Of a stretch of 64,000 bases of DNA, positions 1 to 64,000 are shown one piece after another. The position numbers and the translations under genes were made by a program. The stretch is from Zygnema cylindricum (Eukaryota; Streptophyta; Zygnematophyceae; Zygnematales; Zygnemataceae), in NCBI GenBank assembly GCA_037447655.1, contig JBBHKE010000188.1:62001-126000 (forward strand), given 5' to 3'. The notes beneath the pieces are model-generated. The model saw nothing but the letters and a program-made list of their open reading frames with translations. It ran no database searches and was not told where the DNA came from. Every line of letters begins with the position of its first letter. Position 1 is the first letter of the stretch.

Positions 1-90
1 TGGATTACAGACTCTTCGTGATGGAACATCAACTCAATTAACGCCACACGTAGAGTTGGCCGTACGATTACAAAAACTACTGATGGAACT

Positions 91-142
91 TAGTAAATTT
101 TCTTCAACACTATTTAAACTTTGACACTAATAACGATTAGCG
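91..142. repeat. End of a TIR/MITE family (CACTAATAACGATT end)
   Basis: The stretch reads, in inverse orientation, like 26763-26810: both contain the TTAGTGTCAAAGTTTAAATA block followed by GTGTTGAAGAAAA. A related end (AACACTAATAACGAT) recurs at 9608-9632 and 27246-27263. It is probably the terminus of a small DNA element just upstream of the Rieske oxygenase gene. The rest of that copy lies at or beyond the window edge. Confidence 0.55.
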
Positions 143-426
143 GTGTAGTCGACGTCAATACGAACGATTCTCTGGCGAGTGTCACTATCGATCCCATACC
201 GTACAGCAACTCCACCATTTGCCAGGTGCCGCAGATGCTTTTCTGTCAACGTCTCACACCTGGCGCGCGCATGGCATCGCCGAACGCTGAGGGCCTGCGG
301 TCGCCGTCCTTCACACCTCCTCCGCTAATCGTGGCCGTACATCTCCAAATCGACTTCCCTGAAACCTTGCACCCCGGAGCTACTTCATTCCAGCAAATAA
401 TTTCCCTGCGCGCCATTTCCTCCGCC

Positions 427-3400
427 ATGGCCTCGACCTCCACCCTCAGCCAACCAAAACCTTGTCTCCACTCGCTTTCCGGCCCTCGCACGTGTGCCAC
501 GCGGAACTCCCAGAACCGGCTGACGCATCTGAGGAAGCTGAAGGGGAGTCTTCACCAAATTCCGCAGAAAAACGGAACGGCGACATGAAAACGTCTTCCC
601 AACTGGTCGGCCAGAATAGCCGCCGAGCAGCATAAAGAGTCGCCAGTCGTTTCTGCCGTTCCCACAGACGAACCTCCACCGCCATTTCCATGGCAGTCTC
701 ATTGGTATGGCGTCCACGTGGCACGTCACATGGATGTGTCACGTCCTCACCCGGTCACAATTCTCGGCCGTCCGTACGTTTTATGGCGTGACGTGACAAG
801 AGAGTGGCGCTGCTTTCTTGACGAATGCCCTCATCGCCTCGTGCCACTCTCTAAGGTCAGTGGGAGAGAGCCACGTGGCACTCTACCTACAATCCCTTGG
901 GAATTTGCAAGTCTCATCTTCCTTAAATTATATTTTGTCATTTTGTGGCTTTGGGCAGGGCCGGATCGACGAATCAGGACGTCTCCAGTGCTCATACCAC
1001 GGATGGGCCTTTGGACCAACAAGCACGTGTGAGCACATCCCACAAGAAGACGAAAAACAAGTCACATGGAAGAATGGCAGCTTCTCCTCGCGCTTGTGCA
1101 CGTGCCCTGCCAGCCATGGAGGCCCAGGTATGTGCCACGTCACCCACAAGCCACTGTTGACTGACGCCTTCTCCATCTTTTCCTGGCGCCACATGTCACA
1201 CCGTACCCATGCTGACGTCACCGTCGGTTCAAACCTTCACTTGCTGACGTCATCGGATTGAGCTATTGCATGCTGACGTCATCATCCAATGCGCTCTAGG
1301 GCATTGTGTTCGTGTGGCCTGACGAGAACGGATGGAAAGAAGCGAAGTCGACCCCTCCCTCTCTCCCGAAATGGATGGCCGAGGAGCCGTACAAGGAGAT
1401 GCGCGGGGCGGTACGAGATCTTTTGTACGGATATGAGGTTCTGGTGGAGAATGTGTTGGATCTCAGCCATCTTCCGTACTCCCACCATGGCGTCTCTGGG
1501 CACAACCGGACCATGGGGCGCCCTCTCCCATTTACTCTCACGGACGATTGGGTGAGACTCGAGTCCGGTCACATGGCCCCACCGGAGGCTTTTTAACAAC
1601 TACAACAGCTGTGTTTAGTTCATAGTTAAAAAATTGATGTGTGATTATCAATAGTCGACCACAATTTTCAAAGAGAAACGATCTTACGTGCGCGATTGGT
1701 GTTTTAAGTGTGAAGGAAATCTGACGGTGAAAGGGGAAAAACTATCCATAAAATCACAAATTCTTAAAAAAAGAATTGGGGATGAGGCTGTCAGTTCTTA
1801 CATTTTTATTTAGAAGTAAACTTTCTGACAGTGTTTAATAAAATGTATGCGAGGCACATGAATCATGGATACGAGACCCATTCTTGCAGGGTGCGGCAGG
1901 TTTCCTTGGATTTGGTCAAGCTGACGTGTTTCCTTCTGATTCGCTGTCACTGGAGTTCAGCGCACCAAGTCGTGTCACATACGCTCGGTGGGCTTACCTC
2001 TGATTTTTTCAAATGGTGCACCTTATGCTGCTGTCTTTTTCGTTATTGGGTATTTGGAATTTCCACCATTCGTGTTGCAGTCCATTAATTTGCTGCCAAG
2101 TGGCAGGTGGTTTCTAGAGTTATTACGATCGCTGGAAAGCCGACGCGATTTTTGGCAAATGTGTTTGTGACACTTGTTGCACCCAACAGGTCGAGAATCA
2201 TTATCCAAACGGGTGTAAATAGGAAAATCATGCATGGATGGATTCCTCGATTACCGGATTTTATGGCTCATTCGGACCAGCAGGATATTCTTGACGGTAG
2301 GCGATGGGTTATCTCTTCTTCACGTGCGGGAGGGGGAGGGGGAGGGAGAGGGGGAGGATGTCGTAGTAATTTCACACCTAAATGATTTAGAATCACACTT
2401 CTCAAGTGCTGTTCTTATTATACATGGGTCGAATTTGAATCTTCTTGCCTAATAATAAGTGTAAATATATGGTAATATCGGACTTTATTGTGAACCCTTG
2501 TCTTGTTGATGATGCAAAATTGCGTCAATTTTGTTGTAACTTCATTCGGGTAAATATATAGAGAAAACAAAAGATTGGATTTTCCATTGAATTGTTTTTC
2601 TATCTCTCACATTTGTTTCCTGGTGTGCACATTTTTTGTACTAGAAAAGCAAAATGAGCGATGTGAATTGAGGTGTATGCTTTGGCTAGACATATACGAG
2701 CTCTTTGATGAAAACCTTTGAATGGATCTTTCACATTTTGCAACAATTTTCAAGGTACAGTTTTGCAAAATTTAGCTAATACAAGATGTCTTTTGAATAA
2801 AAACACTAAAACCACTTCAGTCGGACTACACGCCCTCTCCAATATTGGTTCACCGCTTCACCACAAATTCTTTCATCCCCATTTTATCCCCCAGCAGTAT
2901 GTTCTTAGGCCAAGCAAAAACCTCCAGTTCGAGTTTTTTTTTTTTTCTCAATCCGTTGATGTATTTTTCAGCCATTTGTTTTGAGACCTTGAAAAATAGA
3001 AGTCGTCATGTGCCTGGCATTTGCGCAGTTAACCTTGTCTACTACTTTTATACTCATATAATGACCGCGTGGAAAATGTTATATCGATCAACCATGTTTA
3101 TTAATGGGGCATGTAAAATTATGGAATTGTTAGTCTTAGTTTAGCATTGCATTTCCCTGCGATTCTTTAATTGGCAAGACACGTGTGAACAATTTTTTTT
3201 GCACTCACCAACTAATTAGCAAGGAAAGCACATATTTCTTGGATTGTATGGGTTGTATGTTCGTTAGGTGACGCTTTCTTTCTTCACGCACAAGAGAAAG
3301 CTTTTCAGAGGAGAGGTGAAAACCTTGAGCCGTGGTCACGTTTCCTATTTATGCTGGCAACATCGGACCGAATTGTGACAGCATATCGACAATGGTTGGC

Positions 3401-3879
3401 TACATATGGAGGTATGTGGATTTAAAGACACAACTTCTCCCAAACATTGGAGTGGAGAAAATGACTCAGCTCACTAGCCGAACTTGTGTTAGTTTTCGAC
3501 AACACTTGGTTCATTTATTTCACTTGTTAGTAACAATTGAACCATTTTTTTTCCAGGGAATGCTGTTACTTTTCCCGAGGGTGTGAAAGTGCCATTATCA
3601 AGTTTCTGTTTGCCAAAAGAACAAACTTTGGATCGATTCCATGGTCATACTCAACATTGTACGGCTTGCTCGGAAGCTCTCAATCGTTTTTGGATGGTTG
3701 CAAGATTTGCAAAGTCAATCTCTTTTGCCCTTGTTCTGGCCACGAGTCTTTCCTTTGGTCGCCCTCTGACTCAATATGGACTGGTTGGAGGAGCTGTTGC
3801 TTTATTATTGACCGCCGTATGGTTGGAAAAATATAGCGAGTTGTTCATTTACCGTGCCTGGGATCACGCAAAGCGTTGA
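427..3879 (+). CDS. PAO: Pheophorbide a oxygenase-like Rieske [2Fe-2S] non-heme iron oxygenase (frameshifted, possibly a pseudogene)
   Basis: This looks like a chloroplast-envelope Rieske oxygenase of the PAO/PTC52/TIC55 family, which acts in chlorophyll breakdown. Exons by splice sites and phase: up to 855, 959-1127, 1300-1551, 1890-about 1984, 2107-2296, 3268-3411, 3557-3879. Exon 1 gives CPH and exon 2 CSYH, the two cluster ligand pairs. Exon 3 has FVWPDENGW, close to PAO, and the mononuclear-iron motif DLSHLPYSHH. The last exon has the family's HTQHCTAC CxxC motif and two hydrophobic segments, ending in AKR. A Ser/Thr-rich transit-like N-terminus starts at ATG 427, but an in-frame TGA lies at 586-588. 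Exon 2 is 169 bases and carries one base too many: both its ends join neighbours in phase 0. The shift falls near the A-run at 1052-1060. The donor near 1984 is weak. It may be a decayed copy or contain assembly errors. PAO itself versus a paralogue is not certain. Confidence 0.8.
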
Positions 3880-6554
3880 TGCTATCGCTTGAAATGAAGG
3901 TGAAAAGGTCGTAGTTGCGGGAAGTACACCATGATTGTGATTCTAAACACGTTTTTTGCACCACTATTTTCTTTAAGGGCGACTAGGATCATGTTTGGCG
4001 TTTTGTGCAATTTCGTGCACATAGGTGGATGCATTAGAATACGTTTTTCCACGTTTGGGGTTTTCAACAAGTAGGGACAATAGTCTAAAGAGCACAAAAC
4101 CGAAGAAAGAACAAATTAATATTTTCTAAGTCGTGTATATATTGTTTCCTGCTTGTGTTGTTGTTGAGTATCTCGATCGTGTAGGGTCATATACTTTAAA
4201 TGAAAAAGGAGTTTTGGCGTAGTTTCGTAGATGATCAAATTGGATAAATTTAGCTTAAAAGGGCTTAGAATGACAAAAGAACGAAATTGTTTGATTGTTG
4301 TTTTTGACTTTGTTGTTTGTTTTTTTTGTTCATAGTGTTTTGTTGATTAACCAATCTGTTCATGTCTATTAAACATAAAATTGCAACAATTGCTCTCGAT
4401 GAATGATGATGACGATGACAACGACAATGATGACGTCGACGTTTCAGTTTTGTATTTGTTGATACACTAAAATGTTCCACAATTTGAATGGTGCGTGGGG
4501 CCATAGTTGTGATACAGTAAAAGAAAAACCGACCTGAGATGATGTTTTTTAAGAAATGATGATCAATAAAACATGCGGATAAAAACACGAGAGATGGCGT
4601 AACCCTTGTAGTGTTTTTAAAATTGGTCTCACAGTGCTAATTAATGTGGATGAAACGTGCTCATTGAGTGCCCTGTAGCCGCAACTTCCCAAGATTGCTC
4701 GCTAAAGGTGGTGAGCTGTTAGATTACTTAGAAGTATTATCCAAGCATCAGCAACACTCACAGAGGTCGTGTTTCGGTAAAACTATGCGAAGGATAGTAC
4801 CCGCAAAAGCAAGGAATTTCAGCTTATGGAGCTACTGGAGCTATCGTCGTTAAAATTCTACGTTATTGAGAGGGTTGCACTTTGAGCATTTTTTTATGGC
4901 TTTGACCACATCTATCGATGTGCATGAATGGATAGAATTGAGTTTTTTTGCTTAAATTTGTTTTAATTTACTTCTTTACGTTGAACAATTATTGTAAGTT
5001 TTCTATTTCGATGTCGCGTATGAAGAATGTTTAGGACTCATTTTCAATCATGTTAGGGACGGAAATTGCATTATGTTTTTACACTTTGATCCGGCGCCAA
5101 TCTTGTGAGACGTTAATTCTCTCTTCCTTTGATGATCGCCTCAGCTCCCCCCTCCACTTTTTTTTGGGCCCAGAGAAAAATTTGGATCCTTTTGCTCGCC
5201 TCCAGGGGTCTTTCCCTTCCTTGGAGGAAGTTGGGTTTTAGTCCCAAAGCATGAGTTTTGTTGACATTTTGAAAGAGTAAGTGCCTTACAGTCTCGATTC
5301 AGGTTTATTCTATTATTTTATCTGGTGACTCTCTTTTACTTACTTCCATCTTTCCAGTCTCCGATGGCAACCCCTTTTCCAACATTTTATTTGGGAGGCA
5401 ACGTGTGTTCTTCCGCCCATCTGCATAAGAGTCCACAAATCATAATCTAGGGATAGTAATACTTTTTCGTTAAAGTGACCCAAAATGAGACATGTCGTAT
5501 AGTGCAGTTAGATTCAAATAGTATTAACACAAAAAATCACTAACTCTAAAAGCGACGCGTGGCACAGTACAATGGAAACCAGAACCTACAACAGTCAAAA
5601 CCAATGTTTGATGACAAATATTGGCCATACGAAGAGATTTCTCCCTTGTTCAAATACAAAATTATGAAAATTGTGAAAATTAGGATAGCCAAAGAACAGG
5701 TTCACATAAACATGATGCCTTCTTGTATTAGAAAACGAAGATCAGTAAAAAATCACTTGAAACAAGAACAATGTCAATTTTGCCAGCCAAACTTGCTCAA
5801 AAGGAATTCTTTTATATCATCGGAATCTAATATCAAACTAAATAATCAATAAAAGTCGGAGCAAAACTGAAACGACTCATCTCGAAAGTGTTATCAAATA
5901 GGAACAATAAAAGGTAACGCACCTTGGGAATATTAGTATGATGTTACTCAAAAAAGAATAAAAACAAACTTTATATATAAGTGCAATCCTAGTATCTGAT
6001 GATATTATTTGGAAAAAAACCTAAGCATATCAGTTTTCACTGTTGGTTGTACCACAAGCATAGCATTATCTACTTCTTCCATTAGCCACAACTACTAACC
6101 ATACTGCACAGAAAACACCTCTCTAGACACTGTGTCAGCACTGCCGCTAAAATAGGCGCAGCATTGCTAAAAGGTCCCTGAATGGAACAGCCAAAAAATA
6201 ATGTAGAAGCTTGAGCCTCGTTGAATGCAACATTGGTATCCACACATAACGACAAGCGTAGATTGTTGTGCTTGAAGTTACGTATCCACACACCGGTTGG
6301 TGCACTTTCTAAATTTCTTCCTAAAATTCAGGTTTCACCGGAGAGTATGATAAGTCTTTTCCTTCTAGTGGTTCTTTTTATAAAGTCTTTCCTTCTAGTG
6401 GTTCTTTTATTAAGTCTTTTCCTTCTAGTGGTTCTCCTACAGCCGCCTTCCCATCACCAATTTGCGGCCCTTCGATTGTATCTACATCTTTTTGCGTCCC
6501 TTCTTCAACTTCTTCTTCATTTGTCGCCTATACTTGACCATCCGCGACTTAGAA
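3880..6554. other. Intergenic region, no supported gene
   Basis: This AT-rich spacer lies between the convergent ends of the Rieske oxygenase gene and BCS1. Short open frames, such as 5559-5852, have no recognisable motif and AT-driven codon use. Near BCS1 there is a short tandem repeat (6343-6435). Confidence 0.6.
6343..6435. repeat. Three-copy tandem repeat downstream of BCS1
   Basis: About three copies of a 28-33 base unit built on TTTCCTTCTAGTGGTTCTTT lie just past the BCS1 stop codon, probably in its 3' UTR or flank. Confidence 0.8.
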
Positions 6555-8749
6555 TCAAGACCCACCTTTTGATTGTTGCTTCACCAAATCCTCCACATGC
6601 CTTAAGGCCTCATCCATACTCTCTCGGTGTAACAAAAAATAGCCTTGCAAAGCTGCGGGGCTCACAGCTCCTTCTGGAATTTTTTCGGCAAATCTGTTGG
6701 CTTCATCTACGGATGATTGAGGATAAAAACGTTGAAACATGCGCTGTGATTGGCTGTGAGTAGCGAGCCCCACAAACAAGCGGAAATCTACACGGCCGGG
6801 TCGAATAAGGGCAGGATCCAGTTCCTCAAGGTGGTTGGTGGTCATCACCAAAATTCGTCCCTCTTGCGCAGAAATCCCATCGATTGCGTTCAGCAGGCCC
6901 GAGAAGGAAAGGTCGTTGTTCTTCTCGTCTCCGTCCATCCGTTGAGTGAATACCGCATCAATGTCCTCCAACACTATAATGCTGCGAGAGCTTGCTTCGC
7001 ACATGGCGTAGCTTAGCTGTTGATCACAACGGAAATACAACAATGTTATAACTCGGTTTAAATTCTGTCAGAACATGGATCTCCCTGATATTCTAAAAAT
7101 CTTCTCCAGCGATAATAAATTAAAAGTTACTTTTAATAAAAGTTGGAAGCGTGCGGTTGCTCTTATTAACATGGTACCTACCACCTCAAAACAAAAAAAT
7201 CAACTTGACAAGGAGGCGCAAACAGTTGTTTAATTTCCAGTTCTTTGTCAAAATTGATAACAGTTTTCCATATAAAGCCAGAAATGAAAAGTATAGAAAA
7301 AGGAATGAAGATAAGTGTGCTTAAATCGCTAATAGGTTGACGGAGCAGTTGCATACTTCGTCATCATCCATATTCTTGGATGACAAACTGATGACGCCTA
7401 TATCGTATCCAAGTTCTCCTGCAAGAACTTGAATAAGAGATGTTTTTCCACAGCCAGGGGGACCATACAGAAGGTATCCTCTCCGGTGGGGAATGCCGCG
7501 CGCAATGTACCATTCTTCACTGCTTAGAAATGTCCTCGCGTCGTTTAAGATATTTCCAATGTCAACATCGAGAACAACACTGCAGGAAAAAGAAAAAAGC
7601 AGCAGACAATGAGATAAGTCGTCTCAAACAGAGTATGGGATTTAAAACCGAGACACTTTCACGGGTAACCTCTACTAGAACGAAGTAGGAAATGATAAAA
7701 AAAACAAGTACTACGAACCATCCTTCTGCATTCAGATTCATGTTGCTCGATTTCTATCTTCACTAATGTCTGGCTAAGCCTGTAGTTTGATCAAATTTCA
7801 AACAAAACAAAACAAATGCAAAGCAAAACAAGCGAATGCTTACATAACTATTCTGAGAAGTTTCCCCTATACCTGCTGATTGGCCGAGACACCTTAGTTG
7901 CCATTAACTCCCAATATCCGTGAGATACTTTCCACCTTCTGATGGAAGTCTTACGACTTTCTAAATCCGGCATAAAATGACATTCCATAGCTTCTTGGAT
8001 CATGGCTTCCAAAATTTTACGTGTGGGACCCTCCAGTACAAGTGTTTCCTTCCTTGCTGATAAATCCTTAGGCTGCGAAGTTTCAGCCATACATTGAAAG
8101 GTTACCTGCGTTCATCAACCACCGCCATTCCAAAAAGAAAACCACATTGAGTTATTAAAATAAATCACAACCTTAAAAGAAAGCCTTTAAAAAGAAAGCG
8201 GAAAAACCAGATCCTAAACACCAGTTTATCTGATCAGATAAGTACATCTTCGCGACAGATAAACTTTTATTTCACCTTCTGGCCTCGGAAGCTGATGCTG
8301 TGCGCCTTTAAAAGCTGTGGAAAGATGTAAACTCGAGGTCGATCTCCCGGGTCTCTTATTCCTCTCGGACGGTCTTCATCTTCATTTCCTTCCCATTTGG
8401 TTTCCAAACTGAGTCTCAAACTGTCCTTGCTGGCATTCCTGCTCAGCCATTCTTTCAACCATTCGAAAGCCTCTTCCTCCTCCTTGACGTGAATGACACA
8501 GATTCTTTTTCGTAATAATCGCGAGCAAATGGCGGATAAATGAGTACAAAGGAATTGTGTAAGGAATGTTATGACCATCAGGCCCAAGCCTCCCGCAAAA
8601 TAATCGTTTTGCAAGTATTGTCTTTTCACAGAGTTCAGCAGTAGAGATTGGGCGTTTGCCAGGTAGTCCGTGGTTGCCAGAGCAGATAGGTTAAAAAAGC
8701 TGCTCTGAACTATTTCAAAAAGTGACGAATTGCTTTCGGAATCCTCCAT
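6555..8749 (-). CDS. BCS1: Mitochondrial chaperone BCS1 (AAA ATPase for complex III assembly)
   Basis: BCS1 is an inner-membrane AAA protein that moves the folded Rieske iron-sulfur protein into cytochrome bc1. Four exons on the minus strand: 8749-8276, 8105-7873, 7579-7357, 7016-6555, all GT-AG and in phase, giving 463 residues (yeast and human family members are about 420-456). Exon 1 has the single N-terminal membrane segment after NDYFAGGLGL, typical of BCS1. Exon 2 is the BCS1-specific domain (ETLVLEGPTRKILEAMIQEA). Exon 3 has Walker A GPPGCGKTS preceded by RRGYLLY. Exon 4 has Walker B IIVLEDIDAVF, then MTTNHLEELDPALIRPGRVD with the conserved arginines. The start is the first ATG of the open frame. 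Land plants have many BCS1-like AAA paralogues; this copy keeps the canonical layout. Exon 4 borders are firm; the exon 2 acceptor is chosen by phase. Confidence 0.93.
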
Positions 8750-10518
8750 GGCTGAAACCTTTTCCGCGCATAAAAAGTGAACGAGATTCTTTCGTCCAAG
8801 TCAGTGAGACTCCTCCTTTGCCACCTCTTCCGGTCACTTTATGTACGAGAGGCGACCGACAGCTTTGGTGGGGCCACATTCGCGGCGAGTGGCCGGCAGT
8901 TCAAAAAGTGGTAAATGGAAAAGGTGTGGAGCACGTCTGTACGGACTTCTCGTGGCAGCCACGGCACAATAATATTGTGTCGTAGCAGACCGCGTAGGCT
9001 TCGGGGAAGCTTTCGGGGGGGAGATCAATACGCGGGCGCTGGACGCACCGTACTAAACGCCTTTCACACGCGTTTCCTATATTAGGCGTTTTAAACTGGT
9101 TCTAAAAGGCGCTAATTTTGATCGACGCGTTGCAGTTTTTGTTTTGTTCTATGTTATTTGTGAAACAATCCAACACCAGCCGATTTTTGTGGGTGCAAGT
9201 CTACACCCTTCATCGTTATTAGTGTTTAACCACTTTATGTTATGTTTTGTGAGAATTAAAGTAAAACGTCCTCGTGACATCACATTTTTACAACTTGTAA
9301 GTGAATTTCTTATGCAACTAACTTGGAAATCCTGCTAGCAGCTCGAAATAGCGGGAACATCACTGAACATGAAGCATAAAATAGTGTAAAGTAACTGAAA
9401 ATGCGTTAAATTTTACTCTATTTTATATGCATTGTACGATTTCCAAACCCCACAAGTACTAATCTCGATGCTGTCACGGTAGAACAGTTTCACCTGAAAT
9501 AGTGTTGATGCCAGCTCAACATAAACGCTATAAAGTCATCACTCAAATTGGCGCTTTCAACACACAAAATAGCGCTTTTGACGCTAATAGTATTTAAACT
9601 AATTTAATTTTAACACTAATAACGATAACCTGTGTCCTCAACCCAAAACAACATTCAAACCTTGCATGCTTCGTAGAGTCGGTACATCATCCAAAGTAGA
9701 TCACCCATAATGTGAGCCTCTCTTATCAGATGGGCTTACAGTTGATACTGGGAACTTCACCCGTCTCATCTCGTAATGCATAGGCATTCTCACCATAGGA
9801 ATCATTAAACTATCAACATGGACCAGGTAAACCATTGGAGTACATGGAAACAAGTAAAAAATATCACACAAGATCCATCTAACAAACAACAACAGACAGC
9901 TGCCAAAAGAAAAGGACAGGCAAAAGCAAAAGGACAAAAACGAGACGCAGAAATAAACAAAAAAATCAAAAGACAACAAAAAACCAAACCCTTGATTTGT
10001 TATTGACGTTAGGTACATAGCGTCGGCTCTACCGAGCCTGTTTTCTACTCAAGATCGATACAAACACTCCTTGAATCACACTCTGTATGCGGATTTCCAT
10101 AGGTCTTAATAATAAGTTCAGACCTTCTGCATACCATGCCATAGTAAAGTTTTAATATTTTTAACTCTACAAATTTGTATCGCCAGGCACCTACTCAACT
10201 GACTCTTAAGTGATAAAATTTCGGCAGTGGATTACAAGATCATACAAACAATTGAACAAAAGTAAAATACACAAAAACTACTAATTTTAACTGCACTAGG
10301 TAAAGCATCGGTTTTCAGGATAGGGCATATTATATTTAGGATTGGCTATTATAAATCAATATCAAATCACAAATATCCTCTCCGTGGCGAAATTTAATAC
10401 TTCCATACTATTTACTTCACGAAGGCTTCCTGGATAGCAGATGACAATAGACATTTTTGGCACTTTTTAGGTGCCTTTGGGCTATAAGTTCTGTAATAAA
10501 ATAGAAAAAGGTGTGTGC
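8750..10518. other. Intergenic region between BCS1 and GLYK
   Basis: It holds the upstream region of BCS1 (8750-9050) and the 3' flank of GLYK. The part 9050-9632 is rich in GGCGC/GCGCTTTT motifs and ends in AACACTAATAACGAT, a TIR-family end shared with positions 91-142 and 27246. I see no coding sequence that can be supported. Confidence 0.55.
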
Positions 10519-11943
10519 CTAACACTCCAAAGGGGATCTGCTCTCGTCGATGAGAAACTTCAACGTTTTTTCCGGGACAGCTGTTCGAGGCCCTTCCGCA
10601 TAAAGACGAGGCAGATAAGCCTTGTAGGCCGGCATGTAGAGCGATACAAAATCTGCCACCTGTCAAAGTTAAAACAATAAATGTCAAAGTTAAAACAATG
10701 AATGACAAATTAAAGACAACAAATGGCAAAGTTAAAATAACAAATGTCGACGTTGAAACAACAAATGGGAAGGTTAAAACAATAAAAATAGATACGTTAA
10801 AATAATCGCCATGAGCAGGTGTACCGAGGTGAGGGACAAGACACAAGACAAAAACGAAAGACAACTAAAACATTGGTTTACATGATATTGTAAGTAGACA
10901 AGACATAAGACAGAATATCCCTCATCAAATTTTCCTAATCATCTTTTTGAGAAGGTAATATAAAATGTTAAACATCAGCGGCTTACGCAGCAACTGAGTC
11001 CGTGGAAAGATTAAAAGGGATTTGCTTCCGCAAAAATAAAATTAAGTCAATAGAGATTCTTGGAGATAAATGATAGACATGTATAATTAGTTTTTTATAT
11101 GTATGGAGGCAAAAGTAAAAACATGTAAACTACAAGCTGTTCGGAAAATGACAAATTAAAAACCATTTAAGAAAAACTCGTGAAAAAGTAGCGTCGACAA
11201 TTACACAATTGCACAATTATTTTAAGAAACATAACATTGTTGTGAATGCCAACACTTAGAAAATGCAGTTAGTCCAAAACTTTAAATATAGGATGTTGCT
11301 TAAAAGTAATACAAATGCCAGGAAAATAAAAATAAAAATTGGAGTACGTACACACACATACAGAGACATACAGAGATATCTCTCTCTCACATACAGAGAT
11401 ATCTCTCTCACATACAGAGACATCTCTCTCCCATACAGAGATATCCTCAGTCACAGTCACGCAAATAAACAGAATATTACCACATTCCTTGCTACCAAAA
11501 ACGGGTACTCCGAATGTGCAAACACCTATTAGTACAAAACATCCGCCAACTTGGAAAGAACAAATGTTGGATAACAATATAAGTGTACAGTTTCGATACT
11601 CATCCAACAAATTTCCTCCTCCAATGGATACTCAGCTCCCAATTCCCTCTCAACTTCTCTCGTCCAAAGGAAAGGGAGGTCGGCCCACCTGGTCGTCAGT
11701 CATCCCGGGCTTCCCTCTGTTCCTCATCGCAACCTCCGCCTGCATCACAGACAACACTTCCTAAGAATGAGAATTTCCCCTCTTCCTCCCCCTTCCCCTC
11801 CTACTTTCTTTCCCCCCCTTCCCCTCCTACTTTCTTTCCCCCCCTTCCGTTTCCCTCTCGCTCTCCCCTCGTAAACCCAATTGGGATCGCTGACTTAGTA
11901 CACCTACCGCTCTCCTCCCTCTGCCCCTTCCTCCCCCTCTGCC

Positions 11944-11976
<33 letters not shown>

Positions 11977-14900
11977 TGGCCCTCCCACCTGCAACCTCCA
12001 CTTGTAGACCCAGCTTGGGTCGCTGACTTGGACCACGATCCATGCATCCACCTGACGGTGCCACGCAGCGTACCGCGCCAGCTGGCGATTCACCTCCACT
12101 AGCTGCTCACAAGGCGCCACGTGGCACTTTGTCAGGAGACGAGACCAGGAGGAGACGAGGAGGGACAAGGAGGATGAGACAAAGAGGAGGCAAGGAGGAT
12201 GAGATGAAGAGGAGATGAGGAGGAAACAAGGAGGAGGAGACGAGGAGGAAACAAGGAGGAGAACATGCATAAAGGAACCCTTCACTCCAAATAGATCCAA
12301 TTATACAATTAAATAAAAGAAAACCGATGTGAATCCAAACTAGCTTCAAATTGACCAGATTGTTTAGGCTAAAACATTTTTTGAGGATCAGACAGGCGAA
12401 AAACATATGGATTTCCGAGAACTGACAATATTTTCAAGAATTCTCTTACAAATAAAGTAGCGAAAATAAGTCAAAAACCTGCAAAACGTTTATGGTCGGA
12501 ATGCAAACCCTATTCCAATGATATCCAGATAACTACCAGAATCGAAAAAACACAGAGTAAAAGATTAAGACAGAGCAAGAATCAAAGAGAATCCTTAAGC
12601 AAAAGCAAAATCAAGCTAGATCAAAGAGAGCAAAGCAAAAGCAAAATCAAACAAAAGCAAACGACAAAATAAAACTATACGAACAAAAAGAAACAAGAAT
12701 GGAACCACCCGAAGCCAAACCCCTGTCCACACCAAAACCGAACTCGACCGAACTCGAACCCTGACCCAAATCCAAACCCAAACCCAAACCCAAACCCAAA
12801 CCCAAACCCAAACCCAAACCCAAACCCAAACCCAAACCCAAACCCAAACCCAAAACCCAAGCCGCATCACAATTCCCCAGCATGAACCCGTGTGCTTTCT
12901 GTGCCTCACCTCCGGTTGAATGGCCTGGGCATCCGTGTCCTCCAGCGGTTCAAATCCCAGCATCCAGCCCTCCAGGAGCACCACCTCCACCTCCCCACTC
13001 ACCACCGCCCACTTCTCCACTGGAGCTCTGTCCCCGCGACCCTCACGAGCTCCCTGCACCACACACAGACGCCCAAACTCTCCGTAAAACGAACAAAAAA
13101 GGGCTCGGTAAGACGGGCAAAGGGCTCAGTTAGAAGAACAAAGGGCTCAGTGAGACGGACAAAGGGCTCAGTGAGACGGACAAAGGGCTCAGTAAGACAA
13201 ACAAAGGGCTCAATGAGACGGACACAGACGTTAGGAATGGTGGTAACCAGATATAAGAGTTTCATAAGGGGGACACAGAGTTTCGTAACAAGGACACCAG
13301 AGTTTCATATGACAGACACACAAATAACTAAAACAGGCAAATGGTTTTGTGAAAAAAGCACGGAGTTTCATAGAACACAAGTTTCTAAAAAATGCACATA
13401 TAGTTTTCCATAAATTAAACGCGATTTCAAAAAATTCAACACACACAGTTTTTGTGAAGTCACAGACGAGACTTTCTTAGAATCGAACAAACAGAGGCTC
13501 CATAAGAGCCCACTACACTTCTGAAGCTTATCGAGGAAAAAATTTCGATCTTCAGCAAATGACCTTTTGGTGGGTCTCAACACTCGGGTATTATCGGCTC
13601 AATATGCCAATGTCACAATTAATCAATGATGGTATCGCAATAGTGTTGATACATCAAAACATTTTCAACCGTAAAAAAAATATTACGTTCACTGATTGAC
13701 GTTTAATATGCTTACATAATTTTAAACTCATTCTGCACACATAGAAATACACAAAAGAGAGATACTGACAAAAACATTAACAGAATATTTATCAGACACA
13801 AGGCAAGAGACAATACATACGTCCAAATCTGCAAAAAAATTGTAGTCCCTGTACAATTTTCATCTAGAAACCAGATGTTTTTCTGCTGTTTTCAGTGATT
13901 TTGCCCGAAAACTGGGCAAAACATACAAAAAAGGCTGTACATTGAGCACAAGTCTAAACAGTTACCACTTCCTTGACTTGGTCTCAGAAAGCAGAAGTGA
14001 CTAAAAAACTTTGAGAGTAACAAAAAAAACGAAAATGGAAGGAAAATATTTATGTACCTTGTCGTACCGTGGAAGTCTAACAGTTTTACCTGCGATCCGG
14101 TTTCCCCCATCAATCCACACGCTTTAGAAGGGGAAGGGGAAACCTTGTGAGTAGTAGACATTGTAAAATATAAATGTTTCATTAAGAAAAAAAAACAAAA
14201 TCCACATTAATTTGCAGGTCTTTTGATGGGAAGGTGACTTTGGTGATCGTGGTTGTAGTACAAAAGTGGACACTAAAAGAAAACCTAAATCAAAGGCTCG
14301 GAAAGCTAGAGTTTTTCAGGGTTTTTTTTGATATTTTGGGTTTTCTAGAGTTTTTTAGGCTTTTTTTTGATTTTTTGAGGTTTGTTTGGGGTGAATTAAA
14401 GGAAACCTTATTAAGGAACAGTGAATCGGCACTAAACCACAAAGGCTTTAACAGGGGAAGGTGACACTTGGGCTTGGAACTCTATGGGATAGAGGGAAAT
14501 GTTGTCAAGGGGATAAATTTAGCCAAAGGACCAAATAAAATGAAGACAAACTTGATAACAGTTTCCATGTAGAATTAAACTCTTTTCCGATAAAGAGCTT
14601 TTAGAAGTCTCCGGGACATGGTACAGAAAGTTACCAAAACTAGGGCCCAAGGAGAGGAGAGGAGAGGAGGGGAAGAGGGAAAGGATAATTTTTCGAAGTG
14701 TGGTAACATACAGCAGGATTCTTCTTCTAAAAGCAAAATCACCGAAACATAATACGCCCCATGGAAAAAACTTGAACCATTAGTACGTTTTTTAAACCGA
14801 ATACAGAAAACTGGCAGTAAAACTCAGTGAGAAGACAATGTTCGAATCCCAATGGATCCGATTTTTAGCCCCAAGTTCACATAAAACCAGACTGAACTAT

Positions 14901-17900
14901 TTTTTCCCAAAAAATCCCCTTCCCCCTTTCCCCCTTTCCCCTTCTCCCTTCCCTCTTCCCCCTTTCCAGTTGACCTGTCTTTGAGAGGTTTCTGAGAGCC
15001 TCGAGAGTCTCCACTCCCAACTGCAGATCATGGCTCCCAGCATTGCCTCGCAGCTGCAGAAAAGACAAAAAACCACAGAATCCACACTAAATCAGGTCGC
15101 ATTTTGATCCCGACAATCGAGCCCCAATCTCACTTCAAAAAAACTCCCCTCCTCTTCCCCGGAACAAATAAAAAAGGAGAAGGAAACAAAAGAAAACAAA
15201 AAAAAAACCGATGCGACTCCGAAGAAAAGTCGCTCAGAAATGGTGTGATCCACACTAATTGAGGTCCGAAATAATTGTCCCTCTGACAAAATAAATGAGA
15301 AACTACCCTCCACAGCACCTCTTAGTCTATGAGAGATACCTCGAGAAGGGAGTTGCCAGGGTGTTTCTTGGCAAGAGCTGTCTGCACAAAGGGACAAAAT
15401 GTACCGTCAGCGCTGGAGTCAGGTAGGGAGAGAGGGAGGGAGAGGGGGAAGGAAAGAGGGAGGGAGGGAGGGGGAGGAGAGGGAGAGGGAGGGAGGGAAG
15501 GGGACACCCTGTAGATGTAATACAAAGACCTAACGATAAACCTAAGGGAATTAGCCGAAGATGTTGCTGTGCTGAATTATTATTCCCTAAAAATCGCCCT
15601 TTCAAAAAACAAAAACATACCCTTTCTATCTGTAGTGCATGAGACATTAGTCAAGTCAAGGACAAACCTATACAACAATGCTTTGATTTTTTTCAAAATT
15701 TAAAACCACTGCATATCATATAATTTTGTCCGTAGTGATCATTAATGCAATAGACAATACATGTTCAATTCATCCAAGTACTTGGCAATAAGGTATCCAC
15801 AGACGACTGTGAATATGTACATGCACTTAATCAAAAACTGGAATCTTGTCCGCAATAAACCCGACTTATTTTGGAATCCGTACATAACATGGACTTGTTG
15901 TCAAATTTACAACAGTTTATTCCTCGCTACAACTGCAGATTTCAGACAGGTGTGGTCTACAACAAACTCGTGTATCGTTTTAAACACAACCACTTAACTA
16001 CCAAGAGAATTAAGTAACCCAATTACCAAAGAGTGAAAAACTTAGTAGGAAATTGGGTGCAAAATTAATAAGGACAAACTACACCACAAAAAACGAAAAA
16101 CTATCTTCCAGAAAAAAAGAAATGAAAACAGGGGAGGGAGGACTATGTGCTTTGTCATTCATAAAATTTTCTGTCTCCCAGTTCAGTTCGTGTATTCCAA
16201 AACCACCACTCAATACCATTAGCGTGGACTTATCGGTGTTGAAAGTGGGACATGTTTCTAGATTTGTAGGAGAAACCTAACTTTCCAATACTCACTCCAA
16301 ATCCGTACTAATTCTAAAGATGTACTTCATCTAAACAACGTAAATGGACAATAGTGGAATAAATAGGAATATACCCAAAAAAAGGGGTCCCGTGTGGATT
16401 CTTCTGGTACACTCACTTTTTAACTTAACAAAAAAAAAGATCAACAGTAGTTTGTGTGCTTGCTCAAAAAAATGGGACCTCACATTATTGTGGAACACTT
16501 TGGTCCAAACTAATTATGGAAGGAAATCTCATGGTGGTGTGCCTCTTTTCTTTTATGTTTAACATTTTCTGTTCAATGAGAGGCAAAAGTTATCCTAATA
16601 GACAATGTTTCCACAGTCTGTCGATAAAACTTGTGGACAACAAGATGAGTGAATTGTACAGGAAAGGGTGGAAATAGGATGGGGTTTGAAAAAAATGGAG
16701 GGAGGAAATACTATCGATACCTGTTCATCGAAGGTGAGATAAAAGTCGTCTATGGAAATGCTTGCCGCCTTTCTGCCAGAAAAAGGAAAGAGAAAAAGAA
16801 AAGTAATTCCCAATAAACAAAACTTTTCAGATTGTAATAATGAAAAAATACCAATTACTTAGTCAACTGCTTCACTACCAACAGACTTCAACTAAACCAA
16901 ATAAAGAATGGCAAAATCTTCAAAGCCGACAAAAGACGCAAAAGGGAAAGGTCTAGGATACTACGTCTCTTGCAAAAAAAGATTGGACCTTAAATAGTGA
17001 GAATAATCGAGATGCTTAATGTGCACTTCAAATTTCAAACATACTGTAACAACCTAGCATTTGAACTGGAGATCAAAGAAATTTTCTTGTACCGCGGATG
17101 ACGTAAACAATGGGACAATAAAAATTCCATAATTTGAGCAAAATGTAAAAAACAACAAACATTGATTTTGAGGTGCCCGTTTTCAACCATAGGGGTTCCA
17201 ATGCATATAACAAAATAAAAACGTCTACAAAGATAATTTTATTGAATGCTTTGTCCATCCTTGTTGTAACCAAATAGACAGGATTGAAAGTACATCTACA
17301 AAGTTCCACGACATCGCAAATAACATGTAGAAAAAGTTGAGATGTTGAACATCAAATGACCATTGTTTTGTGCAGCTTATGATGCATGACAGGATCTAAT
17401 TGTGTAAAGCACAAGCAATTGTGATTATAATTGCCAAGTTTTAAATTTAAAATGAAAAGCCAAAACCTACAAAATAACCTGTACCCTTTTTCAACATCAA
17501 GAAGAATGAATAACAAACCAACAGGTACATGTTCCCATCTAATCATGTAGTTTCTCAAACAATTGCGTCAAATTATCAAATGTCATTGTACAAGTAATAA
17601 TGATAGGCGTTTGCATAATAGGTAAAACATACAATTTCTTCAAACATATTGAACCATAGATTTGCAAATTGTTTACTGAAAAATTTAATAGACAAAAATC
17701 TAAGGTAAACCATGCATATATTCGGGTCAATTGCACTAACGGTTTACTATCATAAAGGCTTTAAATTCATTGAACAATGTAATTGAAATTAAAACAAAAT
17801 AATTATTATAAGTTCAAATTACTTGGTTGTCATGATACCTCTCTCAGTCATAGTTAAACACAGGCAAGTCCACAGTAATAATAATCCCACAGTTTGACAA

Positions 17901-18832
17901 TACCTGCCTGTCTCAGCGAAGAGATGCTCCAAAGACTCTACAATAGTCGATTTTCCACAACCTTGAGGAGCACTGATTCCGATCTGGCCACTCGCGCCCC
18001 ATCATAACAAAGGCTGTAACTCACATGCCAACACCTACCATGTTTGAATTTGAACAACAGTCCCAGAAACCGCAAAATGAAGATGCAGAGCTCCCCCCTG
18101 CCTCCCTCTCCTCTCTCCCATCCCTACCCGTCTCCCCTCCCTCCCCTCCCTCCCTCCCTCTTCTCCCCTCCCTACCTACCTCCCTCCCTCCCTCCCCGCC
18201 TCCCCTCCTTCCCTCCCTCCCTCCCCACCCCTTCCCTCCCCTACCGCTCGCCCTCCCTACTGACCGCCTACCACCAGAGGCGGGCAGGTCTCTCCATCTC
18301 TTCCCGCTTCCTTCTTGTGGCGGTCCAGCTGCTGCAGACACCAGAAATAGAGTGGAAGATAGTATCGGAAAATCCGGAGGCGCTCTGAGGGGCCAAGAGG
18401 TCCGGGAGGCATATTTAGCTGGCGGGAAAGAACCTCTCCCAGAGCCTCCCATTCGCTCAAATTCTCTTTTATGTCGGAGAGGGAGAGAGGAGAGAGTGAT
18501 TTTATGAGAGGGCCTCCTGCAATGTACTCAGCAAGATCGGAAGGTTCGGAAGAAGGTTTGGGAGTAGGTTTGGGAAGGGAAGTATCGACAGGTTGAGTTT
18601 TAGGAATAGACTGGCAAAGGACAGAAGGAGAAGGGGAGGAGCGTCTCAAGGAGAAAGGATTCTTGTTGGAAAATGTCGGCGTGAAGAGGGGAGTGGAGAG
18701 AGGCAGCTTGCAGGAAGAGAATCTGGATCGATCATTGCACGTGTTGTGTTCGAAAGATGAGGTACGGACGGCGGAGGACACGTGGCGAGGGACAGGCACC
18801 GGAGTTACCATGGGAAGCCTGGAGACCTCCAT
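10519..18832 (-). CDS. GLYK: D-glycerate 3-kinase, chloroplastic (photorespiration)
   Basis: GLYK phosphorylates D-glycerate to 3-phosphoglycerate in the chloroplast, the last step of the photorespiratory cycle. Ten exons on the minus strand join in phase by GT-AG sites: 18832-18272, 17983-17904, 16772-16721, 15381-15340, 15053-14975, 14089-14058, 13053-12910, 12102-11989, 11739-11689, 10659-10519. They give 431 residues. Exon 1 has a Ser/Pro-rich transit peptide and the helical N-domain. Exon 2 carries the P-loop ISAPQGCGKST, exon 3 ISIDDFYLT, exons 4-5 HPGNSLLE and RGNAGSHDLQL, exon 6 LPRYDK, exon 7 GRGDRAP and LLEGWMLGF, exon 8 DAWIVVQVSDPSWVYKWRLQ, exon 9 AEVAMR and GKPGMTDDQ, exon 10 PAYKAYLPRLYAEGP. 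These follow the plant enzyme in order with no missing block. The start ATG has a strong context (CCGCCATGG). Several exons are only 32-52 bases long. The introns are filled with simple repeats but no LTR elements. Confidence 0.95.
10660..10802. repeat. 22-base minisatellite next to the last GLYK acceptor
   Basis: About six degenerate copies of CAAAGTTAAAACAACAAATG start right at the exon 10 acceptor of GLYK, so the polypyrimidine tract of that acceptor is itself repeat sequence on the transcribed strand. Confidence 0.8.
11357..11448. repeat. CATACAGAGATATCTCTCTC tandem repeat in GLYK intron 9
   Basis: Four to five copies of a 20-22 base unit, CATACAGAGATATCTCTCTC with variants. The unit is partly self-complementary (GAGATATCTC). 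Confidence 0.85.
11766..11866. repeat. Pyrimidine-rich tract in GLYK intron 8
   Basis: C/T-rich stretch with duplicated CCCCTCCTACTTTCTTTCCC blocks. It is in the intron between GLYK exons 8 and 9 and yields only spurious open frames. Confidence 0.75.
11945..11976. repeat. 32-base homopolymer C run beside a GLYK splice donor
   Basis: An uninterrupted run of 32 C on the plus strand, so poly-G in the GLYK pre-mRNA, beginning 12 bases inside intron 8 after the exon 8 donor (GTGGGA). Length may be unreliable in the assembly. Confidence 0.9.
12767..12860. repeat. (CCCAAA)n hexamer array in GLYK intron 7
   Basis: About fourteen nearly perfect CCCAAA units. The repeat resembles but does not equal the plant telomere unit CCCTAAA. 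Confidence 0.95.
13104..13226. repeat. 21-base minisatellite in GLYK intron 6
   Basis: Six copies of AAAGGGCTCAGTGAGACGGA(C) with point variants lie about 50 bases upstream, in gene sense, of the GLYK exon 7 acceptor. More degenerate copies with a CAGAGTTTC core continue to about 13310. Confidence 0.9.
15416..15512. repeat. Polypurine tract in GLYK intron 3
   Basis: GGGAGAGGGAGG-type sequence of nearly 100 bases. On the GLYK strand it is the pyrimidine tract lying about 35 bases before the exon 4 acceptor. Confidence 0.85.
18085..18258. repeat. CCCTCC polypyrimidine tract in GLYK intron 1
   Basis: About 170 bases of CCCTCC-like repeats fill most of the 288-base first intron. The GLYK transcript is purine-rich here. 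Confidence 0.85.
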
Positions 18833-19228
18833 GGCGGTGTGAAGATCAATGGCTGCCGAGTGCAGTACAGTACGGTAGAGCCTCGAAAAACGGAGTCGGC
18901 GCTGTAGTACGTCTAGAAATACGAGTACTGTAGAAATGAGGTGAACGATAAACGGTTGTACGGGTTTCGAATACGGTACATATGAATAGGAAGAAATACG
19001 ATAACTGGGCCAATCACGAAATGTTACGTGAAAATGTTTGCGGGGTTTTGGTAGACGTCACACGTGGGCTGAAAAGGCAGTCTAGGTACATCTCATGAAT
19101 ATGGGAAATTCATTGCATCTCTGAACTCCAAAAGTCCAAATATGTTTCATTATTCCTGACGAGTCACGACTTTTGTTCGCCCAATTGGAAGTGAAACTTC
19201 TTGTCTGTCCAATGGCCGGCGAGTCTTA
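18833..19228. other. GLYK upstream region
   Basis: About 400 bases between the GLYK start and the first TIR element, so the likely core promoter and 5' UTR. It contains ACACGTG near 19061 and CCAATCACG near 19012 but no clear TATA box. Confidence 0.4.
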
Positions 19229-19231
19229 TTA

Positions 19232-20186
19232 GGGTACGTCCCCATGTATGCGATACTTTGAAAAAGTACTTTGGACTGTAGTGAAGTGTTCCGTACTACT
19301 TTGAAAAGCGTCCCCGTGTGCGAAAATGAAATCGGAACTTTTGACATGTGACGGTTGTAGACGTAGGTACAACTTTGTGACGGGTAACGACGACTACGAA
19401 ATTGGTGACGCCAACAAAAACAGTGACAGTTGTAGACGTCTAGATTTTTGTAACTTTGTGACATGGCAGAATTTTAGGGTTTTGTAACATTGTGACGTCA
19501 CGCTCACTTGTGACAAGGTCGACGTCACAGATTCAAGAAATTTCGGCCATGGAAACCTAATTTCGTTTTCTCTTCTTTTTTCGCTCTATTTGCTATAAAA
19601 ATATACATGCAGGTAGTCAAAAGAATTATTTTTCAAGCATCTTTCATTTCATACCAGTTTTGTCGTGCCTCATTCTAAAAAGTGTGAGATAAAAGTGATA
19701 GTGTGCGAGGGAGAGGGGAGAGGCGATGACGACGCAAAATTCTACCGAGGACCCATGAATGAAAGTGGAGGTTCGAGACCCCTTCAACTTTTTTTCAGTA
19801 CATCCTCGTATTTCCATACATGCGCGTGACGGGCAGGGAGAAAAATAGCGAGTCGTCCTAAAATTTTCCCACTCGTGTGTCGCGTGCGTGGGTCGTTTTG
19901 CATTCGTTGTTTCGGCGATACTTTCCCTGAAATCACCTCGCGAGATGATTTTTGATAAAGTTTTTTAACTGGCTGGATTCTCTTGCCCAGGGGTCGAAAA
20001 AAGGAAAACGCCAAAATTTGTTCAAGTGACGACAAACACGAAGTATAGTCAAAGTATCGACTTGACGTTTGTTATACTTTTAAGGAATTGATGTTTTTGT
20101 ACGGCTAAAGTTTTTCTCGTACGGAACTGCGTTTTGGGTGAAAACGACTGATTAAAGTCTATACTTCAACACATGGGGACGTACCC
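19232..20186. mobile_element. PIF/Harbinger-like MITE with TTA target duplication
   Basis: The left end GGGTACGTCCCCATGT and right end ACATGGGGACGTACCC are perfect inverted repeats, flanked by TTA at 19229-19231 and 20187-20189. A 3-base TTA/TAA duplication is typical of PIF/Harbinger. The 955-base interior shows no transposase; it has TGTAGACGT repeats and the palindrome TCACCTCGCGAGATGA. A second copy starts at 26536 and a diverged relative lies at 62440-63100. Confidence 0.88.
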
Positions 20187-20618
20187 TTATCACAATCCAA
20201 TAAAATCTCGGATCCAAATTCGACTAATTTTATCTACCCATTCGTCCATGTCACCACGTCTGACATAGCAGGTGTCTTTAATGAACAAAAATATTAATGT
20301 GATTCCTATTTACATTTACGCGGAGTTTACATTGTTTGTTAATGTTAAAATACGCGGCAAAGAAATGATACAATAAAAAAGAAGTTTGCGCGTGTGCAAT
20401 TACACAAATAATAGTCGCGGGCGACCCGGTGCTTTGCCCTTTGATTCCCAAGGGCCTTTCGTTTTTGTACAGTACCATGAATAATGCGATAGTACAGTGT
20501 GAATCGTTATTGGCGTAAAGGTTTCTATAGCGTATAGGAACAATTACTGTTATTTACGTTAATTGAGAATTTTGATTTTTTCAAAAAAACATACATTATT
20601 ATTATCTACTTATACTAA

Positions 20619-21347
20619 GGGGGGCGTTCCATCAGGAAATTTTTTAATCGTACGAACTACATTACAAAATGTTACACTTTGAACGATGTTCTGTCGCGGA
20701 AACTCTGTAATCCACGTGCTCAGGAATGAGTGGTACCACGTAAGATAAGATCGTATATTAAAAATCGTCAAATATCTTTTACACTGACCGAATTCAACTC
20801 GAAATCGTCATTTGCATACCATGTACGTGCGGACCAAGGCATCGTACCACACAAATTTCATACTCTTTGCAAATGCTTGTTAGACGCCAGCTCATTATTT
20901 TTAGGGTTTTTTCTTTTTCGCGTGACGAATGAGCGCTTTCGCAAATAGTGTGAAGAATGGTCGGTAACGAAAATAGCGCAACGAAAGCTCGTAGAGATCA
21001 CTTTTGTGATTTCCGTTGAATTTTAGAATGCACCATATTATGTGCGATTTTTTTTGATTTTCGTTGGTTGTCGTATTGACACGTACATTCATTATCCAAC
21101 GTGTCACGACTCATTTTTTTTTGTAAAGGGGGATGTACCTCCAAGAGGTACATCACCAACTTTGGACGCGAATGCTTCGTGAAAAAGCATCCAGCGATCA
21201 TTGTTACCTCCCAAACCTTTGAAGAATATTGGCAAGATTCTCTATAATGTTGTTCACTTATAAAAACAAATTAATAGGTACGGCGTAGTACGGATAGGTC
21301 CGGATATTTGTAAACAACCTCACTATTCGTTTGATGGAACGTCACCC
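20619..21347. mobile_element. TIR element 1 of a TAA-linked chain
   Basis: Left end GGGGGGCGTTCCATCA and right end TGATGGAACGTCACCC are inverted repeats with one or two mismatches. TAA lies at 20616-20618 and 21348-21350. No coding sequence; Harbinger-like by duplication length. Confidence 0.8.
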
Positions 21348-21582
21348 TAAGGGTGAACCTCCATCATGCGAAAAGTGGTGTTCTTTAGTGGAAAAAGTGT
21401 ATTTTTGTACATATCCAGCTCATTTTCGTACAAGGTTGTACTTTTTTTTTTTTTTAAACGTAATTACTGTCAGCGCGTCAATATTCTGTAAACTTTTGGG
21501 CGACAACGTTGACCGTCCGATTACTTGTTTTAGAAGCAAGAGGTCACGCCGTCCATTGAGTAATTACTCTCCTCAAGGAGGA

Positions 21583-22885
21583 TGTTGATATTTGTGTATT
21601 TTCTAGGTCTGTATTAGGATAGAAAAAGAGTTGAGGCGGTCTGCCTCTAACTCCCCTTCCCAAGCCCCCACACTTGTTGTAGACACTGAAGGCTGGAAAG
21701 GGAGCTAGAGCCATGGCTACCTAAACTCTCTAGAGAAGACAGGGGGTGGATTAGGTAGATTTACCAAAATGTACTTGACGGACCCAGGAATTGATCCTGG
21801 TACCTGCCGTCTGTCAAACCTCTGAAGCCGTCAGCTTTAACTTTTAAGTCTAGAACTAGTGTTACGATATAGAGGGTTTGATAAATAACTGAATAGTTAC
21901 ACGTAGATTAATTTGTTTAGCGGGAAATAGATATTTAGTACATAGATACAGTTTAACTTAGTACGGAGTACAGTACGGGGACGGAATGGATACCGCGCAT
22001 TTGTTTCGCTATCGAAACAAATACCGCGCACCAAACGGCCGCGATAAATGCCGAGGTCGCGGAACACGTTTTTGGCGTTTGCGGACGTCATCACTCTGAA
22101 TGACACGTGGCGTCATTATACAAGATGCGGAATCTCCGGAAAGGAACATAACAAATCCGGATGTGACAAATGTCACATAATAACATCATCGTACAATTTC
22201 CGTACATAAAGTACTCCGGCACCTATACTTTCTCTACGGTACCGTTTTTTTGACGTGGCATTACTTGGCGCCATGCGGAGGGATAAGATTTGGAAGCAGG
22301 ATTTCCGGCGATTATAAGAGCGAATCCTGATGGGACATGTGTTGACTTTTTAGCCATGTCGTACGATAGCTGTACGAAAGGTACACCGACACCTATACCT
22401 TTATGTACTATACAATAATTTGATTGGTCCCTACCTCAGTACTAGAGGGTTTAGAGAGGGGTTTAGGACTTAGAATATTTCTGGTAGGTAGTTGCCTCTC
22501 CCAGAGAGCACCTTGTATAAATGGCATACTTTGGCCAGCCATAACTATCAATTCAATTGACCATTTTCAGTGATTCTTTTTGCTGCGGACTCCGGTGAGT
22601 CCAAGCTACACATGGATGTAGTCGGTCATACTATTTGCCTGCCAGGGTGGTTGCATTTCTAGGGGAAAGTCAAAGTGGAAGAATGTGTCCAAAACTCATA
22701 TTCTAACTTTGCATTCTGAAACTGAGCACACAGAAAGTCTTATTTCACAGGGGTGAAGCTGTAATGGGGTTCTGATTGTCAAAGGGTCAATCATTTGGGT
22801 TTGTATAAACTTGGAGTCGGCACAATCTAGATTAACTTCTTTTGATCTGCGAATTCTGTGTGGCAATGGAGCCCATAGAATTTCA
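21583..22885 (+). repeat. 5' LTR of copia element E1
   Basis: The LTR begins TGTTGATATTTG and ends TTTCA, followed by the primer site. The element is flanked by the 5-base duplication GAGGA (21578-21582 and 24146-24150). A TATAAAT box is near 22515, CCAAT as ATTGG near 22423, a G-box GACACGTGGC near 22101. A solo LTR of the same family in reverse lies at 38370-39674. Confidence 0.88.
21766..21859 (-). promoter_or_regulatory. tRNA-like module, antisense in the E1 5' LTR
   Basis: On the minus strand: weak A-box TAGACTTAAAAGTTAAAGC, B-box GGATCAATTCC, T-arm CCAGG/CCTGG, 3' strand TCCGTCAA, then TTTT. It corresponds to modules in all other LTRs here. It is the weakest A-box of the set. Confidence 0.5.
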
Positions 22886-22900
22886 GATTATGGGCCCACC
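22886..22900 (+). promoter_or_regulatory. E1 primer-binding site (half-tRNA iMet) over the gag start
   Basis: GATTATGGGCCCACC directly after the LTR matches the complement of the initiator tRNA-Met anticodon stem-loop at 14 of 15 positions. The gag ATG (22890) is inside it. Confidence 0.75.
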
Positions 22901-23915
22901 ATCTAGGGTGCCTATGTTCGATGGAACAGACGTCACTTATTGGGAGTTTACGATGGAGGGGTTGCTTTTCGATAAGCACTTATGGGGAATTGTTTCAGGA
23001 CAAGTGAGGTGTCCGCCACCGGGCTTTGGAGGAGCTCACTATGGAGAATCATCTGGGGCTGCCCAAAAAACCAACCGGAGTTCAGATGCAACGGAAGGTG
23101 AAGGGAAAATCATTACAGTGGAAGAGGAGATAGGGGAGAAGGATAAAGGGAAACCTATGGTGAGGGGAGCTAGGCTCTCGGCTACGGTTCCACTTGTGGG
23201 GGTTATAACTGAACAAAATATTGAAGAAAATGACAGGAATATTTGGGAATATAAAAACACTATAGCAAAACATCTCAAACTTAGATATGTGTCTAAGTCC
23301 ATAGCTATCACTCTTTTAAGTCTAATCAAGTCTTCAGAGATATGGGAAACACCAATTCAGATTTATAAGAGTGAGACTATACAGAGGCAGCAGTTAGTAA
23401 AACAAGAAATAGAGGCCTATGCTTATAAAGGCGGTAGCATGATAGAGTTTTGCAATGATATTGCTGCATTATATGTTGAGCTTTCTAGTGCAGGATATGT
23501 AGAATCTGAGGAGAGAAATATCTATACACTAATCATAAAACTCCCAGATGAGTACGAAGACATCATTTACCGTATGCAGGGAATTGATGTCTCCTCGTGG
23601 ACTTGGAGCATCACCATCGGGATAATACTTGTGAGGGAAAGCACCTTGGAGCTTCGTAGGAGAAGTGACAAGGTGACTGCATTTACAACTGGTGGTTACT
23701 GGCGGAAGCGTGATGTGAGGAACGTCGGCGACGAGCGGAAGCGTGATGAGAGGAAGTAAGACAAAGGTAAACCTTATCGAAACTTCACTGGAAAGAGAGG
23801 GAGAAGAAAAGAAAGGGGAGCTTTCGAAAAAAAAGTTTGCTTCTTTTGTAGAGAACTTGGTCACCATATGGAGGAGTGTCCTCGTTTGGAAGAACTTAGA
23901 AGTTGCGGTGTGAAT
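22890..23915 (+). pseudogene. copia gag of E1, one nonsense codon, pol deleted
   Basis: The frame starts MGPPSRVPMFDGTDVTYWEF, the N-terminus shared by all copia elements of this window (UBN2-type gag). A TAA at 23757 interrupts it. The same frame then continues to a CX2CX4HX4C zinc knuckle at 23838-23879 (CFFCRELGHHMEEC). Directly after, at about 23916, the sequence jumps into the end of the LTR, so protease, integrase, RT and RNase H are missing. The element can only have moved with proteins supplied in trans, or was deleted later. Confidence 0.85.
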
Positions 23916-24145
23916 GAGGGAAAGTCAAAGTGGGTGAATGTGTCCAAAACTCATGTTCTTACTTTGCATTATGTGGTGAAACTGAGCACACAGAAAGTCT
24001 TATTTCACGGGGGTGAAGCTGTAATGGGGTTCTGATTGTCAAAGGGTCAATCATTTGGGTTTGTATAAACTTGGAGTCGGCACAATCTAGATTAGCTTCT
24101 TTTGATCTGCGAATTTTGTGTGGCAATGGAGCCAATAGAATTTCA
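23916..24145 (+). repeat. Truncated 3' LTR of E1
   Basis: About 230 bases equal to the last part of the 5' LTR (from about 22670), with a few substitutions, ending TTTCA before the target duplication GAGGA. The upstream part, including promoter and tRNA-like module, is deleted. Confidence 0.88.
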
Positions 24146-24560
24146 GAGGAGACTAGCCAATCACCGGACGTGTAAAATGTTTACGCGTTGAAATGTCATG
24201 TACGAGCCGCGCGCCTTCAGATAGGCGAGAATCAGATCCGACAAAAACCACCAAAAAATTATGTTGAAGAATGTGGCGTGATGCCTTCATCACCATCCAT
24301 TGTCATTCAAAATTTTTTGCGCCTGCTTTCTTCGAATTTCCTATTTGGTTATGAAATTTTGCAAATTCGTTAAATTTTGGAAGAATACAAATTTGAAATC
24401 TTTTAGAATCTTTGATGACGCTCGCCGTCAAAATAGGAATCAACGTGCATCTAATTGAAAGAAAGCACGTACGCGATAGATTCCATTGCGATATGACCTG
24501 ATGGAGAAGTGAACGCCATATTAATGCCATTAAACATATTCGTACCATTACTATCGGCAT

Positions 24561-24717
24561 TTGATGGAGGTTCACCCTAAGAGAAGAATTCCATTAGGCT
24601 GTCCCAGTAAATGTACGGAAACTTCTACTGGGAGTAGGCATTTGATGGAGGTTCACCCTAAGAGTAGAATTCCATTAGGATGTCCCTGTAAATGTACGAA
24701 AACTTCTACTGGGAGTA
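24561..24717. repeat. 81-base direct duplication of an element junction
   Basis: The junction TTGATGGAGGTTCACCC-TAA-GAG(A/T)AGAATTCC plus about 55 bases following occurs twice (from 24561 and 24642). It duplicates the end of chain element 2 together with the start of element 3. Confidence 0.9.
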
Positions 24718-25482
24718 TTTACTATAAGACTATTCCATTTTGTCGAGCCAGTAACAAACATTCCTCAATTATGATTGACGCCACATAGGTTAGAGTCCAA
24801 ATTCATAAAATCTTAATCAAAATTACAAACGGAAAATCAAAAAGACATAAAATCTTAATCAAAATTACAAACGGAAAATCAAAAAGAAATATCTGTACGA
24901 CTGGAGGTAGGTAATGATTTTAATGTAAAGTTTGCGGCAAGATTTTGATTTTGAAAATGGAAATCAAAATTTCGAAACGGAATGGCAAAAAAACGCGGCA
25001 AACTTTAAAAGTCGCGACATACTTTGAATGTCGGTGGATGTCAGACGGAGTGTGCGAGGATATTTTCACCTCACCTGCATCCAATGTGGCAGACAGCACA
25101 TGGCCTATAGGACATAGGCACATAGCCAGTAGGACGTGTAGGCCTGCCATCACTTGTTCAAAGTTGATTTTTTTTTTCTCTTTAACGTGTGCCAATAGTA
25201 CACGCAATGGTACACGATCTTACCATGACCAGTATCGTACAACTGTCATCGCGAGGAGAGTATCGTGACACTGGACGATGTGCAAGATTGCTTCGCGGAT
25301 GTGAAAAAGTGGAATATCCAACGGCCACCAATTACGCCTACATCATTGGAGCCTCCTGGCAGCTTTCTAGTAACGATGTTTCTGTTGGAAAAAAAAATTA
25401 AGGTACAGCTTTTTACGACGTTGTACGAAAACGTACGGCTTCTAGTAACGAACCCCATTTTTTGTCTAATGGAATTCTACCC
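24662..25482. mobile_element. TIR element 3 of the TAA-linked chain
   Basis: Left end GAGTAGAATTCCATTAG and right end CTAATGGAATTCTACCC are inverted repeats; TAA at 24659-24661 and 25483-25485. A second copy of the left end is at 24581. No transposase seen. Confidence 0.78.
24804..24886. repeat. 41-base tandem duplication
   Basis: Two almost identical 41-base units starting CATAAAATCTTAATCAAAAT, inside TIR element 3. Confidence 0.9.
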
Positions 25483-26535
25483 TAATTTGGATTTTTTTAA
25501 ATTAAATACCCACCCCAAACATGTTTACACTATCATAGGTAAATGTAAAAAACCTGACAAATCGTACACATCGTACGTTCACACGGTCGAAATATGATTG
25601 TCAGACGAATATGTGCAAACGTGATTTTTGACAACCCGATTTCATCCCCCTTTTAGAGCGCATATTCTCATGCGTCCGTGGTTACTAAAACCCATAATTT
25701 ATACTTTTTCACTTAAAAAATTACAATTTTGTACGGTCTGACACTAACCTTACAGCACACTATTTAAATGATAAAAATTGGAAAAAAACCCTAAAAGGCG
25801 TAAAAGAAAAAACATAATAATTTATGTTAATTAAGAATTTGGAAGAAAAATGTACCTTAAATAGGGTCCATTATGCCAATAACGATTCACGATGTACTAC
25901 ATCTATTATGTACAAACATCTTACGTGACACCATCACAAAAAAACACGACAACATGGCGTGATGTGACGAGATCGCTCGCGCAAAAAACAAAAGTACAAT
26001 ATTGTAAGTTACTCTACAGGTGTTGAAAACACGACGTTTTGGCGTGACGTTGAACTTGTCTTGTCGTTTATCATACCATTACAACCACGCAAAATAAAAC
26101 AAACAGGATTGTACCACTTGTCTCTATTCATTAAATCAAAATTGGAACATGACAAGGCCAATCAAAACTCAAATCACTCAACAACACACGATCTTACATA
26201 AAAACAATCGACGATCAATTATCATTGTCACCAGAGACGAATGCGACTATAATGCTTTTCCCTATTGAAAAAAAGGCAAAGCAAAAATAAAGTTATCTCG
26301 CTGTGTGAAACCGGCATAGACTGATAAGATTTCAAACCACGACCAGCTCATTATATGGCATAACTAGAGATTTCGCTTCGATACCAACTTCCAGACTGCG
26401 TATCTGAAGGCGTTTTTCACTGGAGCGTTCCCTCGCCGTCTTTTAAATCTTTTTCAATCATCGGAAAAAAACTCCCGAGGAGTTGTTCATAGTTGTGGAA
26501 TAAGGTATTCTACAAAATAATGTAAGAAATAATAA

Positions 26536-27890
26536 GGGTATGTTCCGTGTAAAAGCAACTTTCTTTTGCTACTTTGTGTTTAGTTAAGATTTTCCGTACT
26601 ACTTTTCAGAGTGTTCCTCTGTTCGAAACCAAAATAGTTACATTAAATGTGATGATTGTAGACGTCAGTACAATGTGTAACGGTTGTAGACGGCTACACA
26701 ACTAGCGACAATTTTGTACGTTATACAAAACAACGACAAGTGTAGACGTTTACACTACGAATTATAATTAGTGTCAAAGTTTAAATAGTGTTGAAGAAAA
26801 CTTACCGTACTTGATGCTAATAATGAATTTGAATTTTTTCAAAAAAAAATTGTATTATAATTTCGGTGTTAATTCTACTTTAGGAACAACTAAAATGGAA
26901 TATGTGTCGTAGAATTATATACATTAATATATGTATGCGTACAAAATATTAAAAATCGTACACCGTCATGAAATTGAGATATCCGTACATGTAAGACTAG
27001 TTTACGTGTCTGACTAATCCCGTTTTTGAGCTTATGGTCCAATGCGTGCGTAGCTGGTTTAGTTCATTTTTTGTAAAATTTTCACTTCAAAAGGTACATT
27101 TATGTACGGTCTTAAATCGATCGTACACCACACTATTTATGTCTTATTCTTTACGCTATTTTGTACGGTACCTTAACTAAAGTCGAGGAAAAATTAAAAT
27201 CTTGTATCTTATTTGAGGAAAAAAATCAAAATTTTATTATAGTTATTAACACTAATAACGATTCCCGGTGAAGTTTTTCGTGGCATCGTAGATGCCTAGG
27301 GTTTTGTGACATTGTGACATCATGCTTATTTGTGACAACGTCAACGTCATTGATTCAATGACTTTCGCCCATTGTTTAGCGATTTCGTTTTTTCAACTTT
27401 TCTCACTTGACTCGCCATCATGTTATGAATACGGGTAGTCAAAATAATCACTTTTAAAGTCTCGTTCATGGGAATACCAATAATGTTGCGTTTCGTTCAA
27501 AAAGTGAGAGATAAAAGTGATAGCGTGAGTGGGAGAGGGAGAGAGGCGTCATCACAAACTTCGCTTTTGCGACATGGCATCTATTGCTCAAGACCCCCTC
27601 ACGGCCCTTGTAGGGACAACAAATTCGTACAGGTTGGGTACGGATAGGGTTTATTTTACTATGTACTCCGTGTTATTTTAAGACATTTTAAAATCTTTCA
27701 ACAGGTACAAAAGAATAATCATATTTGTGGTTCAACCATTAGTTTGGAATGATGTGACAATGGGTCGAAAAGAGGAAGACGACAAAAAGAGGAAGACGAC
27801 AAATAGTAGTGCATTTTTAAGTTTCAATATGAAGCAAATTGTACTTTGATTTTCATAATTTTCTTGTACGACGAAAGGTTTTCCTATTAA
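26536..27890. mobile_element. Diverged second copy of the 19232 MITE, interrupted
   Basis: It starts GGGTATGTTCCGTGT after TAA (26533-26535). It follows the 19232 element through TGTAGACGT repeats, GGGTTTTGTGACATTGTGAC near 27300 and GTACGACGAAAGGTTTT near 27870. The right inverted repeat is lost. A foreign segment (26757-27265) interrupts it. Confidence 0.65.
26757..27265. mobile_element. MITE nested in the second Harbinger-like copy
   Basis: The left end GAATTATAATTAGTGTCAA and right end (inverse: GAATCGTTATTAGTGTTAA) match at 15 of 19. The segment breaks the alignment between the copies at 19232 and 26536, so it is an insertion. The same ends occur at 91-142 and 9608-9632. Confidence 0.55.
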
Positions 27891-30800
27891 AGGCTCTATT
27901 TTAGACAAAAATAAAAGAAAAAATATTTAGTTTAACACACAAGTACACACATTAAGTCTTTGTTGGAAAGCTTGCGATAATAGAGCCATTTGTGTTCAAA
28001 AAGGTGTAAAACTAAAAAACATGTAGAGTCGCAAAAATGAAAGCTAAGTTGACATGATTAAAACAACAAAGAAAACCTTAAACAAAAACAAACATATAAA
28101 TACGGACAAAAAAGCAAAGTTGACCGCCTTCAAAAAGAAAAAAGAAATCACGAATGAGAAATACCCATAACGAAAATCGATCGATAAATTAGTATGTTTC
28201 CTATGCCTAACAATAGTAAGAGAGTTTAGAATATTGTTTTACCCGTAAAATTCGTGTTTCAATTTTGCGAAAGCTAAAGTAGTGGTTGAATGTCCATCAG
28301 TGGAATCACGATCGATAACTCTAGTTAAGGGGCATGTTTTCCATTTTTTATTAGTATTTCACTAAAATATGGGAATTCGGTGAAAAATGATTAAATCCTC
28401 TCATTTTATCAACACAAATGGACAAAATTTAACCATTTTAACAAAAACGACAAGTTTAGTCAAAAACTTTCAGCCAATTTAGGGAGAAGTTGCATAATGC
28501 GAAAAGTGGGGTTAATTACATATTCCTACCTTCATTTACTATATCGTGTTTTTTTTTATTTGTAAAACAACATTACCTTATTTTAATTATTTATATTGTA
28601 AAGATATAAATAACGATAAAATAGAATTGCAGTTGCACGTGAAATCGCAGTAAACAAAAAGACTAAATCACACCTAAAAATAGTAGTTCGCATAACTCTC
28701 ATCTGTCAACAACATTGTCGTCTGTGTGAACATTTACATATATTTACATGTGAATAGTGCATAGTACAACAGCGACAATATGTGTTTGCTTTTATTTTCA
28801 AAAAAACTTTGTAACGGTTGTTCGACATTTCACGTATTCAGTAAAAAAAAGAAAACTTCGACGCAATTTCATTAAAAATGTATTATAGTATAGGATCACG
28901 TTTGTTTTAGTGTACATATAAATTATAAAACAATCAACTTTACCAAATTTACCCTTAAAAATAACAACTTTTAATTGTAATACGGGTTTTTTACCACATT
29001 AAGTTAGGAATTGGAGCAATAAAATGAACAAAAAAAGAGTTATTATACAGCATTTGGCGTGGGTGATGTACGGCACAAGGTAACGCCAAATGCGGACAGA
29101 CCTTCTTGGACCAATCACAATCGCATTTTCTTTGTCCAATCACAACCGTTTTTTTTTTTTGTTTTCCTGGAATTTGACGACTGCGTCGCCATCTTGACTA
29201 CGCCGCCATCTTGAAAATCTCTACAAATTGTCAACAGGGATTTGTGGGTGCCTTGCTTCCGCTTTCATCGCCATGGATTGCATTTAGCCCACGTCATCGG
29301 TTGCATATCGTTTGATTACTTTTTTAGGGTTTTATTGTACGAAATGGCAAACATTTTTTTGCCATCTAACTCCATCGTTGATGACGAGTCAAGAGTTTGC
29401 TCTCTTATAAGAGTGGTTCAATATGACGTGGCAAATGCTATTTTCCTCTAAACATGCAAATACAATTTTTGGAGACATATGATAGCTTCGGGATTGTGAT
29501 CCTTTCACTTTGTTGTCAGGTTTTTATTAGACGGTTATGTTCTTACGAATTTTCATTATCCTCTTTTGTTTCACCAAGGCTTATTTGAATGTGTAATTTT
29601 ATTTCATACCTTTCAGAAAATCCCATTACTACAACCAATTTCAACCACACATTCCACACATTGAAAAAAAATACATCCATGGTGGAAAACACCATTATAA
29701 TTATAAACTTTAAATTATAAAAAGCTTGTGTCCACATAATATTAGCTTCGTCTCTCGCCCTCGTGGCTCAACTCTTATTTTTAAAGTATTTTCCACTACT
29801 CTCCACTCCTGAGAAATTATGTCGCTTAAATACTAAAGCACTACTTAGTTAATAAGATAGTTCAGTGCAAAAATGTCATTGCTCCAATTTGGTTTTAATC
29901 GCTCAAGACCAAGATCAATCCAAATTTCCACAAACTTTTCTAAAGGAAAAGATGTTTACTCTACTTCACTATTTATCCATCATCGTCGTGGACTCGCCAG
30001 TCCAGAGTCAGCGTTCCGTTGAGTAGGTTTTACTTTGGCCAATAATTGATCAGCTAAGACTCAAATTGACCAATGCAAAAACGTGCATAATCAATTACTA
30101 ACTATGTAGCGTTTCTAACTAATCAAATGTTACCTTTCACTACGTAGCATTTACGTGCAAATGCGCGCGAATTGAAAAGCCACTTTGCACGTTCGCGCGT
30201 CACAAATTTTACACGCGAAACTACCTACATAATTTACAAAATTTAACTTATGACTTTCTGTACTAAAAATCGTACGAAACGAACCATGATAGGTACCAAA
30301 CTACTTTTAGTACTTTATAGACGTACACCTAAAATTTTGCGGCTACTTTTGACCCTTAACCAGTTAGAATGATACCCACTTGTTAGTTTGACCCCACGTT
30401 GTCACCTAAATACACCCATCGCTATATCTTTTGAAATAGAACTCCAAATCGCGCAATTTTTTCGCGGAAGTCTACCAAATTAATAATTTTATATTTGTAA
30501 CCCTTAAAGACATATGTAGGACCAAATTTAATCCACTTTTACTGTTAGAATAAATAACTCATATCTTTTTTATTTCTTTTCTAGTTTTGCTTTTGTTTTC
30601 AATCTTTAACCTTTTCTTTGGACCATTTTATTTAAACTTCATTTTTTTCAAGCTTATAAATATTCATGTTACGAGTTTTGAGAAAAATGTTTAGACGGGA
30701 AATATGTATTCGTTGGTTATGTGTTGTGTAGTAATCGCGGTGTCGTTTTGTGTTAGATTTTTATAAAAATAGTCGGTTTTATAATCCGTACGTTTGTCAA

Positions 30801-31470
30801 ATTCGCTATTTTCGATGGTTAAAAAAACATAGCAATACCTATCTGATTTTTTTAGTTTCGTCTTCTCAAAAAGGATTTTTAGCCAAATAATACAAAAAAA
30901 AAAAAAATGTGGAACCGATTTTTTTTGTGCTTAAAGTACGATATAAGAAAAAAACTTTGAAAAACCTTATAAAACCCTAAAAAACCCCTACACCTTTTAA
31001 AAGTTCAAGATTTAAACATGAACCCTATTTTTTTTTCACGTTGGGGTCAAAGTTTTTGATTTATTTCTGACTCTATACTACGTTCAACTTTATATATTTT
31101 CCTACCCTACAAAATGATAGTGAATTGATTTGTATAAAAATGGAATTCAAATGAGAAAATAGAAAGAAGATTCATAAGAAAGTGGAAAGGTGTAGAAATT
31201 TTCTGAAGTTCGGAGCCTATATTTAGTTTCGGAGTGTGTAAAATAGTAAAATTTTGAAGTAATAATTGATATTTTTCTCGTAACCACTAAATGACTGTAT
31301 TGTATATTTTTATGTAAATATTTTAAGCCAATGATACTTCAATGGGGATGCTATTACTCTTTATTTCATTGACATATGTGTGTCATTTGGTTTTTACCAA
31401 ATGATTTTGTCTTGTACATGTTTGTATCTGTTATGGAATGTTGAAAATTTATTATTTTGTCATGGATGTT
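27891..31470. other. AT-rich region without a gene
   Basis: Very AT-rich, with many GTACGG/CGTAC motifs like those in the TIR elements. It contains an inverted repeat (GCATTTGGCGT at 29050-29060, ACGCCAAATGC at 29083-29093). I see no coding sequence. Confidence 0.5.
29050..29093. repeat. 11-base perfect inverted repeat
   Basis: GCATTTGGCGT and ACGCCAAATGC separated by 22 bases; a potential hairpin or the joined ends of a small element. Confidence 0.7.
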
Positions 31471-31481
31471 GACCCACCAGC

Positions 31482-31840
31482 GACGAGCTATTTTTGTCGC
31501 TAGATTATAAACCAGTTACGATTGATGTTACTCCGATAAAACAACGGCCTTCGGCACTGTCTTTCACCGAGAAACCATCCGCGTTCTAAGTGTATCACCA
31601 CTGAACTATAAATCAACAATAAGGCAATATCGATGTCTAATCAAAATCCAGTAAAGACGTGTCATCGTTGACAAATCCTTTGACTATAAGGCAATGTCAT
31701 CACTGAAAAAATGATTGACGATGAGAAACTATCATCGCTGATGAAATTACAATGAAATAGTCCATGTTACTGATGAGACAGCGGTCAGCGATGAGGCAGC
31801 CTCGTCGCCTAATATCAATGACATATAAAACAACTTGTTT
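31482..31840. repeat. Degenerate TCATCGCTGA repeat cluster
   Basis: Repeated variants of T(A/G)TCATCGCTGATGA and CAGCGATGAGG on both strands, and AGCGACGAG/GTCGCT near 31480-31510. Such arrays resemble subterminal repeats of plant CACTA-type transposons, but neither end nor transposase was found. Confidence 0.4.
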
Positions 31841-32239
31841 GTGTATCAAAGCTAAAACCAAAAAAGAATGTTCACTAGTTACAACATCATGTTTCCCATA
31901 GATGAATAACAAGCATACGGTAACACCTTGAGCATAACGAACCATCGCTCTTATGCATAGTCATTTATTGCAAAAGTATAATCGTGTTTTGTATATTGGT
32001 TTTATTTTACATCGTTTTGGCATACATGCTTCACAATAAAGTAAAAAAGAAAATGCAAAAACAATGACTTTAGAGTCATAGACACACAATGCAACGTACT
32101 ACCGCTTTAATACTGTATAGTAACTCTTTACTTCAAAATCCTTACACTCCTTACACTTTCAAAACATGTAAGACAAGCCAAAGCTACCAAAACTACAAAA
32201 CTATGTCACTCCTAAGCTTTAGGATATATTAAAAAAAAA

Positions 32240-34200
32240 TTATGGAGAATGCTTAAACATTAGCAAATGCATAATATTCGTCCCTCGCCTTGAATTGTTT
32301 GTCCGTAACCTCGCCTTCTTGAGTATCGGCGTCGGCGTATTAAGAACTTTTGAGAGATTTGCGTGCCCTTGCCAAGGGAGGTGGCACTTCCTCGCCGTTG
32401 AAATGGTGTCGGTGTTTGTTGATGATACATTTGCAACTGATGTGTAAGCATTCCCTCTTCCCATATCTCATTCGTCATTGATAGTTGACATTGTATCATA
32501 TCTTTTATGCATATCTCATCATATCTTTGTCTTTCATGGAGTTAACTTTTCGGATGTAGTCCCTAGCCAATTCGAGAAAAAACCTTCTCAACGGTCCTAA
32601 TGACATTCCGGACCAACCTCGATTAGAGGGTTGTGACCACTGTTTATTTCGAACCCCGACATCTTCCAAATTTCCCAATTTCTCCTCCAAACCTCTTTTT
32701 TATTTTTGATATTACGAAAGAATCCGTCGGCTGCACCAAGTGAAAAACGCACGGTGGGAAGCAGTGTAAAACCGTATTTTCGGCTACCAAAACACGGTTT
32801 AGCTCCTCGAACATATTTTGTCGCCGCAGTTATTTAACAACACTAATTTTCTCGACTGTCGGGATCGCCTTGATACAACCTTCAGTCCTCAAACCATTAG
32901 GGGAATACTATCTTATTATTCCATTCCTTTAGGCCGGTGTGATACTACACACCTGTTATTGGTTAAATGGAAAAACAAGAGGGTATTAAAATAAAAAACA
33001 TGAATAAGGCAAAAAAAGAGAAGGGGATGAAAAAGATGAGGGGAAAAGAATGGACAAGGGGTGAAAGAATGGGGGCGGAGAGAGGAATTGGAGAGGAAGT
33101 GGAGAGGGAGAGGGAGAATTGAAAGAGAAATGGGGTAGGATAAAAAAGGGAAAAGAGCGGAAGAATGGGGGCGGAGGGAGAGAGGAGGGAGTGGTGAGAG
33201 GAGGGGGTAGAGAGGAGGTGGAAGAAGGGGAGTGGGGAGACGATAGAGAGAGGGGAGGAAAGATGGAAAAAGAAAAAACAAACAATTCAAGCCAAAAAAA
33301 AACAAACAAGGTGATGTATACTTCGAATATCGTCGAGAAGATTGCGAATCAAATAACTTCTATTATGGTTTCTTATGATAAGCATGGGTGATTCAATCCG
33401 TGCATTCACCTCTTTGGTAAGACGCACCATCAAAGTCATGGATTCGCCTCCACTTGCAACGTCGACATACGTCACAACTACATAGCCACGGAAGCTTAAT
33501 GTCTTCCCATTGTCCATATTCATTATCAAATGGGTCTCATTCTCGTTCTCCACCAAATCCTTTTCAAACTCACCTTGTTCACACAATGAAGACAACGACA
33601 GTGAGACAAAGTCGAGTAAGGAAACCAAGTACTTTAGTTACGATAAAAACAAAAATTTTGATACACAAAAAAAACATTACAACGACATAGATGGCAATAA
33701 GTATAATTTTTACCCCAAAAGAAGCCCTTTTTAGAACACCCGAGTGATACGCCACAATTTTCTCAATTTGTTCCTCTTTTTCCGGACTACATTGTAATTT
33801 ACCTTTTTGGGCAAGGATGACAATGTTGTGTTTCTCATGAAATTTTTAGATCCACCTTTTTGTAATTCGTGTAGTTCTTTCGCGTCCTAATTTCTTAAAA
33901 AAAAAATCGTATGCTCTTCTTTCAAACACATAATGATGTCGTACGTCATCTCTTGTATAATTGTCGTAGGTAGTTTCATACCCGCCTTTTTTAATCGATG
34001 AAAATCCTCGAGTAATTCTTGGTGAACGAGGGTAACCCCTGCCATTTTCTTCCTTCACCTACCCGATAATGCTTTCATTACCGCCACATTTTGCCTAACA
34101 AAGACCGACGTAGACAATGCATTAGTCGTATCTCTTATACCTCTTACTATGGCTACCCTTTCGACCCACCATCTCCTTGCCTTTTGAAAGTCTTTAGATT
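32240..34200 (-). pseudogene. Unrecognised decayed coding remnants
   Basis: Minus-strand segments with protein-like composition: 34200-34060 (RRWWVERVAIVRGIRDTT), 34058-33846 with a basic helix-like stretch (GRERTTRITKRWI), and 32690-32505 (RRFFLELARDYIRKVN). Stops and frame changes separate them. They suggest an old DNA-binding or transposon-linked gene, but I do not recognise a family. A purine-rich block (33030-33260) lies between. Confidence 0.25.
33030..33260. repeat. Polypurine tract
   Basis: GGGAGAG/GGAAGA-type tract of about 230 bases. The open frames on both strands here are low-complexity artefacts. Confidence 0.8.
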
Positions 34201-34239
34201 AAAAAAAGAAGTGAAAAACATCATATATAAAATGGGGTT

Positions 34240-34482
34240 AGAAATGAAGATAGTTAGGTAGATAGCTTAGATAAATAAATAGATTAGGTAAATAGATTAG
34301 ATAGATAGATTAGATAGATAGATTAGAAAGATTAGATAGATAGATTAGATAGATTAGATATATTTGATAGATTGATAGATTTGATAAATAAATCTGATAG
34401 ATTGATTAGATAAATAGATTTGATAGATAGATTTGATAGAAAGATTGATTGAGAGATAGATAGATAGATGAATAAATAGATA
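34240..34482. repeat. (TAGA)n/(GATTA)n microsatellite
   Basis: Irregular TAGATAGATTAGATAGA array of about 240 bases. Confidence 0.92.
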
Positions 34483-35316
34483 AAAGTATGGTTATAATTA
34501 AAAGTACAAAAAACATAAAACAGAAACAAGTCATAAAAATGTTTTTATTTATTATAGGTAAGGCTTTGTTATAAAAAAGGTAAACGGAAAAAAATGGATT
34601 CGAAATGGAGTGACGAATTAAAAATTGAATCAGCAGCTGAAACTCAAAACGGAATAGAAACCGAAAATATATATTAAACTGAAAACTTCAATTGAATTGA
34701 TAAACTGTAAAATTGTGTAAAAAAAATGGCAAAAACCTCTAAACGACAACACAGTGTGGAAAGGTAATATAAACAAGTATTCACGAAAAAAAATGGATTC
34801 AAAATGGATTTATGGAAATCAAAACTGAAGCAACAACTGAAACTGAAAACATAATAAAAACTCAAAATATAATGTTTAAATTAAAACTGAAATTAAACTG
34901 AAAAATTGCAAAATTGTGTCAAAAAAATGTCAACAAAATGTAGAAAGATAATACAAAAAAGTATAAACGGAAAAAATGAAAGTATAACAGATTTTAAATC
35001 CTCATAAACCACTAAAAAAATAGTAATTCTCAAGAGGTGGGTTGATGAGGTATAGGCGATAAGAGTTTTAGGAAAACTTTCTTCAAGAATAACTTATCGA
35101 AAACTGTTTGGAAAACTTCTTGGTAGTTTTGAGGATGTGGTTTACGAATCTGTTCGCCCGCTCCTCAACGATCATCCACATGATTATTTGCAAACGATCC
35201 CTTTTGGTTGTAACATGTTGTTTTTTTTGACTGGACCGCGACGGGTTAACAATTGTAGGGTGACTTTCCAAATCTCCCCCATGGTGTTATCTTCTCCGCT
35301 CGAAGCTTCTTCCACG

Positions 35317-35326
35317 NNNNNNNNNN
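35317..35326. other. Assembly gap (10 N)
   Basis: Ten N. The true size is unknown. The DNA left and right of it need not be adjacent in the genome. Confidence 0.99.
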
Positions 35327-35429
35327 AGTCTAACAGTTAAACAAACGAACTCGTCGTCACCAACACTGATTTTCACCCAATCAATTTTTGATGGATCCCC
35401 GAAAGACTTAAGACATCAGGTTATCTCCT

Positions 35430-36427
35430 GTGTTTTAACGTTCAATACCCGGGTGGGAGATCCCACCTAGGTAGTTTTTAACTAACCCACTTTTAGTCAC
35501 AACCACTGCTGCTCAAGCAAACAAATTGACAATCTGACTACACCCTTGTGCAGTCTGGACTCCTTTGAGTCCGTAGCAAAATGAATCACTGAAAACAGCC
35601 AACCAACCGATAAGTTATGAGGTGGCAAAAATGCCAAATTAATAAACTCTCAAAGAGAGAGGTGGTTGTCTATTAAAAAATGCTAAGTCCTAACCCCTCT
35701 CACAATCCCTATCTACTACAGTACGAACTAATTAAATAACTGTATAGTATAGAAAGGTACTACGGCCGATGTCTTTTCGTTACGGCCTGTGTACGACAAG
35801 GCCACAGAGTGGACGCGTGTCAAGATTCCACAAGCCCATATGTTCCCCGGAATTCTCGCGACCAAATGTTATCCCTCCACGTGGTGCCAGGTCATGCCAC
35901 GTCCAAAATCGCCAAATTGACCAATCCGAGATCTCGGCGGCAATATATATGTCGTTGGATTAAATTCGACATTAAATGTTTGCCGTCGAAACAAATGTTT
36001 GATTCATTTGTTTCGTACGCGATCATGTTCGCACTTTATATTAACTTGTACTGTGTTCCTTCATTCATAATTCAGTTAATCAGTTTCACGATCATAACAC
36101 AGTTTAAGTATTTATCAAACCCTATGTAATTTAACAAACTTCTAAGACAGACCGGTTAGAGCTGACGGCTACACCTTGCTCTGCCAATCGGAGGTTCGAG
36201 TTCTGCCGAACTCAACCTTTTGTTGACAGTGACTTATGTCTCTCTTTAGTCCTACCTATGGAGCTGAGGCAGCCATGGCTCCACTACTCTCTCTCTCTCT
36301 TTCAGTGACTACAACAAGTAGGGGGGATAGAGGAAAGAGGTGGAGGAAGACTGCCTGCGCTTTTTCTTTCTTTTTCTATTAAGCTATTCAGACCTAGAAA
36401 AAACTCCATAAATCTATGATTTCAACA
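35430..36427 (-). repeat. Reverse-oriented copia LTR (E3-like family)
   Basis: Read on the minus strand it begins TGTTGAAATC at 36427 and carries the usual LTR parts: TTTTTTCTAGGTCTGAAT, the GCCATGGCTGCCTCAGCTCC block shared with E3, a tRNA-like module, a CCACGTGG G-box near 35878 and a CCAAT box. The 35430 end is approximate. It directly abuts the truncated pol of E0. Confidence 0.7.
36136..36221 (+). promoter_or_regulatory. tRNA-like module (antisense to its LTR)
   Basis: GACCGGTTAGAGC keeps the 3' half of a tRNA D-arm. GGTTCGAGTTC at 36193-36203 is close to the Pol III B-box. TTTT follows at 36218-36221. The 5' D-stem and the anticodon arm do not pair well, so this is not a normal tRNA gene. 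Confidence 0.55.
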
Positions 36428-37507
36428 TGTTACAGGTCAGGGATATATGGATCAGCTCAGATCCCTCAATCTGTTTTTTTGACGATGAGGAAGGTGTTAA
36501 ATTTATTGCAATCTATGTTGATGATTTGCTTGTTATAAATAAATCAATGGACAAAATTAATAAACTGAAAATAGATCTTAAAGGAAGATTTGAGATGAAG
36601 GATATAGGGGAGGTAAGATATATTTTGGGAATTCAAGTAAAAAAGAGATTGGGTAAGACTAACTCAGGAAGAAGCAAGAGGGAAGATGTTGGAAATGTTT
36701 CATATGGATAAGGCTAATAGTTGTACAACTCCAATGGAGTTAAAGAAGGCAAGTGAGGGGAGTGTGGAAGAAGGAGTCATAATCTTAGACGAGGAATTAG
36801 GTCCTAAAGAATAGAATTTTATGCAGACTATTCCTTATAGGCAAGTAGTGGGAAGCCTAATCTATTTTGTGAATTGTACCCGGCCGGATTTAGCTGCAGC
36901 TCTAGGAGTGCTGAGTAGAAGTCTAAATGCTCCCACTAAAAAATATTGGGAGGTAGCTAAGAGAATCCTTAGATATTTGATAAGAACTAGGGATCTATGG
37001 TTGCATTTGGGTGGGGGAAATACTGACATCACTCCTGTGATGCGAGTTATGGTGATACTTTGATGAGGAGATGTACTTATTTATATGTATTGAATATGGG
37101 TTATAGGGCATGTTGTCGGAGTAGGAAACAACAAAAGGTTATTTGTTAGTCCACCATGGAGGATGAGTATTTGGCATGTTGCTCTGCTGTAAAAGAATTG
37201 ATGTGGGTCATGTCTTTGCTTGGTGAGCTTGGTCACCTTAAGAGTGGTGTGCAAAAAAAAAATTGTGATGAACACGCAACAATCGCTATTGGTGCCAATC
37301 CTAAACATCATTTTAAAACTAAAGACATGGACATTAGACTCAGTTTTGTTAGAGAGAAGATAGAAGACAAAATAATCAGTTTAGAGTAGAGACGAGATAG
37401 CGAGATGGTAGCAGATATGATGACCAAACCTGTGCCTTCCCATAAACTAATTTTATCCAGGGAGAGGTGTGGTCTTAAATTGAAGAGTGACTAGAAAATA
37501 AAGGGAG
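36428..37507 (+). pseudogene. copia pol remnant of E0 (RT C-terminus, RNase H)
   Basis: It starts inside reverse transcriptase and keeps the catalytic YVDDLL (from 36514) and the following GRFEMKDIGEVRYILGIQV. RNase H follows in pieces (GSLIYFVNCTRPDLAAALGV; later HHFKTKDMDIRLSFVREK) with stops at about 36721, 36812, 37061 and 37387. The polypurine tract AAATAAAGGGAG precedes the 3' LTR. Gag, protease and integrase are absent; the left edge is the reverse LTR end at 36427. Confidence 0.88.
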
Positions 37508-37692
37508 TGTAGAAACTAAAGGCTTTTAGTATTTTCTAGGTTTAAATATGTTAAGAAGCAGAGGCAGTCTGCCTCTAACTCCTCTCTCCAACTCCCACAC
37601 TTGTCGCAGTTAGTGAAGGTTGGAGAGGAAGCTAGAGCCATGGCTGCCTATGGTGTCCAGAGAGAGACAGGTAGTTGTTTGGTAGGTTAACC

Positions 37693-37788
37693 AAAAGAAA
37701 CTTGACGGACCCAGGATTTGATCTTGATCCTTGTCGTCCTTCGAGTCAAGCAGTAGTCATTAGCTTTATCCTATTAGTCTAAGATCAG
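37693..37788 (-). promoter_or_regulatory. tRNA-like module, antisense in the E0 LTR
   Basis: A-box TAGACTAATAGGATAAAGC, B-box-like AGATCAAATCC, 3' strand TCCGTCAAG, then TTTT at 37693-37696, all on the minus strand. Confidence 0.55.
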
Positions 37789-38369
37789 TGTTGAGTTATG
37801 TAGGGTTTCATAAATATTTATAGATGTATACATAGACAATTTCATTTAACGGCACGAACAAGTTCTTAGGACATAGATACAATTTTTTCTAGTACGGTGT
37901 ACGGTACTCCACGAAACGAATACCGCTCATTTGTTTCGACGGCGAAACAAATACCACGCAATCATTTTCGACACCTATAATTAAGAGCCAATCTTGATCA
38001 AACGGTCGAGATAGATGTTGAGATCGCGGAATGGGAGCTTTGGGGGTTTTCAGCCATCCCCACATCAAGTGACACGTGGCACAACCACATTGGCTTGCGG
38101 CATCTCCGAAGAATACAAGGACGCATCCGGATATAGCAGGCGTCGACATTTTGGCCATGTCGTACGATGGCCGTACGAAATGTACTTCGGCACCTCTACA
38201 TTTTTGTATGTCACAGTAATCCGATTTGTGCCGTACTCTAGCAGTATAGGGTTTAGAGAGGGATTTTGGACTTAGAAAATTTGGTAGGTAGACCCCTCTC
38301 TCCCAAAGTGCTTCTGAAGAAAAGGTCAACTTTGACCCTTCATAACTTACTGCTCAAGGGAGCAAATAC

Positions 38370-39674
38370 TGAAATTTTATGGGCTCCTTTGCCACACAGA
38401 ATTCGTAGATCAAAAGAAGCTAATCTAGATAGTGCCGACTCCAAGTTTATATAAACCCAAATGATTGACCCCTTGACAATCAAAACCCCATTAAAGCTCC
38501 ACCCTTGTGAATCAAGACTTTTTGTTTGCTCAGATCCACCACAGAATGCAAATTTAAAATATGTGATTTGAATACATTCACCCACTTTGACTTTCCCTTA
38601 GAAATGCAGCCACCCATGAAGGAAAAAACTGACCGACTACACCCTTGTGTAGCCTAGACTCCCCTGCGTCCGCAGCAAAAAGAATCACTAAAAATGGCTA
38701 AGTAAATTAATTGTTATGGCTGGCCAAAGTTTGTCTTTTATACAAGATGCTCTCTAGGAGAGGCAACTACCTACCCAAAATATTCTAAGTCCTAAACCCC
38801 TCTCTTAACCCCCTAGTACTGAGGTATGGACCAATCACATTACTGTATAGTATATAAAGGTACAGGTACCGGTGTACTTTTTGTACGGACATCGTACGAT
38901 ATGGCTAAAAAATCAACACATGTCATCTCCAGACTAGTTCTTATTATCCCCGGAATTCAAACTTCCAAGTGTTATCTCTCCACGTGGCGCTAGGTCATGC
39001 CACGTCAGAAAAACGGTACCGTATAAGAAAGTACAGGTGCCGAAGTACTTTTTGTACGAACTTGTACGACAATGCCATATTGCGACATTTGTCACTTTTG
39101 GATTTGTCATCTTCCGTTCCGAAGATTCCGTAAACCCGTATAATGTTGCCACGTGTCATCCAGAGTGGCGGCGTCCGCAAACTGCCAAATTGTCCTTCCG
39201 CAAAGCCGGCGCTAACCACGGCCGTCCGATTTATTTCGGCATTTAATACGGATCGTCAAAACAAATGTCCGTACTATTTGTTTCGTCCGTACTTTAAAGT
39301 ACAATTGTTTCTATGCCCTATAAACCATAATCCAGTTAAATGCAAAACCCTACTAGATACTAATAAAATATCTACCAAACCCAATACATCTTAGGATTAG
39401 TCCTAGACTAAACGGATAAAGATAATGGCTACGGGTTGCTTGACGGACTGTAGGTTCCAAAATCAATTCCTGGGTCCGTCAAATACCTTTTTGGTAGGTC
39501 TACGAATTCTACACCCTCTCTCCAAAGAGAGCCTAGGCAGCCATGAATCTAGCTCCCTGTCCAGCCTTCAGTGACTACAACAAGTGTGGGAGCTTGGAGA
39601 AGCGAGTTAAAGGCAGAGTGCCTCTGCTCTTTTTCTATACTAAAACAGACATAGAAAATACATAAATATCAACA
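38370..39674 (-). repeat. Solo LTR of the E1 family in reverse orientation
   Basis: On the minus strand it runs TGTTGATATTTATG to TTTCA and matches the E1 LTR throughout. Perfect AATAC duplications flank it (38365-38369, 39675-39679). It sits in the U5 part of the E0 3' LTR. LTR-LTR recombination is the usual origin. Confidence 0.9.
39397..39492 (+). promoter_or_regulatory. tRNA-like module in the reverse solo LTR
   Basis: A-box TAGACTAAACGGATAAAG (39404), B-box-like AAATCAATTCC, TTGACGGAC pairing with GTCCGTCAA (9 bp), and TTTTT at 39488-39492. Confidence 0.55.
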
Positions 39675-39874
39675 AATACGGAGATTCTTTTTGCTATTGA
39701 CTCAGGGGAGTCTTGTCTTCAGAGGGGTGAAGTTGGTCAGCGTTATTATCTGTCAGATGACAGTTATTCTTTTGGAAATTGAAAGGAGTTAGGGTTATAG
39801 TAGGGGCTTCGAGTGCGCTGCATACTCTGACGGCCAATGGAGGTCTCAAAGTTACATAGCCATGGCTACCTTAG

Positions 39875-40931
39875 TGTAGAAATTAATGGTCCATTTTTTA
39901 AGTATTTTCTAGGTCTAAATAGAAATATAGAAAGAAGCCGAGGCAGTCTTCCTCTAACTTCTCTCTCCAACTCTCAAACTTGTCGCAGTCACTGAGAAAT
40001 TGGAGAGGGAGCTAGAGCCATGGCTACCTAGGCCATCCAGAGGTTTACAGGAAATATATATTGGTTAGGGGTTTATTTACTAAAAGGTATGTGCCGGCCA
40101 CAGGATTTGATCCTGGTACCTACCGGCCGGCAGACAGCCGGTAGCCGGTAGCCTTAGGCGTTAGGTGTAGAGCTAGTGTTAAGTACTATATGGTTTGATA
40201 ATTAATTAAACATTATCAGGTAGGATAATTCATTTAACTGTAACTGTTTACGGGATACATAGATCCAGTAATGTAAAAGTACGGACTACGGAACGGATAA
40301 GAAACCAATACCGCGCATTTATTTCTTTAATGAAACGAATATCGCGCATGTATTTATTACGGCTACGTTTAAATGTGAATTTAATCGGACGGCCGGAATT
40401 AACGCTGAGATCGCGGAAGAGGATTTCGGCGGTTTGTGGTCATCGCCACATCAGATGACACGTGGCGGAATGACATTGGATCGCGGCATCTCCGAGGATT
40501 AAGGGAGCGAATCCAGACATACCACGTGTCGACATTTAGGCCATGTCGTACAGTGTCCGTACAGAAAGTACAAGGGTAGCTGTACTTTTGTGTACGGAGC
40601 TGTAATCTGATTGGCTCTGTACATCAGTAGATAGAGTCTATGAGAGAGATAGGACTTAGAAAAATAAAGAGATAGGACCCTCTCTCCCAGAGAGCATTTG
40701 TACAAAAGGTCAACTTTGACCCTCCATAACTAACTGCTCATGGGAGCAAATTCAGATATTTTTTTTGCTATCAACTCAGGGGGGTCTTGCCTTCAGAGGG
40801 GTGAAGTTGGTCAGAGTTATTGTCTGCCAGGGTGGCAGTTGTTTTTGCTGAAACACAAAGGGGTCAGGGTTATCAAAGAGGCTTCTTGGAAGTTGTCCAC
40901 TCTGAGGACTTATGAAGGTCTCAGAGTTTCA
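39875..40931 (+). repeat. 5' LTR of copia element E2
   Basis: 1057 bases from TGTAGAAATT to GTTTCA, the same length as the 3' LTR. Flanks CTTAG (39870-39874) and CTCAG (46339-46343) form a target duplication with one mismatch. It has a G-box GACACGTGGC near 40458, a hairpin near 40560-40600, inverted CCAAT, and GGTCAACTTTGACC just after the TATA position. Confidence 0.9.
40082..40176 (-). promoter_or_regulatory. tRNA-like module, antisense in the E2 5' LTR
   Basis: B-box GGATCAAATCC and TTTT (40082-40085) on the minus strand. The outer stem is TGCCGGCC (40092-40099) with GGCCGGCA (40125-40132), a full 8-bp pairing that replaces TTGACGGA/TCCGTCAA of other families. Confidence 0.6.
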
Positions 40932-40946
40932 GGTTATGGGCCCACC
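40932..40946 (+). promoter_or_regulatory. E2 primer-binding site (half-tRNA iMet) over the gag start
   Basis: GGTTATGGGCCCACC, immediately after the LTR, is complementary over all 15 bases to the anticodon stem-loop of plant initiator tRNA-Met (GGTGGGCCCATAACC). Drosophila copia and yeast Ty5 prime from this part of the tRNA. The gag ATG at 40936 lies inside. Confidence 0.85.
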
Positions 40947-43900
40947 CTCTAGGTTACCAATCTTTAATGCAACTGGCTTCATATACTGGGAAAGTATGAT
41001 GATAGGAGCTCTATGCGAAAAAAGGTTTTGGGGGATAGTGAGTGGACGGTTGGGGCGTCCATCTAGTCTTGAAATTCCTCCAGGATTTGGAGGAAGCAGA
41101 TTCACCAAGAAAGAGGATCCACCTTCAACGGAGGAAACAAAAGAAGGAGAGGTGGTGGACAAAGGAAAGGAGAAGGAGGCTACCACATCAATAGCAACTG
41201 GTCTGGCATTCATGTCACCTATTCCGAGGAACGACGAGAATGATACTGAAACCTGGGACTTCAACAATATGGCGGCAAAGCACTTCATCCTACGCCATCT
41301 CACTCAAAGACTTGCATGTCCTCATTTGCAGGTAGAAAGGGCATCCGATCTTTGGATGGCTCTCATAGAGATGTACCGAAGTGGTAGAATTCAGCAACAA
41401 CAGTTGGCTGATCAGAAAGTTAAGGAGTATGTATACAAAGGGGGGAAGAGTTGGATTTTTGTAATGAGCTTGCTACACTCTTCATGGAGCAAGAGAGTGC
41501 GGGAATAGATTTTAGTGAAAAAGAAAAGGTTAACTGTTTACTGATGAAGTTACCCGATGAGTTACAGAACATAGTCAACCGTGTGCACGACTTGCCGGAC
41601 TCAAGGTGGATATGGAACTCAGTGGTAGGGATGATTCTCGTTCGGGAGAATACGATTGAGATCCGGAGGGGAGGAAAGAGTGGCCAAGCCTTGGCAAGTG
41701 CGACCGATTAGAGGAACAAGGATTCTCGGAAACCGGTCGGAAACTATGGGGGGAGGGAGCAGAAAAATCATACCGATGAGTTCTGACCAAGGGCTCCCAA
41801 AGGTTTATGTCATTTTTGTAAAAAACCTGTGCACTATATGGCAGAGTGCACTAAGCTAACCGAGCTTCGGTTAAAGGAGGGGCAGACCGGTGGTCCCCTG
41901 AGAGGAAGAAAAAAGGCCCTTGTGACACAGGTACATGAGGCGGAATCCAAGGCCGAGGACGATGAGCTCCTTTTAGATGAGGAGTTGGAGGCGAAAAACG
42001 AGGTCGAAATTCCACGAATGCAGAAATGTGCTTACGTTGGATTGAAAGGTGAAGCAGGCTAGATTGTAGATTCAGGTGCCTCCATGCACATGTGTAAGGA
42101 TAGGTACCTGTTCACTAAGATAAGAAATAATCCCAACGTAGAGATAGAGTACGGGGATGGGAGGATAGTCACCACTACTCTTGTAGGATCGTAAAAATTA
42201 AAAGTGTTAGTAGAAGGAAAGACATCCATAGTAACATTCTCCAATGTATTGTTTTTTCGTGAGCTGAACAAAAACCTCATCTCTATATCCGTATTAGATG
42301 ATAAGGATTTTTTTACTAGCACTAGGGAAGGAGTCTTTACTACTAGTCTTGAGGAGGATGTCTATTTCATTGCTGAGAAAGGTAGCCATAAGATGTTTAG
42401 GCTGGTTTTAAGTAATGAAAAGAATAAACTTTATTATGCTGGTGTTCATGATATTATGATGTGGCATAAGAGGCTTGGGCATGTGAATCTAGACAAGTTA
42501 AGAGAGATGAAAAAGATGGGAGTGGTGGAAGGGATTAAGTCCAGTGAGAGTGATAATTTAAGTGATTGTAGTGGATGTGCTCAAGGTAAAACACACATAT
42601 TACCCTTTCCTAAAACAGCCACCTATAAGGGAGAAAAAATTCTAGATCTAGTACACACAGATATCTGGGGACCGATTAAAGTGCCCTGACCGGGGGGGAA
42701 GAGATTTCTGATGACTATCACTGATGATTTGTCTCGGTATTCCCGATTGTATTTTTTGAAAAACAAGTCTGAAGCTCAGGATTGTTTTAGACAATATAAA
42801 GCATGGAGCAAAAAACTCCATGAAACTCCAATCAAGAGAATAAGGAGTTACAATGGTGGAGAGTATACTTCTAACCAATTTGAGGATTTTCTGAGGGAAG
42901 ATGGGGTCCAACACCAAAAGACAGTTCCAGAAAACCCGGAACAGAATGGGGTAGCTGAAAGGTTAAATAGAATACTAAGTGATAGTGCTAGAAGTATGTT
43001 GTCAAATAAGAAGATAGGAAAAAGGTTTTGGGCCGAAGCAATGATCTGTGCTAATTACCTCAAAATAAGAGTTCTTACTTCAGCTATAAAAGATCAAACA
43101 CCTTATGAGAGATGGACAGGCCGGAAGCTAGACATATCTCACTTAAAGGTTTTCGCCAGTCAAGTATTCAGTCTAGATACAGATCGGTCTAATTGGAAGC
43201 TAGATCCTAAAGGAAAACCGGGATACTTATTAGGATAAGATGAGGATGTTAAAGGATATAGAGTTTATGATCTAAAAAGGGAATATAAAATCTTAGTAAA
43301 GCATCTAGTAGTTATGGATGAAGTAAAGTCTGTGGATCCCTTCAAATATGCAAAGTCAGTAAAAATCAGATTTGAGTCAGAAAATTCCGATGACTTTGAG
43401 CTTCCTAACTATCTAGGTTTTAGAGAAGATGACATTCTTGCAGGTACAAATCAGACCGAAAAGGACTCGGCTATGGAAACTCCAGTGACAACTCTACCCG
43501 AAGCGGAAGACATGGTGGAAATTGATTCGGAATCAAGGGATAGGGGAGAAGCCGAGTTTGTTTGAAAGAATCCACGAGAACCATCTATTCCGGCCTCAGA
43601 TTTTGAGGGGGGAAGGAGAAGTAGCAAAAGACTGCAAGAAAAACAGGTTAATAACAAGATAACTAAACTATCTCATGAAAATAAACCTCAAACTTATAGA
43701 GAGGCGATGACTTGTCCAGAAAGAAATCGGTGGAAGACAGCCATCAATGAGGAGATGGCCTCAATTATGGCAGCCGATACTTGGGAGCTGGTGGATTGTC
43801 CACCTAACCGAAAAACCAATCGGTTGTAAGTGGGTTTTCAAATTAAAACTAACCCAGATAACACAATCGAGCGCTACAAGGCCCGACTAGTGGCAAAAGG

Positions 43901-45268
43901 ATTTACACAAAAGGAGGGAATTGACTACGCGGAAATCTTTGCCCCAGTGGTCAGATTTCCCTCCGTCCGCATACTTCTCAGCCTGGCAGCGGCGGAAGAC
44001 ATGGAAGTGCACCAGATGGACATCAAAACAGCCTTTTTGCATGGAGAATTGGAAGAGGAGATCTTCATGCGACAACCCGAAGGGTTTGTGGAAGAAGGAG
44101 AGGAGAGTAAGGTATGTCGGCTGATTAAATCTCTTTATGGTTTGAAACAGGCGCCTCAACAGTGGAATAAGAAGCTTGATGAGTTTCTTACCGGTCTGGG
44201 ATATATCCGGATCAGCTCAGATCACTCAATCTATGTTTTCGAAGATGAGGAAGGTTTTATATTTATTGCAATTTATGTTGATGATTTGCTTATTTTAAGT
44301 AAATCAATGAAAAAAATTAATAAACTGAAAACCAATCTTAAGGGGAGATTTGAAATGAAGGATATGGGGGAAGCAACATATATTTTGGGAATTCAAGTAG
44401 AGAGAGACCGAAAAAGAAAAGTTATAAGATTGACTCAAAAGGAAGCAATATGGAACATGCTTGAAAAATTTCAAATGGATAAAGCTAATAGTTGTACAAC
44501 TCCAATGGAGTTGGAGAAGGGAAGTGAGGGGAGTGAGGAAGAAGAAGTCATAGTCTTAGACGAGGAATTATCTCCTGAAGAATAAAAATTCATGCAGACT
44601 ATTCCATACAGCAAGTAGTGGGAAGTCTAATCTATTTTATGAATTGTACCCGGCCGGATTTAGCTGCAACTGTAGGAGTGCTGAGTAGAAGTCTAAATGC
44701 TCCCACTAAGAGGGATTGGGAGGCAGCTAAAAGAGTCTTTAGATATTTGATAGGAACTAGGGATCTATGGTTGCATTTGGGTGGGGAGAATACTGACATC
44801 ACAACTTGGAGTGATGCCAGTTGTGGTGATGCTCCGATGAGGAGATGCACTTCTGGATATGTATTATATCTGGGTGATGGGGCTTGCTGTTGGAGTAGCA
44901 AACAGCAAAAGGTTATTGCTCAGTCCACCATGGAGGTTGAGTATATGGCCTCTTGCTTTGCTGTAAAAGAATTGATGTGGGTCAAGTCTTTGCTGGGTGA
45001 GCTTGGTCACCTTAAGAGTGGTGTGCAGGATATATTTTGTGGTAATCAGGCAGCAATCGCTATTTTTGCCAATCCTAAACATCATTTTAAAGCCAAACAC
45101 ACGGACATTAGACTGAGCTTTGTTAGAGAGAAAGTAGAAAACAAAATAATCAGTTTAGAGTACCGACCAGATAGTGTGATGGTAGCAGATATAATGACCA
45201 AACCTGTGCCTTCCACTAAGGCAATTTTCTGGAGGGAGAAGTGTGGTCTGAAATTAAAGATTGACTAG
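40936..45268 (+). pseudogene. copia gag-pol of E2, several breaks
   Basis: Order gag, protease, integrase, RT, RNase H, as in Ty1/copia. Gag begins MGPPSRLPIFNATGFIYWES and has a zinc knuckle at 41808-41849 (CHFCKKPVHYMAEC). The protease keeps DSGASMHM, but a TAG at 42060-42062 stands just before it. Integrase (about 42450-43240) has WHKRLGHVN with CSGCAQGK and DWSRY-like DDLSRY. RT has YVDDLL from 44274. RNase H runs to 45268. Breaks include frame changes at about 41500, 41711 and 43800, stops at 42194, 42687, 43236 and 43563, and one near 44583. It is not functional. Confidence 0.9.
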
Positions 45269-45281
45269 AAAATAAAGGGAG

Positions 45282-46338
45282 TGTAGAAATTAATGGTCCA
45301 TTTTTTAAGTATTTTCTAGGTCTAAATAGAAATATAGAAAGAAGCCGAGGCAGTCTACCTCTAACTTCTCTCTCCAACTCTCAAACTTGTCGCAATCATT
45401 GAGAAATTGGAGAGGGAGCTAGAGCCATGGCTACCTAGTCCATCCAGAGGTTTACGCGAAATATATATTGGTTAGGGGTTTATTTACTAAAAGGTATGTG
45501 CCGGCCACAGGATTAGATCTTGGTAATTACCGGCCGGCAGACAGCCGATAGTCGGTAGCCTTAGCCGTTAGGTCTAGAGCTAGTGTTAAGTACTATAAGG
45601 TTTGATAATTAATCAAACATTATCAGGTAGGATAATTCATTTAACTATAACTATTTACGGGAAACATAGATCCAGTAATGTAAAAGTACGGACTACGGAA
45701 CGGATAAGAAACCAATACCGCGCATTTATTTCTTTAATGAAACGAATATCGCGCATGTATTTATTACGGCTACGATTAAATGTGAATTTAATCGGACGGC
45801 CAGAATTAACACCGAGATCGCGGAAGAGGATTTCGGCGGTTTGTGGTCATCGCCACATCGGATGACACGTGGCAGAATGACATTGGATCGCGGCATCTCC
45901 GAGGATTAACGGAGTGAATCCGGACATACCACGTGTCGACATTTAGGCCATGTTGTACAGTGTTCGTACAAAAAGTACAACGGTAGCTGTACTTTTGTGT
46001 ACGGAGATGTAATCTGATTGGTTCCGTACATCAGTAGATAGAGTCTGTGAAAGAGATAGGACTTAGAAAAATTAGGAGATAGGACCCTCTCTCCCAAAGA
46101 GCGTTTGTACAAAAGGTCAACTTTGACCCTCCATAACTAACTGCTCAGGAGAGCAAATTCAGAGATTCTTTTTGCTATCGACTCAGGGGAGTCTTACCTT
46201 CACAGGGGTGAAGTTGGTCAGAGTTATTGTCTGCCAGGGTGGGAGTTGTTTTTGCTGAAACACAAAGGGGTCAGGGTTATTCTAGAGGCTTCTTGGAAGT
46301 TGTCCACTCTGAGGACTTATGGAGGTCTCAGAGTTTCA
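45282..46338 (+). repeat. 3' LTR of E2
   Basis: 1057 bases, preceded by the polypurine tract AAAATAAAGGGAG. It differs from the 5' LTR by scattered substitutions. Confidence 0.92.
45489..45583 (-). promoter_or_regulatory. tRNA-like module, antisense in the E2 3' LTR
   Basis: The best D-arm of the set: CCT-AACGGCTA-AGG in TAGACCTAACGGCTAAGGC. The B-box is decayed (AGATCTAATCC). The outer stem GCCGGCC/GGCCGGC and TTTT are kept. Confidence 0.6.
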
Positions 46339-47185
46339 CTCAGCTCCATAGGCAGGACTGAAGAGTGACATAAGTCACTCTCAAGAAAAGGTGAGTCTGA
46401 CATGACTTAAACCTCTGACCCGCAGAGCAAGGCGTAGCTGTCAGCTCTAACTGGTCTGTCATAGTAGTTCGTTAGACTACATAGGGTTTGAATGCAATAT
46501 AAATAGTCTGAACGAACTTTAATCTTATTAATAGAATTACAGATAAATAACATGGAGGCTAGTTACAATATGGTGCGAACGTGAACTCGCACAAAACAAA
46601 TGTGCCACACATTTGTTTTCAACCGCTAGTATTAAAGCCAGTTTGGATCGGACCGCACGTATAATTATCAAGATCCAGGAATGGCAGCTTTGACGATTTT
46701 TTGGGCGTGACATGACCTGGCGCCACGTGGCAAGATAGCATTGAGAAGTTGGAATCCCGAGGAGCATGAGGACGAGTCCGAAGGAGACAAATGTCCACTC
46801 GGTGACCTTCTCGTACACATGTCGTACAGAAGCGACATCTGCCGTGGTATATTTTTGTACCAAACATTTTTTCTGATTGGTTCGTTCTTTAGTAGATAAG
46901 GGTTGTGAGAGGAGTTTTAAGACTAAAAGAGTTTAGCAGGTATCCGCCTCTCTCTCACAGAGCTTATATAAATCTTAATATCTTTGCCACTTTATAACTA
47001 ATCGACTGCTTGGGCGTTTTATGTGATTTATTTTGTTAATTCAAGGGAGTCAAACTACACAAGGGTGCAGTCCAATTGTCTATTTGCTTGCTTGGGTAAC
47101 AGTGGTCTTAGTTGAAAGTGGATCAGTCAAAAACTGCCTAGAGGCATGCTGAATTAAGTAGTATAAAGGGGGACATAAAATTGCA
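46339..47185 (+). repeat. 5' LTR of E3, right part after the E2 insertion
   Basis: It aligns with the E3 3' LTR from about 58514 to 59360 and ends TTGCA. TATATAA near 46966 is the likely TATA box, with CCACGTGGC near 46724 and ATTGG near 46876. The left part is cut off by E2, leaving only GCCATGGCTACCTTAG before 39875. Confidence 0.82.
46386..46475 (-). promoter_or_regulatory. tRNA-like module, antisense in the E3 5' LTR
   Basis: ACCAGTTAGAGCTGACAGCT with B-box-like GGTTTAAGTCA and TTTT at 46386-46389 on the minus strand. More decayed than its partner at 58559. Confidence 0.45.
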
Positions 47186-47200
47186 TGTTATGGGCCCGCT
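47186..47200 (+). promoter_or_regulatory. E3 primer-binding site (half-tRNA iMet), mutated
   Basis: TGTTATGGGCCCGCT matches the initiator tRNA-Met anticodon-loop complement at 12 of 15 positions. The gag ATG is at 47190. Confidence 0.65.
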
Positions 47201-48322
47201 CTCAAAAGTGCCCATCTTCAGCGTATCTTGGTTCATTTATTGGGAAGCCATGATGACAGGGGCCTTGTGTGTAAAACGATATTGGGGTATTGTCGGTGGA
47301 CAAGTGAAACGTCCATCTCAGGGAATTCCACTGAGGTTTAGTGGAGTGAGATATTATGTAGCAACATTTGCCCTAACGAAGGAGGCACACGATGGGGACA
47401 GTAGTGTGTCTGAAAAAGGGAAAGGGAAGGAGACACCTCTTACTCATATCGCCACGGCACTCGGAGCGATTTCAGTGAAGACCGAGGAAAACAATATTCA
47501 AACGTGGGAATACACAAATATGGTTGCGAAGCATTTCATTTTAAGGCACCTTACTCAAGCTTTGGGAACCTCCCATCTTCACATTCTCAAGGCCCATGAT
47601 TTGTGGAAGACTTTAGTGGAGATCTATAGAGCTGGTACCATTCATAAGCTCCATTTGGCAGAGCAAAGGTTAGGGGATTACACTTACAAAGGGGGAAAAA
47701 TGTTAGACTACAAAAATGATCTCTCAAGTTTCTATATGGAGATGGAGAGTGTCGGGTGGACAGTATAATGAAGATGAAAGTCAACACCCTTATAATGAAG
47801 TTGCCTGATAAGTATGAGAACATACTATACAGAGTGTAGAAAATGCATGACAATTTTGGAAGTGGAATACAATAGTCCGGATGATACTTGTGCAGGAGAA
47901 CACTATTGAGATTCGGAGAGGAGGAAAGAGCATTCAAGCTCTAACTGCCGGAACAGACCTGTGGGGGAATGATTCGAGGAATGCATACAACAGCCTGAAA
48001 GGAGAGAGAGACCAGTCTGGAGGACCAAAGCCCCCAAAGGGTCTTTGTTATTACTGCAAAAAGCTAAGACACTTCATGGCGGAGTGTACGAAGTTGTTAG
48101 AGCTAAGGCTCAAAGAGAACCGTGGAGGGGGTTCTTCCGTAGGGAAGAATAATGCACTTGTAGTCACACAAGTGAAAGGTGAGACCGAGGACGAGTCCTC
48201 TAAGGTAGAGGATGAGGAATTTTTTCTTCACGAGAATCTGGAGGAGAATGAGATCCTTCGGTAATAGAAGTGTGCTCTTGGAGCAATTTAAGAAGCTCCA
48301 CAAGAAGGATGGATCATTGATT
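47190..48322 (+). pseudogene. E3 gag and start of protease, cut by E4
   Basis: Starts MGPLSKVPIFSVSWFIYWEA. A stop at 47766 and a frame change interrupt it, then the zinc knuckle CYYCKKLRHFMAEC follows (about 48040-48080). The frame runs into the protease (GWIID) at 48322, where E4 is inserted. The protein resumes at 55736. Confidence 0.87.
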
Positions 48323-49314
48323 TGTTGAAATAAAAGGTATTTTCTAGGTTAGTTAAAAGATTTAAATAAGAGCAGGAAAAAGCAGAGACGGCCTGCTTCT
48401 CGCTTCTCTCTCTAGCCCCCATACTTGTCGTAGTCACTGAAGGCTGGAGAGGAAGCTAGAGCCATGGCTGCCTATGCTCCTTCTAAAGTCAGAAGGCAGA
48501 TCCTTGGTAAACTTACCAAAAGGATTGACGGACCCAGGATTTGATCCTGGTACCTACCATCCGTCAAAGTAGCTGTTAGTCTTACCCTGTAGTCTAAGAC
48601 CAGTGCTGAAGTATATAGGGTACGATAGCTACTTAAAGATGACGAAAAATATAAGTTTAATTTACTGACAAACGAACCACAATCACACAGACACAGTTAA
48701 AATAAAATTACACCGGAAATGTACTACTTGTATTTTTAACGGCTATAAATTAAGGCCGACATTAATCTAACGACGGAGAAAGAAGCCGGCATCGCGGAAT
48801 GGTCGATTTGGCGGTTTTCGGTCATAACCACAATGGGTGACACGTGGCAGCATGACATTGGATGACGGCATCTCCGGGACATATTATGGCGAACCCGGAT
48901 ATGGCAGGCGTCGTCTTTCTGGCCATATCGTACAATGGCCGTACAGAAAGTACTTCGGACCAAGTACCTTTCTGTACTGTACACTCAATTGATTGGTTCC
49001 GTACATGAGTAGGAGAGGGTTTGGAGAGGGGTTTAGGACTTAGAAAATTAGAGGTAGCCGCCTCTCTCTCAGAGAGCTTTTGTATAAAAGGGTCATCTTT
49101 GACCATTGATAATTAACTACTCAGGGGAGCAAATTCAAGGATTCTTTTTGTGGCAGACTCAGGAGAGTCAGCCCTTCCAAAGGGTGCAGTCTGGTCAGTC
49201 TGTATTCTGTCAGGGTGTCATCAATATTGAGACAAAGCTTAAAGAACTGAGGTTATCCTAGAGGCTTCTAGCAAGCTGCTTACTCTGAGTACCTAGAGAG
49301 GTCTCAGAGTTGCA
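48323..49314 (+). repeat. 5' LTR of copia element E4
   Basis: 992 bases, TGTTGAAATA to TTGCA, the same length as and nearly identical to the 3' LTR. Perfect TGATT duplications flank E4 (48318-48322, 55731-55735). TATAAAAG near 49082, inverted CCAAT near 48992 and GACACGTGGC near 48839 form a standard promoter. Confidence 0.95.
48518..48603 (-). promoter_or_regulatory. tRNA-like module, antisense in the E4 5' LTR
   Basis: A-box TAGACTACAGGGTAAGAC, B-box GGATCAAATCC 49 bases further, T-arm CCAGG/CCTGG, outer stem TTGACGGA (48525-48532) with TCCGTCAA (48560-48567), TTTT at 48518-48521. Confidence 0.62.
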
Positions 49315-49329
49315 AGTTATGGGCCCACC
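49315..49329 (+). promoter_or_regulatory. E4 primer-binding site (half-tRNA iMet) over the gag start
   Basis: AGTTATGGGCCCACC, 14 of 15 to the initiator tRNA-Met anticodon-arm complement. The gag ATG is at 49319. Confidence 0.82.
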
Positions 49330-52300
49330 CTCTAGGGTGCCCATATTCAATGGGACTGGGTTCATCTACTGGGAGGGTATGATGATGTGAGCCCTATGTG
49401 AGAAAAGATTTTGGGGAATAGTGAGTGGGCGAGTGAAGCGCCCATCCGGCCCTGCTATTCCTCTAGGGTTTGGAGGAAGCAAATTTGGTAGGAAACCAGA
49501 TCCACCGTCATCAGAGGAATCACAAGACGGAGAAAGCATCTTGATGGAAAAAGGGAAAGAAAAAGAGAAATCCACACCTATAACAACCGGATCTGCTTTC
49601 ATGTCTCTTATTCCGAGGAATGAGGAGAATGACATTGATACCTGGGACTACAACAACATGGCAGCCAAGCATTTTGTCCTCCGTCATCTCACACAAGGAC
49701 TCGCAGGTCCTCATTTGCAGGTGGAAAGGGCATCCGATCTGTGGGATGCGCTTATAGAGATGTACCGTAGCGGTACTATTCAGAAAACAAAAGCTAGCAG
49801 ACCAAAGGATCAATGGAAACTTTCACAAAGGAGAGAAGATGCTCGATTTCTGCAATGAGCTGGCTTTACTCTTCATAGAGTTAGAGTGTGCTGGAAAAGT
49901 AGAAACCGAGAAGGCAAAGGTACATTGTTTACTCATGAAACTACCCGATGAGTATGAGAACATTGTAAACCGGGTACAGGATCTACTGGACTCCATGTGG
50001 GTATGGAATTCAGTAGTTGGAATGATTCTCGTCCGAGAGAATACAATCGAAATCCGAAGGGGAGTTAAGAACGGACAAGCCTTGGCGGCTGGAGCAAGTT
50101 GGAGAAACAAAGATTCACGGAAACCCCTTGGAAGTCATTGAGGAGAAGACCTGAAAAATCAATTCGATGAATCCAGAACGAGGGGACCAAAGGGGCTTTG
50201 TCACTTTTGTAAGAAACCCGGGCATTACATGGCAGAATGCACCAAACTGACCGAGCTTCTGATAAAGGAGGGGCAGACCGGGGGTCAAACACGAGGGAAG
50301 AAAAAGGCACTTGTCACACAGGTACTCGAGGAGGAATCTGATGAGGAGGACGACGAACTTCTTTTGGATGAGGAGCTGGAGGCAAAAACAGAAGTCGAAA
50401 TTCCACGAAAGCAAAAAAATGCTTTCGGTGGACTGAAAGGTGAAGGAGGCTGGATTGTGGGTTCAGGTGCATCTATGCACATGTGCAAAGATAAGCATCT
50501 GTTTACTAAGCTGAGAAAGATCCCTACAGTAGAGATTGAATATGGGGATGGGAGGGTAGTGACCACTACTTATGTAGGATCGGTAGATCTGAAAGTTGTA
50601 GCGGAGGGAAAAACCTCAATAGTAACGTTCTCCGATGTATTGTTTATTCCGGAGTTAAACAAGAATTTTATCTCTATGTCTGTATTAGATGATAAAGGAT
50701 TTGAAACTAGTACCAGAAAAGGAGTCTTCACAGCAAACTTTGAGGAAGATGTGTATTTAACTGTTGAGAAAGGTAGCCAAGGAATGTTCAGGCTTGCTTT
50801 AAGTAATGAAAAACTCAAACTTTACTATGCTGGTGTCAGTGATATTATGTTGTGGCATAAGAGACTTGGGCATGTGAATCTAGAAAAGTTAAGAGAAATG
50901 AAAAAGTTGGGAGTAGTTGAAGGGATACGCTTTCGGGAAAATGATAATGTAAGTGATTGCAGTGGGTGTGCTCAAGGTAAAGCACACAGATTACCATTCC
51001 CAAAGGAAGCAACTTATAAAGGAGAAAAAGTTCTTGATTTGGTACACACGGACATTTGGGGACCGGCGAGAGTACCATCACCCGGAGGCAAAAGATTTAT
51101 GCTAACCATTACTGATGATTGGTCCCGGTACTCCCGAGTATACTTTCTGAAAAATAAATCAGAAACTCCGGAGTATTTCAAACAATATAAGGCATGGGTC
51201 GAGAAACTTCACGAGACCTCAATAAAGAGAGTAAGAAGTGACAATGGAGGAGAATATACCTCCAATCAGTTTGAGGAGTTCTTAAGGGAGGATGGTGTTC
51301 AACATCAAAAGACAGTTCTAGAAAACCCGGAACAGAATGGTGTTGCCGAGAGATTGAATAGGACACTAAATGATAGTGCACGGAGTATGTTGTCAGATAA
51401 AAGGATAAGAAAAAGATTTTGGGCAGAAGCTATGAATTGTGCAAATTATTTGAGAAACAGAGTTCTAACTTCGGCGGTGAAAGGCCAAACTCCATATGAG
51501 AAATGGACTGGCCGAAAACCAGATCTATCTCATTTAAAGGTTTTCGGTAGTAAAGTCTTCAGTTTAGATACAGATAAATCAAACTGGAAACTAAATCCTA
51601 AAGGGAAACCACGATACTTGCTAGGATATGATGAGGATGTAAAAGGGGTATATAGTATATGATCTAAAGAGAGAAGATATAATATCAGTAAAACATCTGG
51701 TAGCTATGGATGAAGGGAAGTCGGTATATCCCTTTAAATCCTCAAAACTAGTCAGAATCAGAGTTGAGTCAGACAATTCTGATGACTTTCATCTCCCTAA
51801 CTATCCGGGTTTTCAAGAAGACGATACTCTTGCAGGTTCAGATGATATCCTTGCAGATTCAAAACAGACAGAGAAAGACTTGAACTTGGAAACACCAATG
51901 ACACAAGCGGAAGACGTGGTGGAAACGGATATGGATCCGAGGGACAGGGGAGAAGCCGTGGTGAATCGAAAGAATCCACGAGAACCATCTATTCCAGCCG
52001 CAGATTTTGAGGGAGGGAGAAGAAGCAGCAAAAGGCTTCAAGAGAAACAAGTTAATAACAAGGTAACTAAACTATCTCACCCGGATGAACCTCAAACATA
52101 TGAAGAGGGAATGAACTGTCCGGAAAAAAAACCAGTGGAAGACGGCCATCAATGAAGAGATGACTTCAATCATGGCGGCTGATACATGGGAGCTGGTGGA
52201 CTGTCCACCCAATAGAAAACTAATTGGATGTAAGTGGGTTTTCAAACTAAAACTGAATTCGGACAATACAATTGAGCGGTATAAGGCTCGGTTAGTGGCG

Positions 52301-53531
52301 AAAGGTTTTACTAAGAAAGAGGGAATAGACTACGAAGAAACCTTCGCTCCGGTAGTCACATATCCCTCGGTACGAATACTTCTCAGTCTGGCAGCTGTAG
52401 AAGACATGGAAGTCTACCAGATGGACATAAAAACAGCGTTCCTACATAGAGAACTAGAGGAGGAGATCTTCATGCGACAACCGGAAGGATTCGTGGAACA
52501 AGGAGAGGAAAGTAAGGTATGCCGGCTAATCAAATCTCTCTATGGTTTGAAACAGGCGCCCAGACAGTGGAACAAGAGACTTGATGAGTTCCTTACCAGT
52601 CAGGGATACTTTCGCATCAGTTCAAACCACTCAATTTATGATTTTGAAGATGAGGAAGGTGTCATCTTTATTGCAATTTACGTTGATAATCTTCTTGTTC
52701 TAAGTAAGTCATTAAAGAAAATTAACAAACTTAAAACAGATCTAAAGGGAAGATTCGAAATGAAAGATATGGGGAGGCTATATATATTTTGGGAATACAA
52801 GTAGAGAGAAATAGGAAAAAAAAGATTATTAGACTAACTCAGAAGAAGGCAATTGGAAACATGCTGGAAAAATTTTAGATGAACAAAGCCAACAGTTGCA
52901 CGACTCCCATGGATCTAAAGAAGGGAAGTGAGGGGAGTGAGGAAGGAGACATCCTAATTCTAGATGATGAACTAGGTCCAGAAGAGAAGAAGTTTATACA
53001 GACTATTCCTTACAGACAGGTAGTGGGCAGTCTGATATATTTTATGAATTGTACCAGACCGGATTTGGCAGCAGCTATAGGAGTGCTAAGTAGGAGTCTG
53101 AATGCTCCTACCAAAATGGATTGGGAAGCAGCAAAAAGGGTCCTCAGATATCTCATAGGAACTAGGGATCTATGGCTGCATCTGGGTGGGGAAAACACTG
53201 ACATCATCACTTGGAGTGATGCCAGCTATGGGGATGCTCCGATGAGAAGATGTACATCAGGATATGTGTTGTATGTGGGGAATGGTGCTTATTGCTGGAG
53301 CAGTAAGCAGCAAAAGCTCATTGCTCAGTTTACCATGGAGGCAGAGTATATGGCATCTTGCTCTGCTGTGAAGGAATTGATGTGGGTTAAATCCTTGCTT
53401 GGTGAATTGGGGCATCTTAAGAGTAGAATTCAGAGAATATTATGTGATAATCAAGCAGCAATTGCAATTGCTGCTAATCCCAAACATCATTTTAAAGCAA
53501 AACACATGGACATAAGACTTAGCTTTGTTAG

Positions 53532-54578
53532 TGCAATTCTGTGTCCTCCATTGGACCACAAAATACAGGAAGCCTCTAGATAGTATTTAACTAACCCACT
53601 TTAAGCCACAACCACTGCTGCCCAAGAAGGCAAACTGACAATTTGACTGCACCCCTGTGTAGCGTGGACTCCCCTGAGTCCGTAGAAAAAAGAAACACTG
53701 AAAACGGCCAACCAGGCGATAAGTTATAGGATGGCAAAGATGCCAATTTATACAAACTCTCTGAGAGAGAGGACTATCTACCTAAATTTTCCTAAGTCCT
53801 AGTTTTTCCTAATTCCCTCTCACAGCTCCTATCTACTGCCTGTACGAACCAATCACAAAACTGTATAGTACTAGAAAGTACTACTGCCGATGTACCTTCT
53901 GTACGGCCTCTGTACGACAAGGCCATAAGTGGACGCGTGTATACTTTCCACTCATCCGTACGTTCCTCGGAATTCCCGTGACCGAATGATGTCTCCCCAC
54001 GTGGCGCCAGGTGATGCCACGTCACTAAATGCCAAAGTGACCACTCCGGGATTTCGGCGATGATGTGCGCCGTTGGATTATATGCGAAACGTAATCTTGG
54101 CCGGAATAAATACTTGCGCGATATTTGTTCCGATGTAGAAATAAAATGCGTGGTATCCGTTTTGAATTAGCGTCGTACGACGTACTTTATAAAACTGTAT
54201 ATATGTACGCCGTAAACAGTTTTAGTTAAATGAACTTTATCCTTTCGAACTAAGTATATATCTATCACATACCATAGCACTTAGCATTGGTCCTAGTCTA
54301 TTAGGATAAAGCTGACCGCTACCGGACGATTTGACGAACCGCAGGTACCGTGATCAAATCTCTGGTCCGTCAAGTATATTTTTAGTAACCTACTAAAAAT
54401 AGCTGTCTGTTGAACTAAGGCAGCCATGGATCAACCTCTCTCTCTTTCCTTCAGTGACTACAGCAAGTATGGGGGCTAGAGAGCGGAGGTGGAGGCAGGC
54501 TGTCCGTCCTTTTCTTTTTCCTTTTATAAAACCATATTTAAACCTAGAAAATACTCTAGAAATCTATAAATTTCAACA
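53532..54578 (-). repeat. Solo LTR in E4 RNase H, reverse orientation
   Basis: Minus strand TGTTGAAATT to TTGCA, 1047 bases, with perfect GTTAG duplications (53527-53531, 54579-54583) that interrupt RLSFVRE of RNase H. The family is close to the LTR at 35430-36427. Confidence 0.93.
54287..54383 (+). promoter_or_regulatory. tRNA-like module in the solo LTR
   Basis: A-box TAGTCTATTAGG fits the Pol III consensus; the D-arm can pair at 3 of 4. B-box-like TGATCAAATCT, 3' strand TCCGTCAA, TTTTT at 54379-54383. Confidence 0.58.
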
Positions 54579-54738
54579 GTTAGAAAAAAGGTGGAGAACA
54601 AAATAATAAGTCTAGAATACAGACCAGACAGTGAGATGGTGGCAGACATGATGACCAAGCCGGTACCTTCTCCTAAATTAATTTTTTGCAGAAAGAGATG
54701 TGGACTTAAAATCAAAAGTGACTAGAAAATAAGGGGAG

Positions 54739-55730
54739 TGTTGAAATAAAAGGTATTTTCTAGGTTAGTTAAAAGATTTAAATAAGAGCAGGAAAAAGCA
54801 GAGGCAGCCTGCTTCTCGCTTCTCTCTCTAGCCCCCATACTTGTCGTAGTCATTAAAGGCTGGAGAGGAAGCTAGAGCCATGGCTGCCTATGCTCCTTCT
54901 AGAGTCAGAAGGCAGATCCTTGGTAAACTTACCAAAAGGATTGACGGACCCGAGATTTGATCCTAGTACCTACCATCCGTCAAAGTAGCTGTTAGTCTTA
55001 CCCTGTAGTTTAAGACCAGTGCTGAAGTATATAGGGTACGATAGCTACTTTAAAATGACGAAAAAGAGAAGTTTAATTTACTAACAAACGGACCACAATC
55101 ACACAGACACAGTTAAAATAAAATTACACTAGAAATGTACTACTTGTATTTTTAACGGCTATAAATTAAGGCCGACATTAATCTAACGACGGAGAAAGAA
55201 GCCGGCATCGCGGAATGGTCGATTTGGCGGTTTTCGGTCATAACCACAACGGGTGACACGTGGCAGCATGACATTGGATGACGGCATCTCCGGGACATAT
55301 TATGGCGAACCCGGATATGGCAGGCGTCGTCTTTCTGGCCATATCGTACAATGGCCGTACAGAAAGTACTTCGGACCAAGTACCTTTCTGTACTGTACAC
55401 TCAATTGATTGGTTCCGTACATCAGTAGGAGAGGGTTTGGAGAGGGGTTTAGGACTTAGAAAATTAGAGGTAGCCGCCTCTCTCTCAAAGAGCTTTTGTA
55501 TAAAAAGGTCATCTTTGACCATTGATAATTAACTGCTCAGGGGAGCAAATTCAAGGATTCTTTTTGTGGCAGACTCAGGGGAGTCAGCCCTTCCAAAGGG
55601 TGCAGTCTAGTAAGTCTGTATTCTGTCAGGGTGTCAGCAATATTGAGACAAAGCTTAAAGAACTAAGGTTATCCTAGAGGCTTCTAGCAAGCTGCTTACT
55701 CCGAGTACCTATGGAGGTCTCAGAGTTGCA
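54739..55730 (+). repeat. 3' LTR of E4
   Basis: 992 bases after the polypurine tract AAAATAAGGGGAG, ending TTGCA before TGATT. Confidence 0.95.
54934..55019 (-). promoter_or_regulatory. tRNA-like module, antisense in the E4 3' LTR
   Basis: Same module as at 48518, with substitutions in the A-box (TAAACTACAGGG) and B-box; TTTT at 54934-54937 is kept. Confidence 0.55.
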
Positions 55731-55735
55731 TGATT

Positions 55736-58349
55736 CACGTGCATACATGCATATGTGTCTTCACAGGCACCTCTTTACCAAGCTAAGAAAGATCCATAAT
55801 GTAGAGATAGAGTATGGGGATGGGAGAGTAGTTACTACATATCTAGTGAGTTCGGTAGACCTGAAATTCTTAGTGGAGGGTAAGACTTCTAAACTCACCT
55901 TCTCAGATGTATTCTACATTCCTTAGCTGAGTAAAAATCTTGTCTCTATCTTTGTATTAGATGATAAGGAATTTGATACCTTCAGTAGAAAGGGAGTCTT
56001 TACAGTTAAGTATGGGGATGAAGTTTACTTCACAGAAGATAAGGGTAGCTGATGAATGTTTAGGCTTAACCTGATTAATGAAAAAAAAATGTTTACTATG
56101 TTGGTGTCCCGAACTTGATGATTTGGCATAAGCGGTTAGGGCATGTGCACTTTGATAGGCTGAGGGAAATGGAGAAACTTGGTGTAGTAGAAGGCTTTCA
56201 GTTTGGGGATAATGAAATGATGGATGATTGAAGTGGATGTGCCCAAGGTAAGACTCTCAGATTTCCCTTTCCCAAAATTGCCACGTATAGAGGTGAGAAA
56301 GTACTAGATCTGGTCCACACAGATATCTAGGGACTGGCAAAAGTACCTTCGGTCAGAGGGAAGAGGTTTATGTTGCAAATTACTGATGATTGGTCTAGAT
56401 ACTGTAGAGTATACTTCCTAAAAACAAAGTCTGAAACACCAACTAACTTCAAAGAATATAAAGCTTGGAGTGAGAAGTTGCACGGAACCCCCATTAAGAG
56501 AATAAGGAGTGATAATGGGAGGAATATTCCTCTTACTAGTTTGGTGAATACTTTAGGGATGAGGGAGTTCACCATCAAAAAACTGTACCGAAAAATCCAA
56601 ATGAGCCGATGAGACAGGGGAGCCGATGAGACTGTGAGGAGGAACGCGTGACTTCCCTCCATTCTAGGTTCTGACTTTGAGGGAGGACCAAGAAGCAGCA
56701 AAAGGCTACAAGAGAAACAGGTTGCTCACAAGGTAACTAAGCTGTCTCACCCTGATGAGCCTCATTCATACTCGGAGGCAATGAACACTCCGGAAAAAGA
56801 CAGATGGGTAAAAGCCATAAATGATGAGATGGCCTCTATCATGGAATTAAATACTTAGGAACTGGTGGACTGTCCTCCAGACAGAAAAACCAATTGGGTG
56901 CAACTAGGTGTATAAATTGAAACTGAACGGAAATAATACCATTGAAAGATATATGGCTCGATTGCTAGCTATGGGGTTCACCCCAAAGAAGGGGATAAAT
57001 TATGAAGAGACTTTTGCTCTTGTGGTTCGATTCCCATCTGTAGGGATTCTTCTCCGTGTAGCGGCAGCGGAAGACATGGAAATACACCAGATGGATATTA
57101 AGACGGCCTTCCACAATGGTGAGCTAGAGGAAGAAATGTTCTTGTGGCAACCAGAGGGGTTTGTAGAGGAACGAGAGGAGAGTAAAGTCAGCAGACTCAT
57201 AAAGTCCTTATATAGACTGAAGCATGCTCCCGGACAATGGAATAAGAAACTAGATAAGTTCCTCACTTGTTTGGGATATATCCGGATCAGCTCTGACCAT
57301 TATATTTTTATGTTTGAGGATGATAATGGTGTTATTTTTATTACAATTTATGTGGATGATTTGCTGGTGTTAAGTAAGTCAATGGAAAAGATCAATAAGT
57401 TAAATAAATATCTTAGAAGTAGATTTGACATGAAGGATTTAGGGGAGGCAAGATACATTTTGGGAATTCAAATGGAAAGAGATAGGGGGAAAAAGATTAT
57501 CAAACTTACTCAGATAGAAGACATAGGGAATATGCTAGAGAAATTACAGATGGAAATGGCAAACAGTTGTACCACTCCCATGGACTTAAAGAAAGCAAGT
57601 GATGGGAGTGTAGAAGGAGGAACGATAATCTCAGATGATCAAATGAGTCTAGAAGACAAACAGTTTATGAGGACTATTTCTTATAGGCAGGTTGTAGGAA
57701 GCTTAATCTACAATATGAATTATACTACGCGGGACATAGCAGCAGCAGTTTGAGTCCTTAGTATGAGTCTTAATGATCCTAGGAAGAGAGATAGGGAGGC
57801 AGCCAAGAGAGACATGAGATATTAGGTGGGAACCACAGATCTATGGTTGTATTGGGAGGGGAGCACACTGCCATCACAACTTGGAGTGATGCCAGTTATG
57901 GGGATGCACCTATGAGAAGATGCACTTCTAGGTATGTGTTGTATGTTGGGGAAGGTGCTTGTTGTTAGGGGTGTAAGCAACAAAAGGTGGTTGATCAGTT
58001 CACTATGGAGGTTGAGTAGATGGCCTCTTGTTCTGCTGAAAAATAGTTGATGTGGGTCAAGTATTTGTTGCAAAAACAGGGGTATATGAAGAAGGGGGTG
58101 CATGAAGATTTTTGTGATAATCAGGCTGCAATTCTAATTGCAGCCAATCCAAAACATCATTTCAAGGCTAAACATATGGACATAAGATTGAGTTTTGTGA
58201 GGGAAAAGGTTGAAAACAAAATTGTGAATCTTAGGTATAGGGCTGATGGGGAAATGGTGGCTGATATGATGACCAAACCTGTGCCCTCTCCCAAGTTAAA
58301 ATATTATAGAGAAAACCGTGGACTAAAAGAGAAGTTGAAAATAGACTAG
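55736..58349 (+). pseudogene. E3 pol after the E4 insertion
   Basis: Continues the E3 protease at the exact codon (DSRAYMHMC; the active-site Gly is Arg). Stops lie at about 55924, 56050, 56229 and 56328. Integrase starts normally but is cut at about 56603: the sequence jumps over two GAGCCGATGAGAC copies into the linker before RT. RT keeps YVDDLL at 57349-57366 and is open from 56908 to 57753. RNase H has several stops (57751 to 58046) and ends at 58349, before the polypurine tract. This is the oldest copy by number of lesions. Confidence 0.9.
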
Positions 58350-58362
58350 AAGATAAAAGGAG

Positions 58363-59360
58363 TGTTGAAATCAATAGATTTGGGGGTATTTTCTAGGTCT
58401 GAAGATTAAAAATAAAAAAAAGCATAGGCAGCCTGCCTCCACCTCCTCCCTCTAACCCCTATACTTGTTGTAGTCACTGAAGGAAAGAGAGGGCAGTGGA
58501 TCTATAGTTCCCTCAACTCCATAGGTAGAACTGAAGAGTGTCATAAGTCACTCTCTACAAAAGGTGAGTTCGGCAAGACTCGAACCTTCGATCGGCAGAG
58601 CAAGGCTTAGCCGTCAGCTCTAACCAGTCTGTCGTAGGAGTTTGTTATGCTACATAGGGTTTGAATACTATATAAATAGTGTCAAAGAACTTTAATTCGA
58701 TTAACGGAAATAGAGATAAAAAACATATAGGCTAATTATAATATGGAGCGAACGTGAACCCGCACAAAACAAATGTACCGCACATTTGTTTTCAACGGCT
58801 ACTATTAAAGCTGGTTTAGATCCGACGGCACGTATGATCGTCGAGATCCCGAAATGGTCGTTTTGGCAATTTTCGGGCGTGATATGACCTTGCGCCACAT
58901 GGCAAGATAGCATTGGGAAGCGGGAATCACGGGGAGCATGAGGACGAGTCCTAAAGAGAGAGACGTCCCCTCCATGACCTTATCGTACACAAGTCGTACA
59001 AAAAAGATATCGGCCATGGTACATTTCTGTACTGTATAGTCTTCTGATTGGTTCGTACTTCATTAGATAAGGGTTGTGAGAGGGGTTTTATGACTTATAG
59101 AGTTTAGGAGGTAGTCGCCTCTCTCTCATAGAGCTTATATAAATCTTGGTATCTTTGCCACTTTATAACTAATCGCCTGGTTGGGCGTTTTCTGTGATTC
59201 TTTTTGATGTGGACTCATGGGAGTTCAGAGTGCATATGGGTGCAGTCATATTGTTTATTTGCCTGCTTGGGTAGCAGTGGTCTTAGTTGAAAGTGGATCA
59301 GTAAAAAACTGGCTAACTGCTTTCTAAATTCTGTAGTCCAATGGGGGATACAGGATTACA
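58363..59360 (+). repeat. 3' LTR of E3
   Basis: Starts TGTTGAAATC after AGATAAAAGGAG and ends GGATTACA. It aligns with the E3 5' LTR part at 46339-47185. TATATAA near 59145. Confidence 0.88.
58559..58643 (-). promoter_or_regulatory. tRNA-like module, antisense in the E3 3' LTR
   Basis: ACTGGTTAGAGCTGACGGCT then B-box GGTTCGAGTCT, 50 bases after the position equivalent to tRNA base 8, and TTTT at 58559-58562. This is the closest B-box to a genuine tRNA. Confidence 0.62.
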
Positions 59361-60560
59361 CAAACTTATCATTAACCGCATCGGCAATGTGGCCTAACTA
59401 AGGAAAACCGTTTACACCAATAGAAAAACATATTCCCGCATGTGATAAGTTTTCAAAAGTTATTGCGACTGAAAAAAGTTCAGGGTTGTTCATTTTTGTG
59501 TGCATGCACCTTGTACGTATTTTTTTTGCAAGGGTCTCGATGCTGCAGTGTCATTTCACGCAAATTTGTGAAATTTGCGAAGGTGAAAAATCTGCGAAGT
59601 CATGGCGGCCGGTTAGGAGAGGTTTACGCAGAGGCGTGTTGTACAGCCACGGCTGCAAGGTTGTACGTGTACGATGTCACGCAATGACATGCGACATGCC
59701 AAATGGTTTCAAAAATTACGATGTGTCTTGCGATGCTTCGAAAAGTTTCGAAAAAATACGGTGCGGCAAAGACAGATTGTACACGGTGACAGCCGTCACG
59801 GGTATTGTCAACGTATACAATCGTCACAAGCTTAAATAACATTTTCGAGTAATCACATAGAGACACCTGAAATCCGGGTCCGCCGGATCCGCCCTAAAAT
59901 ACAAAGTAAGTTCGCTAAGTTACAACTACATGGGGTCGTACCCTTAGCTACAACACAAAGTAGGTTCTCTAAATTACAATTACATGGGGTCATGGCCTAA
60001 ATCAAATTCCATGATACATACCTACATTACGCTAATAGGGGATTCACGGTGCACTGCACTCTCATACAGACGTAGTTTCATGATGCTGTTACATCTCACT
60101 TCGTAGAAAGAACTTCGCAGCTTCGTGGAAATACACCACAATTCTAGAACATACGGGAGCTTGCGGCTCGTCAGGACGTGAGCGGCGAAAGTGCGAAGCT
60201 GTCTATACGGTACACAAGTCCTCGTCTGGAACTATTTGTGCGATGCGATTGGAGACATTAATGCACGTGGTAGCGTATTTTGTTATGTACTGTACTGGCT
60301 CATGCACGCATCCTCGTGGCATCCTTGAGCTGCTTTGATGATTCACACGTGTGCCTTGAACGTGTTTGAGGCGGCAGCGCCGTAGCGGCATGCTAGTTGA
60401 TTGGCTGACGAGATTCAAAATATCGGTCGGGATCTTGAATCGAATGTAGGAGCAGACTTATCTGTACGGTTCGCACGCGACAAAGATATTTTACAGAATT
60501 TCCGAATGTTTGGACGCTTTTCGGCGGTTTATCGAAAATAGTTTTGATATCAAAAAAAAG
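59361..60560. other. TIR-element remnant and spacer
   Basis: The right end ACATGGGGTCGTACCC followed by TTA (about 59928-59946) matches the 19232 family. A 52-base duplicate of that end, mutated, follows at about 59950-59992. No matching left end was found. The open frame 59486-59839 has no domain I know and lies inside this element-like DNA. Confidence 0.5.
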
Positions 60561-60572
60561 TAACCACTTTTT

Positions 60573-60760
60573 CACGGACACGTGAAGGAATTGACATATT
60601 CGAGAGTTGTAGGTAAGCAATCCGTTTATAGCCGACACGTGGAGAGAATTGTCATATACGAAGATAAAATATCAGCGAACCACTTTATTTCCGACACGTG
60701 GGAGGATTTACACGTTTTGAAATGCGGAAAGTCCCTCTCCGTTTTAACACGTGGGAACCC
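60573..60760. repeat. Four G-boxes in a degenerate ~57-base tandem repeat
   Basis: CACGTG at 60579, 60636, 60695 and 60748, mostly as GACACGTGG, with similar flanks such as GGAATTGACATATTCG and GAATTGTCATATACG. Confidence 0.75.
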
Positions 60761-61377
60761 TGAGGCGTTCAGAATTGCGAATATGTAGCGTCGACTTTTG
60801 GTAGCAATTTGACAGGCTGGCCGTCAATCGTCGTACCAAGCCGAAAGACGGAAAAACTATATTTCAGAAAATACGATGGAAAAACCGTCGAGGTACAAAA
60901 GGGATAAAAAAATGGGGGAGTGTCCGGACCTCTGGTTGTAGGGCATCACGGGTTAATTCCGACGTTTATTTTGGAGGACACGTGCACTGTCCACCGTTTA
61001 TTCGGTCGCAGCTTTTTTTTGCCAAAAATCATAAAATAGTGCCGATAACGCTATTAAAGGGAGCGGAGTAAAATTTGCCACGTCCGCTTGCGCTAATTAT
61101 ATGTTCTAATTTTGCGCTACCAATGATAAATTGTTAATGCTAATAAAGATGGGTAGTGCACTCTTGGTGGCCACCTCGTCGACGTTTCGATGACTAGCTA
61201 AACACATAGTAGTGATGTGTGTCGCACCAAGTAAAACTAACACCCTATGTGCACCGCAGTATATGAAGAACCCTGTTTTTTCTTTTTTTCTCGATGTAAC
61301 GATGTGGCGATGTTTTCTGATATGACGATCATCTAAATCCATACGATTATGATACACAAAAACGGAAACAAATAGAG

Positions 61378-61580
61378 TGGGAAGGAAGGAGGAAGAGAGG
61401 GAGAAGTGGGAAGGAGAGAGGTATGGTAAGAGGGAGGAAGATAGAGAGGGAGAGGGGTGGAGAGGGAGGGGGGAGAGTGGAGGAGGGAGGGAAGGAAGGG
61501 TGGGGGAGAAAAGGAGGGCGAGAAGGAGGAAAAGAGGGGGGGAGGGAAAAGAGGGAGAGAGGGAGAGGGGGAAGGAGAGA
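61378..61580. repeat. Polypurine tract
   Basis: About 200 bases of GGGAGAGG-type sequence; the open frames on both strands are composition artefacts. Confidence 0.85.
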
Positions 61581-64000
61581 ACACCCCCGACCCGCTCCCT
61601 TTCCCACCCTTACGTTCTCCCTCCCTCCTCATCACCCTCCCTGCCCTCATACCTTCTTTCTCGCTCAACCTTTCCCTCCTCGCACCGTCCCACTAATGGA
61701 TGTGAAAAATATATCCTAGTATGTTTAAGGGCTTGCTAAAGAGATTAACATGTGTTTTGAACAACTTGGTTGCCGCAAATGCATGATTTGTGGAAGGTGG
61801 TTGGGCCAGCAACAATTCGCAGGTGTCGTCGGCAGTACATATGTTTCACGAAATCAGATTGGCATGTTGTAAATAATGGTCGTTTGGTATCTAATTTTGC
61901 CGCACAAAGTCCAAATGGTTTTCTTACAAGATGTAAGACCGTGCTTTTTTTTATCAAGAGCGTGGTAGGCTCTGCCACCTACTCGAGTAGTGCTCTTTCT
62001 AATTATGCATATTACGGTATGTAAAAAGTGAGTATGCCTAACCTTAAACTCTTTAGCTTAGTGTGAGAGTGAATAACCATCACAACAATAAATATTTTGT
62101 TAAGTCGTTTGGGCGTAAAGTTTACAACATACGACATGCGACGTACATAGTTCTCAACCTTGTCTATTTCTATTTCATTTTCCGTGGACAAAAACATTAC
62201 GGATTGGTTTGTTACTAATGTTCGACTTTGTGAATCAAACCAAAGGGTTCCATTGGTTGAACATAAATCGTTAAATTGTTAAACCATTAAAACAACATCA
62301 TTTTTTTTATTTGGTACCTTTGCTTAGGGTACTTTCCCATCTAACCGAAACTTAGTCTCGTAGCTTTGTTTTTTAGCGAAGATTCTCCGTTCAACTTTCA
62401 TAGCATTCGGATATAAACGCATATAAAATGTTACTTAAAAAAGTGACTTACGTAGACGTGTACGAAACAGTGTGACGAATGAAGTGGGAGGCGAAACTTC
62501 CACTCAACTTTAAATTGAGGCGTCTCTCCGCAGGGTGTACAATGTTTGTGACTTCGTAATGTCGGTACGCCACATTGTCGACGTGTCGAAACCCTAAAAT
62601 ATATTTTGCTGCCGCACAAAAATGCAGTTTCGTTTTTCGTTTTCCCACTTGCCCACAAGTGCCCAGTGTTTTTCCTACGCCGTTTGTGTGAAGACACGTG
62701 TGTTTGAGAGAGACGATCCCTGTACGGAAATTAGCGCACGGAAAACAGTACACACAGGCTGGAAACGTGCAGTGCTTTTTTTTTTGTACTCCACGCACAA
62801 AAAATGTAAAAAACTTTCGACACTTGCGACAACGTCTGCCTATTTGCTCACCTTGTTGGGTTTTATTTCAAATCACCTCGCGAGTTGATTTTATGTAAAG
62901 TTTGAACATGTGTTGAAAGGACGCGAAAGTGGGTTGAAATGCGCTAGACGACAAATTGCATCGCGCTAAACGACAAACTACTGTACGTATAAAGTTTCAA
63001 GGTAACGCAACTTGTACGGTGGTAATTTATATTTTTTTGGTACGGCTGCGTATTTTCTCGTTTTTTTCAAGTTATGGAGGAAACGACAAAAAATAACTGT
63101 AACTTTAGCACATGCGAAAGTACCCTTACTTATTGTACTTACCGTACTACCGTGCATCCATACATTGGTCTACAGTTCTACACTGGGTTTGGGTGTTGCT
63201 AACCTCCAATTAGTTTATGGGAACGTTCGTACCTCACCAAAACGGTTTCAAACCGTTAACGAATTTCATAAACTGAACTGGCTTAAAACCTGTTCTGTTC
63301 CGTTTGGACCGGTTTCGTCTCAAACTAGACTGTCACGTACACACTTCATACCTAATACGACAGACATACGAGTGGGCAACAAAAAACATTTTTCTACGAT
63401 GGGTCGCCCTTAGACCTTAGTGGAGAAGCCGCATTTTGGAACTATGTGAGATCCCAGATATGTACCATTACCGTACGCATGGTGTTGGTACTGTCGGTCC
63501 GGGTTTGTCCTCAGCGTCAAGTGCTGCACTTTTTGTGACGGTCCCTTCGAAACACAGTACGCCAAACCTGTCGGGATTATCTGGGACGTACCGTACGATC
63601 CCCTCGGAGATTTTTGGCCACGGTCTTGTTGTATTTTTGTCTGTTTTTACGTTGTCGTCTTTTACAAGGTCTTCAGTTCCACCCAGCCTGGTTTCTTTTC
63701 TCAATTTCGCAGCTCTTTAAGGGAACTTTCATTGGAACATACGTCAATATGTAACGCTGTCGCATATGTTAACTTTTGGGAAAGCGTGACAAAAAAGTGA
63801 AAAACGATAACTGCTGCCGTGAAATTTTTTAACGTTTACCGTCCCGACATCGTAACACGTTCAAACATGTTAGAATGCAAATTTCCCCCTTAGTAGTATT
63901 TGACATGATAACGGGTATAAACCTGTATAAAACATGTCACAACCTATCAAACTATTATGTCCGGCTTTATCGGCTCATCACTTTCTCCCATTAAAACGGA
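61581..64000. other. No supported gene; relative of the 19232 element at 62440-63100
   Basis: TCACCTCGCGAGTTGATTTT near 62873 and TTTTTTTGGTACGGCTGCGT near 63035 match the interior of the element at 19232 (19936 and 20094). The ends are not defined. Elsewhere only short frames without motifs. Confidence 0.45.

Follow-up and report, generated by a model that had tools for sequence, protein, structure and literature searches.

The window analyzed here, a stretch of 64,000 nucleotides from Zygnema cylindricum contig JBBHKE010000188.1 (positions 62,001 to 126,000), carries copia elements with LTRs of about 1 kb, between which lie matches to copia gag, integrase and reverse transcriptase. Eleven LTRs contain a short module made up of an A-box-like segment, a B-box-like segment and a T run. 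With each unit defined as extending from seven bases before the A-box T through the end of TTTT, all eleven start coordinates given in an earlier note on this DNA were recovered exactly, in every case antisense to the host LTR (Table 1). Modules were assigned to two types, the commoner type 2 (six families, eight copies) and the E3 type (C, F46 and F58). Searches of viral and prokaryotic contig collections by protein and by DNA pattern returned no relatives.

Table 1. Modules and primer-binding site in the window (positions are those of the window; tilde, approximate boundary)
Feature	Type	Positions	Strand	Host LTR or element	A box	B box	39-nt hairpin	Remarks
Module A	type 2	21766..21859	-	LTR 21583-22885 (+)	21834-21852	21787-21797	21777-21815	TTTT 21766-21769
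Module C	E3 type	36136..36221	+	minus-strand LTR ~35467-36427	36143-36161	36193-36203 (GGTTCGAGTTC)		TTTT closes unit; shuffles beaten (0.010)
Module D	type 2	37693..37788	-	partial LTR from ~37508 (+)	37763-37781	37714-37724	37704-37742	
Module B	type 2	39397..39491	+	minus-strand LTR ~38370-39674	39404-39422	39460-39470	39442-39480	
Module E39	type 2	40082..40176	-	5' LTR of element ~39875-46338	40151-40169	40103-40113 (position derived from unit)	40093-40131	hairpin with compensatory pairs
Module E45	type 2	45489..45583	-	3' LTR of element ~39875-46338	45558-45576	45510-45520	45500-45538	
Module F46	E3 type	46386..46470	-	5'-truncated LTR with end ~47185 (+)		GGTTTAAGTCA		B box decayed
Module G48	type 2	48518..48603	-	5' LTR of element 48323-55730	48578-48596	48537-48547	48527-48565	
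Module H	type 2	54287..54382	+	minus-strand LTR ~53532-54578	54294-54312	54351-54361	54333-54371	
Module G54	type 2	54934..55019	-	3' LTR of element 48323-55730	54994-55012	54953-54963	54943-54981	
Module F58	E3 type	58559..58643	-	LTR ~58363-59360 (+)	58618-58636	58576-58586 (GGTTCGAGTCT)		shuffles beaten (0.020)
Primer-binding site		40932..40946	+	element E				complementary to anticodon half of plant initiator tRNA-Met (sequence not taken from this genome)

The eleven LTRs could all be aligned over most of their length, with pairwise identities of 0.51–0.97 outside the module, and blastn linked the module-bearing LTRs with one another. By these comparisons all of them descend, with divergence, from a single copia LTR; their description in the earlier note as otherwise quite different is not borne out, and the common lineage had been overlooked. 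Because the LTRs form a single homologous lineage, the eleven modules do not count as independent and represent some eight related families. Exchange of the module alone was ruled out for copy H, which is a mosaic across alignment columns 180–600.

The order A box, B box, T run was present in 11/11 modules, TTTT starting 24–28 bases past the B-box start, and in none of the eleven did a TTTT fall between the A and B boxes. The distance from A to B was 49–57 bases, not the 49–50 bases proposed earlier. B-box variants were GGTTC (C and F58), GGTTT (F46) and NNATC (eight copies). Read antisense, the T-loop/B-box fit was complete at T55, A58 and T60 (11/11 each) and nearly so at C56 (10/11); the mirrored site on the sense strand reached a score of just 4–6 of 10, and tRNA-likeness, as scored from these motifs, is antisense-specific. 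The module B box was unsurpassed on either strand of its own LTR in seven copies (with ties in D, E39 and G54) and ranked 2, 3, 4 and 7 in the remaining four. The A box was weaker than the B box, with scores of 4–7 of 8; in 7/11 copies it came within the top 5% for its LTR.

A+B+T motif scores were compared with those of 200 dinucleotide shuffles of the same LTR. Shuffles were beaten by two of the eleven modules, C and F58 (Table 1), the values for the other nine being 0.095–0.88, and in the LTR of module B the best antisense A+B+T match was not the module itself. A loose signature (A ≥ 5, B ≥ 7, spacing 48–58, TTTT nearby) was found in nine modules, B and H failing, and in 18 other clusters of the window. 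The latter count would suit an alternative that we consider quite unlikely, namely that the module consists of ordinary U3 cis-elements (inverted repeats, transcription-factor sites) resembling tRNA boxes by chance. Inverted repeats equal to or stronger than the module's occur elsewhere in most LTRs, the module's own being the strongest in 2/11 (B and H), and the LTR has eight invariant runs of at least four columns, of which the T run is one. Against chance resemblance stand the T run and the strand-specific way in which variable and invariant positions follow the T-loop pattern. The abundance of equally strong or stronger inverted repeats also ruled out a special hairpin architecture (IR1-AAAA-IR2).

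Conservation was unevenly distributed within the module. LTR columns averaged 6.16 (of 8 families). The mean was 7.6 at B-box positions 53, 55, 56, 58 and 61, 8.0 in the T run and 5.4 at the non-critical B-box positions. B-box core and T run combined, the T run having been added to the test only after it had been seen, gave p = 0.0002 against random columns and p = 0.0034 when the pattern was slid along the LTR for comparison, with p ≤ 0.0004 in five of six alignments and no signal in the sixth (p = 0.12). For the B box alone, five alignments gave p = 0.017–0.023 and the sixth gave p = 0.30. Site rates of the B-box core and T run were slower than those of other LTR columns (p = 0.0001); in this window neither drifts freely between families. 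The core is kept across module types, although C is just 0.31–0.53 identical to the six type-2 families over columns 220–265, and the T run is invariant although the adjoining stretch is poorly conserved (columns 181–220, 0.28–0.44). The A box was not conserved above the LTR average (p = 0.65; 0.44–0.49 over alignments; rate p = 0.53), a hand alignment of it having been kept out of the statistics as biased, and the module, taken as a block, did not exceed that average either.

A degenerate A box and an average block are also what would be left by an inert relic, that is, a SINE or tRNA gene that long ago inserted antisense into the ancestral LTR and passed to every family, now functionless. 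Insertion of SINEs into LTRs is a published proposal for tRNA-like LTR sequences (PMC10886601, in part), and the two copies within an element are slightly less alike in the module than outside it (identity 0.91 versus 0.95 in element E, 0.95 versus 0.97 in element G). A relic would not explain the selective conservation of the B-box core and T run, and we regard it as somewhat unlikely.

No tRNA was called by ARAGORN over the 64-kb window. Rfam searches gave no match at the gathering threshold, neither tRNA nor 5S appeared among matches with E ≤ 10 in 21580–60000, and two single modules likewise gave no tRNA. An ordinary tRNA gene is thereby ruled out, as had been supposed. The 39-base acceptor/T-arm hairpin fits the eight type-2 copies, and its full form, defined as at least six acceptor pairs plus all five T-arm pairs, was present in the minimum-energy fold of one of the eight on the antisense strand and three of the eight on the sense strand. 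A common RNA fold was not seen, z-scores against mononucleotide shuffles ranging from −0.2 to −3.8 across both strands.

Primer-binding sites similar to that of element E (Table 1) were located at 22888, 47187 and 49316. For these sites and for pairing with the T arm, the comparison was made with a presumed plant initiator tRNA-Met (iMet) sequence, not one obtained from this genome. At least 14 exact bases matched at 22888, 40932 and 49316, and 11 matched at 47187. The module was the best T-arm-pairing site on the sense strand of its own LTR in 6/11 copies (A, B, D, E39, G48 and H) but not in E45, G54 and F46. For A, B, D, E39 and G48, its pairing was equaled by 0/300 permuted stem+linker decoys and by a fraction of 0–0.023 of generic T-loop decoys; H was not significant (0.057, 0.097), and in C and F58 the complement was absent (0.96 and 0.93 of decoys as good). 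Judged against this iMet sequence, five of the six type-2 families appear to have a sense RNA with specific T-arm complementarity, or five of all eight families with H borderline. This complementarity to the tRNA matched by the primer-binding site is new relative to the earlier note, in which its presence in most modules had been missed.

The pairing raises the alternative that the module is a second primer-binding segment, a 22-base U3 sense stretch binding iMet at approximately 44–65 (variable loop and T arm) as the primer-binding site binds the anticodon half. Ty3 likewise has a bipartite site in which U3 pairs with the T arm of tRNA-iMet and a separate 5′ site pairs with the same tRNA; it primes from the acceptor end, whereas here the primer-binding site matches the anticodon half and the E3 families are without the T-arm complement (PMC5371799, in part). 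If real, the T-arm complementarity would extend this design to half-tRNA-primed copia. Part of the pairing energy is given by the self-complementary stem, the antisense control reaching −26.8 (A) and −27.5 (G48), two mismatches, one at T60, are common to all six type-2 families, and the 22 bases show no unusual conservation, being equaled by 9.2% of 22-column windows. Such a segment would leave the T run and acceptor arm unexplained, a half-tRNA primer may be without a T arm, and with an iMet sequence from outside this genome and related families the evidence counts about once. We consider a second primer segment unlikely. A further variant, in which a Pol III-transcribed antisense acceptor/T-arm mini-tRNA from U3 would mimic the iMet T arm, pair with the same U3 site and compete with the primer for the second segment of a bipartite site, limiting copying, seems highly improbable, the more so because the hairpin is better kept in sense than in antisense RNA.

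The reading that we favor, with a probability of roughly 40%, is that the module is a predicted antisense Pol III-type unit, because the tRNA-likeness is antisense-specific and the invariant T run adjoins a poorly conserved stretch. Pol III transcription had been proposed in the earlier note, and the proposal gains from the T-loop pattern, the slow B-box core, the T run and the AT-rich stretch upstream; it is weakened by the average A box and block, the failure of 9/11 copies against shuffles, the one alignment of six without B+T signal, the negative ARAGORN and Rfam results, the missing tRNA-like common fold, the better hairpin in sense RNA and a sample of some eight related families from a single window. 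Under the Pol III-type reading, the ancestor of a half-tRNA-primed plant copia lineage would have gained a tRNA-derived (tDNA- or SINE-type) segment in antisense orientation, inserted about 200–290 bases into U3, of which the lineage would have retained a Pol III-type core of degenerate A box, B box and T4 terminator. TFIIIC may bind the module, and an antisense RNA of about 85–100 bases, confined to U3, would start near the A box and stop at the T run. Possible effects on the element would be that this RNA pairs with the U3 part of the genomic RNA, or that the Pol III complex forms a barrier at the LTR edge.

Pol III-type promoters in LTRs of short non-autonomous elements have been shown for Cassandra and proposed for Helenus (PMC10886601, in part). 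The Cassandra promoter, like the predicted unit, lies in the LTR; it is derived from 5S rRNA and transcribes its own non-autonomous element, whereas Rfam found no 5S here. Helenus TRIMs (TRIMp3; Kojima 2024, PMC10886601, in part) resemble the present case in having a tRNA-like sequence with A and B boxes in the LTR, mostly no functional tRNA and a proposed Pol III promoter; of the Helenus motifs (A box TRGCY, YGG; B box GGTTC), GGTTC recurs here in two of the eleven modules. Most fungal Helenus have anticodon-loop primer sites, with iMet dominant. Helenus elements are short, non-autonomous and without coding capacity, unlike the copia elements described here, and their tRNA part is proposed to promote their own transcription, apparently in sense, whereas all eleven modules are antisense. 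Osser, Bryco and part of Gymco-II, plant copia elements, share the half-tRNA-Met primer-binding site, the likeness being one of primer-binding-site type alone, and no tRNA-like LTR module is mentioned for them in the excerpted text of the source (PMC6317226). In bovine leukemia virus, as is predicted for the module, a type 2 Pol III promoter lies in an integrated retroelement with convergent transcription; there it belongs to an animal retrovirus, serves a miRNA cluster and has been shown by experiment (PMC4992882, in part). Among the titles and abstract openings listed from an open-licence library, none described a tRNA-like or Pol III module lying antisense in the LTRs of autonomous copia elements. 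A conserved antisense Pol III promoter in autonomous-type copia LTRs would, if true, be a different route to a regulatory RNA or to edge marking.

AT content was 66–76% in the 50 bases that precede the unit, compared with an LTR mean of 56–58%, and 4–17% of windows were equally AT-rich. A TATA-like match, loosely defined and without a control, was located at −35 to −28 in 9/11 units, and CAA was present upstream in 8/11, though no more than 10 bases away in just one of the eleven. A comparable AT-rich, TATA-like and CAA upstream context is described for plant tRNA genes (PMC11700998, in part).

Unit positions were re-derived from the motifs, each tRNA-like unit running from seven bases 5′ of the A-box T through the end of the TTTT. 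The unit starts agreed exactly with the eleven coordinates in the earlier note, and each module lay antisense to its own LTR, as claimed there (11/11 for both). The B box began 49–57 bases after the A-box T, which retains the lower end of the proposed spacing of about 49–50 and extends its range. In all eleven modules the TTTT began 24–28 bases after the B-box start, in keeping with the T run described 3′ of the B box, and none had a TTTT between the two boxes.

Positions of modules and other features in the window
Feature	Position	Strand	Remark
Module A	21766	antisense to LTR	type 2
Module C	36136	antisense to LTR	E3 type
Module D	37693	antisense to LTR	type 2
Module B	39397	antisense to LTR	type 2
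Module E39	40082	antisense to LTR	type 2; pair with E45
Module E45	45489	antisense to LTR	type 2; decayed
Module F46	46386	antisense to LTR	E3 type; LTR truncated
Module G48	48518	antisense to LTR	type 2; pair with G54
Module H	54287	antisense to LTR	type 2
Module G54	54934	antisense to LTR	type 2
Module F58	58559	antisense to LTR	E3 type
Element with LTRs E39/E45	about 39875-46338		
Element with LTRs G48/G54	about 48323-55730		
LTR H	53532-54578		
ATG in primer-binding sites	22888, 40934, 47188, 49317		
TCGTAC, GACTTA blocks	near 22359, 22467		copy A
A/B/T lookalike	about 19713-19790	+	outside LTRs
A/B/T lookalike	about 12816-12740	-	outside LTRs
Tandem duplication	24556-24717		81 bases
Open reading frame	18257-19057	-	no Pfam match

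The eleven LTR copies are homologous (self-BLAST of the window and MAFFT alignment), with pairwise identities outside the module of 0.51–0.97; their description as otherwise quite different was not borne out. In most copies, TG...CA ends were recognisable and a TATA-like stretch lay far downstream of the module. Pfam matches to copia gag, integrase and reverse transcriptase were located between LTRs, two pairs of which are both ends of one element each. The flanks contain a Rieske domain together with a BCS1-like AAA ATPase; a match there to myo-inositol oxygenase fell below the cut-off. In the LTR tree (n = 11), C, F46, F58 and H formed one group and D, G and E another (support 100 each; D+G, 50). 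LTR H looks recombinant, alignment columns 180–600 resembling A/D/E-type families and the remainder C/F. TCGTAC and GACTTA blocks (columns 866–871 and 987–992) were invariant across eight LTR families. Eight representatives (A, B, C, D, E39, F58, G48, H) served for most statistics, without the partner LTRs E45 and G54 or the truncated F46 (F58 family); the site-rate test covered all 11.

Combined A, B and T motif scores were compared with 200 dinucleotide shuffles. C (0.010) and F58 (0.020) beat the shuffles, the other nine modules did not (0.095–0.88), and motif content was weakly above chance. A simple A/B/T threshold was passed by 9/11 modules and by 18 other clusters in the window; 7/11 modules had no better B-box match on either strand of their own LTR (three tied). 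The two lookalikes outside LTRs had B-box scores of 9/10.

As a block the module was ordinary, 20-column windows across columns 221–310 having identities of 0.51–0.68, inside the range of the remaining LTR. The Pol III-critical columns stood out: B-box positions G53, T55, C56, A58 and C61 (tRNA numbering) averaged 7.6/8 families and the T run 8.0/8, versus 6.16 for LTR columns; positions 52, 54, 57, 59 and 62 averaged 5.4. For B-box core plus T run, the latter added to the test after being seen (a bias irremovable within this window), p was 0.0002 versus random columns, 0.0034 versus a slid pattern, ≤ 0.0004 in five of six alignments and 0.12 in the sixth, and 0.0001 by site rates (all 11 LTRs). 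The B box alone gave 0.017–0.023 in five alignments, 0.30 in the sixth and 0.014 by site rates. The A box had no excess conservation (p = 0.44–0.65 by columns, 0.53 by site rates). Within the window, the free drift that would refute the reading of the earlier note was not seen in the B-box core and T run, which evolve slowly; the A box was no more conserved than the LTR average. From sequence, we put the probability that the module is a putative antisense Pol III-type unit at about 40%; this reading applies to each of the eight families, and the T run is among its predictions. A relic without function predicts neither B-box nor T-run constraint and is rather unlikely, and that the modules are ordinary U3 elements is improbable.

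Loops were ATCAAAT- or ATCAATT-like in type 2 (ATCTAAT in the decayed E45) and TTCGAGT- or TTTAAGT-like in the E3 type. H is closest to C/F elsewhere, yet its identity to C near the B box was only 0.31. Across this type 2/E3 divide the B-box core and the T run persisted. A hairpin of 39 bases, combining an acceptor stem with a T arm, fitted 8/8 type-2 copies with no indels, with 94.6% pairing in helix 1 on either strand and 77.5% (antisense) or 82.5% (sense) in helix 2. Both sides had changed in three pairs: helix 1 accounted for two, each in E, and helix 2 for the third, in H. Against shuffles, a control that ignores relatedness, the covariation score was equalled in 1/500 and the number of both-side-changed pairs in 117/500 (antisense) and 89/500 (sense). 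Minimum-energy unit folds held at least six acceptor pairs in 4/8 copies antisense and 7/8 sense. Given how common inverted repeats are in these LTRs, the hairpin was accorded little weight.

The primer-binding site (PBS) matched the anticodon half of what we take to be plant initiator tRNA-Met (iMet) over at least 14 bases, or 11 at one of four sites. It contains an ATG, in ATGGGCCCACC or ATGGGCCCGCT (Met-Gly-Pro-...), which may start gag; PBS and start codon may therefore overlap. In A, B, D, E39, G48 and H, module sense RNA paired with the T arm of the same assumed iMet with energies between −25.6 and −34.3 kcal/mol, and the module was the best such site of the LTR (best elsewhere, −18.1 to −24.1); it was not the best in C, F46, F58, E45 and G54. 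The antisense control reached −26.8 (A) and −27.5 (G48) because the T-arm stem is self-complementary. Over LTR positions 100–420, to which decoy comparison was limited, decoys with permuted stem and linker equalled the module in 0/300 for A, B, D, E39 and G48 and in 0.057 for H, and did as well in 0.96 (C) and 0.93 (F58), iMet specificity being absent in the E3 type. Generic T-loop decoys equalled it in 0 (A, E39, G48), 0.003 (B), 0.023 (D), 0.097 (H) and 0.99 (C, F58). A bipartite PBS, with U3 sense RNA as a predicted second pairing segment for iMet, would predict this specificity and covers five or six families; two shared mismatches to iMet, the unremarkable conservation of the 22-base stretch (equalled by 9.2% of windows) and the absence of complementarity in E3 argue against it, and we consider it unlikely. 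In Ty3, a U3 segment of this kind pairs with the iMet T arm (PMC5371799, in excerpt). Within plants, the copia groups described as having half-tRNA-Met sites are Osser, Bryco and part of Gymco-II (PMC6317226, in excerpt); this hints at, though it falls short of showing, a host among mosses, green algae or gymnosperms.

AT content in the 50 bases 5′ of the unit was 66–76% (LTR mean 56–58%; 4–17% of same-LTR windows equally rich). Scored as motifs without a control, a loosely defined TATA-like match lay at −35 to −28 in 9/11 modules (absent from G48 and G54), and CAA lay upstream in 8/11, within 10 bases in only one. AAACCCTA, which we take to resemble the plant telo-box, was present on the antisense strand just upstream of modules C, D, F46 and F58. 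According to the excerpted text of PMC11700998, flowering-plant tRNA genes have AT-rich upstream DNA, T runs in about 70% and, in about 80%, a CAA no more than 50 bases away (36–45% within 10). Pol III-type sequences are reported in LTRs of the non-autonomous elements Helenus and Cassandra (PMC10886601, in excerpt); among the titles and abstract openings listed by searches of an open-licence library, none described such a module in antisense within the LTRs of autonomous copia elements. Elsewhere in the window, the two copies of the tandem duplication were 95% identical. The open reading frame resembles by eye what we take to be the N-terminus of plant D-glycerate 3-kinase.
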